A stretch of 64,000 bases of DNA from Microbacterium sp. LWH13-1.2 (lineage in GTDB: Bacteria > Actinomycetota > Actinomycetes > Actinomycetales > Microbacteriaceae): positions 1,674,001 through 1,738,000 of the forward strand of contig NZ_CP151635.1 in NCBI RefSeq assembly GCF_038397735.1, written 5' to 3'. The notes beneath the pieces are model-generated. The model made no database searches. It was not told where the DNA came from and saw only the letters and a program-made list of their open reading frames with translations. Below, one piece after another: positions 1 through 64,000 of this stretch (position 1 is the first letter of the stretch; each line of letters begins with the position of its first letter). The position numbers were made by a program, and so were the translations under genes.

Positions 1-313
1 CGACACCGAGCTCGCAGGCGGCCTGCACCGCGAGCTCGTCGCGATCGCCCTTCGCCAGTGCCTGCACGAGGACGAGACGAGGACTGGGCGCGGGCTCTGC
101 CGATCGCTCGGAGACACGGACCTCGACACGGGAGGGCGAGACCTCCTCGGCGACGCCGGTGAGCCACACCCCCGCACCGTCGCCGACGGTCACCGCCTCG
201 CCGACGCGGAGACGGCGGACCACCGCGGCGTGCTTGGCCTCAGCCCCGGTGAGCGACACGAGGCCGCCGACCGCGGCATCCGACGATGATTCGACGAGGA
301 AGTGCAGAGCCAT
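1..313 (-). CDS. rsmE: 16S rRNA m3U1498 methyltransferase RsmE, N-terminal part
   Basis: The minus-strand frame opens with ATG at 313 and runs off the window edge, leaving about 104 N-terminal residues. These include the segment VQALAKGDRDELAVQAACE, which is typical of the junction between the PUA-like RNA-binding domain and the SPOUT methyltransferase domain in RsmE. The enzyme methylates U1498 of 16S rRNA in the assembled 30S subunit. It lies 14 nt after dnaJ on the same strand, the usual actinobacterial order hrcA-dnaJ-rsmE, so it is probably co-transcribed under heat-shock control. The catalytic C-terminal domain lies outside the window. Confidence 0.88.
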   Translation of the reverse strand, partial: MALHFLVESSSDAAVGGLVSLTGAEAKHAAVVRRLRVGEAVTVGDGAGVWLTGVAEEVSPSRVEVRVSERSAEPAPSPRLVLVQALAKGDRDELAVQAACELGV

Positions 314-327
314 GAGCGCCGTCCGGG

Positions 328-1443
328 TCAGTGCGAGCGGAAGCGGTCGCGGAGCTTCGAGAAGAGTCCCTGCTGGAACTGCGCCAGCTGGGGGCCCGGT
401 GCCTTCGTCTTCTTCGCGAAGTCCTCGATGAGCGCCCGCTGCGCGGAATCGAGCTTGGTCGGGGTGACCACCTGGACGCCGACGCGCAGATCGCCGCGCT
501 GGCTGCCCCGCAGCGGAGTGATGCCGCGACCCTTGATCGTCAGGACGTCGCCGGACTGCACGCCGGAGCGGACCTCGAGGTCGACCTCGCCGTCGAGCCC
601 CTGGATCGTAGTCTCGGTGCCGAGGATCGCGTCGGGCATCGAGACCTCCAGCGTCGCCAGCAGGTCATCGCCGTCACGGCTGAACGAAGGATGAGGATTG
701 ACGGTGACCTCGACGTACAGGTCGCCGTTCGGGCCGCCGGCCTTGCCGACCTCGCCGGAACCGGGAAGCTGCAGACGCAGACCCGTCTCGACGCCGGCCG
801 GGATGTCGAGCGAGACGGTGCGACGCGAGCGCACGCGTCCCTGGCCGCCGCAGGTGCCGCACGGGTAGGGGATGGTCGTGCCATAGCCTTCGCAGGTGCC
901 GCACGGCTGGGAGGTGACGACGTTGCCGAGCAGGCTGCGCACCTGGCGCTGCACGTGACCGGACCCTCCGCAGATGTCGCAGGTGACGGGCGACGTGCCC
1001 TCCTGACAGCACGAGCCGTTGCACGTCTCGCACAGGACGGCCGTGTCGACCTCGATGTCGCGGTGCGCACCGAACACGACGTCGCCCAGATCGAGCGTCA
1101 CGCGGACCAGGGCGTCCTGCCCGCGCTCACGGCGAGACCGCGGGCGCGCTCCCCTGCCGCCGCCTTGACCCGCCCCGAAGAAGGTCTCGAAGATGTCACC
1201 GAAACCGCCGAAGCCGCCGAAGTTGCCGGCAGCGCCGTCTCCTCCGCCCATGTCGTAGCGACGACGCGAATCGTCGTCGCTGAGCACGTCGTACGCGTGC
1301 GTCACGAGCTTGAACCGCTCGGCGGCGTCTTCACCCGGGTTCACGTCGGGGTGGAGCTGACGAGCCAGACGTCGGTACGCCTTCTTGATCTCGTCGGTGG
1401 AGGCGTCGCGAGAGACGCCGAGTACCTCGTAGTGGTCTGCCAC
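328..1443 (-). CDS. dnaJ: Chaperone DnaJ (DnaJ2 type)
   Basis: A 371-aa type I J-protein, the co-chaperone that stimulates the DnaK ATPase and delivers unfolded clients. The J domain spans residues 1-65 with HPD at 31-33. A Gly/Phe-rich linker containing [14 protein letters not shown] follows, then four zinc-binding Cys repeats at about 137-202 and the C-terminal client-binding domains. The first Cys repeat reads CETCNGSC instead of the textbook CxxCxGxG; the other three are canonical. The start is GTG at 1443, preceded by AAGGG. It is translated after hrcA, so it belongs to the HrcA/CIRCE operon and is the second DnaJ typical of actinobacteria, not the one in the dnaK operon. Confidence 0.95.
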
Positions 1444-1482
1444 AATGGCCCTTCTGCGTGTGCTGTTCTCTGGGCGCCCGCG

Positions 1483-2514
1483 TCAGCGGGACGCCTCGTC
1501 TTCATCGAGCATCCGCGAGAGATAGCGGGCGACAGCCCGCGCAGCCGCGAGATTGCTCGGATAGTCCATGCGCGTCGGCCCCATCACGCCGACACGCGCC
1601 GTGCCGCTGGGTGCGGCGTAGTTGCTGGCCACGATCGATGCCTCGCCGAGGCCGAACGAGGCGTTCTCCGTGCCGATGCTGGCTGCAAGGCCATGTGAGT
1701 CCGCCTCCATCTCGCTCATCAGGCGCAGCAGGGTGACCTGCTCTTCGATCGCCTCGAGCAGAGGGTGGATGCTGCCGCGGAAGTCCTGCTCGCGTCGCGC
1801 GAGGGTCGCCGCTCCCGCCATCACCAGGCGCTCCTGACGGAAAGCACCGAGCTCATCGATGATGATCGTCGCGAGTGCCCGCAGCGCGACGTCGCCGGAG
1901 TACTCGTCTGCGGCGAGCAGGTTCTGCAGCCGCTCGGCCGCATCGCTCACCGCTCGCCCAGTGATGAGCGCCGACAGCCGCGCACGGAGGATCGCCATGT
2001 CGGCTTCGTCGACATCGACCGGCAGCGGCGCCATGCGCTGGGAGACCCCGCCCGCATCGGTGACGAGCACGATCAGCAGCCGGTTGGACGACAACGCGAC
2101 GAGTTCGAGATGGGTCAGGTGCGCCCGTGCGAACGACGGGTACTGAGCGAGGGCGACCTGGCCCGTGAGCTGGGTGAGCACGCGGACCGTGCGCACCATC
2201 AGGTCGTCGAGGTCGGAGGGCGCCGTCAGGAACGATTCGATCGCCGTGCGCTGCGCGACCGTGAGCGGGCGCAGCTGCGCGAGGTGGTCGACGAAGACCC
2301 GGTAACCCTTGTCGGTCGGGACTCGACCCGACGATGTGTGCGGCGCGGCGATGAGCTCTTCGTCTTCGAGCAGTGCCATGTCGTTGCGGATCGTCGCGGC
2401 GGAGACACCGAACGAATAGCGGTCGACGATCGATCGACTGCCGACCGGCTCGTGCGTCTCGACGTAGTCCTGCACGATCGCGCGAAGAACCTGGAGGCCT
2501 CTTTCACTGACCAT
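1483..2514 (-). CDS. hrcA: Heat-inducible transcription repressor HrcA
   Basis: A 343-aa winged-helix repressor of class I heat-shock genes. The N-terminal DNA-binding region starts VSERGLQVLRAIVQDYV and contains GSRSIVDRYSFGVSAATIRN; the C-terminal GAF-like dimerization region follows. I start it at ATG 2514 because it has a strong Shine-Dalgarno (GAGGGAGGGAG on the minus strand) and matches the family N-terminus. An upstream in-frame start at 2637 would place CIRCE inside the gene. A perfect CIRCE operator lies 16 nt upstream, so hrcA should repress its own operon with dnaJ and rsmE. Confidence 0.95.
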   Translation of the reverse strand: MVSERGLQVLRAIVQDYVETHEPVGSRSIVDRYSFGVSAATIRNDMALLEDEELIAAPHTSSGRVPTDKGYRVFVDHLAQLRPLTVAQRTAIESFLTAPSDLDDLMVRTVRVLTQLTGQVALAQYPSFARAHLTHLELVALSSNRLLIVLVTDAGGVSQRMAPLPVDVDEADMAILRARLSALITGRAVSDAAERLQNLLAADEYSGDVALRALATIIIDELGAFRQERLVMAGAATLARREQDFRGSIHPLLEAIEEQVTLLRLMSEMEADSHGLAASIGTENASFGLGEASIVASNYAAPSGTARVGVMGPTRMDYPSNLAAARAVARYLSRMLDEDEASR

Positions 2515-2529
2515 CGCAACTCCCTCCCT

Positions 2530-2556
2530 CTGGCACTCACTGGGTACGAGTGCCAA
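2530..2556. promoter_or_regulatory. CIRCE operator of the hrcA-dnaJ operon
   Basis: A perfect inverted repeat TGGCACTC (2531-2538), N9, GAGTGCCA (2548-2555). This matches the actinobacterial CIRCE consensus CTGGCACTC-N9-GAGTGCCAG. It lies directly upstream of hrcA and is the expected binding site for HrcA. Confidence 0.93.
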
Positions 2557-2592
2557 TTCTACCCGCCGATGCGGGTGCCGCGCTGATCCCCC

Positions 2593-2598
2593 TACGAT
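2593..2598 (+). promoter_or_regulatory. -10 box of a leaderless promoter (esterase)
   Basis: TACGAT ends 7 nt before the ATG at 2606, so transcription should begin at or beside the start codon. This argues for 2606 over the in-frame ATG at 2597, which overlaps the -10 box. Confidence 0.55.
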
Positions 2599-2605
2599 GA
2601 CGGGT

Positions 2606-4021
2606 ATGAGTGTCGCGCCGCAGGCCACCGTGTCCACCGGAATCGTGCGGGGCGAAGCGATCGACGGCGTGCGTCGCTACCTCGGCATCCCGTACGCCGC
2701 CGCCCCGTTCGGGCCCAACCGCTTTCGTGCGCCGCAGCCCGCTCCCGCGTGGGAGGGCGTCCGAGACGCCACGGCATTCGGTCCGACGGCTCCTCAGCAT
2801 CCGTACCCCGGCGCGATCGGCGACCTTCTGGGTTCGGTCGAGATCCCGGGAGATGAGATCCTCTCGGTCAACGTCTGGGCGCCTGATGATGCCGCGGGCG
2901 CGCCCGTCGTCCTCTGGATCCATGGCGGTGCGCTCGAGCGGGGAACCGCCGCACTCCCCCTCTACGACGGGGCCGCGTTCGCCCGAGCCGGGATCGTGTT
3001 CGCGTCGATCAACTACCGTCTGGGCTCCGAGGGCTTCTCGGTGCTCGACGGTGCCCCTCGGAATCTCGGCCTGCAGGACGCCGCGGCCGGACTCGCCTGG
3101 GTGCACGGCGAGATCGCCTCGTTCGGCGGCGACCCGTCGCAGATCACGGCCATGGGCGAATCTGCCGGGGGCGCGATCGTCGCCGGCCTGCTCGCGAACC
3201 CCTCGTCGCGCTCGCTGATCGCGCGGGCGATCATCGAATCCGGACCGCTCGAGGCGCAGACCGCGAAGAAGGCGGGCCGCGTCACGGCGCAGCTGGCGAA
3301 GAGGCTCGGCATCAGAGCCGACCGCGCGGGCTTCCTCGACGCGTCTCCTGCGAAGCTGCTCCATGCGCGCAGGCGACAGGCCGCCGGTTCGTCGCCGCTG
3401 GGCGGGGCGCCCGGGTTCCAGTTCGCGGTGGATGCCGATTCGCTTCCGCGGTCGCCGCACGAGGTCCTCGCCGACACCGAGGTCCCGCTTCTCATCGGGA
3501 GCAACACGGACGAGTATCGTCTCTGGTTCCCTCCGGCAGCCCTCGCCGGAATCAGTCCGGCGAAGCTGCTGCTCGCACGGCTCGCCCTGCGGATCCCGAG
3601 GACGGCCGTCGCGGCATATCGTGCGACCTTTCCCGGAGCCTCCACGGGCGAGATCTTCGGCCAGCTCGCCACCGACATCATGCTGCGCGCGCCGCTGACC
3701 CGGCTGGCCCAGTCGCGCATGGCGCCGACCTATGTCTACGAGTTCGCCTGGCAGAGCCGGGTCCGCGATCTGCGTGCTGCCCACGCTCTGGAACTGGGCT
3801 TCGTGTTCGACCGACTCGGCGACCCCGAAGCGCAGCGGCTCGCCGGGACGGACGCGCCGCAGAACCTCGCAGACGAGATGCACTCGGCGTGGATCGCCTT
3901 CATCAAGACAGGTGACCCGGGCTGGCCGCGGTTCGGCCCCGAACGGATGACGCGCCTGTTCGACACCCAGACCTCGACCGTGGCGCAGCGACGCACAGAG
4001 GCACTCGACCTGCTGCCGTAG
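2606..4021 (+). CDS. Type B carboxylesterase / para-nitrobenzyl esterase family
   Basis: A 471-aa alpha/beta hydrolase of the cholinesterase-like family, expected to hydrolyse carboxylic esters in the cytoplasm; the natural substrate is unknown. The family signature GIPYAAAP is near residue 28 and the oxyanion-hole segment is HGGALERG. The nucleophile Ser is about 186 in GESAGG, a candidate acid lies in NTDEYR, and the catalytic His lies in AHALELGFVF, the counterpart of the family HGxEL motif. The length is slightly short for the family. It is monocistronic, points away from hrcA and converges with hemW. The start at 2606 is set by the leaderless -10 box. Confidence 0.88.
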   Translation: MSVAPQATVSTGIVRGEAIDGVRRYLGIPYAAAPFGPNRFRAPQPAPAWEGVRDATAFGPTAPQHPYPGAIGDLLGSVEIPGDEILSVNVWAPDDAAGAPVVLWIHGGALERGTAALPLYDGAAFARAGIVFASINYRLGSEGFSVLDGAPRNLGLQDAAAGLAWVHGEIASFGGDPSQITAMGESAGGAIVAGLLANPSSRSLIARAIIESGPLEAQTAKKAGRVTAQLAKRLGIRADRAGFLDASPAKLLHARRRQAAGSSPLGGAPGFQFAVDADSLPRSPHEVLADTEVPLLIGSNTDEYRLWFPPAALAGISPAKLLLARLALRIPRTAVAAYRATFPGASTGEIFGQLATDIMLRAPLTRLAQSRMAPTYVYEFAWQSRVRDLRAAHALELGFVFDRLGDPEAQRLAGTDAPQNLADEMHSAWIAFIKTGDPGWPRFGPERMTRLFDTQTSTVAQRRTEALDLLP

Positions 4022-4037
4022 CGACCCCGACCCGTGG

Positions 4038-5255
4038 TCAGTCCGTGAGCTCGCGCACCACGGCGTCGGCGAGCAGGCGCCCATGAAGTGTGAGCTGCAC
4101 GCGCCCGCGCACCGCGGCGGCGGGGTCGACGAGGCCGTCCGCGATCAGGCCGGCGACACGCGTGCGCTTGTCCGGCTGCAGGTCGGCGACCGCTATCCCT
4201 TCGCGGATGCGGCTCAGCAGCAGAACACGCTCGAGGGTCCTTGATTCCGCATCGGGACGCTCGGTACCGGCGGCCGGCGACTCCTCGGCGGCGAGACGCT
4301 GCGCATAGGCGGCCGGGTGCTTCACGTTCCACCACCGGAGTCCTGCGACGTGGCTGTGCGCGCCGGGGCCGAAGCCCCACCAGTCGCTCCCGCGCCAGTA
4401 CGCGAGGTTGTGTCGCGAGCGCTGATCCACAGTGCGCGACCAGTTGCTGATCTCGTACCAGTCGAAGCCCGCCGCTGCGAGACGCGCATCGGCGAGCTCG
4501 TACATGTCGGCCTGCAGGTCGTCGTCCGGCGCCGGCACCTCACCTCGGCGGATCTGCCGCGCGAGCTTCGTGCCGTCCTCGATGATCAGCGCATAGGCCG
4601 AGATGTGGTCCGACTCGAGTGCGAGCGCCGCGTCGAGCGACGCCTCCCAGTCAGCCAGCGACTCCCCCGGCGCTCCGTAGATGAGGTCCACGCTGACCGC
4701 CAGGCCTGCGTCCTTCGCGGCGGCGACCGCTGTCGTCACGTTCTCGGGGCGATGGGTGCGGTCGAGAGCGGCGAGCACATGCGGCACTGCCGACTGCATG
4801 CCGATCGAGAGCCTCGTCACACCGGCATCCGCGAGGGTGCGGGCGACCTCGGGCGTCACCGTGTCGGGGTTCGCCTCTACCGTGACCTCGGCGCCGTCGA
4901 CGAGCCCGAACGCCTCGGTCGCCGCACCCAGCATCCGGGCGAGATCCCCAGCGGGCAGAAGCGTCGGGGTGCCTCCGCCGAAGAACACGGTGTCCATCGG
5001 GCGCAGCGCGCCCGCATCCGCGAGAACGTGCTTCGCCAGATCGATCTCGGCGATCAGCGTCGAGGCGTAATCCTCCTGCTTCGCACCGCGAAGCTCGCCG
5101 GACGTGTAGGTGTTGAAGTCGCAGTAGCCGCAGCGCACCCGGCAGAAGGGGACGTGCAGATAGGCCGAGAACGGCACAGCCGGGTCGATCGCGAGATCGG
5201 ACGGAAGGCGTCCGTCAGCCGGTGCCGGATCACCCAGGGGAAGGGGCCCGGCCAT
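4038..5255 (-). CDS. hemW: Radical SAM heme chaperone HemW
   Basis: A 405-aa radical SAM protein once annotated as oxygen-independent coproporphyrinogen III oxidase. The cluster motif CRVRCGYC (CxxxCxxC) near residue 38 binds the SAM [4Fe-4S] cluster. FFGGGTPTLL and the later SIGMQS and GAPGE segments are typical of the HemW barrel. The C-terminal HemN-like accessory domain is present. HemW binds heme and is thought to deliver it to respiratory enzymes. It sits downstream of lepA and a DUF1990 gene on the same strand; lepA-hemW proximity is the usual actinobacterial order, and hrcA normally follows. Confidence 0.92.
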   Translation of the reverse strand: MAGPLPLGDPAPADGRLPSDLAIDPAVPFSAYLHVPFCRVRCGYCDFNTYTSGELRGAKQEDYASTLIAEIDLAKHVLADAGALRPMDTVFFGGGTPTLLPAGDLARMLGAATEAFGLVDGAEVTVEANPDTVTPEVARTLADAGVTRLSIGMQSAVPHVLAALDRTHRPENVTTAVAAAKDAGLAVSVDLIYGAPGESLADWEASLDAALALESDHISAYALIIEDGTKLARQIRRGEVPAPDDDLQADMYELADARLAAAGFDWYEISNWSRTVDQRSRHNLAYWRGSDWWGFGPGAHSHVAGLRWWNVKHPAAYAQRLAAEESPAAGTERPDAESRTLERVLLLSRIREGIAVADLQPDKRTRVAGLIADGLVDPAAAVRGRVQLTLHGRLLADAVVRELTD

Positions 5256-5271
5256 CAGAGAACTACGGCCA

Positions 5272-5925
5272 TCAGACCGGAGTCGCGTAGAGCGGAGAGA
5301 TCGCCCGCAGGTAGCGTGCGAACAGCTCGCGGCGGCGGCGCTTCACGAGCGCGGGAACGACGCGGTACAGCAGGGAGTTGGGCGCATCGAATGCGCGCAC
5401 CGAGAACCACACCTCGTCGTTGTCCTCGCGCCAGTCGATGTCGAAGGATTCCTCACCGCGCACGACGGAGCCGCCGACCGTGCCCAGCACGAACCCGATG
5501 CGGCGCTTCTCCTCGGTGACCGAGATCACGCGGAGTTCGGCATCCGCCCGCATCCCGCTCACACGCCCGTGCAGGCGGAGCGTCATCCCCGGCCCCGCGA
5601 ACGGAGTGCCCTCGGCATCGAAGCGCTGCTCGACGTCGGTCTTGCTCGGGGCGATCGGGTTGCCCTCCGCATCGAAGCTCACTCCGGCGTAGGCGGGGCC
5701 CGGTGCCGGGCGGACATCCTCGACGCTCAGGCCCGAGGCGCGCTGCGCCGTCCAGGTCAGGAGCGATTCACCGGCGGACTGGAAGCGTTCGATGCCGCTG
5801 CCGATCCGCCAGGAGTTCTCCGCCGGGAGGCTGCGCTCCGGCGGGTACTGCATCAGATCGGGCGCGTGGGTCGCACCCACGGCCGCATAGTCCACCGTGT
5901 CGTCTCGGAAAGTCCCGCGCCGCAT
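5272..5925 (-). CDS. DUF1990 family protein
   Basis: A 217-aa protein of the DUF1990 family, which is common in actinobacteria and plants and has no established function. Visible landmarks are the N-terminal YAAVGATHAP segment and a central RIGSGIERFQSAGESLLTW block. Sequences such as GSVVRGEESFDIDWR fit a lipocalin-like beta fold. I see no signal peptide or membrane segment. I start it at ATG 5925 because a TAGGCT box lies 7 nt upstream, which makes it leaderless; a longer start at 5961 would run through that promoter. It lies 16 nt before hemW and is probably co-transcribed with it. Confidence 0.8.
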   Translation of the reverse strand: MRRGTFRDDTVDYAAVGATHAPDLMQYPPERSLPAENSWRIGSGIERFQSAGESLLTWTAQRASGLSVEDVRPAPGPAYAGVSFDAEGNPIAPSKTDVEQRFDAEGTPFAGPGMTLRLHGRVSGMRADAELRVISVTEEKRRIGFVLGTVGGSVVRGEESFDIDWREDNDEVWFSVRAFDAPNSLLYRVVPALVKRRRRELFARYLRAISPLYATPV

Positions 5926-5932
5926 GATTTCC

Positions 5933-5938
5933 AGCCTA
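5933..5938 (-). promoter_or_regulatory. -10 box of a leaderless promoter (DUF1990 gene)
   Basis: TAGGCT on the minus strand ends 7 nt before the ATG at 5925. It fixes the start of the DUF1990 gene and probably also serves hemW downstream. Confidence 0.5.
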
Positions 5939-5996
5939 CTTCCCGTTCCCTGGACGGTCACCCCTCACGCGCCGAGCATGCCCGGCTCGTGGGCTT

Positions 5997-7850
<1,854 letters not shown>

Positions 7851-8090
7851 GTCCCGTCGATTCTACGGTGAGGCGAGGCTTATGCTCGCTTCGGCCGATC
7901 CGGTGATATTCTGCCGAGGTTGCCCGGGAGCCATCCGTGACACCGGATCCCGTGAGCGATAAGACTCCGTCACAGACCACGTGCAGGCGTCGTGTCGCGC
8001 AGATCGGCAGATGGTGATTGACTGTCTTCCCGGCTCAGCGTTGCGTCGGCGGATCCCGCGCGCGCCTGTAGAAGAGAAAGAATCATCACC
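7851..8090. promoter_or_regulatory. Divergent promoter region, lepA / peptide ABC operon
   Basis: A 240-bp gap without a gene. On the minus strand TAGAAT (7860-7865) serves lepA. On the plus strand TATTCT (7907-7912) or TATGCT (7881-7886) could be the -10 of the transporter operon, which would give a leader of roughly 170 nt. A Shine-Dalgarno-like GAAGAGAAAG (8071-8080) precedes the TTG start of the first permease. Confidence 0.4.
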
Positions 8091-9074
8091 TTGATCAAGT
8101 ATCTGTTGCGCCGCCTGTTCGGTTGGGTGCTGATGATCGTCATCGCGACGAACATCACCTACTTCCTCGCGTGGCTCTATCTCGACCCGGAGAACAACTA
8201 CGTCGGGCGGCGTCCTCCACTGTCGGCGGATCAGATCGACAACCTCCTGCGTCCGCGCAACCTGAGCGAGTCGGTACCTCTCATCGAGCGGTGGTGGACG
8301 TGGTTGTCCAACATCCTCTTCCACTGGAACTGGGGTCTCAGCCCCACGGGTGAGTCCGTCAACGAGCAGGTCGCCTACCGCGTCTGGATCAGTGCCGAGC
8401 TCGTGCTCGGTGCGACGATCATCACGACGATCCTCGGCATCGCCCTCGGCGTGTACACCGCTTCGCGGCAGTACAAACTCGCCGACCGTATCGGTCAGGG
8501 CACCAGCATCATCACGATGAACATCCCCACGGTGGTCGCAGGCTTCGCCCTGGTCCTCCTGGCGATCAACTTCAACAACGCCGTCGGCACGACGGTCTTC
8601 TACGTGGTGGGTTCGTCCAGTCAGGGGGTGGAGGGCTTCTTCCCCGTCCTCATAGATGTGCTGCAGCATCTGACGCTCCCCACATTGGGCCTCGTGCTCA
8701 CGGGATATGCGTCCATCCACTTCCTGCAGCGCTCGCTGCTGCTCGACAACATCAAGGCCGACTACGTGCGCACGGCGCGCGCGAAGGGCCTGACCAAGCA
8801 GCAGGCGATCCGCAAGCACGCGCTGCGGACATCGCTGATCCCGGTCACGACGCAGGTCGCCTTCACGATCCCCGCGGTCTTCACCGGCGCGGTGCTCACG
8901 GAGACGATCTTCAACTGGAACGGAATGGGTCGCTACTTCATCCAGACCCTCAACAACAACGACATCCACGGCGTGGTCGCGGTCGCGGCATTCGGCGCCC
9001 TGATGACGGCGATCGGCGCCATCCTCGCGGATATCGCCGTGGTCGTCCTCGATCCGAGAGTGCGGGTGAGCTGA
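8091..9074 (+). CDS. Peptide-type ABC transporter permease (DppB/OppB-like)
   Basis: A 327-aa inner-membrane permease of the dipeptide/oligopeptide importer family. An N-terminal membrane segment (YLLRRLFGWVLMIVIATNIT) is followed by a periplasmic loop and about five further helices. The EAA-like coupling loop ADYVRTARAKGLTKQQAIRKHALR contacts the ATPase. The start is TTG at 8091, chosen because GAAGAGAAAG lies at the right distance upstream and the family N-terminus begins there. It is the first gene of a four-gene operon; its stop overlaps the next ATG by one base. Confidence 0.92.
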   Translation: MIKYLLRRLFGWVLMIVIATNITYFLAWLYLDPENNYVGRRPPLSADQIDNLLRPRNLSESVPLIERWWTWLSNILFHWNWGLSPTGESVNEQVAYRVWISAELVLGATIITTILGIALGVYTASRQYKLADRIGQGTSIITMNIPTVVAGFALVLLAINFNNAVGTTVFYVVGSSSQGVEGFFPVLIDVLQHLTLPTLGLVLTGYASIHFLQRSLLLDNIKADYVRTARAKGLTKQQAIRKHALRTSLIPVTTQVAFTIPAVFTGAVLTETIFNWNGMGRYFIQTLNNNDIHGVVAVAAFGALMTAIGAILADIAVVVLDPRVRVS

Positions 9075-10000
9075 TGGCTCTGGAAAGCATCGGGGTCTCC
9101 CCCGAGATCGCGGAAACGCCCGAACGTCCGAAGAACCGCAAGCGGACCTCCATGCTGACGCTGTACAGGCGTCGCTTCATGCGCAACCGCGGCGCGCTGA
9201 TCGGCGTCGTGATCCTGGCTCTGCTGGTGGTGTTCGCGATCGTCGGGCCTCTCATCGCTCCCTATTCGCACACCGACCTCGACTTCCTCGCGCTGCGCCA
9301 GGCGCCCTCGGCCGAGCACTGGTTCGGGACGAACGGATCGGGCAACGACAACTTCGCCCAGGTGGCCGTCGGACTCCAGCGGTCCATGATGATCGCCGCG
9401 CTCGTCGCGATCGGCACCACGGTCGTATCGGCGCTCGTCGGCGCCACCGCCGCCTATTTCGGCGGCCGATACGAGCGGATCATGCTCGCGATCATCCACT
9501 TCATGATGGTGGTGCCGAACTTCCTGATCCTCGCGATGATCTCGAACGACGCCGGCGGAAACTGGCTCGTCATCTCGCTCGTGATGATCTTCGTCGTCGG
9601 CTGGTTCTTCCCTGCCCGCATCATCTGGACGCTCTCGCTCTCGATCCGCGAGCGCGAGTACGTGCACGCCGCACGGTACGCCGGTCTCTCGGGCATGCGC
9701 ATCGTCATCCGCCACATGCTGCCGAACATCGGTTCGCTGCTCGTGATCAACTTCACGCTCGGCGTCGTCTCGGCCGTGCTCACCGAGACCGCGCTCTCGT
9801 TCCTCGGCTTCGGTGTGAAGCTGCCGGATGTCTCGCTCGGTGCGCTCATCGGGTACGGCTCCAGCACGCTCGTGAGCGCTCCGTGGCTGTTCTACTTCCC
9901 CGCGGCGGCGCTGACGCTGCTCACCGTCTCGATGGCTCTCATCGCCGACGGTCTGCGCGACGCCCTCGATCCGACCTCGGCGGCTGGAGGTCGCGCATGA
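9074..10000 (+). CDS. Peptide-type ABC transporter permease (DppC/OppC-like)
   Basis: A 308-aa second permease that pairs with the upstream one to form the translocation channel. It has the OppC-type cytoplasmic N-terminus, a first helix around GALIGVVILALLVVFAIVG, the segment FGTNGSGNDNF and an EAA-like loop REREYVHAARYAGLSGMRIVIRH. The start ATG overlaps the upstream stop by one base, and its own stop overlaps the ATPase start by 4 bases, so the three genes are translationally coupled. Confidence 0.92.
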   Translation: MALESIGVSPEIAETPERPKNRKRTSMLTLYRRRFMRNRGALIGVVILALLVVFAIVGPLIAPYSHTDLDFLALRQAPSAEHWFGTNGSGNDNFAQVAVGLQRSMMIAALVAIGTTVVSALVGATAAYFGGRYERIMLAIIHFMMVVPNFLILAMISNDAGGNWLVISLVMIFVVGWFFPARIIWTLSLSIREREYVHAARYAGLSGMRIVIRHMLPNIGSLLVINFTLGVVSAVLTETALSFLGFGVKLPDVSLGALIGYGSSTLVSAPWLFYFPAAALTLLTVSMALIADGLRDALDPTSAAGGRA

Positions 10001-11928
10001 GTACTGTTCTGTCCGTCCGCGACCTCAAGGTCAGCTTCCCGTCCGAAGCGGGCCGCGTCGACGCCGTGCGCGGCGTCTCGTTCGACCTCGAAGCGGGAAA
10101 GACGCTCGGCATCGTCGGCGAGTCCGGCTCGGGCAAGTCCGTCACGTCGCTCGCGATCATGGGCCTGCTCGACGACAACGCCAAGGTCACCGGATCCATC
10201 GTCTACGACGGCCAGGAGCTGCTCGGCAAGACCGACAAGCAGCTCTCGGTCATCCGCGGCAACGGCATGGCGATGGTCTTCCAGGACCCGCTCACCTCGC
10301 TCACCCCGGTTTTCACGATCGGCGACCAGCTGATCGAGGCACTGACCGTGCACCGCCGACTGTCGAAGAAGGAGGCCTGGGACCGCTCGGTCGAGCTGCT
10401 GAAGCTCGTCGGGATCCCCGAGGCCGAGCGCCGCATGAAGGCGTTCCCGCACGAGTTCTCCGGCGGCATGCGCCAGCGCGTCGTGATCGCGATCGCGATG
10501 GCCAACGACCCGAAGCTGATCATCGCCGACGAGCCGACCACCGCTCTCGACGTCACCATCCAGGCGCAGATCCTCGAGCTCATGGAGAAGGCCCAGGCCG
10601 AGACCGGCGCCGCGATGATGATCATCACCCACGACATGGGCGTGGTCGCGAAGACGGCCGACGACGTGCTCGTGATGTACGCGGGCAAGCCCGTCGAGCA
10701 GGCGCCGGTGCGCGAGCTCTTCTACCGCACCCGGATGCCGTACTCGATCGGCCTCCTCGGGGCCATCCCTCGCGTGGACAAGACCGAGAAGGTGCCGCTG
10801 ATCCCGATCAAGGGCAACCCGCCTCTGCTGATCAACCTGCCGGACGCGTGCCCCTTCGCGGCTCGCTGCCCGATCGCGATCGACGCATGCCGTGAGCGCG
10901 AGCCCGAACTGCTGCCCGTCACCACGAGTGGCCACGCGAATCACTCTGTCGCCTGCATCCGCGCGAACGACATCGATGACGACGGGAAGATCGGCGGACT
11001 GCCGGTGTTCCCCGTCCCGGAGATCCCTGAGAGCTCGCTCGCCAAGGTGCCGCGCGAGGAACGACCGATCACGCTCGAGGCCGTCAACCTGAACAAGACG
11101 TTCCCGCTGATGAAGGGTGCTTTCTTCAAGCGCAAGGTAGGCGAGGTGCGCGCGGTCAAGGGCATCAGCTTCGACATCCGTCAGGGCGAGACCCTCGCGA
11201 TCGTCGGCGAGTCCGGCAGCGGCAAGACGACCACCCTGCTGCAGATCATGGATCTCGTCACCCAGGAGGACGGCGACATCCGCATCGGCGGCACGAGCGT
11301 CGCCGACATCAAGAACCGGGCGGAGGAGCGCAAGCTCCGTCGTGACCTGCAGATCGTGTTCCAGGACCCGATGGGCGCACTGGACCCCCGCATGACGGTC
11401 TGGGACATCATCGCCGAGCCGATGTTCGCGATCGGTATGAGCAAGGACGACGTGTTCGACCGCGTCGAGGAGCTCATGGGACTCGTGGGTCTCGACCCGG
11501 CACACAGCGACCGCTTCCCGCAGGCGTTCTCGGGAGGACAGCGCCAGCGCATCGGCATCGCCCGCGCGCTGTCGACGAACCCCAAGATCGTCGTGCTCGA
11601 CGAGCCGGTGTCGGCCCTGGACGTCTCGATCCAGGCCGGTGTCATCAACCTGCTCGACGAGCTCAAGGCCAAGCTCGGCCTGTCGTACCTCTTCGTCGCG
11701 CACGATCTCGCCGTGGTCCGCCACATCGCCGATCGCGTCGCGGTCATGTACAAGGGATCGTTCGTCGAGCACGGCGATGTCGATCAGGTGTTCGACGATC
11801 CGCAGCATCCGTACACGAAGGCGCTGCTCTCGGCGATCCCGATTCCGGATCCCGACATCGAGCGCACCCGCGAGCGGATCATCCTCCCCGTCGAGGGGTT
11901 CGACGCCGAGGCAGTCGCGGCAGGCTGA
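9997..11928 (+). CDS. Fused DppD-DppF-type ABC ATPase
   Basis: A 643-aa protein carrying two complete nucleotide-binding domains in one chain, both energising the peptide-type importer. Domain 1 has Walker A GESGSGKS, signature FSGGMRQR and Walker B LIIADEP. An oligopeptide-transporter C-terminal region with CPFAARCPIAIDAC follows. Domain 2 has Walker A GESGSGKT, signature FSGGQRQR and Walker B IVVLDEP. I start it at ATG 9997 because GGAGG lies 6 nt upstream and the start overlaps the previous stop as ATGA. Separate DppD and DppF proteins are common; this fusion is also widespread in actinobacteria. Confidence 0.93.
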   Translation: MSTVLSVRDLKVSFPSEAGRVDAVRGVSFDLEAGKTLGIVGESGSGKSVTSLAIMGLLDDNAKVTGSIVYDGQELLGKTDKQLSVIRGNGMAMVFQDPLTSLTPVFTIGDQLIEALTVHRRLSKKEAWDRSVELLKLVGIPEAERRMKAFPHEFSGGMRQRVVIAIAMANDPKLIIADEPTTALDVTIQAQILELMEKAQAETGAAMMIITHDMGVVAKTADDVLVMYAGKPVEQAPVRELFYRTRMPYSIGLLGAIPRVDKTEKVPLIPIKGNPPLLINLPDACPFAARCPIAIDACREREPELLPVTTSGHANHSVACIRANDIDDDGKIGGLPVFPVPEIPESSLAKVPREERPITLEAVNLNKTFPLMKGAFFKRKVGEVRAVKGISFDIRQGETLAIVGESGSGKTTTLLQIMDLVTQEDGDIRIGGTSVADIKNRAEERKLRRDLQIVFQDPMGALDPRMTVWDIIAEPMFAIGMSKDDVFDRVEELMGLVGLDPAHSDRFPQAFSGGQRQRIGIARALSTNPKIVVLDEPVSALDVSIQAGVINLLDELKAKLGLSYLFVAHDLAVVRHIADRVAVMYKGSFVEHGDVDQVFDDPQHPYTKALLSAIPIPDPDIERTRERIILPVEGFDAEAVAAG

Positions 11929-12044
11929 CCGGCGAGCGATGTGCACGGTCCGATAACGGTTCCGTGTCGCAGGGGTTTCGCCCCCAACATGCGGGGTTAG
12001 TCTGCCCCTATCCCAAGTAAGGCCGACAGGCACTAAGGAGTACC
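11929..12044 (+). promoter_or_regulatory. Intercistronic region with small GC hairpin before the binding-protein gene
   Basis: The 116-bp gap contains GGGG (11972-11975), a five-base loop and CCCCC (11981-11985). This could stabilise or attenuate transcript so that the binding protein is made in excess. AAGGAG at 12034-12039 is the Shine-Dalgarno of the next gene. A separate promoter here is possible but not evident. Confidence 0.3.
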
Positions 12045-13757
12045 ATGAAACGGCATCAGAAGCTGATGGGCATCGCTGCTCTCGGCGCCGCCTTCGCACT
12101 CGTCATGAGCGGGTGTGCACCGGCAGGCAACGGCGGCGGCAACAGCGGCGAAGGCGAAGCTCAGACGGTCGAGGGCGCGGACTACAACCCGCAGCCCCGC
12201 GAGAACCTCGCAGAGGGTGGCGAACTCCGCATCCCCATCTCGAACATCGCCGAGCAGCTGAACTATTTCCACAGCGACGGCGACGCTCGCGTCACCCAGG
12301 TCGGAACGTGGTTCCGCCCGCAGATCCTGCTCATGGATCCTGACGGCACCGTCAAGAAGAACGACGCGTACCTCGACGACTACTCCTTCGGTGTCGAAGA
12401 CGGCAAGACCGTCCTGCACTTCAAGGTCAACGAGAAGGCTGTCTGGAACGACGGCACTCCGATCGACGTCACCGCTTTCAAGGCCACCTGGGAAGCCAAC
12501 AACGGCACGAACGAGGAGTACCAGCCGAACGCGACCGACGGCTGGAAGGAGATCGAGTCCGTCGAGGCCGGCGAGAACGACCGCGACGTCATCGTCACCT
12601 TCAAGGGCGAGTTCGCCTGGCCCGAGATGGTCTACTCGCAGCTCCTGCACCCCGCCGTCAACACGCCTGAGCTCTTCAACACGGCGTTCCTCGGCGACTG
12701 GCACCCGGAGTGGGGCGCTGGCCCCTACACGGTCGACAACTTCGACAAGACCGGCGGCGTCGTCACTCTCGTCCCGAACGAGAAGTGGTGGGGCAACGCT
12801 CCGCTGCTCGACAAGGTCTCCTTCATCCAGATGGAGCCGACGGCTGCGGTCAACGCTCTGCGCAACGGCGAGGTCGACATGGCCGAGACCGGCAGCGCCG
12901 AGCTGCTCGCTCAGGTCGAGGGCCTCGAGGGCGTCAAGACCTACAAGGGTCAGGCGACCGCGAACGCGATCTTCACGCTCAACTCGTCGAACCCCGCACT
13001 CGCCGACCTCGATGTCCGCAAGGCCGTCTTCGAGGCGATCAACATCGAGCAGGTCAAGGACATCGTCTTCAACGGCCTGAACTACACCGAGGAGCCCGCC
13101 GGGTCCCTCACGCTGTTCTCGTTCCAGCCTGACTACGTGAACGCTCTGGAAGAGGCCGGTCGCAAGGACGGCGACACCGAGGGCGCCAACAAGCTTCTCG
13201 ATGAGGCCGGCTGGGTCGCAGGCTCCGACGGCATCCGCGAGAAGGACGGCGTGCGTCTGTCGCTCGTCTTCCCGGTCCACTCCGACACCGAGACCGCCCG
13301 CGCCCGTTCGCTGGCCGTGCAGCAGCAGCTGAAGGAGGTCGGCGTCGAGGTGACGATCGACACCCGTCCGTCCGCCGACTTCGCCGAGGACTACACCACG
13401 CAGAACGGTGACATCTTCTTCCTCAACTTCACGTCGTCCGACCCGTTCGGTGCTGCCTGGTTCTGCCAGCTGTACTGCTCGGACAGCGGCCTGAACCTGT
13501 CGGGCACCGGCACCGAGGAGATCGACAAGATGATCCACGACGAGCTCGAGACGATCTCCGACCCGGTCGAGCAGACCAAGAAGGCCATGGAGATGGAGTC
13601 CGAGATCTTCGCGAAGACCTGGGGCATCATCCCGGTCCTCAACGGCCCGGAGATCTGGACCGTCAAGGAAGGCCTCGCCAACCTCACGCCCGAGCCCTAC
13701 GTGGGTCTCGACCTCTTCGGCATCACGCCGGTGGAGAACGTGGGATACGAGAAGTAA
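12045..13757 (+). CDS. Peptide-type ABC transporter substrate-binding lipoprotein
   Basis: A 570-aa extracytoplasmic solute-binding protein of family 5 (DppA/OppA-like). The signal peptide ends in lipobox VMSGC near residue 24, so the mature protein is lipid-anchored on the outer face of the membrane. Body landmarks are FKVNEKAVWNDGTPIDVTAF and the paired-domain motif ALRNGEVDMAETG. The ligand cannot be read from sequence; peptides are most likely. It is the last gene of the importer operon, preceded by AAGGAG and closed by a strong terminator. Confidence 0.92.
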   Translation: MKRHQKLMGIAALGAAFALVMSGCAPAGNGGGNSGEGEAQTVEGADYNPQPRENLAEGGELRIPISNIAEQLNYFHSDGDARVTQVGTWFRPQILLMDPDGTVKKNDAYLDDYSFGVEDGKTVLHFKVNEKAVWNDGTPIDVTAFKATWEANNGTNEEYQPNATDGWKEIESVEAGENDRDVIVTFKGEFAWPEMVYSQLLHPAVNTPELFNTAFLGDWHPEWGAGPYTVDNFDKTGGVVTLVPNEKWWGNAPLLDKVSFIQMEPTAAVNALRNGEVDMAETGSAELLAQVEGLEGVKTYKGQATANAIFTLNSSNPALADLDVRKAVFEAINIEQVKDIVFNGLNYTEEPAGSLTLFSFQPDYVNALEEAGRKDGDTEGANKLLDEAGWVAGSDGIREKDGVRLSLVFPVHSDTETARARSLAVQQQLKEVGVEVTIDTRPSADFAEDYTTQNGDIFFLNFTSSDPFGAAWFCQLYCSDSGLNLSGTGTEEIDKMIHDELETISDPVEQTKKAMEMESEIFAKTWGIIPVLNGPEIWTVKEGLANLTPEPYVGLDLFGITPVENVGYEK

Positions 13758-13792
13758 TTCCTGCGAAGACTGACTCGATCAGTTCTTCGGGA

Positions 13793-13829
13793 AGCGGGGT
13801 CGGTGGTTCATCCACCGGCCCCGCTTTCT
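13793..13829 (+). terminator. Rho-independent terminator of the ABC importer operon
   Basis: A 14-bp stem AGCGGGG-T-CGGTGG (13793-13806) pairs with CCACCG-G-CCCCGCT (13812-13825) across a short loop and is followed by TTCT. The next gene has its own promoter immediately after it. Confidence 0.9.
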
Positions 13830-13830
13830 C

Positions 13831-13836
13831 TATGCT
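13831..13836 (+). promoter_or_regulatory. -10 box of a leaderless promoter (hydrolase)
   Basis: TATGCT ends 6 nt before the GTG at 13843 and begins just after the importer terminator. It fixes the hydrolase start. Confidence 0.55.
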
Positions 13837-13842
13837 GAACGC

Positions 13843-14643
13843 GTGAGCGTCCAGATCGTCTTCGTGCACGGCATCCGTACGTCCGCGACGATGTGGCGAT
13901 CGCAGCTCGCGTTCCTCGAGGAGCAGGGCATCCCCGCGGTCGCTGTCGATCTTCCGGGTCACGGGACGCGCATGGCGGAGGACTTCACGCTGCACGAGGC
14001 GCTGCACACGATAGACGCCGCCGTCCGAGACGCCGCGACGCGAGGCCCGGTACTGCTGGTGGGGCACTCGATGGGCGGGCTGCTGTCGCTCGCCTATGTC
14101 GGCGGAGCGCAGACACCGCCGGTGGCAGGACTCATCGCAGCGTCGTGCACCTCGCTCCCCCGCGGTGCGGGTCTCGCCGCCTATCGAGTCATCGCGAGAG
14201 CAGTGGATCGCCTGCCCGATCGCGGGATGTGGATCACGAAGCGCATCCTCGAGGCGACGATCCCCGAAGAGACGCGCTCCGACTTCGCGGCCGGCGGCTA
14301 TGCGCTCGACACGCAGGACACCGCGCTGCGCAACCTCTCAGCTCTTGACCTCGCGACGGCGGTCGGACGCATCCGTGTGCCGCTGTGGTTCGTCAACGGC
14401 CAGTGGGATCAGCTGCGGGTGAACGAGGCGCTGTTCCAGCGGCTCACGCCGCACGCCGAGCTCATCGTCGTCCCGCGCACGACGCACCTCGTGACGGCGA
14501 TGCGCCCGCATGTCTTCAATGCCGTCGTCCGGCTCGCCGTCGCGTCGATAGAGTCTGGGGTCACGGCTCCCGAGACGGAGCCTGGTCCTGAGACAGACGG
14601 TGATCCTGTTTCTGACGAGCGGGCTGTCGCGCCAGAGCGGTGA
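13843..14643 (+). CDS. Alpha/beta hydrolase
   Basis: A 266-aa cytoplasmic alpha/beta hydrolase. FVHGIRTS carries the oxyanion-hole region after strand 3, and the nucleophile elbow is GHSMGG, with Ser near residue 76. A candidate acid lies in NGQWDQLRV and the catalytic His in PRTTHLV. The substrate cannot be inferred. The start is GTG at 13843, set by a leaderless -10. The 3' end overlaps the 3' end of the opposing MFS gene by 83 bp, so both C-terminal tails are constrained by the same DNA. Confidence 0.85.
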   Translation: MSVQIVFVHGIRTSATMWRSQLAFLEEQGIPAVAVDLPGHGTRMAEDFTLHEALHTIDAAVRDAATRGPVLLVGHSMGGLLSLAYVGGAQTPPVAGLIAASCTSLPRGAGLAAYRVIARAVDRLPDRGMWITKRILEATIPEETRSDFAAGGYALDTQDTALRNLSALDLATAVGRIRVPLWFVNGQWDQLRVNEALFQRLTPHAELIVVPRTTHLVTAMRPHVFNAVVRLAVASIESGVTAPETEPGPETDGDPVSDERAVAPER

Positions 14644-15949
14644 GTACGCCGCCGACGAGCGAGAGCACTGCGGCTGCGGCGAACACGAGCCAGAAGCCGC
14701 CGACGAGCGCCACGAGGCCCGCACCGAGCACCGGACCGATCAGCTGGCCGAGAGCGGCAGTGACGTTGACGATCCCGAGGTCACGGGCGTGGTCCTTCTC
14801 ATCCGGCAGCAGGTCGGCGGCGAAGGCCAGGCCGACGGTCGAGAACGCTCCGTAACCGAGCCCCATGAGCGCTGCGGCGATCATGGTCGCCTCGAAGGTC
14901 GGCACGACGACGATCACGACGCCCGACGCTGCCTGCACGAGCGTCGCCAGGATCGTGAGGGTGCGCCTGTTGCCGGTGCGGTCGGACACGATTCCGGTGA
15001 GCACCGACGCGAGCACGACGAACAGCGTGTAGACGACGATCAGCAGAAGCAGGTTGTCCTGCGCGACGACCGTCTCCTGGTGCAGGCCATGGAGCAGGAA
15101 GAAGAGGAATAGCGCCGTTCCGAGCGCGTTGCCGATGTTGGTGACCAGGCGCCCCCACAGCATCCAGGCGAAGTCCCGATCGCGAAGGGATGCCAGAAGA
15201 CGACGGTCCCTGTCGACCGCTGCGGGCCTGATCGCCGCAGCCGACACAGGCGCGGGCGGATCGGGCAGCACGAGGGCGGCACCTGTGCCGATCACTGCGA
15301 TCACCGCCGCGAGCAGCAGGTAGCCGTCACGGATTCCGAGGCCGAGGAGCACGACGAGTCCGACGCCGAGCACGATTCCCACCGCCTGGCTCGAGCCCAC
15401 TGCTGCGGATGCCGCGCCGCGCTGCGTCGCGGGAAGCTGGTCGGCGATCAGGGCGATGAACGCGGCCGACGACACGGCCACACCGATCGTCACCCCGACC
15501 CAGGCTCCTCCGACAGCCCAGGGGCCCTCGCTGAACCCGGTGACGACGAGGAACACAGCAGTGACGACGACGCCGCCGATCGCCCAGGGACGCCTCCGAC
15601 GCCTGCCGACGCCGGCACGGTCGGAGAGCGCGCCCGCGACGGGCCCGGCGATGATGCCTGCGAGTCCCCCGATGCCGAGCACGAAACCGGAGGAGACGAC
15701 CCCGCTGATCCAGTCATCATCCGAAGTGTTGAGCTGCAACGGAAGGAGCAGCTGCACGGGAGTCAGCTGCACCGTCCAGATCGCCAGCCACGCGAGGGTG
15801 AACACCGTCATCCATCGCGCGCCGACCTTCTTCAGGGCGCTCACCTCTGTGCTGCCTGCGGGGTCGTCGCTGTCGCGCGGGAGCAGGGCGGGAGGGCAGA
15901 AGTCATGGCGCTCCTTGACGTCGATGTCACGACGAGGATGTCGGGACAT
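14561..15949 (-). CDS. MFS transporter
   Basis: A major facilitator superfamily permease of 462 aa with about twelve predicted helices. An interdomain loop (RPAAVDRDRRLLASLRDRDF) splits the two six-helix halves. The GxLSDRxGVGRRRRRPW element after helix 2 is the conserved MFS loop motif, and RTGNRRT is its counterpart in the second half. The substrate is not recognisable. The start is uncertain: ATG 15949 gives about 45 cytoplasmic residues before helix 1, and in-frame starts exist upstream at 16030 and downstream. It converges with and overlaps the upstream hydrolase gene by 83 bp. Confidence 0.82.
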   Translation of the reverse strand: MSRHPRRDIDVKERHDFCPPALLPRDSDDPAGSTEVSALKKVGARWMTVFTLAWLAIWTVQLTPVQLLLPLQLNTSDDDWISGVVSSGFVLGIGGLAGIIAGPVAGALSDRAGVGRRRRRPWAIGGVVVTAVFLVVTGFSEGPWAVGGAWVGVTIGVAVSSAAFIALIADQLPATQRGAASAAVGSSQAVGIVLGVGLVVLLGLGIRDGYLLLAAVIAVIGTGAALVLPDPPAPVSAAAIRPAAVDRDRRLLASLRDRDFAWMLWGRLVTNIGNALGTALFLFFLLHGLHQETVVAQDNLLLLIVVYTLFVVLASVLTGIVSDRTGNRRTLTILATLVQAASGVVIVVVPTFEATMIAAALMGLGYGAFSTVGLAFAADLLPDEKDHARDLGIVNVTAALGQLIGPVLGAGLVALVGGFWLVFAAAAVLSLVGGVLTALARQPARQKQDHRLSQDQAPSREP

Positions 15950-16040
15950 TGATGATTGTGCACCCGGTGCCGTCCCGTGCGCGACCGAGTCTCGATACCG
16001 CCGCCGCGTTTCGTCACTGTCGTCGCGCACGACCCGCGCC

Positions 16041-16177
16041 CCGTTTAGGGCGAAACGCCCTGATGCTGGTAGAGTTGGTTCTTGGCTTGCGTGTGGGTTC
16101 TTCCCTCACGACCGCCGCGTGGAAGCCCTCTTCTTCTGCCGGCATTCCTAACAACTCCGTACAGAAAGCGTCCACAC
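16041..16177 (+). promoter_or_regulatory. Promoter and long leader of rpsT
   Basis: A hairpin-like TTTAGGGCG/CGCCCTGA lies at about 16044-16062. TAGAGT (16070-16075) is a plausible -10, giving a leader of roughly 95 nt ahead of the GTG at 16178. Ribosomal protein genes often carry such leaders for autoregulation; no known leader family is recognised here. Confidence 0.4.
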
Positions 16178-16438
16178 GTGGCAAACATCAAGTCGCAGAT
16201 CAAGCGCAACAAGACCAACGACAAGGCTCACGAGCGCAACAAGGCCGTGAAGAGCGAGCTGAAGACGCACATCCGCGCGACGCGCGCCGCTGTCGTCTCC
16301 GGTGACAAGGCTGCAGCCGAGGCTGCTCTGAAGGCTGCTTCCCGCAAGCTCGACAAGGCCGTCAGCAAGGGTGTCATCCACCAGAACCAGGCTGCGAACC
16401 GCAAGTCCTCCATCGCCAAGCAGGTTTCCGCTCTCTGA
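16178..16438 (+). CDS. rpsT: 30S ribosomal protein S20
   Basis: An 86-aa basic, helical primary-binding protein of the 30S subunit that contacts 16S rRNA helices 9 and 44. The sequence begins [20 protein letters not shown], then a Lys/Arg-rich region around [13 protein letters not shown], ending [15 protein letters not shown]. The length matches the family. The start is GTG at 16178; an upstream in-frame start would add residues unlike any S20. It is a monocistronic housekeeping gene with a long leader and a strong terminator, and is divergent from the MFS gene. Confidence 0.97.
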
Positions 16439-16464
16439 GCCGATCCCCCGTTTGAGGGTGTGAC

Positions 16465-16499
16465 AAGAGCCCGTCCCGTTCGCGGGGCGGGCTCTTTCG
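16465..16499 (+). terminator. Rho-independent terminator of rpsT
   Basis: A 14-bp stem (16465-16478 with 16483-16496, one T-G pair) closed by a TTCG tetraloop and followed by TTTC. It may also act on transcripts entering from holA on the other strand. Confidence 0.92.
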
Positions 16500-16571
16500 C
16501 GTGCGCTGGGCGTGCGGCGAGTTCTCGGCCAAGCAGTGTCGCGCCGCCATCACCCCGGACGGCGACGTGGC

Positions 16572-17609
16572 TCACTCTCCGAACGGCTGCCGAGTGGCGA
16601 TCACCGTGAGCATGCGCTCGAGGGCGAAGATCGGATCGCGCGATGCACCCTTGACCTCGGCGTCTGCGCGGGCCGTGGCCTGGATGGCCATCCCGAGCGA
16701 GCGCTCGTTCCAGCCGGCGAGATCGCGCTTCGCGCGGTCGACCTGCCAGTCCTTCATGCCGAGGCGCTGCGCGAGCTGGCGACTGGGTTCGCGATTTCCG
16801 GCGACACGCGCCATGGTGCGCAGCTTCATCGCGAAGGCGGCCACCATCGGCACGGGATCGGCTCCCGAGGCGAGTGCGTGCCGCAGCGCGATGAGGGCCT
16901 CGCCGTAGCGCCCCGCGATCGCCGTGTCGGCGACGACGAACGCCGACACCTCGACTCGACCGCCGTAGTACTTGGTGACGACGTCTTCAGTGATGTCACC
17001 TTCGACATCGTTGATCAGCTGCTGGCATGCGGCCGCGAGTTCGGTGAGGTCGTCGGCGAACGCCGACACCAGGGCACGCAGCGCAGGGGGCGCGATACGC
17101 TTCTTGGCTGCCTTGAACTCCCCCGCCGCGAAGTCGACCCGATCACCGTCGCGCTTGATCGCCGGGCAGGGGATCTCGATGCCGTCGCCCGTGCCGGCGC
17201 GCAGCGCGTCGAGCAGCTTCTTGCCGCGGACGCTCGCACCGGTGTGCCGAAGGATGACGGTGGCACCCTCCTGCGGGTGATCGAGGTATGACACGGCCTC
17301 CTGGAGGAAGGCGTCCGAGCACTTCTCGACTCCCGAGACGCGCACGAGACGCGGCTCGCCGAAGAGTGACGGCGAGGTGAGCGAGAGAAGCGTGCCCGGC
17401 GCGTAGTCGTCGGCGCGCACGTCGGTGATCTCGAGCGCCGGATCTTCGGCGCGCAGGTAATCGCGAACCCCGGCGATCGCGCGCTCCGCACAGACTTCTT
17501 CAGGCCCGAAGACCAGGATGACGGGTGCGGGGCGGGGCTCTCGCCACGAGACCTGCGCGACCTTGGCCGTCTTCGCACCGCCGCGGGAGGGGGTACGAGA
17601 AGCAGCCAT
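16572..17609 (-). CDS. holA: DNA polymerase III subunit delta (HolA)
   Basis: A 345-aa clamp-loader subunit that opens the beta clamp during loading onto DNA. Landmarks are VILVFGPEEVCAERAI at the N-terminus, DVRADDYAPG, SPSLFGEPRLVRV and the C-terminal KDWQVDRAKRDL region. The protein has the AAA+-like fold without a functional Walker motif, as expected for delta. ATG 17609 has a TAGGCT box 6 nt upstream, so it can be transcribed without a leader independently of comEC. The order comEC-holA-rpsT is normal for actinobacteria. Confidence 0.94.
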   Translation of the reverse strand: MAASRTPSRGGAKTAKVAQVSWREPRPAPVILVFGPEEVCAERAIAGVRDYLRAEDPALEITDVRADDYAPGTLLSLTSPSLFGEPRLVRVSGVEKCSDAFLQEAVSYLDHPQEGATVILRHTGASVRGKKLLDALRAGTGDGIEIPCPAIKRDGDRVDFAAGEFKAAKKRIAPPALRALVSAFADDLTELAAACQQLINDVEGDITEDVVTKYYGGRVEVSAFVVADTAIAGRYGEALIALRHALASGADPVPMVAAFAMKLRTMARVAGNREPSRQLAQRLGMKDWQVDRAKRDLAGWNERSLGMAIQATARADAEVKGASRDPIFALERMLTVIATRQPFGE

Positions 17610-17615
17610 GTTCTC

Positions 17616-17621
17616 AGCCTA
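17616..17621 (-). promoter_or_regulatory. -10 box of a leaderless promoter (holA)
   Basis: TAGGCT on the minus strand ends 6 nt before the ATG at 17609, in the gap between comEC and holA. Confidence 0.5.
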
Positions 17622-17649
17622 CCGGGGGCCGCCGACGTCGATGTCGCGG

Positions 17650-19941
17650 TCATGGCGGCTGCTTCTCGGTCCAGAGCTGCAGCACGCCGTCGACGAGACC
17701 GACGAGGAGCCGCCCCTGTTGATCGGTCCTCAGCACGCGCGCGCCGGTGGCCGCGAGAGAAGCGAGTGTCTCAGCGCGCGGATGGCCGTAGTCGTTGTCC
17801 ACGCCGGCGCTGAACAGCGCCACGATCGGATGCAGGTCGACGTAGAGCTCGGCGTCCTGATCGGCGCTCCCATGATGCGCGACCTTGACCACCGCGAAGC
17901 TCCCCCGAATGTGCGCGGTGCGCGACAGCATCCGCTGCGCCTCGGCCGAAAGGTCTCCGAGGAAGAGCGACCGCGGCACTCCGCCACCCCCGACTTCGAG
18001 CACCACGCTCTGGTCGTTTCCCGGTGGGAAGGCCGCAGATCCGCGCTGCGGCCAGAGCACCTGCCAGGATGCCGCTCCGAGCTCGCCGTGAAGCCCTGCC
18101 GCCGCCGAGGTCACCTTCGCCCCACCCTCGGCGAGGCGCTGCAGCATCGTCTCGTCGCCGCTCTCGCCCGTGGGTCCGTGCAGAACCGTGTCGACTCGCC
18201 CCCGAACGGCCTCCGCCCCACCCACATGATCCAGATCGAAGTGCGTGAGCACCAGCAGATCGATCCGATCGACGCCGAGCGTACGGAGGCAGGCAGCCAC
18301 AGGCTCGGGGGCGGGGCCGGTGTCGATCAGAGCGATGCGGCCCTCCGATCTGATGACGAGGGCGTCGCCCTGACCGACATCGCACGCGGCCACCGACCAG
18401 GCCTCGGGGTTGGTCGCACTCGCCAGGGGGCCGTTGAGTGCGACGTGCGCACCGCCCAGAGCGAGCACGATCGCGAGAATGCCTGAGGCCACGCCCCGGA
18501 CGACCTTTCCCCTGCGGACCCCGTCGACGAGGACGACCCCGATCGCTCCGCTCACGACAGCGACGAGTACGGCGCTGGCGATGCCGGGCTCCATCACGAT
18601 CTGGGCGAACGGCAGCCCGGCAGTGAGGGTCGCGGTCTCTGCGATCCACGCGGCGGGCAACCACGCGGATGCAGCCAGGAGGTCGGCGACCACGGAGACG
18701 GGCGCCGTGAGACAGGCGAGCAGCCCGATGATCGTGGCGATCGGTGCAGCCGGCGCAGCCAGCAGATTCGCCACGAGTCCGACGAGCGACTGCTGCTCTG
18801 CGAACAGAGCGATCACCGATCCGCAGACCAGCTGCGCGGCGGTCGGCACGGCGATCGCGAGTGCCAGCGGTTGCGGCATCCACCGCGCGAGACCTCGAGT
18901 CAGCGACGGCGAGAGCATGATCAGCGCACCGGAGGCAGCGACCGACAGCGCGAACCCCGGCGTCGAGGCGAGCCAGGGATCGGCGATCAGAATGCCGACG
19001 GCGCTGAGCGCGAGCATCCCCGTTCCCGCGCTCGGGCGCCCGAGGAGCAACGAGAGCATCGCGACACCGGCCATCACCGCGGCGCGGATCACGCTCGGTT
19101 CCGGTGTGACGAGCACGACGAACCCGGCGAGCACGACGGCCGCCGCCACGACCCTTGTCGCGCGCCCCGCTCCGCACAGCGCCGCGAACCAGAATGCGGC
19201 ACCGACGACGATCGCGCAGTTCGCCCCGGAGACGGCCGTGAGGTGGCTGAGTCCGCTCGTGCGCATGTCGTCGCCGAGCTCCGTCGACACCGCTCGGGTG
19301 TCTCCGACCGCGAGTCCGGGGAGCAAACCCGCTCCGGGCTCGGGAAGCCGCGATGAGCGCTCGATGAATGCGCCCCGGACATCGGCCGCCACCGCGAACA
19401 CCCCCGACGCGGGCGCCTCGACCGACGCGCTGCTCGCGAACACGACCAGTGCCGACCTCTCCCCCGGATCCGTCGCCGCAGCCTCTCCCGTCACCCGGAC
19501 AGCCGCGCCGAGATCGAACCCGTCAGCCGGATCGATCCCGATCCGCACCGGCGCCGAGGCCGCCTGCACCGACCCCGGCGACCCGATCCCCGTGAGCTGC
19601 ACCTCCATCCAGAGACGCCCGTCCCGACCGACCGACGCCGACGAGGTGACCTCCCCCGTGGCCTCGACCACACGCCCATCCCACGACGCTGCGCTGTCGC
19701 GAGCCGGCCCCGCCGTCAGGACGGTGATCGACACCGCAGCCATCGCCGCGAACACGACGAGCGCGAGAGCGGCACGGGACCCTGCGCAATCCGCGCGTCG
19801 CAGCACGAGCCCGCATACGACGGCCGCTCCACCTGCTGCCGCGAGCGCACACCATCCGGCCGCGGCAGGCGCGAATACGCACACGAGAGCAACCGCCCAC
19901 ACTCCCCCGGCGACGGGAAGAAGCCGCAGATCCCGCCTCAC
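17650..19941 (-). CDS. comEC: ComEC/Rec2 DNA-uptake channel, full-length copy
   Basis: A 763-aa polytopic membrane protein that carries single-stranded DNA across the membrane in natural transformation. An N-terminal membrane pair and an OB-like region (about residues 1-190) are followed by the competence domain starting at LSHLTAVSGANCAIV with many helices. The C-terminal metallo-beta-lactamase-like domain has LTHFDLDHVGG and AHHGSADQD, so the metal motif is intact. The start is GTG at 19941. Residues 1-82 differ from the second copy at 38264-38979, but codons from about 83 to the AVSG motif are nearly identical. It no longer sits next to comEA, its normal operon partner, because accessory DNA separates them. 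Confidence 0.93.
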   Translation of the reverse strand: MRRDLRLLPVAGGVWAVALVCVFAPAAAGWCALAAAGGAAVVCGLVLRRADCAGSRAALALVVFAAMAAVSITVLTAGPARDSAASWDGRVVEATGEVTSSASVGRDGRLWMEVQLTGIGSPGSVQAASAPVRIGIDPADGFDLGAAVRVTGEAAATDPGERSALVVFASSASVEAPASGVFAVAADVRGAFIERSSRLPEPGAGLLPGLAVGDTRAVSTELGDDMRTSGLSHLTAVSGANCAIVVGAAFWFAALCGAGRATRVVAAAVVLAGFVVLVTPEPSVIRAAVMAGVAMLSLLLGRPSAGTGMLALSAVGILIADPWLASTPGFALSVAASGALIMLSPSLTRGLARWMPQPLALAIAVPTAAQLVCGSVIALFAEQQSLVGLVANLLAAPAAPIATIIGLLACLTAPVSVVADLLAASAWLPAAWIAETATLTAGLPFAQIVMEPGIASAVLVAVVSGAIGVVLVDGVRRGKVVRGVASGILAIVLALGGAHVALNGPLASATNPEAWSVAACDVGQGDALVIRSEGRIALIDTGPAPEPVAACLRTLGVDRIDLLVLTHFDLDHVGGAEAVRGRVDTVLHGPTGESGDETMLQRLAEGGAKVTSAAAGLHGELGAASWQVLWPQRGSAAFPPGNDQSVVLEVGGGGVPRSLFLGDLSAEAQRMLSRTAHIRGSFAVVKVAHHGSADQDAELYVDLHPIVALFSAGVDNDYGHPRAETLASLAATGARVLRTDQQGRLLVGLVDGVLQLWTEKQPP
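19226..19694. repeat. Direct repeat copy A (internal comEC segment)
   Basis: This 469-bp tract aligns without gaps to 38264-38732 (offset 19,038) with only three mismatches, at 19240, 19252 and 19416. The gapless alignment continues at much lower identity to the start codon at 19941, matching 38979. Confidence 0.95.
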
Positions 19942-19965
19942 ACGAGCACCCCGTCACGGCTCTGG
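19938..19965 (-). other. Remnant of the comEA 3' end abutting comEC
   Basis: Read on the minus strand, the bases before the comEC GTG encode RDGVLV followed by TGA, overlapping the GTG as GTGA. Intact comEA ends RDGVRV and overlaps a comEC-like start in the same way. This looks like the last codons of a comEA left behind when the operon was split. Confidence 0.55.
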
Positions 19966-20237
19966 AAGATCACAGTCCCGCCCAGATCGTTCGCCCCGGT
20001 TGCTCCTCGCATTCGCACACCGTAGTAGCCCGACTATTTGCGGCATCCGACACCAACCGCCGACGGTGAATAACACGTCATCACGGGTGTGACGTGCAGG
20101 AGCGCCGGGCGGAGGCCGCGTCCAACGCCAACTCGAGGAGCCTCCACGCTGGTCGCTGGATGAGCCGTCAGCGAGGGCTCGACCCGCTGCCGCGAGTTAG
20201 TCGAATCGGCCCTCGTTTGCGGGCCCGATCGCTGCTC
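19966..20237. other. Gene-free left end of the accessory island
   Basis: I find no convincing gene, RNA or recombinase fragment in these 272 bp. GTGTGACG at 20087-20094 resembles the island's -35 element on the minus strand but lacks a matching -10. The region must contain the present comEC promoter, which I cannot place. Confidence 0.4.
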
Positions 20238-21821
20238 TCAGAACGGCCAGATTAGTGGCACGTAAAGTACCGCGACGGCGATGTAGACGAGGGCGAGCGG
20301 GAGTCCGAGACGCCAGTAGTCGCCGAAGCGGTATCCCGCCGGCTGCATCACCATGAGGTTCACGGGAGTCGCGATGGGCGTCAGGAACGCCGCGGCTCCG
20401 ACGACGGTGAGCGCCATCATGAACGGCTGCACGCTGACGTCCATGCTCGATGCGACCGAGACGGCGATCGGGGCGATCACGAGCACGGTCGCGACGTTCG
20501 AGATGAACTGACCGAGGATCACCGATGCGACGCAGATGGTGAGCAGTGCGAGGTACGGCGAGGTGTTCCCGACGAGCTGGAGCACGGCCTCACCGACGAG
20601 ATCGGCGGCGCCGGTCGACACGAACGCCGACGACAGCGGGATCAGGCCGGCGATGAGAGTGACGGTGGGCCACGAGATCGCCGAGAACGTCTGCGACACG
20701 GTGAGCACACGCGTCAGGATGAGGGCTCCGGCGGCGAGCAGCCCCGCGATCACCGGAGGGACGACGCCCGTCGCGAGGAGCACGACCATCACGCCGAGGA
20801 TCACCAGCGCCCGGCGGGCCCCGCGCCCGAGCGGCACGGTCCGCTGCATCTGCTGCGGCGCGCTCACTGGGATGACGTCGGGCGACGCGGTGTAGCGATG
20901 TAGCGCTTCCCACGGGCCCTGAACGAGGACGGCATCGCCTGCTTGGAGAGTGACGGCACGGGTTGCCTTCCCGCCGACGATACCCTGCCAGCTGCCGTGT
21001 CGGAGAGCCAGAATCACGAGGTCTTCCTGGCGCGTAGTCATGCCGGGCGAAACAGTGCGGCCGATCAAGCTCGAGCGCGGCGCGATCAGGACCTCGGCGA
21101 CTCCTTCGCCGACTGTGAAGAGGCGCCCGGTGTCGAGTGTGACGTCGTAGGTTTCGCGCCACGCCTTCGCATCGTGACTCGGGTCTGCGGGTTCCGCGAG
21201 GCGGTCCGGAACGCGCTCTGGAAGGAGCTTGTCGCCGAATGCGAGCACGAGGACCACCGTCAGGATAACTATCGGGATGCCGACGAGGGAGAACTCGAAG
21301 TACCCGAACGCGCGCCCGCCAGCTTCTTCGGCGGCTTGGGACACAACGATGTTGACCGGCGTTCCGGTGAGCGTCAGAAGGGAGCCCGCGCCGGCCGCGA
21401 ATGCAAGGGGCAACAGCATCTTGGAGGGCACGATCCCTGCCCGTACCGCCACGAGCACGACGATCGGCAGGAGCGCTGCCACGGCGCCGTTGATACTGAT
21501 GACCGCGGAGAGTGCTGCGGCAAGCAGGCACACAATCATCAGGAGGCGTGAACGCCCCTTCCCCGCACGCTGCATGAGCTGCTGGCCCACCCACGAGGTC
21601 ACCCCTGTCGCATCGAGTGCCTCACTGACGATGAACAGCGCGACGATGAACAGAACGATGGGGTCACCGAATCCGGCGAAGGCCTCACCAAGGGCGAGGA
21701 CGCCGGTAGCCCACAACGCGATGGGCACCGCCATCGCGACGATCACCATCGGGATGCGGTTCGTCACGAACGCGATCACGGCGGCGCCGAGGATGATGAA
21801 GGTGATGATCTCTGGGTTCAT
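20238..21821 (-). CDS. SLC13-family permease with RCK-C domains
   Basis: A 527-aa divalent-anion:Na+ symporter-type permease. Two membrane halves flank a soluble region. The N-terminal half contains NRIPMVIVAMAVPIALWATG and the motif SINGAVAALLPIV; the C-terminal half contains FISNVATVLVIAPIAV and TPVNLMVMQPAGY. The central region (about residues 190-340) has TrkA-C/RCK-C features, such as LIGRTVSPGM and LQAGDAVLVQG. Members move dicarboxylates, sulfate or similar anions; the substrate here is unknown. I start it at ATG 21821 because GGGAGG lies upstream and the family N-terminus begins there. It is divergent from the first island SDR gene. Confidence 0.85.
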   Translation of the reverse strand: MNPEIITFIILGAAVIAFVTNRIPMVIVAMAVPIALWATGVLALGEAFAGFGDPIVLFIVALFIVSEALDATGVTSWVGQQLMQRAGKGRSRLLMIVCLLAAALSAVISINGAVAALLPIVVLVAVRAGIVPSKMLLPLAFAAGAGSLLTLTGTPVNIVVSQAAEEAGGRAFGYFEFSLVGIPIVILTVVLVLAFGDKLLPERVPDRLAEPADPSHDAKAWRETYDVTLDTGRLFTVGEGVAEVLIAPRSSLIGRTVSPGMTTRQEDLVILALRHGSWQGIVGGKATRAVTLQAGDAVLVQGPWEALHRYTASPDVIPVSAPQQMQRTVPLGRGARRALVILGVMVVLLATGVVPPVIAGLLAAGALILTRVLTVSQTFSAISWPTVTLIAGLIPLSSAFVSTGAADLVGEAVLQLVGNTSPYLALLTICVASVILGQFISNVATVLVIAPIAVSVASSMDVSVQPFMMALTVVGAAAFLTPIATPVNLMVMQPAGYRFGDYWRLGLPLALVYIAVAVLYVPLIWPF

Positions 21822-22038
21822 ACCCGAGCCTCCCTGTGAAGTATGCGGCGGTCTGAGAGCAAGGACGACGGCGACGTCCCCCGGTGAGGCTACGATCAGC
21901 GTCTTCTCGCCGCGCTCTTGATTATGCAGCCTGGTGAGACCTGCGGTTCTCGGCGCCTTGACATCTGGTAGCACGGCATGGGTGTGTCGTCACAGAATCT
22001 GGCAAGCGCTCTGCCGAGGCCTGCGGGCTAGTGGTCGC

Positions 22039-22066
22039 CGTCACAAATCCAGCTCGTGGCTGGTCA
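22039..22066 (+). promoter_or_regulatory. ECF41-type promoter, site 1
   Basis: CGTCACA (22039-22045), exactly 16 nt, GGTCA (22062-22066). It lies about 55 bp before the SDR gene at 22121. The -35 is close to TGTCACA and the -10 shares GTC with the CGTC published for ECF41 sigma factors. Confidence 0.75.
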
Positions 22067-22120
22067 CCTCTAATGACAGGGCCGCAACATACTTCGGGCC
22101 CGCGCATCGAAAGGAACAGC

Positions 22121-22873
22121 ATGAGAATCGTAGTCATCGGAGGATCCGGCTTGATCGGAGCCAAGCTCGTGGAACTCCTCAAGAATGCCGGGCATGACGT
22201 CATTGCAGCGTCCCCATCCACTGGCGTCAACACGCTCACTGGCGCGGGCGTCCGTGAAGCATTCACCGGCGCAGACGTCGTCGTGGATATCCCGAACTCG
22301 CCGTCTTTCGAAGACGAGCCCGTCATGAACTTCTTCCAGACCTCGACACGCACTATCGCTGAGGAGGCTGAGCGCGCCGGCATCGGCCACCACGTGGTGC
22401 TCTCCATCGTCGGAGCCGACCGAATTCCCGACATCGGCTACATGCGCGCGAAGGTCGCTCAGGAGGAGATCGTCAAAAAGGGAGCAACTCCGTACACGAT
22501 CGTCCGCGCCACTCAGTTCTTCGAGTTCATCGCCGGAATCGCTGAGGGCACGGCAGACGAGACGACCGTTCGGTTGTCGCCGGTGCTGATGCAGCCCATC
22601 GCGGCTTCAGACGTTTCCGCCGCCCTCGCAGAGGTCGCCACGAAGGCGCCCACCAACAGCACCTGGGAACTCGCCGGACCGGAAGCATTTCCGATCGTAG
22701 AACTGGGCCGTCGCGTACTCGCCGACGCCGGAGACAACCGTGAGATCGTCGTCGACCCCACGATCGGCTACTTCGGCGGAAACGTGAACGACCAGTCCCT
22801 GACCCCGGGCAACGACCCCGCTCTCTCATACCGACTGGCCGAAACAACCCTCGACGCGTGGCTCGCGCGCTGA
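22121..22873 (+). CDS. NmrA-like SDR (NAD(P)-binding) oxidoreductase, paralogue 1
   Basis: A 250-aa atypical short-chain dehydrogenase with a Rossmann fold. The nucleotide-binding loop is GGSGLIG at residues 7-13. The signature TGVNTLTG and the block VVDIPNSPSFEDEPVMNFF are shared with three other island paralogues. HHVVLSIVGADRIP and RATQFFEFI are also conserved among them. It lacks the classical YxxxK arrangement, as NmrA-like proteins often do. The start is ATG 22121, with AAAGGAAC upstream. The substrate is unknown. An ECF41-type promoter precedes it, and the COE pattern of ECF41 targets (carboxymuconolactone decarboxylase, oxidoreductase, epimerase) fits this gene. Confidence 0.85.
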   Translation: MRIVVIGGSGLIGAKLVELLKNAGHDVIAASPSTGVNTLTGAGVREAFTGADVVVDIPNSPSFEDEPVMNFFQTSTRTIAEEAERAGIGHHVVLSIVGADRIPDIGYMRAKVAQEEIVKKGATPYTIVRATQFFEFIAGIAEGTADETTVRLSPVLMQPIAASDVSAALAEVATKAPTNSTWELAGPEAFPIVELGRRVLADAGDNREIVVDPTIGYFGGNVNDQSLTPGNDPALSYRLAETTLDAWLAR

Positions 22874-22895
22874 CCACGAATCGATCGGCGTAGAA

Positions 22896-23318
22896 ATGGA
22901 AAATGACATGACAGACAACAACGACCTCGTTGACAGCTCGAAGGAACCCATCATCACGATGCTGGCCACCGTTCCGGGGCCGCACATCCCTGAGCCTGCC
23001 GAGGTGATGACGATCCTCGTCACCTCTCCCCCTGGCAGCCCTGGAACGCCCCCTCACCGACACAGCGGCCCGGCCTTCGGGTACGTCATCGAGGGCGCGG
23101 TGACGTTCGAACTCGAGGGCGAGCCGGTTCGGGTCGTGCGCGCCGGCGAAACCTTCTGGGAACCGGGTGGCGACCTCATCCACTACCAGGACGGCAACCA
23201 CCTTGCTGACGAGACCACACGGTTCGTCGTCACCATGTTCGGAGTCCCCGGTGAACCGATGCTGACCTTCGTCACGGCAGAGGAACTCGAAGAACGCCGA
23301 CACCTCAGGATCACCTGA
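22896..23318 (+). CDS. Cupin-domain protein
   Basis: A 140-aa single-domain cupin. The metal motif 1 region is PPHRHSGPAFGYVIEGAVTF, with two His and a Glu-rich strand. Motif 2 is less canonical, around EPGGDLIHYQDGN. Such proteins may be small dioxygenases, isomerases or ligand sensors; the activity is not deducible. ATG 22896 and ATG 22908 are both possible starts. It follows SDR paralogue 1 after 22 nt and is probably in the same ECF41-driven transcript. Confidence 0.8.
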   Translation: MENDMTDNNDLVDSSKEPIITMLATVPGPHIPEPAEVMTILVTSPPGSPGTPPHRHSGPAFGYVIEGAVTFELEGEPVRVVRAGETFWEPGGDLIHYQDGNHLADETTRFVVTMFGVPGEPMLTFVTAEELEERRHLRIT

Positions 23319-23323
23319 GTCTC

Positions 23324-23812
23324 ATGCGGCGGGAACGACTCACGAGTCAGATGAGCTTGACTCTCACGGGGCGCCGACTGATCCTGTGGCTGCTTTCGCT
23401 CTTCGCTGCTGCTATCGGCGCCTGGTCGCTGCTGTTCCCGGCGGAATGGTATGACACGTTCCCTGACGGCTCGGCCTCGTGGGGGTTCGGTCAGTGGATC
23501 CTGACGGATGGCCCCTTCAACGAACACCTGATCCGTGACGTCGGCGCGATGTACCTTGCTCTAGCCGGTGGAGGCATCGTCGCGGCACTCTCGAAGAGCG
23601 TCACCGCGACCCGCACAATGGCGGTGGCTTGGATCGTGTTCTCCGCTCCTCACCTCGTCTACCACTTGCAGCATCTGCACGGACTGCCCACGATCGACTT
23701 GATCGGTGAACCGATCTCCCTCGCACTGACGCTGGTTCTTCCGCTGTTCCTCCTCGGTCCCGAGCGCACCAGACGCCAACCCGTCACCCAGGCAAAGGAA
23801 GTACCTCGATGA
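23324..23812 (+). CDS. Small four-helix membrane protein of unknown function
   Basis: A protein of 162 aa (or 153 aa from ATG 23351) with about four hydrophobic segments: LILWLLSLFAAAIGAWSLLF, YLALAGGGIVAALS, MAVAWIVFSAPHLVYHL and ISLALTLVLPLFLL. A conserved-looking HLVYHLQHLHG lies between helices 3 and 4. I do not recognise a family. It follows the cupin gene after 5 nt, and its stop overlaps the next ATG, so it is part of the same transcript. Confidence 0.7.
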   Translation: MRRERLTSQMSLTLTGRRLILWLLSLFAAAIGAWSLLFPAEWYDTFPDGSASWGFGQWILTDGPFNEHLIRDVGAMYLALAGGGIVAALSKSVTATRTMAVAWIVFSAPHLVYHLQHLHGLPTIDLIGEPISLALTLVLPLFLLGPERTRRQPVTQAKEVPR

Positions 23813-24029
23813 GGATCGTGATCGCCGGAGGCACCGGAACCGTAGGGAGGCATATCGCGGAGCCAACGGGCCCATCCTCGAGGTGCCGCTACCTGGCGGT
23901 TTCGGTCGAGCGATCCGCGACGGAACTCTCACTGCCGGTACGGCAGCCACACTCAGCACGCTGACGTACGCGGACTGGATCGAAGAGATCAGATCCGGGC
24001 GGACTCCTGCCCCTGATGCTGATGTTTGA
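23809..24029 (+). pseudogene. Degenerate NAD(P)-binding SDR
   Basis: It begins MRIVIAGGTGTVGRHI, a Rossmann nucleotide-binding start overlapping the previous stop. After about 16 codons it jumps, with a frame change, to a C-terminal block GPILEVPLPGGFGRAIRDGT and then LTYADWIEEI, ending TGA at 24027-24029. That block is typical of the end of NmrA/epimerase-like proteins. Some 170-200 residues of the middle are missing. It is an internal deletion with a frameshift, so no functional enzyme is made. Confidence 0.82.
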
Positions 24030-24241
24030 CCTGCAGTTCAGCCGTCTACCGACACGCGCCGGGACCTCGCGAAGTCGTCATCGAACCCATCGCCAGCCAG
24101 ATAGCGGAAACCTTCAATCCCCGACTGCGGGCACAGCCCGCTCTGGCGCACGAGAGGCTCGTCAACATCCTGGTGAGGATCTGGCATGGGTCATGCGCGG
24201 TATTGGCCGCAGGCTGAGGGGAATCATTCATTGGAGGTGCC
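24030..24241. other. Gap with a possible gene remnant before the SDR-XRE operon
   Basis: A 212-bp stretch with no complete gene. One plus-strand frame reads REVVIEPIASQIAETFNPRL, which looks protein-like but has no family I can name. It may be debris of the same deletion that destroyed the preceding SDR. GGAGG at 24234-24238 serves the next gene. Confidence 0.35.
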
Positions 24242-25246
24242 GTGAAGGCGATAAGAGATGTGCCCGTTCCCGACCTGACCGGGAAGGTGGCGGTCGTGAC
24301 GGGAGCGAGCGATGGCATCGGACTCGGCATCGCGGTGCGGCTCGCGAGAGCTGGCGCGGAGTTGGTACTCCCGGTTCGGAACCCGGCGAAGGGGGCCCGG
24401 GCCCTGGAGGTGGTCGCGGCCAGGGCTCCCGGCTCTGTGGCGAGCACTCGCGAGCTTGATTTGGCTTCACTATCGTCAGTGAAGCATCTCAGTGAGACCC
24501 TTCTCTCGGAAGGGCGTCCGCTGCACCTGTTCGTGGCGAACGCGGGGGTGATGACGCCACCAGAGCGCACACTTACGACCGATGGATTCGAGTTGCAGTT
24601 CGGCACGAACCATCTAGGGCACATGGCATTGATCGGCCGCGTCCTGCCGCTGCTTCAGATGGGGGAGGCACGCGTCACCACCATGTCGAGTTCGGCAGCA
24701 GCGCAAGGCGCGACGGACTGGGATGACCTCGCTCGTGCCAATCGCTATAAAGCGATCCGTTCCTATTCCGCCTCGAAGCTTGCCCAACTCATGTTCGCGA
24801 TGGAACTGGATCGAAGGAGTCAGGAGCTCGGGTGGCGGATATCCAGCAATGCTGCACACCCCGGCACGACCTACAGCAACCTTTACGCGTCCGGTCCGAA
24901 TCTGGGGCGTACCAAGCCGTCACCGATCGATGGGATCTTCCGCAGGCTCTCCACCATCGGCGTCTTCGTGCAGTCGGTCGACTCCGGGCTGCTGCCGGCT
25001 CTGCATGCTGCGGTGTCACCCGACGCAGAAGGTGGACGCTACTACGGGCCTGACGGGCTGGGCCAGTTCACCGGGAGCGCGAAGGAGTTGAAGCTGCCTC
25101 GGCGGGCGAATGCACACAGCGACGCGGCGCGGCTCTGGGCTTTGTCTGAAGAGGTGACAGGTGTGACCTTCCCGCCCGCAGCGAGCTCCGCCAGCTCCGA
25201 CGACACGGGAGGCCGACCCTCAGACCCGAGAAGAGGGAGACGATGA
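24242..25246 (+). CDS. Classical short-chain dehydrogenase/reductase
   Basis: A 334-aa SDR of the retinol-dehydrogenase-like type. The cofactor loop is TGASDGIG near residue 20. The NAG motif is NAGVM, the catalytic Ser lies in TMSSSAA and the active-site pair is YSASK (YxxxK). It is longer than a minimal SDR because of a C-terminal extension with YYGPDGLGQFTG. The start is GTG at 24242 with GGAGG 3 nt upstream. Its stop overlaps the ATG of the next gene, so this enzyme and the XRE regulator are translationally coupled. The substrate is unknown. Confidence 0.88.
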   Translation: MKAIRDVPVPDLTGKVAVVTGASDGIGLGIAVRLARAGAELVLPVRNPAKGARALEVVAARAPGSVASTRELDLASLSSVKHLSETLLSEGRPLHLFVANAGVMTPPERTLTTDGFELQFGTNHLGHMALIGRVLPLLQMGEARVTTMSSSAAAQGATDWDDLARANRYKAIRSYSASKLAQLMFAMELDRRSQELGWRISSNAAHPGTTYSNLYASGPNLGRTKPSPIDGIFRRLSTIGVFVQSVDSGLLPALHAAVSPDAEGGRYYGPDGLGQFTGSAKELKLPRRANAHSDAARLWALSEEVTGVTFPPAASSASSDDTGGRPSDPRRGRR

Positions 25247-26076
25247 ACGATCGGCCGCAGCTTTCGAAGTTCCTTCGGGCGCGCCGAGAATCGATCCAGC
25301 CGGAAGACGTGGGGATGCCCCGCGGCCCGCGTCGGCGGACCAGCGGACTACGCCGTGAGGAAGTCGCCGCCCTCAGTGGCATCTCAAGCGACTATTACAG
25401 CAAGATCGAGCAGCACGACGGCCCAGTGCCGTCGCAGCAGATCCTCGCATCGATCGCACGAGGCATCCAACTGAACCTCGACGAACGCGACCACCTGTTC
25501 CGACTTGCCGGATACACGGCCACGTCCCGTGCGGTCCGAAACGAGCACGTGAATGCGGGCCTCATGCGAGTGCTGAACCGCCTCGGAGACACCCCCGCAC
25601 AGGTGGTCACGATGCTCGGCGAAACGCTCGTGCAAACCCGGCTGGCGGTTGCCCTGCTTAGCGACGAAACCTCCTACACGGGTCTACGCCGCAACCGGAT
25701 CTACCGTTGGTTCACCGACCCTGACGAGCGTGCTCTGACTCCGGTAGAAGATCACGAGCGGCACTCCGCGACCCTGGTCGGTCACCTGGTCGCCGCAAGC
25801 ACTTCTGCCTCCCTGGCGGACCCCGCGCGCATTCTCATCTCCCGCCTTCGCAGGGCCAGTCCGGAGTTCGCGGCCCTATGGGAGTACCAACCCGTTCCCG
25901 GACCGTACTGCGAAGCCACGCGCATCCTGCACCCCGAGGTCGGCGAGGTCGAGCTCTACGGCCAGACCATCCTCGACCCCGATCAGTTCCAGGCCCTGAT
26001 GATCTTCACCGCTGAGCCTGGCAGCCCCAGCGCCGAGAAACTGGAGCTCCTCTCAGTCATCGGCGTCCACCCGTGA
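25243..26076 (+). CDS. XRE-family regulator with MmyB-like ligand-binding domain
   Basis: A 277-aa transcription regulator. The N-terminal helix-turn-helix (RTSGLRREEVAALSGISSDYYSKIEQ) is the hallmark of this actinobacterial family. The C-terminal PAS-like MmyB domain (about residues 110-270) is thought to bind a fatty-acid-like ligand and contains RNRIYRWFTDPDER. Genes of this type usually control an adjacent oxidoreductase, here the overlapping SDR. No operator could be recognised. Confidence 0.88.
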   Translation: MNDRPQLSKFLRARRESIQPEDVGMPRGPRRRTSGLRREEVAALSGISSDYYSKIEQHDGPVPSQQILASIARGIQLNLDERDHLFRLAGYTATSRAVRNEHVNAGLMRVLNRLGDTPAQVVTMLGETLVQTRLAVALLSDETSYTGLRRNRIYRWFTDPDERALTPVEDHERHSATLVGHLVAASTSASLADPARILISRLRRASPEFAALWEYQPVPGPYCEATRILHPEVGEVELYGQTILDPDQFQALMIFTAEPGSPSAEKLELLSVIGVHP

Positions 26077-26085
26077 CTTCGACGT

Positions 26086-26116
26086 TTGACCTGGAGTGCA
26101 CTCCAGGGTGCACGAT
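26086..26116 (+). promoter_or_regulatory. MerR-type promoter with perfect 16-bp operator
   Basis: A -35 TTGACC (26086-26091) and a -10 CACGAT (26111-26116) are separated by an over-long 19-nt spacer. The spacer contains the palindrome CTGGAGTGCACTCCAG (26091-26106). The long spacer and central dyad are the classic arrangement activated by MerR-family regulators through DNA untwisting. The -10 ends 6 nt before the ATG at 26123, so the transcript is leaderless. Confidence 0.85.
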
Positions 26117-26122
26117 GTGATC

Positions 26123-26542
26123 ATGGCTGCCGTCACACTCCCGACTGTCGATATCGACATACCCGAGGGCGGGCTGCCCATCAGCGCGGTTGCGCGGGCC
26201 ACCGGGTTGAGTATCGACACACTCCGCTACTACGAGGGTGCCGGGCTGCTGCTGAATCCCGCACCGCGTGACCACGGCGGCCGGCGCCGGTACGGCCAGA
26301 ACGACGTGGATTGGATCGCCGGCTTGATCATGCTCCGTGAGACCGGCATGAGCATCGCCGATATACGACGGATGGCCGAGCTCAGCCGCATCGACGGCAC
26401 AGAGGCGGAGCGGCTCATAGTGCTCGAGCAGCACCGGCTTCACGTTCTCGCGAAGCTCGACAGAACCCGCGCGCACCTCGCAGCACTCGAATCGAAGATC
26501 GCCGCATATTCCGAAGCATCAACCAAAGAAGGATCATCATGA
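26123..26542 (+). CDS. MerR-family transcriptional regulator
   Basis: A 139-aa regulator. The N-terminal winged helix contains ISAVARATGLSIDTLRYYEGAGLL, followed by RRRYGQNDVDWI. The C-terminal dimerization coiled coil runs through LEQHRLHVLAKLDRTRAHLAALESKI. There is no Cys cluster for metals, so an organic or electrophile signal is more likely. The ATG at 26123 is fixed by the MerR-type promoter; the in-frame GTG at 26096 lies inside the operator. It overlaps the aldo/keto reductase gene by 4 bp and probably activates its own operon. Confidence 0.9.
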   Translation: MAAVTLPTVDIDIPEGGLPISAVARATGLSIDTLRYYEGAGLLLNPAPRDHGGRRRYGQNDVDWIAGLIMLRETGMSIADIRRMAELSRIDGTEAERLIVLEQHRLHVLAKLDRTRAHLAALESKIAAYSEASTKEGSS

Positions 26543-27537
26543 CACTTTCGACACCTCTACCGACCGCTGCCCTCGGAGACGGCCTGCGGGTCTCGGCCAT
26601 CGGCTTGGGCGCCATGGGCATGAGCGCTTACTACGGAACCAGCGACGAGAAAGAATCGATCGCCACACTCCGCCATGCCGTCGACACCGGCGTGACTTTC
26701 ATTGACACCGCCGAGGCATACGGCCCGTTTGAGAACGAGAAGCTCATCTCGCGCGCGCTGGGCGACCGCCGTGATGAAGTCACGCTCGCAACCAAGGCCT
26801 CCGCAGAGACCGACGACGATGGCACCATCCACGGCCGGAACGGTACTCCCGCCTATATCCGCAAGGCGGCAGAACGGTCCCTGCGCCATCTTGGCACCGA
26901 GGTCATTGACCTGTACTACCTCCACCGAGTTGACCCGGACGTCCCCATCGAGGAGAGCGTCGGCGCGATGTCCGAGCTCGTGACCGAAGGCAAAGTGCGG
27001 CACATCGGCTTGTCCGAAGCATCGGAGGCCACCATTCGACGCGCACACGCCGTGCATCCGCTCGCTGCGGTGCAGTCGGAATTCTCTCTCTTCGCCCGCG
27101 ATGTGCTGCACAACGGCGAACTGGCCGCTCTGCGCGAACTCAACATCGGTTTCGTGGCGTTCTCGCCACTGGGTCGTGGATTCCTGACGGGAGAAATTCG
27201 CTCAGTGCACGATCTTGATCCCGCGGACGCTCGCCTGGGCCTTCCCCGGTTCCAGCCCGAAGCCATCGCCGCGAACTTGGCGCTCGTCGATCGGGTGAAT
27301 GCGATCGCTTCCGAGAAGGGAGTCACCAACGCGCAGATCGCCTTGGCATGGCTGATCGCGCAAGGGGTGGTGCCGATCCCCGGCACCCGTCGGCGCAACC
27401 GACTCGACGAGAACACCGCCTCAGTGCGTGTCCGTCTCGACGACGCCGACCTCGCTCGGCTCAGCGCGGCGCTGCCCGACGAACAGATCGTGGGCACGCG
27501 CGACTATGTCGCGCACGCAGACGGTGTGGATCGATGA
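26539..27537 (+). CDS. Aldo/keto reductase
   Basis: A 332-aa NADPH-dependent reductase of the YhdN/AKR13 type with a TIM barrel. The catalytic tetrad is visible: Asp56 in FIDTAEAYG, Tyr61, Lys86 in LATKA and His129 in YYLHRVD. The C-terminal cofactor site is PIPGTRRRNRLDENT. Such enzymes reduce aldehydes, ketones or quinones. It overlaps the MerR gene as ATGA, a common pairing in which the regulator senses the carbonyl or electrophile that the reductase removes. Confidence 0.92.
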   Translation: MTLSTPLPTAALGDGLRVSAIGLGAMGMSAYYGTSDEKESIATLRHAVDTGVTFIDTAEAYGPFENEKLISRALGDRRDEVTLATKASAETDDDGTIHGRNGTPAYIRKAAERSLRHLGTEVIDLYYLHRVDPDVPIEESVGAMSELVTEGKVRHIGLSEASEATIRRAHAVHPLAAVQSEFSLFARDVLHNGELAALRELNIGFVAFSPLGRGFLTGEIRSVHDLDPADARLGLPRFQPEAIAANLALVDRVNAIASEKGVTNAQIALAWLIAQGVVPIPGTRRRNRLDENTASVRVRLDDADLARLSAALPDEQIVGTRDYVAHADGVDR

Positions 27538-27565
27538 CAGCCGGGACGGCGAAGTTCATCACGGT

Positions 27566-27593
27566 CGTCACAACGACGACACGCGTCCGGTCA
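27566..27593 (+). promoter_or_regulatory. ECF41-type promoter, site 2
   Basis: CGTCACA (27566-27572), 16 nt, GGTCA (27589-27593), about 55 bp before the SDR gene at 27649. Both elements are identical to site 1. Confidence 0.75.
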
Positions 27594-27648
27594 TAGCTTG
27601 TGACGGCCGCATGAAACCTCTGCGTCCGCGCGAACCGGAAGGTCACTC

Positions 27649-28425
27649 ATGTCCAGAATCGTTGTCATCGGAGGCACCGGCCTCATCGGCTCCAAGGTTG
27701 TCTCAAAGCTCACTGAGCACGGCCACGACGCTATCTCGGCCACACCCAACTCGGGCGTGAACACCCTGACCGGAGAGGGACTGGCCGAGGTGCTGGTCGC
27801 CGCCAACACCGTGCTCGATGTGTCGAACTCGCCTTCGTTCGCCGATGACGACGTGATGAACTTCTTCACGACCGCCACCAGCAACACCATTGCCGCCGCG
27901 AAGGCCGCAGGGGTTAGCCACTACGTCGCCCTTTCCGTCGTCGGTGCCGAGCGGATGGTCGACAGCGGTTACATGCGCGCGAAGGTCGCGCAGGAGAAGC
28001 TCATCAAGGACTCCGGTATCGCCTACTCGCTGGTGCACGCGACCCAGTTCTTCGAGTTCGTGAAGAGCATCGCCGACAGCGCCACCGTCGACGGCGTCGT
28101 GCACCTGTCCCACGCCCTGATTCAGCCGATGGCGGCGGAGGACGTCGCGACCGCGGTGGCACGCACCACCGCAGGCGAGCCGCTGAACCGGACCATCGAG
28201 GTCGCCGGCCCCGATCGGTACAGCCTGGACGACCTCATCCGCACAGGCCTCGCCTTCCGCGGGGACACGCGGACCGTCGTCGCCGACCCCGATGCCACCT
28301 ACTTCGGCGAGAAGCTCACCGCCGAGATGCTTCTCCCCGGCCCCGACGCCACACACTTCGACACCCACTTCGAGGAGTGGCTGCCCGCGAACCCCGCCCC
28401 GGCAGCGCCGGCCGCTTCGAAGTAG
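27649..28425 (+). CDS. NmrA-like SDR oxidoreductase, paralogue 2
   Basis: A 258-aa Rossmann protein and close paralogue of the SDR at 22121. The nucleotide loop is GGTGLIG. Shared blocks are SGVNTLTGEGL, LDVSNSPSFADDDVMNFF, ALSVVGAERM, YMRAKVAQEKL and ATQFFEF. The C-terminal YFGEKLTAEMLLPG also matches the other island paralogues. It is driven by ECF41-type site 2. A carboxymuconolactone decarboxylase-family gene starts 1 nt after its stop, giving the oxidoreductase-plus-CMD pairing known for ECF41 targets. The substrate is unknown. Confidence 0.87.
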   Translation: MSRIVVIGGTGLIGSKVVSKLTEHGHDAISATPNSGVNTLTGEGLAEVLVAANTVLDVSNSPSFADDDVMNFFTTATSNTIAAAKAAGVSHYVALSVVGAERMVDSGYMRAKVAQEKLIKDSGIAYSLVHATQFFEFVKSIADSATVDGVVHLSHALIQPMAAEDVATAVARTTAGEPLNRTIEVAGPDRYSLDDLIRTGLAFRGDTRTVVADPDATYFGEKLTAEMLLPGPDATHFDTHFEEWLPANPAPAAPAASK

Positions 28426-28426
28426 C

Positions 28427-28900
28427 ATGCCGACCGTGTCCGCTTCGGACCACCTCGACTCCGCGGTTCCGGCCGCCTACCAGGCGCTCATCGCCGCCGG
28501 TAAGGCGGCCGGCCTCGCCGCCCGCGACGCGGGACTCGACCCGCTGGTTGTTGAGCTCGTTCGCATCCGATCGTCGCAACTTAATGGCTGCGCATTCTGC
28601 CTCCGCATGCACACAAGGGATGCATTTGCTCACGGCGAGACCAGCGACCGCCTCGCCGTGCTCCCGGCATGGCGAGACTCCCGCTACTTCACGGCCGTCG
28701 AACGTGCAGCACTGGCCGTCGCCGAAGAGGTCACACTCATCGCTGATCAGCAGACAGGACGCCGGTTCCTCCGAAGCGACGGTGACGTCGAGCAGCAGGT
28801 GCTCACCCCCGACCAGCTAGCGGCGGTCCGCTGGTTGACCATCGTCATCAATGCCTTCAACCGCATCGCGATCCTCAGCCACTACGACGTCGCACCGTAG
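28427..28900 (+). CDS. Carboxymuconolactone decarboxylase / AhpD-like protein
   Basis: A 157-aa all-helical protein of the CMD/AhpD family. The redox motif is Cys55-x2-Cys58 in NGCAFCLRMHTRDA, with His62 completing the AhpD-like active site. Such proteins act as thiol-dependent peroxidase partners or lactone decarboxylases; the CxxC-H motif favours a redox role. The ATG at 28427 lies almost against the SDR stop, so the two are co-transcribed from ECF41-type site 2. Confidence 0.9.
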   Translation: MPTVSASDHLDSAVPAAYQALIAAGKAAGLAARDAGLDPLVVELVRIRSSQLNGCAFCLRMHTRDAFAHGETSDRLAVLPAWRDSRYFTAVERAALAVAEEVTLIADQQTGRRFLRSDGDVEQQVLTPDQLAAVRWLTIVINAFNRIAILSHYDVAP

Positions 28901-28965
28901 CCAGCGGCCGACATCCCACCCCACGGATCGACCGAAACCCAGCACCACTGAAGAAAAGGAAGCGA

Positions 28966-29430
28966 ATGATGAGTGAACACGAGAACTCCGATTCCGCTGC
29001 CCACCCTGATGAGGTCAGTTTCCTCCAGGATGGCATCGCCGACCTTCGCAATGACAGTCTCCGCGACGCTGACCTTCCGTCGGCGGACGCAGATTTCGAG
29101 ATGGTCGTGCATCGCGATGATGTCCGGCATCACTACTCTGCCAGACTCGAGGAGCTCGAGGTGGCGGCCATCGAGTTCAAACAGATGGGCAACCGGGTCG
29201 TGATTCTTGCGACCACTGTCGTCCCAGAGTTTCGTGGGCGAGGCATCGCTGTGGAACTCATCGCTTACGCCCTCGACGACGTGCGCGATCGCGGCATGCA
29301 CGTCACCGTGTACTGCCCTCTCGTTTCCGCCTTCATCAACCAGAGCCCGGAATATGCGGACCTGGTCGATCCGGAGCATCCGGGACGAACATCCAGCGAA
29401 CGGCTCTTCACCAAAAGGACCACATCATGA
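28966..29430 (+). CDS. GNAT-family N-acetyltransferase (YjdJ-like)
   Basis: A protein of about 154 aa whose second half (residues 50-145) is a short GNAT fold of the YjdJ/GTLF3B type. The acetyl-CoA loop is VVPEFRGRGIAVEL (RGRGIA). The C-terminal SAFINQSPEYADLV is typical of this subfamily. The first 45 acidic residues are poorly conserved. ATG 28966 or 28969 starts after AAGGAAG. The gene overlaps the GAPDH-like gene by 4 bp as ATGA, so the products are coupled. Confidence 0.83.
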   Translation: MMSEHENSDSAAHPDEVSFLQDGIADLRNDSLRDADLPSADADFEMVVHRDDVRHHYSARLEELEVAAIEFKQMGNRVVILATTVVPEFRGRGIAVELIAYALDDVRDRGMHVTVYCPLVSAFINQSPEYADLVDPEHPGRTSSERLFTKRTTS

Positions 29431-30431
29431 AGAACATCGCCGTCTACGGTTTCGGACGTATCGGCCGTCAGCTCGTGCGCAGCGCGGTGAAGAACGACCT
29501 CTTCTTCCCCAGCGTCATCTGTGACATCGCTCCAGCCGGCGACCTCGCCGCACTCCTCGAAGTGGACACGAACTACGGGTGGTGGCCAGCGGTCTCCTCG
29601 GACGACGACACTTCCATCTCCATCGACGGCAGACGAATCACGTACATCAACTCCCGCGAGGGCGTCCCGGACTGGAAGGCCCTCGGCATCGATCTGGTCG
29701 TCGATTGCACCGGCCGCGGTGTCACCCGGGAAGCAGCTGAGCGGCATCTCGCGAACGGCGCCGAGCGCGTGCTGATCAGCGGACCGAGCAAGACCGCCGA
29801 GGACTGCGACGCGGTTCTGCTGCCGGGCATCAACCTCGACGACTACAACAGTGATACCCACAAGATCATCAGCATGGCCAGCTGCACCACCAACGCCCTC
29901 GCGGCCGTCGTCAAGGTGCTCCTCGAGTCCACGGGCATCCAATACGGCGTCTTCTCAACGGTCCACGCCTACACGAACACGCAGTCGTTGACCGACCAGC
30001 CGATGAAGTCCAGAAGAGACTCATGGGCCGGTGCGGAGAACATCATCCCGTCCTCTTCGGGGGCCGCAAAAGCGCTGGGGTTCGTCTGGCCCGACCTCAA
30101 GATCACCGGTAAGGCCTATCGGGTACCCGTGCGTACGGGCAGCATCGTCGAGCTCAACGTGATACCGGAGCGAGAGATCGCGACCGAGGACCTTCGCGAC
30201 GCCTTCCGGCAAGCCGCGGCCACAGGGCCCCTCAAAGGCATCCTCGAAGTGTTCGAGGACGAGTGGACCTCAGCCCGCATCGTCGGAGATCCGCACTCAT
30301 CGATCGTCGACCTCCCGCTGACTCAGTCGTTCAACGGGATGGTCTCAGTGGCGGCTTGGTACGACAACGAGGCCGGATTCTCGATGCGACTCGCTGAGAC
30401 CGCTGTCCGCTTGGCATCCACAGACTGCTGA
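29427..30431 (+). CDS. Glyceraldehyde-3-phosphate dehydrogenase family protein
   Basis: A 334-aa GAPDH-fold dehydrogenase. The NAD loop is GFGRIGRQLV, the nucleophile is Cys153 in SCTTN and the general base is His180 in STVHAYT. The phosphate region reads SRRDSWAGAENIIPSSSGAAKAL, and WYDNEAGFS closes the barrel. The cofactor-selecting segment is CDIAPAGD in place of the usual VND found in glycolytic GapA. It may be an accessory phosphorylating GAPDH or an erythrose-4-phosphate-type enzyme. It is overlapped by the GNAT gene and closed by a strong terminator. Confidence 0.85.
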   Translation: MKNIAVYGFGRIGRQLVRSAVKNDLFFPSVICDIAPAGDLAALLEVDTNYGWWPAVSSDDDTSISIDGRRITYINSREGVPDWKALGIDLVVDCTGRGVTREAAERHLANGAERVLISGPSKTAEDCDAVLLPGINLDDYNSDTHKIISMASCTTNALAAVVKVLLESTGIQYGVFSTVHAYTNTQSLTDQPMKSRRDSWAGAENIIPSSSGAAKALGFVWPDLKITGKAYRVPVRTGSIVELNVIPEREIATEDLRDAFRQAAATGPLKGILEVFEDEWTSARIVGDPHSSIVDLPLTQSFNGMVSVAAWYDNEAGFSMRLAETAVRLASTDC

Positions 30432-30436
30432 GTGCC

Positions 30437-30476
30437 GTGCACCGATGCCATGGAACGTGGCATCGGTGCACGTTTT
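30437..30476 (+). terminator. Rho-independent terminator after the GAPDH-like gene
   Basis: A perfect 14-bp stem GTGCACCGATGCCA (30437-30450) and TGGCATCGGTGCAC (30458-30471) with a 7-nt loop and a TTTT tract at 30473-30476. Confidence 0.93.
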
Positions 30477-30489
30477 GGTTTCAGCGCCC

Positions 30490-31209
30490 TCAGCGATACT
30501 CGGGATTCGCGCTCAGGCCAAAGCGTTCTCCGCTGTCCCACGCCCCTCGAAGATTTCCCCACGCGGGGATACCGCCAGCTGCTCGAAGCATGCTGGCCAT
30601 GTGCATCAGGTTCCAGGTCATAAACGTCACATTTCGACGAGTGAAGTCATTCTCCGGACCTCCGGAACCTGGGTCCAAGTAGCTCGGTCCGGGACCGATC
30701 TCGCCTATCCAGCCCGCGTCGGCACCTGGAGGTATGACGCATCCCACGTGTTGGAGGCTGTACAGGATTGAAGCGGATGCGTGCTTGACCCCGTCTTCAT
30801 TGCCGGTGATGATCGCGCCGCCAGTCTTCCCGTAGTAGACATACTGACCTTGGGCATTGTATTCGCCGCTCATCGCGTAGAGGCGTTCGATGAGTTTGCG
30901 AGTGACCGATGCGTTGTCCCCGAGCCACAAAGGCCCGCCAACGACGAGGATGTCGGCGGCCTTGATCGCCGGCCATACGTCGGTGAGCCACTCATCGCTC
31001 GCCCAGCCGTGTTCGCGCATATCGGGGTAGACACCCGGAGGCACGTCAAAGTCGACGAAGCGAAGCGTTTGCACCTCGACACCATGGGATCTCATCAGGT
31101 CGACACTGAGGTCCATGAGTCCTTGGGTGTTACTCACCTGCGGACTTGGTTTGAGAGTGCAATTAACGAAGACGGCACGCAACCCGCTGAAATCAGGCCC
31201 GCCGCTCAT
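30490..31209 (-). CDS. Flavodoxin-fold NADPH-dependent FMN reductase-like protein
   Basis: A 239-aa flavoprotein-like fold. Strand 1 and the phosphate loop are AVFVNCTLKPSPQVSNTQ. A central VVGGPLWLGDNASVTRKLIERL and GGAIITGNEDG follow, matching the FMN-reductase/NAD(P)H oxidoreductase family. The C-terminal tail GAWDSGERFGLSANPEYR is typical of the actinobacterial subgroup. It likely transfers electrons from NAD(P)H via FMN to quinones or other acceptors. ATG 31209 overlaps the stop of the UBP-zinc-finger gene, so the two are coupled and share ECF41-type site 6. Confidence 0.87.
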   Translation of the reverse strand: MSGGPDFSGLRAVFVNCTLKPSPQVSNTQGLMDLSVDLMRSHGVEVQTLRFVDFDVPPGVYPDMREHGWASDEWLTDVWPAIKAADILVVGGPLWLGDNASVTRKLIERLYAMSGEYNAQGQYVYYGKTGGAIITGNEDGVKHASASILYSLQHVGCVIPPGADAGWIGEIGPGPSYLDPGSGGPENDFTRRNVTFMTWNLMHMASMLRAAGGIPAWGNLRGAWDSGERFGLSANPEYR

Positions 31210-31565
31210 CGTTGTTTCGCCGCCTGCGCGCGCCAGTCTGCCGGAAGCCGACTCGCGGGGCCGGGCGCTGCCTGATCGAGGGGATGGCTCAACGGTGGCG
31301 CCAGAACGACCGGCTCGGCGTAGCTGTCGCTCCGGTAGTCCCAGAACCAGTCCTCGCCCGGCTCGAAGCTTGCGATGACGGGATGGCCGGTCTGAAGGAA
31401 GTGCGCCGTCGCGTGCTGACCGGGCGAATTGTTGCAGCAGCCAACATGACCGCAGGCAGCGCACCGGCGCAGATGCACCCACCAGCTGCCTTCCGCATCG
31501 CACTGCACACACACATTTCCCGACGGCGGGACCGTCGGGTCGACAATTGAGAGATCCATGGTCAT
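31206..31565 (-). CDS. UBP-type zinc-finger protein
   Basis: A 119-aa protein consisting mainly of a ZnF-UBP domain. The zinc ligands are visible in VCVQCDAEGSWWVHLRRCAAC, GHVGCCNNSPGQHATAHF and TGHPVIAS. The aromatic segment GEDWFWDYRSD follows. In eukaryotes this fold binds the ubiquitin C-terminus; in bacteria its role is unknown and no ubiquitin is present. ATG 31565 or 31559 is possible. It is the first gene of the operon with the flavodoxin-like reductase, downstream of an ECF41-type promoter, which suggests the two proteins work together in redox stress. Confidence 0.86.
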   Translation of the reverse strand: MTMDLSIVDPTVPPSGNVCVQCDAEGSWWVHLRRCAACGHVGCCNNSPGQHATAHFLQTGHPVIASFEPGEDWFWDYRSDSYAEPVVLAPPLSHPLDQAAPGPASRLPADWRAQAAKQR

Positions 31566-31708
31566 GAGCCAGCCTTCGCTGCGGTGCCCGCCGGGGCAGG
31601 TCGCGTTTGCATGAGATCCAGACTGGACAGCCCGCCGGTGCGGGTTTCGCTGATAGTCACTGCGACTTTCCTCTCTCACCGAGCTGAGGCGCGGTGGGTC
31701 ATGAGATA

Positions 31709-31736
31709 AGACCGAACAACTGCAACTTGTGTGACA
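31709..31736 (-). promoter_or_regulatory. ECF41-type promoter, site 6
   Basis: On the minus strand TGTCACA (31736-31730), 16 nt, GGTCT (31713-31709). It lies between the end of the first sigma gene and the UBP-zinc-finger gene, with a leader of about 135 nt. Confidence 0.75.
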
Positions 31737-31764
31737 CCCCAGAAGCACCGCCAACTGCGGCGAT

Positions 31765-32676
31765 CTACAGCGCCAGGGGCACGGAGGGCGCAATCGGTGC
31801 GAGCTTCTCGGGATTCATCACCCAGAAAATTTCTTGCACCGAGCCCACGCGGGCGGAGACCGTGAGGAGCGCGAACGGCTTTCCTGCTCGGTACAACAGG
31901 GCACTGTCGTGGCCGTTCGCCTCGACGATTTCGATGGTCACATCACCCCAGAACCACGTCGAGACGCCGACGAGGAATCGAATGAGCGTCTCCCGCCCGC
32001 AGATAGGTCGCCTGGCGGTGCGATGAACCACACCGCCGCCGTCGGTGTAGCTCACAGCGTCGGCAGCGAGAAGCTTCTCTAGCTCCGTTGCGTCTCCCCC
32101 CTGGGCTGCGTCGAGAAACGTGCGGAAGAGTCGTTTCTGTTCTTCTCGGCTGCTCACGTGCACAGCATCCGTCGACAGATGCTTTCGTGCCCTGCTGACC
32201 AGCTGGCGGGCAGAAGCTTCCGTTGTGCTGAGGATGTCCGCGATCTTCGCGTAAGGGTAGGTGAACGCTTCCCGGAGCACATATGCCGCGCGTTCGGTAG
32301 CAGTGAGTCGCTCCATGAGGAACAAGGTGGCGAGCTCGAGTGCCTCAGATCGTTCAGCTCCGAGCATCGGATCGTCTGAGGTATCGACGGGCGTCGGCAA
32401 CCACGAACCGACATAGGTTTCGCGTCGAGAACGGGCACTGTTGAGGACGTTGATGGCGAGGCGCGTGGTGGTTGTCGCGAGAAAAGCGGCGGGGTTTCGC
32501 ACCGTTGCCTGATCGCACAGTTGCCATCGAATCCACGTGTCCTGCACGACATCCTCCGCTTCAAAAGCGCTGCCGAGAATCCGATAGGCGATGCCGAACA
32601 ATCGCCGACGCTGAGTGACGAAGGCCATCAGCGACTCGTCATCTGAGTCGTACACGTATTGCTGTTGCGGGTTCAT
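31765..32676 (-). CDS. ECF41-family RNA polymerase sigma factor with SnoaL-like C-terminal domain (1)
   Basis: A 303-aa sigma factor. Region 2 (about 18-85) contains RLFGIAYRILGSAFEAEDVVQDTWIRW, and region 4 (about 120-168) contains AERAAYVLREAF and ASARQLVSRARKHL. A fused SnoaL-like domain follows (about 180-295). The three ECF41 hallmarks are present: WLPTP (92-96), DGGG (212-215) and NPEKL (288-292). In ECF41 the C-terminal domain replaces an anti-sigma factor and controls activity. I start it at ATG 32676 with AGGAAC upstream. It lies 122 bp downstream of an SDR gene that has an ECF41-type promoter, suggesting positive feedback. Confidence 0.93.
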   Translation of the reverse strand: MNPQQQYVYDSDDESLMAFVTQRRRLFGIAYRILGSAFEAEDVVQDTWIRWQLCDQATVRNPAAFLATTTTRLAINVLNSARSRRETYVGSWLPTPVDTSDDPMLGAERSEALELATLFLMERLTATERAAYVLREAFTYPYAKIADILSTTEASARQLVSRARKHLSTDAVHVSSREEQKRLFRTFLDAAQGGDATELEKLLAADAVSYTDGGGVVHRTARRPICGRETLIRFLVGVSTWFWGDVTIEIVEANGHDSALLYRAGKPFALLTVSARVGSVQEIFWVMNPEKLAPIAPSVPLAL

Positions 32677-32798
32677 GTGCCGTTCCTGAAGGAAGGTCGC
32701 GCACTCGACTTTGTCGCACACGCTGGCTGAGTCGCGCACCTCAGCTGAGCGCAAGGCTACAACGTGCGCCAGCAGTTAGATAGCGATATGACTGCACC

Positions 32799-33575
32799 TC
32801 AAGCCGTGATGTCTTCAACGACTTCCGGGGTCTGAATGCGCCAGTCGTGGTACCTCCGCTGAGCAATCGAGGCTGTGGCCTCCGGAAGAAGGTCACGGCT
32901 CGCGAGTCGAGCACCGAAATAGGTCCCGAGCGGGTCGGGCACGACTTCCCGCTCGTCCTGGCGGAAGCTCAGATCCATCACCGCCAGGTCCTTGAGACTG
33001 AAGACCTCCGGGCCACCGAACTCCACCATCCCGTAGAGCGGCTGCCCGAGCGACGTGTCAACGACAGCCCGTGCGACATCGTCGGCTGCCATGGGCTGCA
33101 CCAGCACATCGGCGACCCGGACGGCCCCGCCGCGCACCGCATGGTCGGTGATGCTGCGAATGAATTCGAAGAACTGAGTCGCGTGTACGAGCGAGTATGG
33201 GCGGTGAGACTCGATGATGAGCCGTTCCTGCTGCTGTTTCGCGACGAAGTACCCGCCTTCGGCACGGGCCAGACGATCGGTGCCGACGACGGAAAGGGCG
33301 ACATGGTGCCCTACGCCGGCTGCTTCCCCGTAGCTGAGCAGGTTCATGGTGGAGGTGTAGAAGAATTCTTGCGCCCCCGCTTCGTCCGTGTAAGAGGAGT
33401 TCGACACGTCGACCAGAACGTCTGCACCTGTCAGCGCGTCTTCCAGCCCCTCCCCCGTGAAGGAGTTGACGCCCGTGGAGCGGGCGGCGACGAGAACGTC
33501 GTGCCCGGATGCCCTCAGCTGACGGACGACCCTCGCTCCGATCAAGCCTGTTCCACCGATCACCGTGATTTTCAT
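32799..33575 (-). CDS. NmrA-like SDR oxidoreductase, paralogue 3
   Basis: A 258-aa Rossmann protein. The nucleotide loop is GGTGLIG. Paralogue signatures are TGVNSFTGEGL, LVDVSNSSYTDEAGAQEFF, ALSVVGTDRLARAEGGYF, KQQQERL and ATQFFEFI. The end YFGARLASRDLLPE resembles paralogue 2. ATG 33575 has AGAGGGG upstream. It is driven by ECF41-type site 3 and followed by sigma factor 1 on the same strand, so enzyme and sigma gene probably form one transcription unit. Confidence 0.87.
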   Translation of the reverse strand: MKITVIGGTGLIGARVVRQLRASGHDVLVAARSTGVNSFTGEGLEDALTGADVLVDVSNSSYTDEAGAQEFFYTSTMNLLSYGEAAGVGHHVALSVVGTDRLARAEGGYFVAKQQQERLIIESHRPYSLVHATQFFEFIRSITDHAVRGGAVRVADVLVQPMAADDVARAVVDTSLGQPLYGMVEFGGPEVFSLKDLAVMDLSFRQDEREVVPDPLGTYFGARLASRDLLPEATASIAQRRYHDWRIQTPEVVEDITA

Positions 33576-33627
33576 GTCGCCCCTCTGAATGCTGTTCGGC
33601 TGCGACGGATGTCCGCCCGTACTCAAT

Positions 33628-33655
33628 AGACCAGGCGCCCGCCCTGTTTGTGACA
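33628..33655 (-). promoter_or_regulatory. ECF41-type promoter, site 3
   Basis: On the minus strand TGTCACA (33655-33649), 16 nt, GGTCT (33632-33628). It drives SDR paralogue 3 and probably sigma factor 1. Its -35 lies 33 bp from that of the divergent site 4. Confidence 0.78.
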
Positions 33656-33688
33656 GTCCGCGAGGAACTGCCTTTCAATCGCTAAGCC

Positions 33689-33716
33689 CGTCACACCCGC
33701 TCGAGCTACACGGTCT
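33689..33716 (+). promoter_or_regulatory. ECF41-type promoter, site 4
   Basis: CGTCACA (33689-33695), 16 nt, GGTCT (33712-33716). It drives the two alpha/beta hydrolase genes and is back-to-back with site 3. Confidence 0.78.
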
Positions 33717-33784
33717 TGTCTGGCATGGGCAACAGATGTTGAACGAAGGCCCATCCCGTTATCCCTGAGCACGGAAGGACCATC

Positions 33785-34738
33785 ATGGTCGATCACACCC
33801 TGGAGCCGGATGCACGAGCATTCGCGGACGCCACCTCGAAGCCGCCGTATCTCACCAACCTCGGCGTCGATGGCGCCCGCGAGCTGTTAGACCAAGTTCA
33901 AGCGTCCCCGACCGCAAAACCCGACATCGATGAGGAATGGATCTCTGTCCCCGCCGACGTCGGTCAGGTGCGAGTGCGCATCGTCAAGCCGGTTGGCTCC
34001 GCTGCGGCGCTGCCGGTTGTCCTCTACGTGCATGGCGGCGGGTGGGTGCTCGGCAACGCTGGCACCCATGATCGGCTGGTGAGAGAGATCGCTGTCGGCG
34101 TCAACGCAGCGATAGTGTTCGTCGAGTATGACCGGTCCCCGGAAGTGCGCCACCCCGTCGCCGTCGAACAGGTATACGCGACCGCGCGCTGGATCATGAA
34201 CGAAGGCGCAACGAAGGGCCTGGACGCGTCTCGTCTCGCGATCGCCGGCGATTCCGTCGGTGGAAACATGGCCGCTGTTGTCGCGATCCTTGCGAAGCGG
34301 CGTGGCGACGTCACCTTCATTCACCAGTCGCTGTACTACCCCGTCACCGATGCGGGCCAGGACACTGACAGCTACCGTGAGTTTGCTGAAGGATTCCACC
34401 TGCGCGCTGATGCGATGGCGTGGTTCTGGGACAGCTATCTGCCGGATCTTGACGCTCGCAAGGACGTCACCGCGTCGCCGTTGCAGGCTTCCGTTGACGA
34501 TCTCAGGGGACTGCCGGAGACGCTCCTCGTGGTCGATGAGAACGATGTCCTTCGCGACGAAGGCGAGGCATACGGACGAAAGCTCATCGAGGCGGGAATC
34601 CGCGCGACCCTCGTCCGCTACGACGCCACAATCCACGACTTCATGATGCTCAATCCGCTACGGACCTCAGCCGCAAGCACGGCGGCGATTGAGCAGGCCG
34701 TGCGGACCCTCCGCCAAGCCTTCGCCACCGCAAACTAG
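33785..34738 (+). CDS. Alpha/beta hydrolase, hormone-sensitive-lipase type
   Basis: A 317-aa esterase-like protein of the HSL family. The oxyanion-hole motif HGGG is at residues 83-86 (YVHGGGWVLGN). The nucleophile is Ser157 in GDSVGG, the acid is probably the Asp in LVVDENDVLRDEG and the His is in ATIHDFMMLN. A cytoplasmic location is expected, since no signal peptide is present. It is the first gene after ECF41-type site 4 and is followed 24 nt later by a second hydrolase. Likely substrates are short acyl esters or lactones, but none can be named. Confidence 0.88.
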   Translation: MVDHTLEPDARAFADATSKPPYLTNLGVDGARELLDQVQASPTAKPDIDEEWISVPADVGQVRVRIVKPVGSAAALPVVLYVHGGGWVLGNAGTHDRLVREIAVGVNAAIVFVEYDRSPEVRHPVAVEQVYATARWIMNEGATKGLDASRLAIAGDSVGGNMAAVVAILAKRRGDVTFIHQSLYYPVTDAGQDTDSYREFAEGFHLRADAMAWFWDSYLPDLDARKDVTASPLQASVDDLRGLPETLLVVDENDVLRDEGEAYGRKLIEAGIRATLVRYDATIHDFMMLNPLRTSAASTAAIEQAVRTLRQAFATAN

Positions 34739-34762
34739 CCCATTTCGAAGAAAGTGAAGATC

Positions 34763-35503
34763 ATGACCGACTTGAAGCCCACCATCGTCCTCGTTCACGG
34801 CGCCTTCGCCGAATCTGCCTCGTGGAACGGGGTTATCACCCGTCTGCAGGAACAGGGGCTCGACGCAGTCGCTGTCGCGAACCCGCTGCGTACGCTCGCC
34901 GGCGACGCTGCCTACGTCCGCGATGTCATCACCTCCATCCCCGGGGCCGTCATCCTCGTAGGTCACTCGTACGGCGGCCTGGTGATCACTGAAGCTGCAG
35001 CCGACAACGACGCCGTCGTCGGTCTCGTATATGTGTCCGCCTTCGTCCCTGATACCGGGGAGAGTGCGCTCTCGCTGTCGTCCAGCGCGCCGGGAAGCAC
35101 TCTCGGAGACGCGCTTTCTGTGTACCCGGTCACAACCGGAGGCAACGAGTTCGCTATCCGTCCGGACGTATTCCGGCACCAGTTCGCCGCAGATGTGGCA
35201 GAGGATGTTGCGGCACTCATGGCCGCAACTCAGCGACCTGTGACCGAAGCCGCGCTCTCCGAGACGCTTTCCACGTCGCGTCCGGCCTGGAAGGACGTGC
35301 CCTCCTGGCACGTGTTCGGCGAGCAGGATCTGAATATTCCAGTTGCAGTGCTGCGGGCTGGTGCCGAGCGCGCTGCCTCGCGGGCAACACACGAGATCAG
35401 CGGAGCATCACACGCTGTCCCCGTTTCCAACCCCGGTGTCGTCGCCGAGATGATCACTAAAGCAGAGCAGGCCTATGCCGCGACCTTGGAGGGCGCCGCA
35501 TAG
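34763..35503 (+). CDS. Alpha/beta hydrolase, EstC-like
   Basis: A 246-aa hydrolase of the type seen in hydroxynitrile lyases and actinobacterial esterases. IVLVHGAFAESASWNGVI carries the oxyanion hole. The nucleophile is Ser69 in GHSYGG, the acid lies near the VFGEQDLNIPV segment and the His is in ISGASHAVPVS. I start it at ATG 34763; an in-frame GTG at 34754 is also possible. It is in the same transcript as the preceding HSL-type hydrolase, downstream of ECF41-type site 4. Confidence 0.87.
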   Translation: MTDLKPTIVLVHGAFAESASWNGVITRLQEQGLDAVAVANPLRTLAGDAAYVRDVITSIPGAVILVGHSYGGLVITEAAADNDAVVGLVYVSAFVPDTGESALSLSSSAPGSTLGDALSVYPVTTGGNEFAIRPDVFRHQFAADVAEDVAALMAATQRPVTEAALSETLSTSRPAWKDVPSWHVFGEQDLNIPVAVLRAGAERAASRATHEISGASHAVPVSNPGVVAEMITKAEQAYAATLEGAA

Positions 35504-35523
35504 CCAAGAAGTTTCGGGCAGGC

Positions 35524-35551
35524 TGTCACAGATCGATGCACTGTCCGGTCT
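35524..35551 (+). promoter_or_regulatory. ECF41-type promoter, site 5
   Basis: TGTCACA (35524-35530), 16 nt, GGTCT (35547-35551), about 57 bp before the SDR gene at 35608. Sigma factor 2 follows that gene. Confidence 0.78.
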
Positions 35552-35607
35552 GAACTTGAGTAGGGCTTTCTGCGTGCACGGCGCAAGCCCGGAACGGAGC
35601 GGGCGAG

Positions 35608-36378
35608 ATGCGAATCGTTGTATTGGGCGGAACCGGCCAAGTTGGCCGGAAGATCGTCGAAAAGCTCGAACGAAGAGCTCAGGCCGTTGTCGTTGCTTCA
35701 CCGACCAGCGGGGTGGACGCGAGAACCGGACGCGGGCTCGACGCCGCGCTCGAATACGCCGACGCGGTGATCGATGTGACCAATGCTCCCGATCTCTCCG
35801 GAGATGCGGCGCGGGAGTTCTTCGAGGCCAGCACTCACCGGTTGCTGGAAGCCGAAGAACGCGCCGGCGTGAAGCACCATGTGGTCCTCTCGATCGTCGG
35901 GGCCGATCACGCAGGTGAAGACGGTTACTTTGCGGCAAAGGGTCTCCAGGAACGGCTTGTACAATCGGGGCCGATCGCTCACTCCATCCTGCGATCGACT
36001 CAGTTCTTCGATTTTGCTCGCAGCATCGCCGAATGGAACACCGCCCAGGACACGGTGCATCTACCCGCGAAGCGCGTTCAACCGGTCGCGTCGTCGGATG
36101 TCGCGGAAGTTCTCGTGGAACTGGCGATGGGAGATCCGCTGGGCGGCGCCATTGACTTCGCCGGCCCGGAGCAGATGCCCCTGCCCGAGTTCGTGCACCG
36201 CGTGCTGCGGGTCGACCACGATCCGCGCTACGTCATCGAAGATGCGGAGACCACCCTCGTGGGCTTCAACGTCTCCGGAGATCTCCTCCTCCCCCGCTCA
36301 CCCATGCGCCTTGCACCCACCACGCTGGAATCTTGGGTGCACCAAGAAGGACAGCGGAAGCTTTCAGGAGTCCGTTGA
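35608..36378 (+). CDS. NmrA-like SDR oxidoreductase, paralogue 4
   Basis: A 256-aa Rossmann protein, the most divergent of the four paralogues. The nucleotide loop reads GGTGQVG. Equivalent blocks are TSGVDARTGRGLDAALEYAD, VIDVTNAPDLSGDAAREFF, LSIVGADH, YFAAKGLQERL and STQFFDFARSI. It is driven by ECF41-type site 5. The sigma factor 2 gene begins 7 nt after its stop, so the two are co-transcribed, mirroring paralogue 3 and sigma factor 1 on the opposite strand. Confidence 0.87.
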   Translation: MRIVVLGGTGQVGRKIVEKLERRAQAVVVASPTSGVDARTGRGLDAALEYADAVIDVTNAPDLSGDAAREFFEASTHRLLEAEERAGVKHHVVLSIVGADHAGEDGYFAAKGLQERLVQSGPIAHSILRSTQFFDFARSIAEWNTAQDTVHLPAKRVQPVASSDVAEVLVELAMGDPLGGAIDFAGPEQMPLPEFVHRVLRVDHDPRYVIEDAETTLVGFNVSGDLLLPRSPMRLAPTTLESWVHQEGQRKLSGVR

Positions 36379-36385
36379 GGTGGGA

Positions 36386-37303
36386 ATGGAAGACGTGACA
36401 GCTACAAATCCTGATCATCCCAGCAGAAGCGGTGACCTCGCCGCTGCCGTCCAGGTCTTCGACGCGCATCGTCGGCGCCTGTTCGGCATCGCATACCGGA
36501 TGTTGAGCAGCGTGGCTGATGCAGAAGACATCGTTCAGGAGACGTGGATCCGGTGGCAGAACACCGATCGGACACAGATTCAGGAGCCCGTCGCGTTCCT
36601 GGCCACGATAGCGACCAGGCTCTCGATCAACGTCCTGCAGTCAGCGCACGCACGACGTGAGACCTACATCGGGCCGTGGCTCCCGGAGCCGGTCAACACG
36701 GATAACGACCCAGCTCTCGGCGCCGAGCGCGCCGAAGCGTTGCATTTCGCGATCCTGCTAACCCTCGAGAAGCTGACCCCGACCGAGCGGGCAGCGTACA
36801 TTCTGCGCGAAGCATTCGACTATCCCTACCCGCGCATCGCTGAGGTGATCTCCAGCAGTGTCGTCAGCGCTCGACAACTCGTCAGCAGAGCACGCACGCA
36901 CCTGTCCTCGGCCCGCGTTGTGACAGTAGACACGATCGCGCAGCGCCGATTGCTGGAAGCCTTCCTCGTCGCTGCGCAAAAAGGCGACGCCAAAGAACTC
37001 GAAGCACTCTTCGCATCCGACGTCGTGAGCTACACAGACGGGAACGGCGCGAAGCTCGCTGCCCGCATCCCTGTCATCGGAAGTGCACGGGTAGCGAAGT
37101 TCGTCGCGGCGTTCTCGCACCACTTTTGGACTGACAAGACAATCGGCTGGGTTCATGTCAACGGTCAACCCGCCGCAACACTTACAGAGAACGGCACGGT
37201 GACCGCCATGGTGACAGCGACAACAACGAACGACGGCATCCTTCAACTTCTCTGGGTGATGAGCCCGCAGAAGCTCGGACATGTCACCGCGGCCAGCGCA
37301 TGA
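36386..37303 (+). CDS. ECF41-family RNA polymerase sigma factor with SnoaL-like C-terminal domain (2)
   Basis: A 305-aa sigma factor paralogous to the one at 31765. Region 2 contains RLFGIAYRMLSSVADAEDIVQETWIRW and region 4 contains AERAAYIL-like and SARQLVSRARTHL segments. The ECF41 linker motif WLPEP (98-102) is exact. The second motif is TDGNG (217-221) and the third is SPQKL (293-297), a decayed form of NPDKL. I start it at ATG 36386, since upstream in-frame codons overlap the SDR gene. It is preceded by SDR paralogue 4 under an ECF41-type promoter and overlapped by a stand-alone SnoaL-like gene. Confidence 0.92.
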   Translation: MEDVTATNPDHPSRSGDLAAAVQVFDAHRRRLFGIAYRMLSSVADAEDIVQETWIRWQNTDRTQIQEPVAFLATIATRLSINVLQSAHARRETYIGPWLPEPVNTDNDPALGAERAEALHFAILLTLEKLTPTERAAYILREAFDYPYPRIAEVISSSVVSARQLVSRARTHLSSARVVTVDTIAQRRLLEAFLVAAQKGDAKELEALFASDVVSYTDGNGAKLAARIPVIGSARVAKFVAAFSHHFWTDKTIGWVHVNGQPAATLTENGTVTAMVTATTTNDGILQLLWVMSPQKLGHVTAASA

Positions 37304-37698
37304 CTCGCAAGCACTACCCGGCGTGGTTGCGCCGGAGGCGTCGTGGTGCCGCTGACGAAGCCACGATGAAGGAACTTGCGATCGCGCTGACGTCGAGCGA
37401 TCAAAATGCGCTCCAGGAACTGCTCCACCGTGATGTCGTCTTGGTCATCGACAGCGGCGGCCACGTCCCCAACGTCGCCGAACCCATCGAGGGGCAGGCA
37501 GCGGCTTCCGCACAGCTGCTCAGCCTGGTGACGTCGGGCACGTCCGCCGCGATGGCCTCGATCAACAGCGTGCCCGGGTTCACTCTCATCCGTGACAAAA
37601 AGGTCGTCGGAGCGGTCACGGCCGAGATGCGATCGAGGCTGTTGGCCACCGTCTGGGTTGTGTGCAACCCAGACAAGCTTCGCCACTGGAATCGGTGA
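37300..37698 (+). CDS. Stand-alone SnoaL-like protein with ECF41 C-terminal motifs
   Basis: A 132-aa protein with a basic N-terminus (RKHYPAWLRRRRR), then a SnoaL/NTF2-like region. DSGG at 51-54 corresponds to the DGGG motif of ECF41 sigma factors, and NPDKL at 123-127 (VVCNPDKLRHWNR) is the exact ECF41 C-terminal motif. It contains no sigma regions 2 or 4. The ATG overlaps the sigma factor 2 stop as ATGA, so the two proteins are made together. I infer a regulatory or complementing role toward the sigma factor; an unrelated enzyme of the SnoaL fold is the alternative. Confidence 0.75.
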   Translation: MTRKHYPAWLRRRRRGAADEATMKELAIALTSSDQNALQELLHRDVVLVIDSGGHVPNVAEPIEGQAAASAQLLSLVTSGTSAAMASINSVPGFTLIRDKKVVGAVTAEMRSRLLATVWVVCNPDKLRHWNR

Positions 37699-37820
37699 TC
37701 CGGCGTCACAACAGCGCGTCCTCAAGGACGGTGGTCACTGGAAAGAGGGCGGATGTCGGTGTTCACCGCCACACTGCTCGTAGAGCCTGCTGTTCCTGGC
37801 GCTACTACAAGGAGACAAAG

Positions 37821-38081
37821 ATGCCTCAGCCCGACCGATACGTCAGTGTCCGGATTGAATGCAATTCCAACCACCCGCACGATATCTGCGTCGAAGTAGA
37901 CCGGCAAGTCCCTCCGGAGCTTCGCTGCCAGCCAAACGCCGGTCCCGGTTACTCGCAGGGCGGCGGAGGTGGTGGTTGCAGCATTCGGTCTTCCGCCGAA
38001 CTAAAGGAACTGACCAGACGCGAACTTCGCGACAACTTCCAAGAGTCCAAGCGCCGCGGTTATGTGCTGATCCGTCGGTGA
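37821..38081 (+). CDS. Small Cys- and Gly-rich protein of unknown function
   Basis: An 86-aa protein. The first half carries Cys/His residues in IECNSNHPHDICVEV and LRCQPNAGPGYS. A Gly run (QGGGGGGCSI) follows and then a basic helix KELTRRELRDNFQESKRRGYV. Cys residues near 15, 24, 39 and 55 could bind a metal, but no known finger is matched. ATG 37821 has AAGGAGA 6 nt upstream, which supports translation. It sits at the right edge of the island. Small proteins of this look occur in mobile actinobacterial DNA, which is weak support only. Confidence 0.6.
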   Translation: MPQPDRYVSVRIECNSNHPHDICVEVDRQVPPELRCQPNAGPGYSQGGGGGGCSIRSSAELKELTRRELRDNFQESKRRGYVLIRR

Positions 38082-38263
38082 CAACAGATCCCCCACACTC
38101 GCGGAGACGCCTCCTGACTCGGACGCGCTACGTGTCGGACACGCTCTAGGTTGAGGGACACTCCATTCCTTGCTGCGACCGTCCGGCAAACTGAAGGGCT
38201 TTCTAAACACGCCCTGACGACTGGGGCGTGGCCTTCGACCCATCCCCAAAAGCAACTGTGTCT
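38082..38263. other. Non-coding right edge of the island with a hairpin
   Basis: No gene is visible. CACGCCC (38208-38214) and GGGCGTG (38224-38230) form a 7-bp hairpin. The sequence then passes directly into comEC homology at 38264, the sharp right-hand boundary of the island. Confidence 0.5.
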
Positions 38264-38732
38264 CCGGAGACGGCCGTCAGGTGGCTGAGGCCGCTCGTGC
38301 GCATGTCGTCGCCGAGCTCCGTCGACACCGCTCGGGTGTCTCCGACCGCGAGTCCGGGGAGCAAACCCGCTCCGGGCTCGGGAAGCCGCGATGAGCGCTC
38401 GATGAATGCGCCCCGGACATCGGCCGCCACCGCGAACACCCCCGACGCGGGCGTCTCGACCGACGCGCTGCTCGCGAACACGACCAGTGCCGACCTCTCC
38501 CCCGGATCCGTCGCCGCAGCCTCTCCCGTCACCCGGACAGCCGCGCCGAGATCGAACCCGTCAGCCGGATCGATCCCGATCCGCACCGGCGCCGAGGCCG
38601 CCTGCACCGACCCCGGCGACCCGATCCCCGTGAGCTGCACCTCCATCCAGAGACGCCCGTCCCGACCGACCGACGCCGACGAGGTGACCTCCCCCGTGGC
38701 CTCGACCACACGCCCATCCCACGACGCTGCGC
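38264..38732. repeat. Direct repeat copy B (internal comEC segment)
   Basis: Matches 19226-19694 with three mismatches over 469 bp, in the same orientation. Crossing over between the copies would release a 19,038-bp circle containing the island. Confidence 0.95.
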
Positions 38733-38979
38733 CGTCACGCCCGGGCGACGACGACGTCACAGTGAAAGCGACCGCCGTGATCGTGGCGAGCACGACCACC
38801 ATCAGAGCTGCCCGCGACGCGACTCGGTCTGCGCGTCTCAGCAGGACCGCACACACGATGACCGCACCGAACGCACCCACGAGCGCGCACCACCCCGCCG
38901 CGGCAGGGACGAACACGCACAGGAGAGCGACCCCCCAGACTCCCCCGGCAACGGGCAGGAGGCGCAGATCGCGCTTCAC
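38264..38979 (-). pseudogene. Truncated second comEC (N-terminal 239 codons)
   Basis: From GTG 38979 it encodes MKRDLRLLPVAGGVWGVALL and continues to LSHLTAVSG, where comEC homology stops at 38264, just before the ANC of the competence domain. About 20 unrelated residues follow before a stop at 38203. No membrane channel or metallo-beta-lactamase domain remains. The first 82 codons are a divergent allele (roughly two-thirds identical by eye). The rest matches the full-length copy almost base for base. Bases upstream of the GTG read IRDGGLG then TGA, again resembling the end of comEA. Confidence 0.93.
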
Positions 38980-39181
38980 CCGAGCCCGCCGTCACGGATG
39001 ATGACGGCGACCATCCATCGAATGCTGACGCTGTTCGTGGATGCCTGCATCAGAAGAACCTATGGGGCCCCGCAATCGACAGTCGGACACAGGCCCACGC
39101 ACCGTGGACAAGCGTCTTCCACCGCGCGAAGTGCAGAAACGGAGAACGACGTCGACGCGCTGATTCGTGCGCGTCGCTTCC
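38980..39181. other. Gap upstream of the truncated comEC
   Basis: A 202-bp stretch. The first about 20 bp resemble the end of comEA on the minus strand (IRDGGLG, stop). The remainder shows no gene, repeat or clear regulatory element. Confidence 0.4.
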
Positions 39182-39583
39182 TCACGCGCCGGACGAGCGC
39201 CGACGGATCTGCATGGGACTTCTGGCTGAGGATGCGTCTACGACACGTCCGTCCTGAATGATGTCGACGGTCCCCGCAGCCACCAGCCGTCGAGCGGCGC
39301 GGCGCGCGGGCTCCACCAGCTCATGCCACGCCTCACCGCCGACCGCACGTGCGGCGTCCGAGGGACAGATCGCTCCCTTCGCGCCGAGTGGCGCGAGCAG
39401 AGCGAGAATCGCATCCTCGAGCTCGCGATCCTTCCGCGTCACCTTGCGAGAACGGCACGCGGCCGAGCAGTACCTGACCTCGTTCCAGACGGTCGCCCAC
39501 GCCGCACGCCACTGCATCTCACGACCGCACGAGGCACATGTCTTCGTCTTGTCGCGAGGGAGAGAGGTGCGCTGCCGACTCAC
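39182..39583 (-). CDS. DUF2256-DUF3253 two-domain protein
   Basis: A 133-aa protein. An N-terminal zinc-finger-like DUF2256 has KTCASCGREMQWRAAW and VRYCSAACR, giving a CxxC...CxxxC set. DUF3253 follows (about residues 52-118), a winged-helix-like module with KGAICPSDAARAVGGEAW and ARRLVAAGTVDIIQDGRVV. The start is GTG at 39583, chosen because the family sequence begins there; longer in-frame extensions are unlike any protein. DUF2256 genes are often adjacent to photolyase-related genes, as here, where the photolyase starts on the other strand 189 bp away. Confidence 0.85.
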   Translation of the reverse strand: MSRQRTSLPRDKTKTCASCGREMQWRAAWATVWNEVRYCSAACRSRKVTRKDRELEDAILALLAPLGAKGAICPSDAARAVGGEAWHELVEPARRAARRLVAAGTVDIIQDGRVVDASSARSPMQIRRRSSGA

Positions 39584-39760
39584 TGTGCGCCGCGATTCGA
39601 CGTTCGGGAAGTCCGGGCGTGGAGCCAGAGCCGTCCGAGGGACGACTCCGCGAAGACGAGCGCCGTTGACTGTGTCCGCATGGTGCTCAGCGTGAACCGG
39701 CGAGGGAGCAGGAGATACGGCCGACTCGGAGCGGTCGGCCGCTGGCCCGGCATCCCGTCG

Positions 39761-39766
39761 TACGCT
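39761..39766 (+). promoter_or_regulatory. -10 box of a leaderless promoter (photolyase)
   Basis: TACGCT ends 6 nt before the ATG at 39773. It fixes the photolyase start and lies in the 189-bp divergent gap shared with the DUF2256 gene. Confidence 0.55.
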
Positions 39767-39772
39767 GGTGCC

Positions 39773-41329
39773 ATGGAGCGGACGCTGCGCAATCTGGTGA
39801 TCGTGCTCGGCGACCAGCTCGATCTCGAGGCGAGCGGGTTCGACGGGTTCGATCCGCTCAGGGATGCGGTGTGGATGGCCGAGGTCGCTGAGGAGTCCAC
39901 TCACGTGTGGAGCAGCAAGCCGCGAACCGCGCTGTTCCTGTCGGCCATGCGCCATTGCGCGGCCGAGATGCGTGCCGCGGGACGAGAGGTGCATTACACG
40001 TCTCTCGACGATCCCGACAACCGCGGCACGCTCGCCGATCAACTCCTCGCCGATGTAGCGCGGCTGACTCCCGCATCGCTCCAGATGACCGCCCCCGGTG
40101 ACTGGCGGGTGCTCGAATCGCTGCGGCAGGTGGCGGCGGATGCCGACATCCCCCTCGACATCCGTGAGGACCGCCATTTCTTCTGCACGGTGGGCGAGTT
40201 CGCTGCTCACATGCACGAGCGCAGAACGTTGCGGATGGAGTACTTCTACCGGGAGCAACGTCAGCGCTTCGGGATCCTCCTGACGCCGGAGGGGAAGCCC
40301 GAGGGCGGCGCGTGGAATTACGACGCTGAGAACCGCAAGGCTTTTCCGGCGCAGGGGCCGGGGCTGGTGCCGCCGAGGGCGGTGTTCGAGCCGGATGAGG
40401 TGACCCGTGACGTTCTCGCGCTCGTCACCGAACGCTTCGCCGACCACCCCGGTTGCCTCGACGGGTTCGCGTGGCCGGTCACCCGCGCACAGGCGCTGGA
40501 GTCGCTCGCGCTCTTCATCGACGAGCGCCTGCCCTGGTTCGGAGATTTCCAGGACGCCCAGTGGCCGGGCGAGCCGTGGCTGTGGCACGCTCATCTGTCC
40601 GCCGCGATGAACCTGAAGCTCCTTGATCCGCGTGAGATCGTCGCCGCAGCGGAGACCGCGTATCGCGACGGACGTGCCCCGCTGGCCTCAGTCGAAGGCT
40701 TCGTCCGGCAGATTCTCGGATGGCGCGAGTACGTCCGCGGAATCTATTGGACCCAGATGCCGGGGTATGCCCGCCGCAACGCGTTGGACGCGCATGAGCC
40801 GCTGCCTGGCTGGTACTGGACGGGCGACACCTCGATGGCGTGCATGGCCGACGCGATCGGCACCACGCTGGAGAACGGCTACGCCCATCACATCCAGCGG
40901 CTGATGGTGACCGGTCTCTACGCCCTGCTCCTCGGGGTCGAGCCGACGGAAGTGCACGCCTGGTACCTCGCCGTCTACGTCGACGCCGTCGAGTGGGTGG
41001 AACTGCCCAACACCCTGGGCATGAGCCAGTTCGCCGACGGCGGGCTGATGGGAAGCAAACCCTACGCGGCATCCGGTGCATACATCTCGCGGATGAGCCC
41101 ACACTGCCGAACGTGCCGATTCGACCCGAAGAAACGCGTCGGGGCGGACGCCTGCCCGATCACCACTCTCTACTGGGATTTTCTGATGCGCCACCAGGAG
41201 ACTCTCTCCTCGAACCCGCGCATGGCCCTGCAGGTGCGCAACGTCGATCGGATCGACGACGACGAACGCGCGGCGATCGGACGGCGCGCGTCGGCGATCC
41301 GCAGAGGGGAGGTCGTCGAGAATGCATGA
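39773..41329 (+). CDS. Iron-sulfur bacterial photolyase/cryptochrome (PhrB-like)
   Basis: A 518-aa FAD protein of the FeS-BCP group, whose characterised members repair (6-4) photoproducts or act as cryptochromes. The N-terminal alpha/beta domain opens VIVLGDQLD. The FAD domain contains WLWHAHLSAAMNLKLL, ILGWREYVRGIYW and NTLGMSQFADGGLMGSKPY. Four Cys residues occur as one in SMACMAD, then HCRTCRF and ADACP. The spacing is +88, +3 and +13, the same as Cys350/438/441/454 of Agrobacterium PhrB, so the [4Fe-4S] site is intact. Start fixed by a leaderless -10. It overlaps the next gene by 8 bp. Confidence 0.94.
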   Translation: MERTLRNLVIVLGDQLDLEASGFDGFDPLRDAVWMAEVAEESTHVWSSKPRTALFLSAMRHCAAEMRAAGREVHYTSLDDPDNRGTLADQLLADVARLTPASLQMTAPGDWRVLESLRQVAADADIPLDIREDRHFFCTVGEFAAHMHERRTLRMEYFYREQRQRFGILLTPEGKPEGGAWNYDAENRKAFPAQGPGLVPPRAVFEPDEVTRDVLALVTERFADHPGCLDGFAWPVTRAQALESLALFIDERLPWFGDFQDAQWPGEPWLWHAHLSAAMNLKLLDPREIVAAAETAYRDGRAPLASVEGFVRQILGWREYVRGIYWTQMPGYARRNALDAHEPLPGWYWTGDTSMACMADAIGTTLENGYAHHIQRLMVTGLYALLLGVEPTEVHAWYLAVYVDAVEWVELPNTLGMSQFADGGLMGSKPYAASGAYISRMSPHCRTCRFDPKKRVGADACPITTLYWDFLMRHQETLSSNPRMALQVRNVDRIDDDERAAIGRRASAIRRGEVVENA

Positions 41330-42602
41330 CCTCATCGTGATCGGCGCCGGACTCGCGGGGCTCCGATGCGCCGGATTGCTCTCCGCAGGCGGGCTCGATG
41401 TCGTCGTCCTCGAGGCCGCGGATGCGGTCGGAGGACGCCAGCGCACGGACATCGTCGATGGGTTTCGGCTGGATCGCGGGTTCCAGGTGCTCAACCCGGC
41501 TTACCCGGCGCTCCGGCGCAGCGTCGATCTCGACGCGCTCGCCCTCGGAAGCTTCCCTGTGGGTGTGCGGGTCCGCATGGAGGAGGGGATGGCCGAGCTG
41601 CGGCATCCGCTGCGGTATCCGCTGTCGATCGCCACATCGCTGCGCAGCGGCCTGGTGAACGGTCGGGATGCCGTCGCGCTGGCACGCTGGGCCGCGCCGG
41701 CGTTGGCGCAACCGCTCTCCCGTCTCGCCCGAAACGATGTCACCGTGCGCGAGGCATGGGATTCCGCGGGGCTCCGCGGCCCACTCCGCTCCGCCGTGCT
41801 CGAGCCGTTCCTCACGGGAGTCTTGGCGGAGAGCCGTGGCGAGACGTCGAACGCATTCGCCCGGCTGCTCGTGCGGTACTTCGTGCTCGGCCGCCCCGGC
41901 CTACCCGCACAAGGGATCGCTGCGGTCCCCGAGCAGCTTGCCGCGCACGCGCGCGCGATGGGAGCCGACATCCGTCTCGGCGCCAGCGCGGGACGCATGA
42001 CAGCGCTCGGAGAGGAGATCAGGGTGGAGCTGATCGACGGCGACTCCGTCCGCGCGGCCCGGGTGGTCGTCGCGGCCGGCCCCGATGCGGTCACCGACCT
42101 CACCGGGCTTGCCCGTCCGGCGACGAACGGTCTGCAGACGTGGTGGTTCACCGCCGTCGAACCTCCGACCGCATCCGCGTTGCTGACCGTCGACGGCCGA
42201 AGCCGAGGCCGAGGCCCCGTCGTGAACACCGTTGTGATGACGCACACCGTGCCCTCGTATGCCCCGGCCGGACGCCACCTCATCGCCGCGACCTGCCTGC
42301 TGCCGCGCGGCGCTGATCCCGCCGAGGAGAACGACGTCCGACGCCACCTGAGTGAGATCTGGGGTGTGGACGTCAGCGCGTGGGAGCTGATCCGGCGCGA
42401 CGACATCGCCGATGCGCTCCCGGCCCAACCGGCCCCGCTCGGTGCAGCACGGTCGCCGCGCTACGCCGAGCGGCTGTACGTCGCAGGCGACCACCGGGAC
42501 ACCGCGTCGATCCAAGGCGCCCTCGCATCGGGGGAACGTGCCGCACGCGCGGTCCTGAGCGACGCAGGACCGTCGAGAAGCGCCGCATCGCTTCACCGCT
42601 GA
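41322..42602 (+). CDS. FAD-dependent amine-oxidase/protoporphyrinogen-oxidase-like protein
   Basis: A 426-aa flavoprotein. The N-terminal dinucleotide-binding motif is IVIGAGLAGLRCAGLL, followed by VLEAADAVGGRQRTD (the GG doublet). The C-terminal FAD motif is RLYVAGDHRDTASIQGALASGERAA. The family covers phytoene desaturases, amine oxidases and protoporphyrinogen oxidases; the substrate is not determinable. The start overlaps the photolyase by 8 bp, so the two are translationally coupled. Such NAD(P)/FAD oxidoreductases often neighbour photolyase or carotenoid genes, which suggests a light or pigment-related role. Confidence 0.87.
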   Translation: MHDLIVIGAGLAGLRCAGLLSAGGLDVVVLEAADAVGGRQRTDIVDGFRLDRGFQVLNPAYPALRRSVDLDALALGSFPVGVRVRMEEGMAELRHPLRYPLSIATSLRSGLVNGRDAVALARWAAPALAQPLSRLARNDVTVREAWDSAGLRGPLRSAVLEPFLTGVLAESRGETSNAFARLLVRYFVLGRPGLPAQGIAAVPEQLAAHARAMGADIRLGASAGRMTALGEEIRVELIDGDSVRAARVVVAAGPDAVTDLTGLARPATNGLQTWWFTAVEPPTASALLTVDGRSRGRGPVVNTVVMTHTVPSYAPAGRHLIAATCLLPRGADPAEENDVRRHLSEIWGVDVSAWELIRRDDIADALPAQPAPLGAARSPRYAERLYVAGDHRDTASIQGALASGERAARAVLSDAGPSRSAASLHR

Positions 42603-42658
42603 CGGCGGCGTGACGACGCGGCTCACGATCAACTCACATCGAGCCGCGTGGGGGTGGC

Positions 42659-43174
42659 TCAGCCTCCGATGAAGCCGTTGGTGATGACGGGGAATCCTGC
42701 GGCTTCGCAGGCTGTCAGCAATTCAGCCCCGGGAACGTCCCATTCGCGCGAAAGGATGTTGCTCGGCCCCAGCGGTGCCTGCACGGCGGGCACCGCGTCC
42801 TGGACAGCCGTCAATGCCGTGGCGACGCGCCCCTCCTCCGCGGCGGGGATGTTGCCGAGCACCCGCGATGCGAGCGCAGTCCAGCCGTCGAGCTCTCGCT
42901 GGGTCATGCGCTCGTCGTAGAACGCGGCCTGAGCGTTGTGCAGGATCGTCTGCACGTCACCGAACGCATTGCAGGTCACCTCATCGTCCGCCGAACTCGA
43001 TGCCTCCTCTGTCGGAGTCGTGGTGGGCGTCTCCGTCGCTGCGGCTTCCGCGCTGGAGCCGCCATCGCCAGGTCCGCCCTCGGCCGCGCACGCGGTGACC
43101 CCCACGAGCACGAGGAGAGCACCCACCACGAGGGCGGCATGGCGGGAGAATGCACGAGTTCGATGCAACGTCAT
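42659..43174 (-). CDS. Putative lipoprotein of unknown function
   Basis: A 171-aa secreted lipoprotein. The signal peptide (HAALVVGALLVLVGVTAC) ends in lipobox VTAC near residue 29. A Ser/Thr/Glu/Ala-rich linker follows, then a folded region from VTCNAFGDVQTILHNAQAAF to the end. Two further Cys (in TCNAF and LLTACEAAG) could form a disulfide. No family is recognised. It has its own leaderless -10 and lies downstream of the comEA terminator hairpin. Confidence 0.78.
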   Translation of the reverse strand: MTLHRTRAFSRHAALVVGALLVLVGVTACAAEGGPGDGGSSAEAAATETPTTTPTEEASSSADDEVTCNAFGDVQTILHNAQAAFYDERMTQRELDGWTALASRVLGNIPAAEEGRVATALTAVQDAVPAVQAPLGPSNILSREWDVPGAELLTACEAAGFPVITNGFIGG

Positions 43175-43180
43175 GGGCGG

Positions 43181-43186
43181 AGCCTA
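43181..43186 (-). promoter_or_regulatory. -10 box of a leaderless promoter (lipoprotein)
   Basis: TAGGCT on the minus strand ends 6 nt before the ATG at 43174. Confidence 0.55.
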
Positions 43187-43198
43187 TCGAAACGAGCA

Positions 43199-43218
43199 TC
43201 CGCCGGCATTCCGGCGGA
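43199..43218 (-). terminator. Hairpin directly after the comEC start remnant
   Basis: TCCGCCGG (43199-43206) pairs perfectly with CCGGCGGA (43211-43218) across a 4-nt loop. On the minus strand it follows the comEA stop by about 17 nt and is trailed by TGCTCGTTTCG, so it can terminate the comEA transcript although the U-tract is weak. Confidence 0.55.
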
Positions 43219-43238
43219 AGGCGCAGGTCGCGCCTCAC
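43219..43238 (-). pseudogene. Remnant of the original comEC start (7-8 codons)
   Basis: GTG 43238 overlaps the comEA TGA as GTGA and encodes MRRDLRLP before the frame leaves comEC homology. The full-length comEC begins MRRDLRLLP and the truncated copy MKRDLRLLP. The 20 bp differ from each copy at only a few positions. I read this as the ancestral comEA-comEC junction, interrupted after codon 7 or 8. Confidence 0.65.
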
Positions 43239-43834
43239 ACCCGCACGCCGTCGCGGATGCCGGCGAGCAGCTTCTCACCGATGCCTGGAACCGCGAGGAG
43301 GTCGTCGACGGATTGGAACCTCCCGTTCTCGTCGCGCCAGGCGATGATCCGCTCGGCCAGGGCGGGACCGATGCGCGGCAGCGTCTCGAGCGCAGCCTGA
43401 TCCGCCGTGTTCAGGTCGACACGGTCGTCGGAGGGCGCCACAGTCCCCGGCTCGTCCACCGCCACGCCGACCGTCGGAACGATGATCTGCTCGCCATCGG
43501 CGAGCAGGCGCGCGAGATTGATCGCGGTCAGGTCGGCGTCGCCGGTGGTCCCCCCTGCAGCCGCCACCGCGTCGACCAGCCGAGAGTCGAGATCGAGGAC
43601 GTAGAGACCCGGATGCTCGACGGCGCCGAGCACATGCACATAGAGCTCCCCCGACGAGCCGCCGCCCGCCGCTGCGTCGGTGGCCAGCGGCACCGATTCG
43701 GTCGGTGCCGCCTGACCTCGCATCAGCCCGAGTCCGACGGCCGCCGACAGGACGACGAGCGCCAGCACGATCGCGGCTCCGACACCCAGTCGCAGACGGC
43801 GCGGCGGAGTCGACGGAGCGGCGGATTCGGGCAT
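43235..43834 (-). CDS. comEA: Competence DNA receptor ComEA
   Basis: A 199-aa membrane-anchored DNA-binding protein that delivers transforming DNA to ComEC. An N-terminal membrane segment (AAIVLALVVLSAAVGLGL) is followed by a SLBB domain starting GELYVHVLGAVEHPGLY. A pair of helix-hairpin-helix motifs ends the protein (DLNTADQAALETLPRIGPALAERII and VDDLLAVPGIGEKLLAGI). The start is ATG 43834 with TAGCTT 6 nt upstream, so it is probably leaderless. Its normal partner comEC now lies more than 23 kb away. Confidence 0.93.
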   Translation of the reverse strand: MPESAAPSTPPRRLRLGVGAAIVLALVVLSAAVGLGLMRGQAAPTESVPLATDAAAGGGSSGELYVHVLGAVEHPGLYVLDLDSRLVDAVAAAGGTTGDADLTAINLARLLADGEQIIVPTVGVAVDEPGTVAPSDDRVDLNTADQAALETLPRIGPALAERIIAWRDENGRFQSVDDLLAVPGIGEKLLAGIRDGVRV

Positions 43835-43840
43835 CCCGCA

Positions 43841-43846
43841 AAGCTA
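43841..43846 (-). promoter_or_regulatory. -10 box of a leaderless promoter (comEA)
   Basis: TAGCTT on the minus strand ends 6 nt before the comEA ATG at 43834. Confidence 0.45.
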
Positions 43847-43873
43847 AGCGAGCGATCGGACGCCCCTCATGCG

Positions 43874-43946
43874 TCAGGCCGCCCGACGGGGAGAACCCCC
43901 GCAGGCGGCCTGATGTGCAGAGCCGGTGCGTCGTCTGCGACGACGC
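43874..43946 (-). terminator. Tandem hairpins downstream of leuS
   Basis: GCGTCGTC/GACGACGC (43928-43946) and TCAGGCCGCC/GGCGGCCTGA (43874-43913) follow the leuS stop. Neither has a good U-tract, but together they should end leuS transcription before comEA. Confidence 0.6.
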
Positions 43947-43952
43947 GAGCGG

Positions 43953-46544
43953 TCAGCCCTTGACGACGATGCTGACGATCTTGGGGGCGCGCACGACCAC
44001 CTTGACGATCTCGCGGTCGCCGATCGAACGGATCACGCGCTCGTCGGCGCGAGCCAGTGCTTCGAGCTCGGCCTCGCCGATGCGCGCCGGCACCTCGAGC
44101 TGGGCGCGGACCTTGCCGCCCACCTGCACGACAGCCGTCACGGTGTCTTCGACGAGCAGAGCGGGGTCGGCCGAACGCCAGGTGACGAGGCCCACGGAAG
44201 GCTCGTGACCGAGGATCTCCCAGATCTCCTCCGCGGTGTGCGGCGCGATCAGGTCGAGCATCACGGCGACGGTCTCGGCGGCCTCGCGGACAGCCGGATC
44301 CGCGGCACCCGCAGCGCCGTCGATGGTCTTGCGGGTGATGTTCACCAGCTCCATCAGGCGTGCGACCAGCACGTTGAACTTCGTCTGCTCGACGAGGGCC
44401 GGTGCATCCGCGAGCAGCTTGTGCGTGGCACGACGGAGCGCTGCATCTCCTCCGGCGAACACCACGTCGACGGAAGACGCCACCTCACGCGCGATCCGCA
44501 GCGCGCGGGCGAGGAACTTCTGCGCGCCGGTCGTCGAGACGTCGGCCCAGTCCTTGTCGTCCTCCACCGGACCCGCGAACGCGAGACCCACGCGCAGCGC
44601 GTCAGCGCCGTACGCGTCGAGCTCTTCCTCGAACAGCACCAGGTTGCCCTTGCTCTTCGACATCTTCGCGCCGTCGAGGAGGACCATCCCCTGGTTGATC
44701 AGGTTCGAGAACGGCTCCGTGAAGTCGATCAGGCCCATGTCGAACAGGACCTTGGTGATGAAGCGCGCGTAGAGCAGGTGCAGGATCGCATGCTCGACCC
44801 CGCCGATGTACGAGTCGACCGGCGACCAGCGGGCCGCCTGAGCCGGGTCGAACGCCACGGTGTCGCTGTTCGGCGAGAGGAAGCGCAGGAAGTACCACGA
44901 GCTGTCCACGAACGTGTCCATGGTGTCGGGGTCGCGCAGCACGGGGTCGCCGCTCGCGGCATCCACCGTGCGCACCCAGCTCTCGGCTGCGCCCAGCGGC
45001 GACGAGCCCTTGGGCTTCAGGTCGAGTCCCTCGACACTGGGCAGCTTCACCGGCAGCTGGTCCTCGGGCACCGGGATGATGCGGCCATCCTCGGCATGCA
45101 GCATCGGGATGGGCGTGCCCCAGAAGCGCTGGCGCGAGATCAGCCAGTCGCGGAGGCGATAGTTCTTCGCCGCACGACCCGTTCCCGAGGCTTCGAGCTG
45201 CTCGATCGCACGGGCGATCGCGTTGCGCTTGGACAGACCGTTCAGGGCGCCGGAGTTGATCATCCGGCCCTCGCCCGTCAGGGCGATGCCGGTGGACGCC
45301 GGGTTCTGCTCGTCGAGAGCGGCGCCCGTGTCGATCGGCACGCCCTCATCGTCGACCTCGATGACGGGCATCGCACCGGTGATCGGCGCCGTCGTGTCGA
45401 CGACGACCTTGACCGGCAGATCGAAGGCGCGGGCGAAGTCGAGGTCGCGCTGATCGTGCGCGGGCACGGCCATGACCGCGCCGTGACCGTAGTCGGCGAG
45501 CACGTAGTCCGCGGCCCACACGGGCAGCTTCTCGCCGTTGACCGGATTGATCGCGAATCGCTCGAGGAAGACACCGGTCTTCGGGCGGTCGGTCGCCTGA
45601 CGGTCGACGTCGGTGGTCTTCTGGACATCGCCCAGGTACTTCTCGAATCGCTCGCGCACCTCGACAGGAGCGTCCTTCGCGAGCTCGCTGGCGAGATCCG
45701 AGTCCGGAGCCACGACGAAGAACGTCGCACCGTGCAGCGTGTCGGGACGCGTCGAGAACACCGTGACCGGCTCGTCGCGTCCTTCGATGCGGAAGTCCAC
45801 GTCGGCTCCGATCGAGCGGCCGATCCAGTTGCGCTGCATCTGCAGCACCTTGTGCGGCCAGAAGCCCTCGAGCTGGTTCAGGTCATCGAGCAGCCGGTCG
45901 GCGTAGTCCGTGATCTTGAAGTACCACTGGGTGAGCTTCTTCTTCACGACCTCGGCGCCGCAGCGATCACAGCGTCCGTCGACGACCTGCTCGTTCGCGA
46001 GCACCGTCTGGTCGTTCGGGCACCAGTTGACGGCGCTCTTCTTGCGATATGCCAGACCGCGCTCGTGCAGCTTCAGGAACAGCCACTGGTTCCAGCGGTA
46101 GTACTCGGGGTCGGACGTGTGCAGCACGCGCGACCAGTCGAACGAGACGCCGTAGTTCTGGAACGCCTGCTTCTGCTGGGCGATGTTCTGGTACGTCCAC
46201 TCGCGCGGGTCGGCGCCCTGGCGGATCGCCGCGTTCTCGGCCGGCAGACCGAAGGAGTCCCACCCGATCGGGTTGAGCACGTTGTGCCCGCGGTGGCGCC
46301 AGAAACGGGCCACGATGTCGGAGTAGAGGTAGTTCTCAGCGTGCCCCATGTGCAGGTCCCCAGAGGGGTACGGGAACATCGCCAGCACGTAGCGGCGCGG
46401 CCGCTTGTCGTCGTCGCCGCCGGTGAGGAACGTCTCGTTCTCCGCCCAGTACTTCTGCCACTTGGCCTGGATAGCGTGCGCCGAGGAGGTCTCCTCGTCG
46501 ACGGGAGAGGTGGACAGGTTCTCAGACAACGAACGCACGACCAA
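43953..46544 (-). CDS. leuS: Leucyl-tRNA synthetase
   Basis: An 863-aa class I aminoacyl-tRNA synthetase charging tRNA-Leu. The HIGH-like motif is HMGHAENY in the N-terminal Rossmann fold. The CP1 editing domain is present with TLHGATFF and [24 protein letters not shown] is the second signature, and the anticodon-binding domain ends the protein. The length is typical of bacterial LeuRS. The first start codon is TTG 46544, with GTG at 46538 an alternative; neither has a good Shine-Dalgarno. It begins 18 nt after pabB and may share its transcript. Confidence 0.96.
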
Positions 46545-46562
46545 TCTGGAGGGAAAAGGGGA

Positions 46563-47897
46563 TCAGTTCAGGATATCGGAAGCCCAGGCCGCAGGCATTT
46601 CCGCGCCGAGGGCCGCAAGGGGTGCCCGCGCCTTCGTCGCCACCTCCGCGACCTCGGATGCCGCGACCGACCGCCATGTGATCCCGCCGCCCGCTCCGAT
46701 CACCGCAGTCTCCGCGTCGATGACGATGCTGCGGATGACCATCGCCAGGTCGAGCGAGCCGTCGTCGCCGATGTATCCGAAGCATCCGGCGTAGATCCCT
46801 CGGGGGCCGCCCTCGAGGTCGTACAGATGCGTCATCGCCGACAGCTTGGGGGCGCCGGTCATGCTCCCCGCGGGGAAGGACGCTGCGAACAGGGCGCCCG
46901 CTGTCGTGCCGACGGCCGCCGTGCCGCTGACCGTGCTGACGAGCTGATGCACGGCCGGATAGCTCTCGACCGCCCACAGCGCGTCTACACGGATCGACCC
47001 CGGCTCACACACCTGCGAGAGGTCGTTGCGCATGAGGTCGACGATCATGACGTTCTCGGCGCGCTCCTTGACGTCCGTCGCGAGCTCCGCGGCGAGCGCG
47101 GCATCCTGCTCCGGGTCGTCGCTGCGCGGCCGTGTCCCCTTGATGGGACGGGTGCGGATGACTCCGCCTTCGGCGTGCAGGAACTGCTCCGGGCTCGCGC
47201 TGAGCAGGGAGCGTCCGCCGATCCGCACGAAACCCCCGTGGTGGGCGGGGGTCGCGGATCTCAGCCGACGGTAGACGGATACGGGATCGTGCTCCCCGGG
47301 GACCGTGAACCGGGTGGTCAGACAGAGCTGATAGGCGATCCCCGCTCGGATCAGGTCGCGACACCGTTCGATGAGGGCCGCGTATTCGTCAGGGGTATGC
47401 CTGGCATCCACTCGGCGCGGCTCCGCGGCGAGCGCGGCGGCGCCCTGCGCGTCGACGGAGCGCTGCTGCGTGACGAATGCCGCCCAGTCGTCCAGATCCT
47501 CGGCCGCGCAGGCCCAGACGCGCCCTGTCGCGTGGTCGAACGCGGCGAAGCGGGTGATGCGCACCCAGGCGCCGCCTGCGGACTGGGCGGACTCGGACAC
47601 CGGGGCCCCTGCGGTTCGGGCCCCCGACTCGTAGTCGAACCAGCCGACCCAGCCGCCTCGCAGCGGAGGGCGCGAGCCATCGCCGTCGAGGGCAGGCCCG
47701 TCCCCCGCAGACGCATCCAGCCGAACACCGTCGGGGAAAGCGGACGGCTGTCCCGTTCCGATGAAGCTCCACCCCTCGGATGCAGAGGCACCGGCGTCGA
47801 GCCAGAACACGTCGGGCTCTGCCCGCTCGAGCGCGAGGAAGAGCGCTGCGGGATCCACCCGGTCCGTCAGGACGCGGGTGCTCAGACGTTCGGGCAC
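46563..47897 (-). CDS. pabB: Aminodeoxychorismate synthase component I-like (PabB)
   Basis: A 444-aa chorismate-binding enzyme. The catalytic core contains IRTRPIKGTRPR, IVDLMRNDLSQVC, FPAGSMTGAPK and YAGCFGYIGDDGSLDLAM. TRPIKGT is the PabB-type signature (anthranilate synthase TrpE usually has the same fold with different flanks), so a role in p-aminobenzoate and folate synthesis is most likely. The amidotransferase PabA is not nearby. The start is GTG 47897 with TAGGCT 6 nt upstream. It is divergent from the DedA gene with start codons 41 bp apart. Confidence 0.88.
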   Translation of the reverse strand: MPERLSTRVLTDRVDPAALFLALERAEPDVFWLDAGASASEGWSFIGTGQPSAFPDGVRLDASAGDGPALDGDGSRPPLRGGWVGWFDYESGARTAGAPVSESAQSAGGAWVRITRFAAFDHATGRVWACAAEDLDDWAAFVTQQRSVDAQGAAALAAEPRRVDARHTPDEYAALIERCRDLIRAGIAYQLCLTTRFTVPGEHDPVSVYRRLRSATPAHHGGFVRIGGRSLLSASPEQFLHAEGGVIRTRPIKGTRPRSDDPEQDAALAAELATDVKERAENVMIVDLMRNDLSQVCEPGSIRVDALWAVESYPAVHQLVSTVSGTAAVGTTAGALFAASFPAGSMTGAPKLSAMTHLYDLEGGPRGIYAGCFGYIGDDGSLDLAMVIRSIVIDAETAVIGAGGGITWRSVAASEVAEVATKARAPLAALGAEMPAAWASDILN

Positions 47898-47903
47898 GTT
47901 CTC

Positions 47904-47932
47904 AGCCTAGGCCGCGGCGTCTCCCGTATTCT
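47904..47932. promoter_or_regulatory. Divergent leaderless promoters of pabB and the dedA-like gene
   Basis: TAGGCT on the minus strand (47904-47909) ends 6 nt from the pabB GTG, and TATTCT on the plus strand (47927-47932) ends 6 nt from the DedA GTG at 47939. The whole intergenic region is 41 bp, so the two promoters overlap upstream and may interfere with each other. Confidence 0.6.
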
Positions 47933-47938
47933 CAAGGG

Positions 47939-48610
47939 GTGGACGACCTGGTGCCGTGGCTGATCGAGTTCATGCGATCGATCGACCCGGTCGCTCGGAC
48001 TCTCGTGGCCGGACTCGCTGTCCTGCTGGAGACCAGCGTGCTGATCGGTCTGGTGTTCCCCGGAGACACGGTCGTCCTCGTCGCATCGATCGGCATCACC
48101 AGCCTGCCCGAGGCGGTGGCGATGGTCATCGCCGTCGTGGTCGGTGCCCTGATCGGCGAGAGCATCGGGTTCTGGCTCGGACGCTGGATAGGCCCGCACA
48201 TCCGTGCATCGTGGGTCGGGCGTCGGGTCGGGGAGGCGAACTGGATCCGCGCCGAGCGTTACCTCGCCCGCCGAGGCGGCATCGCCATCTTCCTCTCGCG
48301 CTTCCTCCCCGTGCTGCATTCGCTCGTCCCCCTCACCGTGGGCATGAGCCACTACTCGTATCGCCGCTTCCTCGCATGGACGGCGCCCGCCTGCCTGATC
48401 TGGGCCACGGCGTACGTGAGCATCACGTCTCTCGCCGCCGGGAGCTTCGACGAGCTCGCCGACCGCGTGCACTACGCGGGCTACATCTTCGTGGGCATCA
48501 TCGCCCTGTTCCTACTCGCGGTCTTCGTCGCGAAGAAGGTGCTCTCGCGGCTCGAGGCTCGTCACCTCGACATCTCCGACGCGGAGGACGCGACCGACGT
48601 GAAAGACTGA
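47939..48610 (+). CDS. DedA-family membrane protein
   Basis: A 223-aa polytopic protein of the DedA/SNARE-associated superfamily, thought to act as a lipid transporter or flippase. Conserved segments are VFPGDTVVLVASIG (the family [FY]xPG[DE] motif), GESIGFWLGRWIG, AIFLSRFLPVLHSLVPLTVGMSHYSYRRF (the R-x3-P-x7-G motif) and AWTAPACLIWATAYV. The start is GTG at 47939, set by a leaderless -10. It is followed 4 nt later by an App1-type phosphatase gene, suggesting a joint role in membrane phospholipids. Confidence 0.92.
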   Translation: MDDLVPWLIEFMRSIDPVARTLVAGLAVLLETSVLIGLVFPGDTVVLVASIGITSLPEAVAMVIAVVVGALIGESIGFWLGRWIGPHIRASWVGRRVGEANWIRAERYLARRGGIAIFLSRFLPVLHSLVPLTVGMSHYSYRRFLAWTAPACLIWATAYVSITSLAAGSFDELADRVHYAGYIFVGIIALFLLAVFVAKKVLSRLEARHLDISDAEDATDVKD

Positions 48611-48614
48611 AGCA

Positions 48615-49640
48615 ATGGCTTCGTCACCCCCGGCGCCCCGAATCCACTGGTTCGCGCGTCTCGAACACCGCCTCCACGTGTGGCGTGAGAAGCGAGCGCG
48701 CCGTCGAGGTCGCACCGCGACCATCCTCCCGTTCCCCGGATATGGCGGCCCCGGGTGGGTGCGCGTCGTGGGGCGTGTGCTGATCGTGCCGCCGCAGCGG
48801 AGCACGAAAGACGGAGAGCCGGCGAGCGTGCGCGGCTGGCGGAGCTTCGTCGGGATCCCCGTCAGCTTCGCGAAGGTGGCCGTGCGGATCGGCGATTCCG
48901 TGCACCACGTCGTCGCCGACCGCGGGGGCGTGATCGACTCCGTGGTCCACGTGGATCTCGAGCCCGGATGGCAGACGTTCACCTTCTCCGTCGAGGGGCA
49001 GGAGCCCGTCGAGGCCACGGCGTTCATCGTCGCGGAGTCGACGCACTTCGGCATCGTCTCCGATGTCGACGACACCGTCATGGTGACAGCCCTCCCCCGC
49101 CCCTTCATCGCCGCCTGGAACTCCTTCGTGGTCGACGAGCATGCCCGGATCCCGGTTCCCGGCATGGCCGTACTGCTCGACCAGGTGCTGCGCGAGCACC
49201 CGGGTGCTCCGATGATCTACCTGTCCACGGGGGCATGGAACGTCGCCCCGACGCTCCGACGCTTCCTCGGACGCCACCTGTTCCCGGCAGGATCCATGCT
49301 CCTCACCGACTGGGGTCCCACGCACGACCGCTGGTTCCGCAGCGGACGCGAGCACAAGCTCACAAACCTCCGACGCCTCGCGTCGGAGTTCCCGCACGTC
49401 AAGTGGCTGCTCATCGGCGACGACGGGCAACACGACGAGTCGATCTACTCGGAGTTCATGGACGAGCATCCCGACTCGGTGGCCGGTGTCGCGATCCGTC
49501 GACTGCTGCCGGCCGAGGCCGTGCTCGCCGGTGGCCGCGCGGGGCACGAGCCGCACTCCGACGATGTCGCCCCCTGGGTGAGCGCCGAGGACGGCGCAGG
49601 GCTGCGCGATCTGCTCGGCGAAGCCGGCATTCTCCGCTGA
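48615..49640 (+). CDS. App1-like phosphatidate phosphatase-domain protein
   Basis: A 341-aa protein with a C-terminal App1 catalytic domain (DUF2183), a HAD-like fold that in yeast App1 dephosphorylates phosphatidate. The catalytic motif is SDVDDTV (DxDxT) near residue 153. Other landmarks are MIYLSTGAWNVAPTLRRFL, LTDWGP and LLIGDDGQHDE. The N-terminal 140 residues form a beta-rich lead-in. No membrane segment is visible. It overlaps no neighbour but sits between DedA and a glycosylase-annotated gene with gaps of 4 and 1 nt, so the three form an operon. Confidence 0.88.
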   Translation: MASSPPAPRIHWFARLEHRLHVWREKRARRRGRTATILPFPGYGGPGWVRVVGRVLIVPPQRSTKDGEPASVRGWRSFVGIPVSFAKVAVRIGDSVHHVVADRGGVIDSVVHVDLEPGWQTFTFSVEGQEPVEATAFIVAESTHFGIVSDVDDTVMVTALPRPFIAAWNSFVVDEHARIPVPGMAVLLDQVLREHPGAPMIYLSTGAWNVAPTLRRFLGRHLFPAGSMLLTDWGPTHDRWFRSGREHKLTNLRRLASEFPHVKWLLIGDDGQHDESIYSEFMDEHPDSVAGVAIRRLLPAEAVLAGGRAGHEPHSDDVAPWVSAEDGAGLRDLLGEAGILR

Positions 49641-49641
49641 C

Positions 49642-50517
49642 ATGACCACCGCCCTCCCCCGACACGAGTGGCTGGAGCGAGAGCATGCCCACCTGCTTCG
49701 AGCGGATGCTCTCACCTCAGCGCACAGGGAGAGAGCATCCCGGCGCGAGAAGCACCCGGTCTGGGACTTCCTCTTCACCTATTACAACTACAAGCCCGCC
49801 CAGCTGCGGCGGTGGCACCCCGGCGCGGGCGTGCAGCTCGAGCAGGCTTCCGAGCGGCTGAGCTGGCGCTGGTACTCCCCCGGCGCCGACGCCGACAGCG
49901 TGATCCCGGATGCCGCGGCGTTCGCTCGCGAGAAGTCCGAGCTCGCGGCCCTCATCGAGCGGATGCTGCGGCGCACCGCCTCACGCCCCGGACAGTTCGG
50001 CTGCTTCGGTCTGCACGAGTGGGCCATGGTGTACCGGGCCGACGAGCACCGGCATTCCGTTCCCCTCAGGCTCGGACAGGCGGGCACCGACGCGGTCGTC
50101 GAGAACCACGACCTGCGGTGCACGCATTTCGACGCGTTCCGCTTCTTCACGCCCGAAGCTGCACCCCGTAACCGCACAGAGCTGACACGCGACGATCAGC
50201 CCCTGTTCGAACAGCCCGGCTGTCTGCACGCCGGCATGGACCTGTACAAGTGGGCTCTGAAGCTCGGTCCTCTCGTCCCCGGGGAGCTGCTCCTCGACTC
50301 ATTCGAGCTCGCCCGCGACATCCGGCTGCTCGACATGCAGGCGGCCCCTTACGATCTCTCCGCCTGGGACGTGGTGCCGGTGCCCATCGAGACCGCCGAA
50401 GGCAAAGCCGAGTACGTACGACAGCAGCGCGGGTTCGCCGAGCGCGGCACGCGTCTTCGCGCCGCGCTCCTGCAGGCCTGGCTCGGCTCCGCTCAGCCGG
50501 TGGCAGTCAGCGCCTGA
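49642..50517 (+). CDS. Conserved actinobacterial protein, often labelled 3-methyladenine DNA glycosylase
   Basis: A 291-aa protein conserved in actinobacteria. Homologues I recall are labelled 3-methyladenine DNA glycosylase, but I see no helix-hairpin-helix or other glycosylase active site, so the label may be a propagated error. Landmarks are HPVWDFLFTYYNYKPAQLRRWHPG, FGCFGLHEWAMVYR, LRCTHFDAFRFFTPEA and PGCLHAGMDLYKWALKL. The several conserved His and Cys (CTHFD, CLHAGMD) suggest a metal or catalytic site. It begins 1 nt after the App1-like gene. Confidence 0.75.
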   Translation: MTTALPRHEWLEREHAHLLRADALTSAHRERASRREKHPVWDFLFTYYNYKPAQLRRWHPGAGVQLEQASERLSWRWYSPGADADSVIPDAAAFAREKSELAALIERMLRRTASRPGQFGCFGLHEWAMVYRADEHRHSVPLRLGQAGTDAVVENHDLRCTHFDAFRFFTPEAAPRNRTELTRDDQPLFEQPGCLHAGMDLYKWALKLGPLVPGELLLDSFELARDIRLLDMQAAPYDLSAWDVVPVPIETAEGKAEYVRQQRGFAERGTRLRAALLQAWLGSAQPVAVSA

Positions 50518-50519
50518 CG

Positions 50520-51719
50520 TCAGCCGACGGGCTGGCACTCCCCGCACAGCGACCATTCGGCGCTCGCCGCACTGGACTGAAGCCTGAGCGCCATCACCCT
50601 CGTGGCAGCGTCGGCAAGCCGTTCTGCCGGGAGGGTCCCCGAGTCGACCGCCGCGGTGATCCCCGCGACGATCTCGGATGCCGTATCGGCTGTCGACCCG
50701 GCGATCATGAGAACCAGGTCGTTTCCCGCTGCGACCGCCGTGACGGCGTTGGCCACCGGGTCGGCGTACTCGGGAAGCCCTGAGGACTGCAGCATCCCGA
50801 GGTCATCGGTGACGATCACGCCGTCGAACCCCAGCTCGTCGCGGGCGATCTCGTGCCACCGTGCGGAGAGCGACGCCGGTGCCGGGTCCACCGACGTGTA
50901 CGCGAGATGGCCGAACATCAGCACAGACGCCCCGGCATCCATGCCGGCGATGAACGGCACGGCGTCCTTCGCGCGCCACTCGTCGAGCGTCTCAGCCGTC
51001 GAGGGGATCGCATGGTGCGAGTCGCCTGGAGCTGCACCGTGCCCGGGGAAGTGCTTGAGCGTCGACGCGACGACCGGTTCCTGTGCCGCCGTGGCGGCGG
51101 CGACCCGATCGGCCGACGACTGCGGATCCGTGCCGAGCGCCCGGCCGTAGATGAACGACGAGGGATCGGCGGTCACATCCGCGACCGTACCGAAGTCGAC
51201 GGTGATCCCCGACTTGGCGACCAGCGCTGCCCTGGCGGAGAAGGCCGCAGCGGTATCGGCTACAGGCAGCGACTTCAGAGTCGTCGACGCGGCGTAGTCG
51301 TCGGCAGGCAGGCGCGAGACGATGCCGCCCTCCTGGTCGATCGCGATGAGCGGAGGAAGCTCGGGGTCGACCGTCAGCGAATCGGTGAGCGCGGCGAGCT
51401 CCCCATCCGTCGCCGGAATGTTGGCGCCCATCAGGATGAATCCACCGAGCCCCTGGGCCATGTAGGCGCTCAACGCCGCCGCATCCGTCGTCGGAATGTG
51501 CCCCATCACGATGCTCGCCGCCTGCTGTGCCGCCGTCATCCGCCCGACCAGAATCTCGGCGCGGTCATCAGGCCCTGGCACCTCTGCGGGCGCCCCGGTG
51601 GCTAGCGCAGGTGCCTCAGCGCCGCCTGTGACCTGGGCAGATGCCGCAGAGGAGGCCGTGAGTGCGCAGAGCCCCACGATCGCCGCTGCTCCGACCGCCC
51701 AGGCGCGTCGCCGGGACAT
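50520..51719 (-). CDS. Glycoside hydrolase family 3 protein (beta-N-acetylhexosaminidase-like)
   Basis: A 399-aa secreted enzyme. The N-terminal hydrophobic segment AVGAAAIVGLCALTASSAASA is a probable signal peptide with AxA cleavage. The GH3 barrel has AIDQEGGIVSRL, the NagZ-type motif KHFPGHG with DSHHAIP (the catalytic Asp-His dyad) and the nucleophile Asp in VIVTDDLGM. It probably removes N-acetylglucosamine from peptidoglycan fragments outside the cytoplasm. It starts 4 nt after the SDR-like gene and converges with the glycosylase-annotated gene 2 nt away. Confidence 0.9.
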   Translation of the reverse strand: MSRRRAWAVGAAAIVGLCALTASSAASAQVTGGAEAPALATGAPAEVPGPDDRAEILVGRMTAAQQAASIVMGHIPTTDAAALSAYMAQGLGGFILMGANIPATDGELAALTDSLTVDPELPPLIAIDQEGGIVSRLPADDYAASTTLKSLPVADTAAAFSARAALVAKSGITVDFGTVADVTADPSSFIYGRALGTDPQSSADRVAAATAAQEPVVASTLKHFPGHGAAPGDSHHAIPSTAETLDEWRAKDAVPFIAGMDAGASVLMFGHLAYTSVDPAPASLSARWHEIARDELGFDGVIVTDDLGMLQSSGLPEYADPVANAVTAVAAGNDLVLMIAGSTADTASEIVAGITAAVDSGTLPAERLADAATRVMALRLQSSAASAEWSLCGECQPVG

Positions 51720-51723
51720 GGCG

Positions 51724-52380
51724 TCAGGCGCTGAGCGCGTCGGCGATCGGCACCGCCGAGTCGCCGGAGCCGTTCCCGAACCGGATGGTGCGACCGAAGG
51801 TCGACGGGTTGGCGACGGACTCGGCGATCACCGCTGCCACATCGGCGCGGGAGACCTCTCCCTTGCCCTCGGGATCGAGGACGATTCGGCCGGTCGGCTC
51901 GTCGAACGTGAGCGTTCCTGGCCCGAGGATCGTGCCGTCGAGTTCGGTGCCGCGCAGGTGCTCGTCGGCCGCCCACTTCGCGTCGGCATACGGGAAGAAG
52001 TCCGAATCCTCCGCGACACCGTGGTCGGCCTTCGAGCCGATCCACGACACCATGACGTAGCGGCCGGTTCCGGCCTCGGCCGAGGCATCCATCGTACGGA
52101 TCGCGGCGTCGCGGTCGACCGCGTAGGTGCGCTCCGCGGATCCCCCGCCGGCTCCTGCCGACCACACCACCGCGTCGTGACCTCGGATGATGTCCGCGAG
52201 CTCGGTCGTGCCGACGGTCTCGACGTCTGCGACCAGCGCGCGGGCTCCCGTCTCTTCGACCTCGGCGACGTGATCCGGGTTGCGGATGACCGACGTGACC
52301 TCATCGCCGCGGGCGACGAGGAGCGGGGCAAGCAGCAGGGCGATGCGGCCGTGGCCGCCGAAGACGATGATTCGCGACAT
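51724..52380 (-). CDS. NAD(P)-binding SDR-like protein
   Basis: A 218-aa Rossmann protein of the NmrA/SDR5 type. The nucleotide motif is VFGGHGRIA (GGxGxxA), followed by VVWSAGAGGGS and PYADAKWAADEHL, where Tyr-x3-Lys provides the usual SDR pair. It differs from the island SDR paralogues: the TGVNTLTG and NSPSF blocks are missing. ATG 52380 has TAGGGT (52387-52392) 6 nt upstream, so it is leaderless. It heads a transcript with the GH3 gene. The substrate is unknown. Confidence 0.85.
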   Translation of the reverse strand: MSRIIVFGGHGRIALLLAPLLVARGDEVTSVIRNPDHVAEVEETGARALVADVETVGTTELADIIRGHDAVVWSAGAGGGSAERTYAVDRDAAIRTMDASAEAGTGRYVMVSWIGSKADHGVAEDSDFFPYADAKWAADEHLRGTELDGTILGPGTLTFDEPTGRIVLDPEGKGEVSRADVAAVIAESVANPSTFGRTIRFGNGSGDSAVPIADALSA

Positions 52381-52386
52381 GTCTTC

Positions 52387-52392
52387 ACCCTA
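52387..52392 (-). promoter_or_regulatory. -10 box of a leaderless promoter (SDR-like gene)
   Basis: TAGGGT on the minus strand ends 6 nt before the ATG at 52380. Confidence 0.5.
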
Positions 52393-52425
52393 CGCGCCTC
52401 TGACGACACCGGCTCGGGGGTGCGG

Positions 52426-52953
52426 TCAGCGAGAGCCCTGGGAACTGTCGATGACGAACGCCTGCGGGTGCCCGGGGAGGTAGCGGACCACGACCGGCTC
52501 GCCGGAGGGCAGGTAGGCATCGCGATCGGGGTACACGGCCGGGGTGAAGAAGTTGCTCTCGATCGTGTACTCCACACCGCTCGGGGTCGTGAACGTCACC
52601 CAGTCGCCGTCGACGGTGCCCGTCGTCGGCTGACCGTGCTGGTGGATGTAGGCGCGCGTGATCGGCACACCCGTGAGACTGAGGATGCCGATCACGAGGT
52701 TCGCCAGCATGACGACGGCAAGGACGCGGAACACGATACGACGTGCGGTGCCCACCGACTGTCCTCGTGTCGCCGCCTCGCCGTGGAGCAGTCCTTCGCG
52801 CTCGCGGACACGTCGTATCGACACGCCGGGAGCAGAACCCGAGGCGGACATGGCGAACAGGCCGAGGATCGAGAAGCCGGCGATGAACACCATCGCGTAC
52901 CCGTGCGCCGCAGGGAAGTTGATCAACCAGATCAGTGTGTCGAGGATGTTCAT
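52426..52953 (-). CDS. Membrane protein of unknown function
   Basis: A 175-aa protein with an N-terminal helix (YAMVFIAGFSILGLFAMSA), a basic cytoplasmic loop with IRRVREREGLLHGEAA and a second helix (VFRVLAVVMLANLVIGILSL). An extracellular beta-rich C-terminal domain carries TPSGVEYTIESNFFTPA and VVVRYLPGHPQAFVID. That domain resembles the DUF3592-type fold that often follows helix pairs. The ATG overlaps the upstream membrane gene stop by 4 bp, so the two are coupled and may form a complex. Confidence 0.75.
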   Translation of the reverse strand: MNILDTLIWLINFPAAHGYAMVFIAGFSILGLFAMSASGSAPGVSIRRVREREGLLHGEAATRGQSVGTARRIVFRVLAVVMLANLVIGILSLTGVPITRAYIHQHGQPTTGTVDGDWVTFTTPSGVEYTIESNFFTPAVYPDRDAYLPSGEPVVVRYLPGHPQAFVIDSSQGSR

Positions 52954-53741
52954 CGTCCGGCCTCGTTCTCGATCGTCACGGCCACGGTCTTCGGATCCTC
53001 ACGGCGGTAGAACGCCCAGATCGGCGCACCGACCTGGAATCGCGAGATCGCCTCGGGGTACGCGAACACCGTCGTGTCGGTCTCCCACGTCGACGCCCCC
53101 TCTGGCGCCATGAGCACCTTCAGCTCGAGCTCGCTCTGGCCCTCGAGGCGACGTCCGGTCGGTCGCACCGCGAGCACCGACGCGGGTACCTGCGTTCCCG
53201 TCGTCCGTGCTTTCACCAGACGAGGGTGGATGAGACCGCGATCGATCCTCCACTGCAGCATCGCGTCCCGAACAGTCGGATCGGTGATGTCTGCGAGCTC
53301 GACCGTGTCCTGGTCGGTGAGGCTGTACCTCACAGGGATCGGCTGTCCGATCTGGAGGCCGGCGAGATCGCTGGGTTCGACCAGCATCCGCAGCTGGCCG
53401 ACGAAGTCCTCCCCCGCTTTCGGGGCGACCCGGATGAACAGGTCGTACTGCGGCACATCGTTGACGGTGAGGCCGGTGCGGGAGATCTCGACGATGCGCC
53501 CCACGCCGATCTGCGACTCCCCCCGCACCCTCTTGCGGCGACCGAGGCCCGACATCGTGCCTCCGAAGGTGAGGATCAGCCCCCAGGCGACCCCGATGAT
53601 GATCGGTCCGCCCAGCGTGTCCTCCCCGGAGAACGGCAGGATCGACTCGCGCTGATCGATGCCGAACAGGCCTTCGCCGGTCCAGATGACGAGCCATGCC
53701 GACAGCAGCAGCCAGATGACCAGGACGACGATGCGGATCAT
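52950..53741 (-). CDS. Membrane protein of unknown function, partner of the next gene
   Basis: A 263-aa protein with two N-terminal helices (VVLVIWLLLSAWLVIWTG and GPIIIGVAWGLILTFGG) and a large soluble part with two repeated-looking beta regions: GVGRIVEISRTGLTVNDVPQYDL and VPASVLAVRPTGRRLEGQ. Both repeats contain a VxVRYSL-like or LKVLM strand pattern seen in proteins with repeated OB-like or SHOCT-linked modules. No family is named with confidence. ATG 53741 has TACGCT 6 nt upstream (leaderless), and it heads the two-gene operon. Confidence 0.75.
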   Translation of the reverse strand: MIRIVVLVIWLLLSAWLVIWTGEGLFGIDQRESILPFSGEDTLGGPIIIGVAWGLILTFGGTMSGLGRRKRVRGESQIGVGRIVEISRTGLTVNDVPQYDLFIRVAPKAGEDFVGQLRMLVEPSDLAGLQIGQPIPVRYSLTDQDTVELADITDPTVRDAMLQWRIDRGLIHPRLVKARTTGTQVPASVLAVRPTGRRLEGQSELELKVLMAPEGASTWETDTTVFAYPEAISRFQVGAPIWAFYRREDPKTVAVTIENEAGR

Positions 53742-53747
53742 GCCCTC

Positions 53748-53753
53748 AGCGTA
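53748..53753 (-). promoter_or_regulatory. -10 box of a leaderless promoter (membrane-protein operon)
   Basis: TACGCT on the minus strand ends 6 nt before the ATG at 53741. Confidence 0.5.
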
Positions 53754-53804
53754 GCGAGGACACGTCGCCGTATCGCGGAATCGGGCGCGCCGGATCCGGC
53801 CGAC

Positions 53805-54869
53805 TCACGTGGTGCGGGCGGATGCCGCGGCCAGCGCTCGCTGCACGCCCTTCGCCGCCGAGCGCCCAGCCCTGTTCGCTCCGATCGTGCTCGCGGACGG
53901 ACCGTAGCCGACGAGCTGGATGCGCGGATCCTGCACCGCAGTCGTTCCGCGTCCGTTCCGGTCGAGCTGGATGCCGCCCGCCGCACTGCGCAGGTGCAGC
54001 GGCGCGAGGTGCGCGATCGCGGGACGGAACCCGGTCGCCCACAGGATGACGTCGACGCGCTCGAACGACCCGTCCGCCCAGCGGACGCCGTCCGGCTCGA
54101 TGCGCGCGAACATCGGGCGGCGCGCGGCGTAGACGCCGAGCCGCTCGGCCTCGCGTTCCTGCGGGCGGAGCATCAGGCCCGTCACGCTCACCACGCTCTG
54201 CGGCGGGAGGCCCTGCGCCACACGCTGCTCGACGAGAGCGACCGCCGCAGCCCCTGCTTCCGGTGTGAAGTCGTCGTTCCGCCACACGGGCTCCGTGCGG
54301 GTCGTCCAGAGCGTGTCGGTGAGCGGGGCGAGCGCTCCCAGGAACTGGACGGCCGAGGCTCCGCCGCCGACGACGAGCACCCTCTTGCCGACGAAGTGCG
54401 AAGGACCCGGGTAGTCGACGGTGTGCAGCTGCTCCCCGAGGAACGTCTCCATTCCCGGATAGTGCGGCAGGAACGGATGCGTCCAGGTTCCCGTGGCATT
54501 CACGACCGTCCGCGTCCGCCATCGCCGCTCCCCCGCGTGCACGACGAGGATGCCGTCCTCCTCCACCACCCGGTCGACGCGCACCGGGCGCACCACCGGG
54601 AGGTGATGCGCACTCTCATATGCGGCGAAGTATGCCGGAACGGCGATGTTCGCCTGCTGCCCGTCCCGCGGAGGCGGCGCATCGGCCGGCAGCTCGGCCA
54701 CGCCGTGCACGTCGCGCATCGTGAGAGCATCCCACCGATGCCGCCAGGCGCCGCCGGGCTCGGCGTCGGAGTCGAGCACGACGTGGGAGATGCCGAGCCG
54801 GGTCAGATGGAAGGAGGCCGACAGACCGGCCTGACCGGCGCCGATCACGACGCTGTCCAGGATGCTCAC
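53805..54869 (-). CDS. FAD-dependent oxidoreductase (flavin monooxygenase-like)
   Basis: A 354-aa class B flavoprotein-like enzyme. The FAD loop is VIGAGQAGLSASFHL near residue 8. The NADPH loop is VLVVGGGASAVQFLG near residue 165. The motif ILWATGFRP is the family ATG signature, and VVNATGTWTHPF is also conserved. Members include CzcO-like and TrkA-like oxidoreductases; the actual substrate is unknown. ATG 54869 is the start. It lies 42 nt downstream of a GNAT gene on the same strand and is probably part of its transcript. Confidence 0.87.
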   Translation of the reverse strand: MSILDSVVIGAGQAGLSASFHLTRLGISHVVLDSDAEPGGAWRHRWDALTMRDVHGVAELPADAPPPRDGQQANIAVPAYFAAYESAHHLPVVRPVRVDRVVEEDGILVVHAGERRWRTRTVVNATGTWTHPFLPHYPGMETFLGEQLHTVDYPGPSHFVGKRVLVVGGGASAVQFLGALAPLTDTLWTTRTEPVWRNDDFTPEAGAAAVALVEQRVAQGLPPQSVVSVTGLMLRPQEREAERLGVYAARRPMFARIEPDGVRWADGSFERVDVILWATGFRPAIAHLAPLHLRSAAGGIQLDRNGRGTTAVQDPRIQLVGYGPSASTIGANRAGRSAAKGVQRALAAASARTT

Positions 54870-54911
54870 GGTGATGTCAACGCCTGGGGGCGTGCGGTTG
54901 TTCCGGCGCTG

Positions 54912-55352
54912 TCAGAGCGAGACCTGGTAGTGCGTGTAGCCGGTGTGCGTCGCCACGCGTTCGTAGAGCGTGCGGGCAGTGGTGTTGCCCTCCTGCGTGA
55001 GCCAGTACACCTTCGCGCAGCCCTGCACCTCCGCCCAGTCGCGCACGTGGGCGATCAACGCCCGACCGGCTCCGGACCCGCGCGACTCCGCAGCGACGAA
55101 GAGATCCTCGAGATAGCAGTAGTCGGCGTCGCTCCACGTCGCAGGGTGCGTGAGCCAGTGCACGATGCCGATCGCGTGGCCGGCGTCGTCGCGTGCGATG
55201 GCGCCGTGGATCTCGCGGTCGCCGACGATGCGGTCGAAGGTGCGCCTCGTGACATCGTCGGCGATCTCCGCTCCGTAGAACCTGAGGTAGCCGTCCCATA
55301 AGGCCGACCATTCCTCGAAGTCGTCTCGCGTGACGGCGGTGATGTTGGTCAT
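54912..55352 (-). CDS. GNAT-family N-acetyltransferase
   Basis: A 146-aa acetyltransferase. The acetyl-CoA binding motif is ESRGSGAGRALIAHV (RGxGxGxxL). DADYCYLEDLFV provides the strand before it, and YERVATHTGYTHYQVSL closes the fold. It is similar to diamine/amino acid acetyltransferases, but the substrate cannot be assigned. I prefer ATG 55352 because TAGGGT (55360-55365) lies 7 nt upstream; ATG 55361 would overlap that promoter. It is divergent from tRNA-Ala. Confidence 0.87.
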   Translation of the reverse strand: MTNITAVTRDDFEEWSALWDGYLRFYGAEIADDVTRRTFDRIVGDREIHGAIARDDAGHAIGIVHWLTHPATWSDADYCYLEDLFVAAESRGSGAGRALIAHVRDWAEVQGCAKVYWLTQEGNTTARTLYERVATHTGYTHYQVSL

Positions 55353-55359
55353 GCCGTCC

Positions 55360-55365
55360 ACCCTA
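55360..55365 (-). promoter_or_regulatory. -10 box of a leaderless promoter (GNAT gene)
   Basis: TAGGGT on the minus strand ends 7 nt before the ATG at 55352. Confidence 0.45.
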
Positions 55366-55460
55366 GGGCGACGCGCCCGGGAGGCCTGGCCCGATTGGTG
55401 CTGCGCGCGATCCGTGTAGTACTCTGTTCAAGTTGCTTCGAGCAGTCAGGAAGCAGTTCT

Positions 55461-55533
55461 GGGCCTGTGGCGCAGCTGGTAGCGCACCTGCATGGCATGC
55501 AGGGGGTCAGGGGTTCGAGTCCCCTCAGGTCCA
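55461..55533 (+). tRNA. tRNA-Ala(GGC)
   Basis: A 73-nt cloverleaf. Acceptor GGGCCTG pairs with CAGGTCC (one G-T). The D arm is GCGC/GCGC, the anticodon stem is CCTGC/GCAGG with loop ATGGCAT, anticodon GGC, and the T arm is AGGGG-TTCGAGT-CCCCT. CCA is not encoded. TTGGTG at 55395 and TAGTAC at 55417 are a plausible promoter. There is no integrase or island at its 3' end. Confidence 0.97.
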
Positions 55534-55539
55534 CAACGA

Positions 55540-55566
55540 AACCCGCGAGAGATCGCGGGTTTTCTT
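55540..55566 (+). terminator. Rho-independent terminator of tRNA-Ala
   Basis: A 9-bp stem AACCCGCGA / TCGCGGGTT with a GAGA loop, followed by TTCTTG. Confidence 0.88.
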
Positions 55567-55623
55567 GTATCTGCACGCGGATCGGGCCGCGCCTGCACAG
55601 TCCTCAGTGCAGTGCGGGCCTGA

Positions 55624-56007
55624 CTACGGGACCGGTTCGAACAGGTCGCCGATATCGCAGAGGACGTCCCCGTCCGGCAGAGCCCAGACGGCTCGGTCGC
55701 CCTGCACCATCGGCCGGAGCAGGCCCAGACCGGGAATGGTCGGCCACCGGTTCCCACGGAGGAACTCGCCCTCCTGGAGGAACGAGGCGACCGCGACAGC
55801 GAGCCGTTGATGCTGCTCGGCGCAGACCCGCAGTGTTCGATCGGCGACGTCGAGGTGGGCGGCCAATGTGCCCTCCTCCCCCAGCTCGATTCGAGCGACG
55901 AGCGGGTCAGTCGGCAGTCCGACCGCGGAGAAGTCCCTGACCGCCGACAGCATGGTGGCTTCTGCACGGTATCGATGACGTAGCCGGGTCCGGGTCAGTA
56001 CGCTCAT
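55624..56007 (-). CDS. Conserved hypothetical protein
   Basis: A 127-aa soluble protein with no recognised family. Regions of interest are the basic start TRTRLRHRYRAEATM, an acidic middle ARIELGEEGTLAAHLDVADRTL and the ending DRAVWALPDGDVLCDIGDLFEPVP. I start it at ATG 56007, which has a GGAG Shine-Dalgarno; a longer frame to 56067 looks non-coding. It converges with tRNA-Ala and is divergent from the AI-2E family gene. It may be an accessory gene. Confidence 0.6.
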   Translation of the reverse strand: MSVLTRTRLRHRYRAEATMLSAVRDFSAVGLPTDPLVARIELGEEGTLAAHLDVADRTLRVCAEQHQRLAVAVASFLQEGEFLRGNRWPTIPGLGLLRPMVQGDRAVWALPDGDVLCDIGDLFEPVP

Positions 56008-56278
56008 CGGCGTCGCTCCTCTCGTTCGACGGCGCACGCTCGACCACGCGTCATATCGTCCTCGCATCTATAGAGAGTCGCGAACCCGGCTTCTGTTACG
56101 CGACGGATCGATCCGAATTGCGCCATACGGCGTCGTCGCGTGCAGCGCCGCCCGGTGAACGCGACAGACTGGGGTGTGCACCCGGATGCCAGGGGCTTGC
56201 CTTCGCCCTGCGTCCCGGATAGACATACGAGGCCATCGATCGCCGGAGCGGCGATCCCTGAAGAGCGGGAGAACACGA

Positions 56279-57412
56279 GTGCTGGGACTTTTTCGACGGC
56301 CGGAACCCCTGTCAGACAGCGTGGGAGCGCCCAGAGAGCCCGGCCTCTGGTCCCGCGGCCTCGGTCTCGCCGCGACCCGCAGCCTGCAGACGCTGGCGGT
56401 GCTCGCGCTCGTGGCCGTCGGCGTCCTGGTGATCACCCAGTTGTCGCTGGTCTTCATCCCGGTCACGATCGCGCTGATCCTCGCGTCCGCCATCCATCCT
56501 CTCGTCGCTCTGATGCGACGCAAGGGAGTCCCTTCGATCCTGGCGACGTGGATCGCGCTGATCGGCATCATCACCATCCTCGGGGGCATCGTGTGGGTGA
56601 TCGTCCTCACGGTTCGCTCCCAGTGGGACGACCTCGTCGAATCCACCACCGACGGCATCGCACAGGTCACGGCCTGGCTGGGTACGCTGCCGTTCGACAT
56701 CTCGGCGATCGATCTCGATGACGTGTGGGCGAGCACCGGGGAGTTCCTCACCAGCGCCTCCTTCGGACGCGGAGCGCTCGCGGGCGTCTCGGCGACCGCG
56801 AGCTTCTTCACGGGCCTGGCCCTGATGATCGTGGTGCTCTTCTTCTTCCTCAAAGACGGACCACGCATCTGGGAGTTCCTGCTGCGCCCCTTCACCGGCA
56901 CGAGCTACGAGCGTGCACGCCGCATCGGCGACAAGACGGTCGACGTGTTCGGCGGCTACATCCGCGGTACGTCCATCGTCGCGGCCGCAGACGCCCTGGG
57001 CATCGGGATCGGCCTCGCGATCCTTCAGATCCCGCTGGCGATCCCGCTCGCGGTGATCGTCTTCCTCACGGCGTTCATCCCGCTCGTCGGCGCGACGGCC
57101 GCCGGTATCCTGGCGGCTCTCGTCGCCCTCGTCACGCACGGTCCGGTCTCGGCCCTCATCGTCGTCGGAATCGTGGTCCTCGTGAACCAGCTCGAGGGCA
57201 ACTTCCTGCAGCCCGTCGTGATGGCTCGCTCGCTCAAGCTCCACGCCCTCGTCATCCTGCTCGCCCTCACTACGGGCACGATCCTCGGCGGAATCGTCGG
57301 TGCCGTTCTCTCGGTGCCGATCGCCGCCGTCGCCTGGGGGATCATCACCGTGTGGGACGGCCCGCACACCCCGGCCCGCCCGTTCCGGAAGAAGCGCCCG
57401 GAAGAGGTGTGA
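56279..57412 (+). CDS. AI-2E family transporter (PerM/TqsA-like)
   Basis: A 377-aa polytopic membrane protein with about eight helices. Typical segments are IPVTIALILASAIHPLVALM near helix 2, FFFLKDGPRIW, FGGYIRGTSIVAAADALGIGIGLAIL and VVLVNQLEGNFLQPVVMARSLKLHALVI. The last contains the conserved EGNxLQP and RSLxLH motifs. The family was named for autoinducer-2 export, but many members are Na+/H+ antiporters or have unknown cargo. I start it at GTG 56279 after GGGAG; an upstream start at 56174 would prepend unrelated residues. Confidence 0.9.
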   Translation: MLGLFRRPEPLSDSVGAPREPGLWSRGLGLAATRSLQTLAVLALVAVGVLVITQLSLVFIPVTIALILASAIHPLVALMRRKGVPSILATWIALIGIITILGGIVWVIVLTVRSQWDDLVESTTDGIAQVTAWLGTLPFDISAIDLDDVWASTGEFLTSASFGRGALAGVSATASFFTGLALMIVVLFFFLKDGPRIWEFLLRPFTGTSYERARRIGDKTVDVFGGYIRGTSIVAAADALGIGIGLAILQIPLAIPLAVIVFLTAFIPLVGATAAGILAALVALVTHGPVSALIVVGIVVLVNQLEGNFLQPVVMARSLKLHALVILLALTTGTILGGIVGAVLSVPIAAVAWGIITVWDGPHTPARPFRKKRPEEV

Positions 57413-57553
57413 TCCTCCAGACCGCGCGGGCCGTCCGGCGCCGCGGGTCATCCGACGATCACCTACTCCTCGTGGGCAGTGCGGTCAACCCGCTCCCTGG
57501 TCGGGCGCCGAGCACCCTAGCGTGTCGCCACGATGACACGAGAGGAGCCCATC

Positions 57554-57733
57554 ATGTCCACACCGACCCCACCGCTGGTACCGCTGCCTGACGACGGCGA
57601 CCCCACAGGCGTTCCCGAGCGCGAGGTCGACGGCGAAGCCGTGCTCGACACGGACGTCGATGCCGATCAGGTCGACGGAGCCGAGGCCGATCGCCTGGCT
57701 GCGGAACGACCGGCGTCCGACGACGGATCCTGA
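57554..57733 (+). CDS. Small acidic hypothetical protein
   Basis: A 59-aa, Asp/Glu-rich protein (STPTPPLVPLPDDGDPTG, then VDADQVDGAEADRLAAE). It has no membrane helix or Cys and is probably disordered. ATG 57554 has GAGAGGAG upstream; an in-frame ATG at 57533 lacks one. Short acidic proteins of this look are common in Microbacterium, but no function is known. A 15-bp hairpin follows the stop. Confidence 0.65.
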   Translation: MSTPTPPLVPLPDDGDPTGVPEREVDGEAVLDTDVDADQVDGAEADRLAAERPASDDGS

Positions 57734-57741
57734 ACTCAGGC

Positions 57742-57775
57742 GTGCGGCGGGGTCCGCGATCGGACCCCGCCGCAC
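57742..57775. terminator. Hairpin between convergent genes
   Basis: A perfect 15-bp stem GTGCGGCGGGGTCCG (57742-57756) and CGGACCCCGCCGCAC (57761-57775) with a CGAT loop. There is no U-tract on either strand, so it may act as a bidirectional stop with or without Rho. Confidence 0.7.
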
Positions 57776-57782
57776 GACTCCC

Positions 57783-58064
57783 TCAGTCGGCGAAGAGCGG
57801 AGGATGAGACGGAATGACGATCGGCCGCGTCGCTCTGCTCGGATCCTTGGCGCGCACGACCGCTTCGAGCACCTCGGACGCGTTCGCATAGCGGGTCTCG
57901 AGCGGCAGATCGCGAAGTCGGACGACCTCGACCCCGCCGTCCGCGTCGTAGACGCAGGCCACGACGTGCCGTGGATCATCGGTGTCGTACCGCCGGTCGT
58001 TGATCACCCATTCGGATGCGGTGACACGTCGCAGTACGTATCTAGGCTCTGGATCTCCAGACAT
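57783..58064 (-). CDS. Small conserved hypothetical protein
   Basis: A 93-aa soluble protein. The sequence RRVTASEWVINDRRYDTDDPRHVVACVYDADGG and VEVVRLRDLPLETRYANASEVLEAV suggest an alpha/beta fold. No family is recognised. ATG 58064 has GGAGGG upstream, and the hairpin at 57742 closes it from the 3' side. It is 102 bp downstream of an unrelated SDR gene on the same strand. Confidence 0.72.
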   Translation of the reverse strand: MSGDPEPRYVLRRVTASEWVINDRRYDTDDPRHVVACVYDADGGVEVVRLRDLPLETRYANASEVLEAVVRAKDPSRATRPIVIPSHPPLFAD

Positions 58065-58165
58065 TCAACAGCCCTCCAAGACTTCTCTCCCCAGCAGATC
58101 ATCCATCGCGGACGCTGCGGCGGATACCCCCTTGACAGGGTGAGAAGCCGGAGCCGGCCTCGAGA

Positions 58166-58858
58166 TCAGCCGGTCGGGCGGATCGTCAGGTCCGTCAGGG
58201 CGGCGTCATCAGGGAGATCGAGCGCGGTCAGGATGGTGGTCGCGACCGAGTCCGCCGAGATGAAGCGCGCGGCGTCGTACTCGCGACCTTCCTGCTGGTG
58301 CACCCGCTCCTGCATGGGGGTCGCCGTGCGCCCCGGATAGATCGAGGTCACTCGGACGCCGTGTTCGGCCTCTTCGGCGCGCAGCGAGTCCGCCAGAGCC
58401 TTGAGACCGTGCTTCGAGGCTGCGTACGCAGACCACCCCGCATGCGCGTGCAGGCCGGCGCCCGAATTGACGAACACCACACGGCCGCGCGAGACGCGCA
58501 GCACGGGCAGCAGGAGCCGCGTGAGCTCTGCCGGTCCCACGAGGTTCACCGCGAGCTGGCGCTCCCACAGGTTGGCCGGCAGGTCTGCCACGGATCCGAG
58601 GTCGACGACTCCGGCCGCATGAACGAGCGAGTCGATGCGCTCGGGAAGAGCCGTCTGCTTGGACAGCGCCCACGACAGCCGCCCCGGCTGGGCGAGGTCG
58701 CCGACGATCGCAGAGGACCCAGGAAGCGCTGCGGTGATCTCCTTGGCGCGACCCGCATCGCGTGCGAGCACCACGACCTGATCACCGCGGTCGAGCAGAC
58801 GGCGCGCGAGCACAGCACCGATGCCGGACCCGGCACCGGTGATGAGGTGGACGCTCAT
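58166..58858 (-). CDS. Short-chain dehydrogenase/reductase
   Basis: A 230-aa classical SDR. The cofactor loop is TGAGSGIG near residue 7, and NAG-like AAGVVDLGSV follows. The Ser is in VVFVNSGAG and the catalytic pair is YAASK (YxxxK). SIYPGRTATPMQERV is the typical loop after strand 6. The substrate is unknown. It begins 1 nt after rsfS ends and is the last gene of the nadD-rsfS cluster. Confidence 0.9.
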   Translation of the reverse strand: MSVHLITGAGSGIGAVLARRLLDRGDQVVVLARDAGRAKEITAALPGSSAIVGDLAQPGRLSWALSKQTALPERIDSLVHAAGVVDLGSVADLPANLWERQLAVNLVGPAELTRLLLPVLRVSRGRVVFVNSGAGLHAHAGWSAYAASKHGLKALADSLRAEEAEHGVRVTSIYPGRTATPMQERVHQQEGREYDAARFISADSVATTILTALDLPDDAALTDLTIRPTG

Positions 58859-58859
58859 G

Positions 58860-59243
58860 TCAGCTGCGGTCGGCAGCGGCGGAGTCAGCGAGCTCGAACG
58901 GGACCACGGGGCAGTCCTTCCAGAGGCGCTCGAGGCCGTAGTAGACCCGCTCCTCCTGGTGGAAGACGTGCACGATCAGGTCGCCGAAGTCGAGAAGCAC
59001 CCAACGGGCCTCCGCACGACCCTCTCGGCGGACACGCTTGTGCCCTGCCTCGATCAGCTTGTCCTCGATCTCGTCGGCGATCGCGGCGACGTTGCGCTCG
59101 CTGTTTCCGGTGACGAGCAGGAAGATGTCGACGAGGGGCAACGGCTCCGACACGTTCAGCGCGACGAGATCCTCACCGCCCTTCGAGACGGCGGCGTCTG
59201 CCGCGAGCTGGAGCATCTCAACGGCGTTTTCAGGTGACTGCAT
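58860..59243 (-). CDS. rsfS: Ribosome silencing factor RsfS
   Basis: A 127-aa RsfS/YbeB-family protein that binds L14 and blocks joining of the ribosomal subunits during starvation. Landmarks are DLVALNVSEPLPLVDIFLLVTGNSERNV, RREGRAEARWVLLDFGDLIVHVFHQEERVYYGLERLW and the Asp at its C-terminal end. The length fits the family. The ATG overlaps the upstream gene stop as ATGA. The order nadD-(membrane protein)-rsfS is conserved in actinobacteria. Confidence 0.95.
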   Translation of the reverse strand: MQSPENAVEMLQLAADAAVSKGGEDLVALNVSEPLPLVDIFLLVTGNSERNVAAIADEIEDKLIEAGHKRVRREGRAEARWVLLDFGDLIVHVFHQEERVYYGLERLWKDCPVVPFELADSAAADRS

Positions 59244-60529
59244 CAGAACACATTCGTGGTGAAGGCGACGATCAGGGAAACGCCCAGCGCGAGCGCGAGA
59301 CCACCCGCCACGATCGCGAGGATGAGCATGAGCTTGTTGCCCTTTTCGGGGGCGGGCGGGCGGATGACCTCGCCTGCGGGCTTGATGGTGCTGACGGCCG
59401 CGCTGGCGGCGATCGGCGTGGGCGAGGATGCAGGAGGCAGTTCGCCGTCGATGAGCACGGCATCGACGTCTTTCCCGTCGGTGGTGCCGTGCGCGTGACC
59501 CTGGGAGCCGAGGCCCTTGGGGAGTTCGTAAGAGCCCGTCACGAGGATCTCCCCCGTCGAGGCGACAGGACCGGACAGCGAACCGTCTCCCGGCGAGGGG
59601 TTGAAGATCAGCGTGTTCGGAGCGAGGTGCTGCGAACCGGTCGAGTCACCGACCGTGAGGAGCTCGTCGAAAGAAGGCGAGAAGGGCTTGCGGGTGTCCG
59701 CCTCGTCGCTGAGGAGCCCCTGACCGAACGCCGGGTTCACCGTGGGGTGCTCGCCGTCCGCGAGGTCGACATCGTCCTTGCGATCGACATCGGCGAGGAC
59801 ATCGTCCGGGTCGATCTCGTCGTGCTCGTCTGCAGACTCGACCTCGATGCCGAGCTCTGCGACGGCGGCGACGGGATCCTCTTCGGAGTCCGTCTCGTCG
59901 CCCGCGGGCTCTCCCGCAACGGGAGCGAGAGGAACCTCGCCGGAGGAGTCGACGCTCGTCGAGGCGCTGACCGGGGTGTGCGCGATCTCCTCGTCGACCT
60001 CGTCATCGGCATCGTCGATGTCGTCCACCGGCACGGGCGGGGTGTAGGCGGGAACCGAGTTGGCGAGAGCAGGGTTGTCGAGCAGAGGTTCTGCCGCAGC
60101 GGCCGTCTCGACCGGTGCATCCTCGACCGGTGCATCCTCGACGGGAACCTCGTCTGCGACGGAGTCGTCGACCTCGTCTTCGCCGTCGACCGGAACGGAA
60201 CCGGTCTTCGCGAGCTCGCGCTCACGGACCTGACGCCGTGTCAGCCGCGCTGCGCCGGAAGGCGCGCCGGCGATGCCGGAAGACGCACCGGCGATGCCGG
60301 CGGACGCACCGGCTTCGTCGTGCGACGCGGGCTCCGCTGCCGGTGCGGGTGCCGCGTCGACCTGCTCGACCGGTTCCTCTGCGCGGGGAAGCGGCGGAAC
60401 GGGCGGCGCCGCGACGGCGGCCGCCGCGGCCTCCTCCGGGGTGATGACAGGCGTGGAACCAGTCAACCGGATCTCACGCAGCTGCTTACGCGTCAGCGGA
60501 CCCTGATCCTGCCGATCCGATGTACTCAT
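59243..60529 (-). CDS. Acidic protein with C-terminal membrane anchor
   Basis: A 428-aa protein that is mostly low-complexity and Ala/Asp/Glu/Pro-rich, with a single C-terminal hydrophobic segment ([26 protein letters not shown]). It starts [25 protein letters not shown], and a similar [18 protein letters not shown] lies near residue 150. Only the [29 protein letters not shown] part near the end looks folded. Its position between nadD and rsfS is conserved in Microbacteriaceae, but its job is unknown. The ATG overlaps nadD by 4 bp. Confidence 0.75.
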
Positions 60530-61128
60530 GCCTTGCTCCGATACAGATGATGCTTCGCGATGTATTGAACGACTCCGTCGGGGACGAGGTACCAGACCGG
60601 CTCGTCCTCACGAACCCGCGCACGGCAGGCCGTCGACGAGATGGACAGCGCCGGCACCTCCAGTTGGCTGACGTTGTCGCTCGGGAGGCCGTCAGTGCTC
60701 AGAATGTGTCCTGGACGTGAGACCGCGACGAAGTGGGCCAACTCCCACAGTTCATCATGGTCCCTCCAACTGAGAATTTGCGCTACGGCGTCGGCTCCGG
60801 TGATGAAGAAGAGTTCCGCATCGGGCCGGCTCTTCTTCAGATCACGCAGGGTGTCGATCGTGTAGGTGGGGCCCTCGCGGTCGACGTCGACCCGACTGAC
60901 CGTGAACTGCGGGTTGGATGCCGTGGCGATGACCGTCATGAGATAGCGGTGCTCGCTCGGGGTGACCTCCGGCTTCTGCCAGGGGCGTCCCGTCGGGACG
61001 AAGACGACCTCGTCGAGATCGAATGAGTGCGCGACCTCGCTGGCGGCGACCAGGTGCCCGTGGTGGATGGGGTCGAAGGTGCCGCCCATCACACCGATGC
61101 GCGCCGGACGCGAGGTCGTGTCGTCCAT
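60526..61128 (-). CDS. nadD: Nicotinate-nucleotide adenylyltransferase NadD
   Basis: A 200-aa enzyme that makes deamido-NAD from nicotinate mononucleotide and ATP. The nucleotidyltransferase signature is [18 protein letters not shown] (GTFDPIHxGH) near residue 14. [20 protein letters not shown] and the C-terminal [29 protein letters not shown] (SSTxxR) are both family-specific. It lies in the obgE-proB-proA-nadD-rsfS cluster, with the next gene overlapping as ATGA. Confidence 0.96.
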
Positions 61129-61134
61129 AGGGGC

Positions 61135-61359
61135 CTAGTGGCCGTGCCCTGCCTCGTGGCCAGCCTTGCCGTGCTTCGCCGCCCAGGCTTCGGCCTTGGC
61201 GGAGTGACGGTTGGCGACGTTCTTGTACGACAGCGTGACGAGGCCGAGGAAAGCGAACGCGATGATCGCGATCACGCCGAAGATCAGCGTATCGAGCTGG
61301 ACATTGCCGTGATGCTCGGTTTCGGCAGCGGCCATCGCGATCTGTGCGACGAGGTTCAT
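61135..61359 (-). CDS. Small membrane protein of unknown function
   Basis: A 74-aa protein with one membrane helix (LIFGVIAIIAFAFLGLVTLSY) preceded by MNLVAQIAMAAAETEHHGNV and a His/Lys-rich tail AKHGKAGHEAGHGH. The tail could bind metal. ATG 61359 is the better start; an upstream start at 61395 adds basic residues not typical of this protein. It lies 6 nt before nadD. The small gene between proA and nadD is often present in Microbacteriaceae. Confidence 0.7.
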   Translation of the reverse strand: MNLVAQIAMAAAETEHHGNVQLDTLIFGVIAIIAFAFLGLVTLSYKNVANRHSAKAEAWAAKHGKAGHEAGHGH

Positions 61360-61425
61360 CCTGACTCCGTTTCGTGGCTGGCGGGCATGACTCACGTGGA
61401 GCCACAGCGCCCCCTAGTCTAGCCC

Positions 61426-62679
61426 TCAGCCGCGGGTCTGCCCCGACCCACGCGCCAGCCATTTCGTGCTGGTCAGCTCGGAAAGCCCCATCGGCCCTCT
61501 CGCGTGCAGCTTCTGGGTCGAGATGCCCACCTCCGCGCCGAACCCGAACTCGCCTCCATCGGTGAAGCGTGTCGAGGTGTTGACCATCACCACGGCCGAG
61601 TCCACCTCGGCGAGGAAGCGCTCCGCGTTGCGCGTGTCCGTCGTCACGATCGACTCGGTATGCCCGGTGCTGTAGCGACGGATGTGCGCGATCGCGTCGT
61701 CGAGCGTGTCGACGACCTTCATCGCGATGTCGAGGCTGAGATACTCCGTCTCCCAGTCCTCCTCGGTCGCGGGGATCACGTTCGAGACGAGCCCGGCGAC
61801 CATGTCGTCACCGTGGATCGCGACGCCTTCGCTCTGCAGAGCGCTCGCGACCAGCGGCACCAGCCGCGGAGCAGCCTGACGCAGAACGAGCACCGTCTCG
61901 ACCGCGTTGCAGACACTGGGCCGCTGCACCTTGGCGTTCACGACGATGTCGCAGGCCCAGTCTTCCGGAGCGCTCTCGTCGAGCACGATATGCACGTTGC
62001 CTGCGCCGGTCTCGATCACGGGAACCGTCGACTCCGTGACGACCGTCTCGATGAGACCGGCGCTGCCACGAGGGATCAGGACGTCGATGAGGCCACGACC
62101 GTGCATGAGCGCCTTCGCGCCGTCGCGCCCGAAGTCGTCGACGGTCTGCACCGCCTCGGGCGTGACCCCCGCTCCCGCCAGCGCGTCGCGCATGATCTGC
62201 ACGAGCACGGTGTTCGAGTCGCGCGCGGCGCTGCCGCCCCGCAGCACGACGGCGTTGCCCGACCGCAGAGCAAGCGCGGCGATGTCCACCGTGACGTTGG
62301 GGCGTGCCTCGTAGATCGCTCCGACGACCCCGAACGGCACCCTGACCTGCTCGAGAGCGACGCCGTTCGGCATCCGGTGTCCGCCGACGACGCGCCCGAC
62401 GGGGTCGGGCAGCGCAGCGACGTCACGCACGGCCGAGGCGAGAGCGCTGATGCGCTTCTCATCGAGGCGCAGCCGGTCGATCAGCGAATCGCCGATGCCG
62501 TCGGCCTGACCCCGGGAGATGTCGAGTGCGTTGGCCTCGATGATCCTGGCCGCATTCTGTTCGAGAGCGGCAGCGATAGCCTCGAGAGCGCGCGCCTTGT
62601 CGTCGCTGGTCAGTGCGGCGGTGGCGCGGGACGCCTCCTTGGCGCGCTCCAGGCGCACCTGCGGGGTCTGGTCGGTCAT
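61426..62679 (-). CDS. proA: Glutamate-5-semialdehyde dehydrogenase ProA
   Basis: A 417-aa NADPH-dependent gamma-glutamyl phosphate reductase, the second step of proline synthesis. Landmarks are GVVGAIYEARPNVTVDIAAL, LRGGSAARDSNTVL and the catalytic Cys in KVQRPSVCNAVETVL. HARGPMGLSELTSTKW is the family C-terminus. Although it follows proB by 9 nt, ATG 62679 has a TAGACT (62686-62691) 6 nt upstream, so it can also be transcribed alone. Confidence 0.96.
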   Translation of the reverse strand: MTDQTPQVRLERAKEASRATAALTSDDKARALEAIAAALEQNAARIIEANALDISRGQADGIGDSLIDRLRLDEKRISALASAVRDVAALPDPVGRVVGGHRMPNGVALEQVRVPFGVVGAIYEARPNVTVDIAALALRSGNAVVLRGGSAARDSNTVLVQIMRDALAGAGVTPEAVQTVDDFGRDGAKALMHGRGLIDVLIPRGSAGLIETVVTESTVPVIETGAGNVHIVLDESAPEDWACDIVVNAKVQRPSVCNAVETVLVLRQAAPRLVPLVASALQSEGVAIHGDDMVAGLVSNVIPATEEDWETEYLSLDIAMKVVDTLDDAIAHIRRYSTGHTESIVTTDTRNAERFLAEVDSAVVMVNTSTRFTDGGEFGFGAEVGISTQKLHARGPMGLSELTSTKWLARGSGQTRG

Positions 62680-62685
62680 CCGCCC

Positions 62686-62691
62686 AGTCTA
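62686..62691 (-). promoter_or_regulatory. -10 box of a leaderless promoter (proA)
   Basis: TAGACT on the minus strand ends 6 nt before the proA ATG at 62679, overlapping the proB stop region. Confidence 0.45.
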
Positions 62692-63474
62692 AGAGAGCGC
62701 CGGCTCGAACCAGGTCCCTATGTCGGCCCCCGAGAGGGCCTGATCGACCAGGTCCGCGCTGGTCACGAGCACACCGATCCCGGAGGCCGCCGCGAGCCGC
62801 GCAGCCGAGACCTTGGTCGCCGCTCCCCCGGTTCCGACGCTGTTCACGACCGTCGAACCGAACTCGAGACCCGAGAGGTCGGCATCCGGCGCGACGACGT
62901 CGATCGGTTCGGCTGTCGGATCGGACGGCGGCTTCGTGTAGAGCGACTCGATGTCGCTGAGCAGCACGAGCGCGTCCGCCTCGATCAGCTGCGCGACGAG
63001 CGCGCCGAGACGGTCGTTGTCGCCGAAGCGGATCTCCTGCGTCGCCACCGTGTCGTTCTCGTTGACGATCGGCAGGATGCGCAGACCCAGCAGCCGCTCC
63101 ATAGCCCGGCGCGCATTCGAGCGTGAGGTCGGATTCTCGAGGTCGCCGGTGGTGAGCAGCACCTGGCCGGCGACGATGTCGAAGGGACGGAGCGACTCCT
63201 GGTAACGGTAGACCAGGATGTTCTGGCCCACGGCCGCTGCCGCCTGCTGCGTCGCGAGATCGGTGGGCCTCGCGTCGAGACGAAGGAACGGGATGCCGGT
63301 GGCGATCGCCCCGGACGACACCAGGATCACCTCGGCTCCGCGCGCATGAGCTGCGGCCAACGCCTCCACCAGGACGGGGATGCGCCAGGACGACTCTCCG
63401 CTGATCGAGGACGACCCCACCTTCACGACGATCCGCGAGGCGGTGGCGAGGTCCGCCCTGGTGCGAGCGGTCAC
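62689..63474 (-). CDS. proB: Glutamate 5-kinase ProB
   Basis: A 261-aa amino-acid kinase that phosphorylates glutamate in the first step of proline synthesis. Landmarks are IVVKVGSSSISG, LVSSGAIATGIP, PIVNENDTVATQEIRFGDND and GTGGAATKVSAARLA. It lacks the C-terminal PUA domain of E. coli ProB (367 aa), so feedback control may differ; the short form is common in actinobacteria. The start GTG 63474 overlaps the obgE stop as GTGA. Confidence 0.95.
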   Translation of the reverse strand: MTARTRADLATASRIVVKVGSSSISGESSWRIPVLVEALAAAHARGAEVILVSSGAIATGIPFLRLDARPTDLATQQAAAAVGQNILVYRYQESLRPFDIVAGQVLLTTGDLENPTSRSNARRAMERLLGLRILPIVNENDTVATQEIRFGDNDRLGALVAQLIEADALVLLSDIESLYTKPPSDPTAEPIDVVAPDADLSGLEFGSTVVNSVGTGGAATKVSAARLAAASGIGVLVTSADLVDQALSGADIGTWFEPALS

Positions 63475-64000
63475 TCGCCGTCCTCGCGGTACGCCGCGAG
63501 TCGCTGAGCCTCGACCTCGGCGCGGGCCTCGGCCTTGGCATCCATCCGCTCGTAGTAGGTCTCGCGACGCTCGGAAGTGGTGCGACGGCTGTTCGGCGCC
63601 AGACGAGGGTCAGTGCCTCGCGGAGCCGTCATGAGCTCTGCCGCAGAGGTCATGGTCGGCTCCCAGTCGAAGACGATGCTGTCGCCCTCGCCGATGACCA
63701 CGGTCGACCCCTGCACCGCACCGAGGCGGAACAGCTCATCCTCGACGCCGAGCTTCTCGAGGCGGTCGGCGAGGAATCCGACTGCTTCCTCGTTCTGGAA
63801 GTCGGTCTGCTGGACCCAGCGCACCGGCTTCTCGCCGAGGATGCGGTAGAGGTTGCCGTAGGTGCCGCCCTCGACGCGGATCTCGAAGCCCTTCTTGGGG
63901 CCCCGCGGGCGGATGACGACGCGCTCGCGCGGCGTCTCATTGGCCGCGAGCTCGGCACGGTGCGCGTCGACGATCTCGCCGAGCGCGAAGGTCAGCGGAC
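63471..64000 (-). CDS. obgE: GTPase ObgE/CgtA, C-terminal part
   Basis: The last about 175 residues of an Obg GTPase; the Obg and G domains lie beyond the window. The remaining part is the C-terminal OCT domain with RPRGPKKGFEIRVEGG, GEKPVRWVQQTDFQNEEAVGFLADRL and VVIGEGDSIVFDWEP. An acidic tail with YYERMDAKAEARAEVEAQ follows. Obg proteins act in 50S assembly and stress control. It is followed by proB in the usual rpmA-obgE-proB-proA order. Confidence 0.95.
   Translation of the reverse strand, partial: PLTFALGEIVDAHRAELAANETPRERVVIRPRGPKKGFEIRVEGGTYGNLYRILGEKPVRWVQQTDFQNEEAVGFLADRLEKLGVEDELFRLGAVQGSTVVIGEGDSIVFDWEPTMTSAAELMTAPRGTDPRLAPNSRRTTSERRETYYERMDAKAEARAEVEAQRLAAYREDGE

Follow-up and report, generated by a model that had tools for sequence, protein, structure and literature searches.

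Clustered predicted ECF41 promoters and a stand-alone SnoaL-domain protein in a Microbacterium island

ECF41 sigma factors have been described from Bacillus licheniformis and Rhodobacter sphaeroides (Wecke et al., 2012, PMC3426412). According to the available part of this survey, they as a rule have a single target transcript and operate without a separate anti-sigma factor, and their promoter consists of a -35 box TGTCACA and a -10 box CGTC. A 16-kb island of Microbacterium sp. LWH13-1.2 carries two sigma genes of this type together with six copies of a similar two-box element. This raises the question whether the six sites are promoters of one local ECF41 regulon, and which role is played by the small SnoaL-like protein encoded directly after the second sigma gene. 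The island lies in a stretch of 64,000 nucleotides, called the window in the following, and its features are listed here with coordinates and strand; predicted promoters are pattern matches.

19226..19959, no strand, left copy of a 734-bp direct repeat (comEC-like gene, by eye) that flanks the island
22039..22066, +, predicted ECF41 promoter, CGTCACA-N16-GGTCA
22121..22873, +, NmrA-like SDR (NAD_binding_10), start codon 55 nt past the site
22908..23318, +, cupin protein, by its spacing probably on the same transcript as this SDR
23351..23812, +, DUF4345-like protein (below the Pfam cut-off), possibly on the same SDR-cupin transcript
27566..27593, +, predicted ECF41 promoter
27649..28425, +, NmrA-like SDR
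28427..28900, +, carboxymuconolactone decarboxylase (CMD)/AhpD-type protein, directly 3' of the SDR
30490..31209, -, NADPH-dependent FMN reductase family protein, start overlapping the zf-UBP stop
31206..31565, -, UBP-type zinc-finger protein (zf-UBP)
31562..31660, -, 32-aa leader ORF (ORF and RBS, this locus only), stop overlapping the zf-UBP start
31709..31736, -, predicted ECF41 promoter
31765..32676, -, ECF41 sigma factor 1 (ECF41-1; NPEKL, linker YVGSWLPTP), probably cotranscribed with the upstream SDR
32799..33575, -, NmrA-like SDR
33628..33655, -, predicted ECF41 promoter, divergent from the 33689 site
33689..33716, +, predicted ECF41 promoter
33785..34738, +, alpha/beta hydrolase (Abhydrolase_3)
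34754..35503, +, alpha/beta hydrolase (Abhydrolase_6)
35524..35551, +, predicted ECF41 promoter
35608..36378, +, NmrA-like SDR
36386..37303, +, ECF41 sigma factor 2 (ECF41-2; SPQKL, linker YIGPWLPEP)
37300..37698, +, stand-alone ECF41 C-terminal (SnoaL/NTF2-like) domain protein with DSGG and NPDKL, 4-nt overlap with the sigma stop
38264..38997, no strand, right copy of the direct repeat, 89.6% identical to the left one

The two-box element of the island

The six YGTCACA-N16-GGTCW sites reported in the initial annotation were recovered exactly in sequence, coordinates and strand. In 100 dinucleotide shuffles, a mean of 0.02 sites was obtained and none reached the six observed. Within the window the 16-nt gap is special, as GTCACA-N16-GGTC occurs six times and each other gap from 5 to 39 nt once or not at all. 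The 3.77-Mb genome contains seven matches to the element, six of them inside the island. A chance origin of the six sites is ruled out by the shuffles, the spacing scan, the genome count and the comparison of 198 genomes given below. The seventh genome match lies within an ORF on the opposite strand, which appears MerR-like by eye.

With the genes as called in this analysis, all six sites are intergenic and directed towards a gene, and each of the four NmrA-like SDR genes has its own site. Five leaders are as short as had been predicted (46, 47, 44, 60 and 48 nt), assuming a start point 10 nt past the C of GGTC, as suggested by a logo of 122 sites. From the site 31709(-) it is 135 nt to the zf-UBP start and only 40 nt to that of the 32-aa ORF; this ORF begins with a GTG at 31660, has a good RBS and its stop overlaps the zf-UBP ATG. 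The site does precede what had been described as a zf-UBP/flavodoxin operon, but the supposed flavodoxin belongs to the NADPH-dependent FMN-reductase family (PF03358). The set of putative targets also takes in the CMD/AhpD-type gene that immediately follows the second SDR gene.

The most probable reading of this sequence evidence, with a probability of about 0.84, is that the six sites are promoters for RNA polymerase loaded with the ECF41 sigma factors of the island itself and form a coordinated local regulon. Here, the site 33628(-) would drive the SDR and then ECF41-1, while 35524(+) would drive the SDR, ECF41-2 and the stand-alone SnoaL protein. Since two promoters start SDR-sigma operons, the sigma genes would therefore amplify their own expression. 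The other four promoters would serve the SDR-cupin and SDR-CMD genes, the hydrolase pair and the zf-UBP/FMN-reductase operon, and the joint outcome would be one coordinated local redox or detoxification response. Recognition of the sites by the sigma factors and cotranscription, as well as the signal, the binding of the SnoaL partner and the direction of its effect considered below, are what we infer. The sites with their spacing and position, the genes present, the recurrence in relatives, and the partner family with its motifs are direct observations.

Recurrence in Microbacterium and other Actinobacteria

Around close relatives of these sigma factors, 50 loci were compared. The two-box element occurs 150 times with a spacing of 16 nt and 2-8 times with each other spacing from 12 to 20. 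A GGTC site is present in 49 of the 50 loci; the remaining one, L048, has a member of the sigma clade and no site. The first -10 base over the 150 hits, a count that describes promoters and not sigma proteins, is G in 121, T in 28, A in one and C in none, and the CGTC of the class is thus not seen. For this sigma branch of Actinobacteria, C(G/T)GTC is the predicted -10 element, one base off the published CGTC.

The GGTC sites of these loci and of the window (122 in total) give a logo of an asymmetric two-box element, in which C precedes GGTC in 90% and a purine-rich position follows 10 nt past this C. The first gene downstream encodes an NmrA-type SDR in 61 cases, a sigma factor in 22 and a member of two hydrolase families in 18; the others are CMD (2), SnoaL-like (2), classical SDR (2) and zf-UBP (1) genes, with none recognised in 14. 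A start codon lies 40-75 nt downstream of 92 of the 122 sites, compared to 244 of 1500 random positions. In a decoy-spacing control the value was 36 of 100, but this control is impure because, judging from the drawing procedure, many decoys share the -35 box of a real site.

The enrichment predicted for relatives was found as well. Among 198 genomes of the genus, the 46 with a close sigma relative have on average 3.24 sites (reversed-pattern control 0.33) and the other 152 have 0.63 (control 0.27), the latter still holding 96 sites in total (control 41). In 45 relatives, 96 of the 142 sites present in approximately 172.6 Mb fall into 0.90 Mb of sigma loci, among the matches listed. The sequence test proposed for the element at the outset, consisting of control patterns, upstream position and relatives, was hereby passed. 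A first scan of the genome contigs with one protein query had given no match.

That the sites recur ahead of one gene set, on an island which also carries MerR and MLTR-type regulators, might point to operators of a DNA-binding repressor or activator instead of sigma promoters. This is very improbable, since the two boxes form an asymmetric element, their gap is fixed at 16 nt, start codons follow at a preferred distance, and the -35 box is identical to the published ECF41 box. Furthermore, the number of sites follows the presence of the sigma clade over the 198 genomes, and clusters near a sigma gene are found again in other genera.

Outside of Microbacterium, 60 loci yielded 171 hits at spacing 16, with G in 128 and T in 39. 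In three Streptomyces genomes, clusters of 18, 17 and 14 sites are present among the matches listed, with 0, 3 and 1 genome-wide control matches, respectively. Some of these sites precede respiratory and redox genes, the predicted targets including ferredoxin, OsmC, cytochrome b, an NDH-2-like oxidoreductase (by eye) and a flavoprotein of fumarate reductase type. The arrangement of predicted promoters in clusters therefore recurs in other Actinobacteria and is not peculiar to this island. An odd value was seen in the same 60 loci at spacing 11, with 37 hits and T in 29.

It could be argued that ordinary ECF41 biology is sufficient, with only the two SDR-sigma operons in use and the other four sites being relics of the duplication of an SDR gene together with its promoter. 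The four SDRs of the island are indeed paralogues, and for three ECF41 factors tested in print one target each is given in the available text. This explanation is nevertheless unlikely, as sites are also located ahead of unrelated hydrolase, zf-UBP, CMD and cupin genes and, in Streptomyces, ahead of ferredoxin, fumarate reductase-type and OsmC genes. They are also intact in many species, with an exact spacing not expected of relics.

The two sigma factors compared to known ECF41 systems

The assignment of both sigma genes to the ECF41/SigJ type is confirmed. Sigma regions 2 and 4 are above the Pfam cut-off in both proteins, and a fused C-terminal extension (SnoaL/NTF2-like) is evident in both from length and alignment, with Pfam SnoaL_2 being weak and below cut-off in ECF41-2 and not listed for ECF41-1. 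At the NPDKL position at the end of the extension, ECF41-1 has NPEKL and ECF41-2 SPQKL, the Asn being lost; at the WLPEP linker position, YIGPWLPEP is found in ECF41-2 and YVGSWLPTP in ECF41-1. The SigJ model NF007214 (threshold 271) is passed by both with 288.8 and 271.1, whereas TIGR02957 is passed by ECF41-2 (337.8 versus 323.25) and missed by ECF41-1 by 0.15 bit. The island sites show the -35 TGTCACA and 16-nt spacer of the class, and neighbouring COE target genes are present as SDR (epimerase class) and CMD genes. Within the island, promoters of ECF41-1 and ECF41-2 are inseparable by motif; region 2 residues distinguishing the sigma clades were listed, with no tie made to the -10 letter. 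The best solved sequence relative of the sigma profile is SigJ of Mycobacterium tuberculosis (PDB 5xe7). A sequence search of the structure database with one island SDR gave no match at E 1e-5.

Compared to the ECF41 factors as far as described in the available part of PMC3426412, the regions sigma2 and sigma4, a WLPEP-type linker (exact in ECF41-2, WLPTP in ECF41-1) and the C-terminal extension with conserved motifs are shared, as are the -35 TGTCACA, the 16-nt spacer, COE targets and COE-then-sigma operons. Differences are the -10 CGGTC (sometimes CTGTC) instead of CGTC, six clustered predicted promoters instead of one, targets beyond COE, a separately encoded second C-terminal domain and SPQKL instead of NPDKL in sigma factor 2. 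RpoE9 of Sinorhizobium meliloti is likewise an ECF41 factor with an adjoining CMD target, but unlike the island a single target is reported in the accessible text (PMC6180224).

The regulon had initially been called unusual. This holds against published ECF41 work in the open-licence literature; the arrangement as such, as outlined above, is shared with other Actinobacteria. Because the published factors are single-target, a regulon of several clustered promoters with C(G/T)GTC as the -10 would be new. As predicted here, it departs from the published single-target ECF41, with six promoters in the island and 18 in the cluster of one relative, among the matches listed. An ECF41 factor of Azospirillum reportedly controls motility, going by a title, which may bear on the single-target conclusion. 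If the clusters are real regulons, the single-transcript conclusion does not hold for a large branch of actinobacterial factors, Streptomyces included, where the predicted targets point at respiration and electrophile or peroxide stress as a possible function.

The stand-alone SnoaL protein

The ORF at 37300-37698, which the initial annotation does not mention, encodes 132 amino acids and corresponds to an ECF41 C-terminal (SnoaL) domain on its own. Among PDB entries, its profile matches best to the SnoaL domain of SigJ (E 9.4e-13), SigJ itself being one fused protein; ketosteroid isomerases are also among the best structural matches of the 132-aa protein. Pfam recognised SnoaL_2 in nine and DUF4440 in five of 39 such partners, and for the partner of the window gave a weak RuvB_N match alone, below cut-off. 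Due to these few matches, the assignment rests on the SigJ profile match, the motifs and a tree. In the latter, 34 partner rows are separated from 45 sigma rows with a support of 100/99. The bootstrap values are rough, the tree has few columns for its 79 hand-picked rows and its root is a midpoint only; three of 29 listed partner rows were omitted, as their names were not matched.

Of 41 loci having a downstream partner, 39 show a 4-nt overlap between the start of the partner and the sigma stop. Such an overlap, together with broken frames in L081 (partner) and L092 (sigma), could suggest a frameshift or misassembly product of a fused sigma gene. This is extremely improbable, because among the 41 loci only L081 has a broken partner frame, and the upstream sigma factor already possesses a complete C-terminal domain, so that the partner is a second one.

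NTF2-like domains are often enzymes. The 132-aa protein might therefore be a SnoaL-type hydrolase or isomerase and merely another target gene without a regulatory role, which has clearly less than an even chance. The fold and the ketosteroid isomerases among the structural matches fit this, as do SnoaL-like ORFs with their own site in L082 and L089. Furthermore, 29 of 57 loci outside Microbacterium show no partner in the DNA examined and the Asn pattern is mixed there. On the other hand, it is a C-terminal domain of ECF41 type that gives the best PDB profile match, the partner keeps ECF41-type motifs and overlaps translationally with the sigma gene, and relatives of the same clade in the tree retain degenerate sigma domains.

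We tentatively favor the view that the protein is a detached copy of the ECF41 regulatory domain and influences the sigma factor in trans, a proposal that comes close to an even chance. The protein adjoins a sigma gene and is probably co-transcribed with it, as is typical of an anti-sigma factor. As inhibitor or as co-factor, the partner would use its NPDKL to take over the contact with the linker YIGPWLPEP of the sigma factor, and a small-molecule or redox signal would alter this contact. In Microbacterium, the Asn of NPDKL is on the partner only in 40 of 48 adjacent pairs. Among 14 pairs outside of the genus, it is on the partner only in one, on the sigma factor only in six (seven with SAPKL of L163), on both in five and on neither in one. 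The reciprocal pattern is thus mainly a Microbacterium feature and mixed elsewhere. An ORF of the partner lineage was not seen in the DNA examined at six of 55 Microbacterium and 29 of 57 other loci, and the partner is therefore not obligatory. For the pair counts, an ORF had to follow the sigma gene directly and to be 95-190 aa long; full-length neighbours in L122, L124 and L125 were therefore scored as no partner.

The SigG1-RsfG system (ECF56) of Streptomyces tsukubaensis likewise combines a SnoaL-fused ECF sigma factor with a co-transcribed downstream gene, whose product RsfG binds SigG1 (PMC7730460). In the available text of that report RsfG is without a Pfam domain and SigG1 without NPDKL, whereas here the downstream protein is an ECF41-type SnoaL domain.

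As a trans-acting regulator derived from a sigma factor, which we infer the 132-aa protein to be, the detached SnoaL protein would represent a novel type of sigma regulator. An actinobacterial ECF41 branch with large clustered regulons may be controlled by a protein descended from a second ECF41 sigma factor via stepwise loss of the DNA-binding domains, while the NPDKL latch of the Microbacterium sigma factor itself decayed. Such an anti- or co-sigma factor born from a sigma factor has a probability somewhat below one half. Region 2 would have weakened first, followed by the linker and then by all but the SnoaL domain. Partner relatives in Streptomyces and some Micrococcales keep degenerate sigma domains, and the longer relatives found in Arthrobacter, Herbiconiux, Cryobacterium and Streptomyces make the origin of the SnoaL protein testable.

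Predicted island promoters and operon structure

Comparison of the predicted sites strongly supports that ECF41 factors drive a local multi-operon response through CGGTC promoters; these factors would be autoregulated and the response would be one of redox or detoxification. All six YGTCACA-N16-GGTCW sites reported by the initial annotation (22039-35551) are present as described; when the window was shuffled 100 times with dinucleotides preserved, 0.02 matches were seen on average and six were never reached. Their gap is indeed fixed, with six copies of GTCACA-Nk-GGTC at k=16 and no more than one for any other k between 5 and 39. The expected enrichment was also observed genome-wide, with six of the seven matches in 3,771,418 bases (one contig) lying in the island; the seventh is inside an opposite-strand ORF, MerR-like by eye.

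Features of the island (genes named by Pfam and NCBIfam, operon membership inferred from spacing)
Site 22039, plus strand: SDR, cupin, DUF4345-like ORF
Site 27566, plus strand: SDR, CMD/AhpD
Site 31709, minus strand: zf-UBP, FMN-reductase family protein
Site 33628, minus strand: SDR, sigma factor ECF41-1
Site 33689, plus strand: two alpha/beta hydrolases
Site 35524, plus strand: SDR, sigma factor ECF41-2, 132-aa ORF
31562-31660, minus strand: 32-aa ORF with a good RBS, its stop overlapping the zf-UBP start, 49 nt past the GGTC of the 31709 promoter
19226-19959 and 38264-38997: 734-bp direct repeat flanking the island (89.6% identity), from a comEC-like gene (named by eye)

As annotated, a site precedes each of the four NmrA-like SDR genes (22039+, 27566+, 33628-, 35524+). 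The assignments of the hydrolase pair (33689+) and of zf-UBP (31709-) also stand, but the "flavodoxin" of the latter operon is an FMN-reductase family protein. The apparently long distance between the 31709 site and zf-UBP would be explained by the intervening 32-aa ORF. Inside the island, at 25243-27537, an aldo/keto reductase and regulators of MLTR and MerR type lack the motif.

Both sigma operons share the published ECF41 order, in which a CMD/oxidoreductase/epimerase gene carrying the promoter precedes the sigma gene (PMC3426412); due to this arrangement, the sigma genes should be autoregulated. Both sigma factors display the domain and model features of ECF41, but the -10 letter deviates and the predicted promoters disagree with the published single-target conclusion. 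The G+C content of the island is 63.4% versus 67.3 and 68.6% on its flanks, and the right repeat copy (38264-38997) is a partial second copy. The lower G+C content together with the direct repeat suggests that the island was gained as one unit.

Recurrence within Microbacterium

Using ECF41-1 as query against 198 genomes of the genus, its own included, a close relative (at least 48% identity) was found in 46; among the matches listed, many other genomes contain distant ECF41 genes only (at most 44% identity). The anticipated recurrence was borne out, with 149 sites (reversed-pattern control 15) in these 46 genomes and 96 (control 41) in the 152 without a close relative; at least three sites are present in 28/46 versus 3/152 genomes.

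Fifty loci around close relatives and ten around other ECF41 genes of the genus were fetched. With the first -10 base left free, the former contain 150 matches at spacing 16 (G 121, T 28, A 1, C 0) but no more than 2-8 for any other spacing between 12 and 20. A GGTC site is present at least once in 49/50 loci, and 31/50 have three or more sites when G and T are counted; including the window, 31 divergent site pairs are present. The identical search of the ten other loci gave 11 matches (TGTC 8, each preceded by GG; C 3; G 0). Here, eight loci of another ECF41 clade (L093-L097, L099-L101) carry TGTCACA-N14-GGTGTC sites, whose different -10 could provide orthogonal specificity.

The logo of the 122 GGTC sites from the 50 loci and the window is asymmetric, [T/C]GTCACA-N15-CGGTC[A/T]; 9 nt past the first G, 77% have T, and 10 nt past the C about 90% have a purine. 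The first gene encodes an NmrA-type SDR in 61 cases and an ECF41 sigma factor in 22, followed by hydrolases ABH3 (11) and ABH6 (7), classical SDR, CMD and SnoaL-like proteins (2 each), zf-UBP (1) and unrecognised proteins (14). The proposed position close upstream of genes was confirmed, since 92/122 sites are followed by a start codon at 40-75 nt, versus 244/1500 random positions and 36/100 decoys of other spacing. The 27 TGTC sites of these loci act alike (21/27 with a start at 40-75 nt, 17 before an NmrA-type SDR). Six GGTC sites (L062:7501, L066:8007, L071:7651, L050:6536, L051:8236, L044:10031) lie ahead of genes for one unrecognised family of proteins that carry a LNSAVGTELFVLQSVASSTISEAG-like motif close to the start.

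Distribution beyond the genus

Named genomes were searched with an alignment of 18 close-relative sigma factors. The best 80 loci come from Microbacterium, Herbiconiux, Arthrobacter, Cryobacterium, Agromyces, Leifsonia, Amycolatopsis, Streptomyces, Mycobacterium and others, including two Acidobacteriaceae. The 60 loci outside Microbacterium contain 171 matches at spacing 16 (G 128, T 39, A 3, C 1) and 0-11 at each other spacing from 10 to 22, except for 37 at spacing 11, where GTCACA-N11-TGTC (29, among L120-L182) is commoner than other off-spacing forms. Many of these loci have one site or none. Whole-genome site searches behind eleven of them revealed, among the matches listed, clusters of 18 sites in Streptomyces sp. 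RP5T, 17 in Streptomyces sp. or43 and 14 in Streptomyces sp. NRRL F-5123, with 0, 3 and 1 control matches per genome (contigs G199:C111, G200:C68 and G202:C15).

The 60 loci hold 167 G/T sites, of which 77 have a first gene without a match to the proteins of the window. A Pfam scan of 18 proteins chosen from these loci identified a fumarate reductase/succinate dehydrogenase-type flavoprotein, 4Fe-4S ferredoxin, cytochrome b, an NDH-2-like oxidoreductase (named by eye), a ferredoxin reductase-like protein, two OsmC, LtrA, WhiB, a ferritin-like protein, cupin, methyltransferase, AMP-binding protein and hydrolase, as well as three degenerate sigma-like proteins, one without any match; one small protein had no match. 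Judged from these families, the common theme of the predicted targets is redox, respiration and detoxification.

The SnoaL-type partner and the NPDKL motif

The 132-aa ORF (37300..37698, plus strand) behind ECF41-2 (36386..37303, plus strand) represents a stand-alone SnoaL-type partner. Where the end of an ECF41-2-type sigma factor is readable, S, A or T replaces the Asn of NPDKL in 45/46, whereas it is kept in 10/10 factors of other clades and in 39/45 partner ORFs. An adjacent partner is present for 62 of 131 deduplicated sigma factors (at least 395 bits); the 69 without one keep the Asn in 53 cases, do not in 13 and are unreadable in 3.

Asn of NPDKL in sigma-partner pairs
All 62 pairs: partner alone 41, sigma alone 6, both 6, neither 7, unreadable 2 (one of which reads SAPKL, i.e., Asn lost)
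Microbacterium, 48 pairs: partner alone 40, sigma alone 0, both 1, neither 6, unreadable 1
Outside Microbacterium, 14 pairs: partner alone 1, sigma alone 6, both 5, neither 1, SAPKL one

The reciprocal distribution of the Asn is pronounced in Microbacterium, whose pairs are related; it is reversed in Agromyces and Leifsonia (the sigma factor keeps the Asn, the partner lost it) and absent in 6/14 pairs outside Microbacterium. According to PMC7730460, NPDKL holds the SnoaL domain and the YVGPWLPEP linker together in a compact state. A sigma factor lacking the Asn and retaining the linker, beside a partner with the Asn, suggests that the latch is provided in trans.

The partner would be a trans-acting regulator descended from a sigma factor, as we infer. 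Four Streptomyces loci have a GGTC site ahead of the gene for a 280-300 aa protein that aligns with ECF41 over its full length; the WLPEP linker of this protein is deleted, while DGGGK and NPDKL are retained. Three of these proteins were scanned, and their sigma domains are below the Pfam cut-off or without score. In Arthrobacter sp. MSA 4-2, Herbiconiux ginsengi and Cryobacterium sp. N22, the neighbour of the sigma factor is a full-length version of the partner, with region 4 just over the cut-off (26.6-32.8 versus 25.7 bits) and region 2 under it or missing. A tree built from 79 selected SnoaL domains separates 34 stand-alone, degenerate or full-length partners from 45 sigma domains at 100/99. 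Outside Microbacterium, at least three sites occur in 15/28 loci with a partner-lineage ORF versus 3/29 without (p 9e-6, kinship ignored).

In the published work, the activity of two ECF41 factors rose about 20- and 120-fold when the extension was partially truncated. Shortened ECF41-1-type sigma genes with a cut or altered C-terminal extension are present at L075:7979-8770, L090:9045-9800 and L104 (minus strand), and truncations of this kind are hyperactive in that literature.
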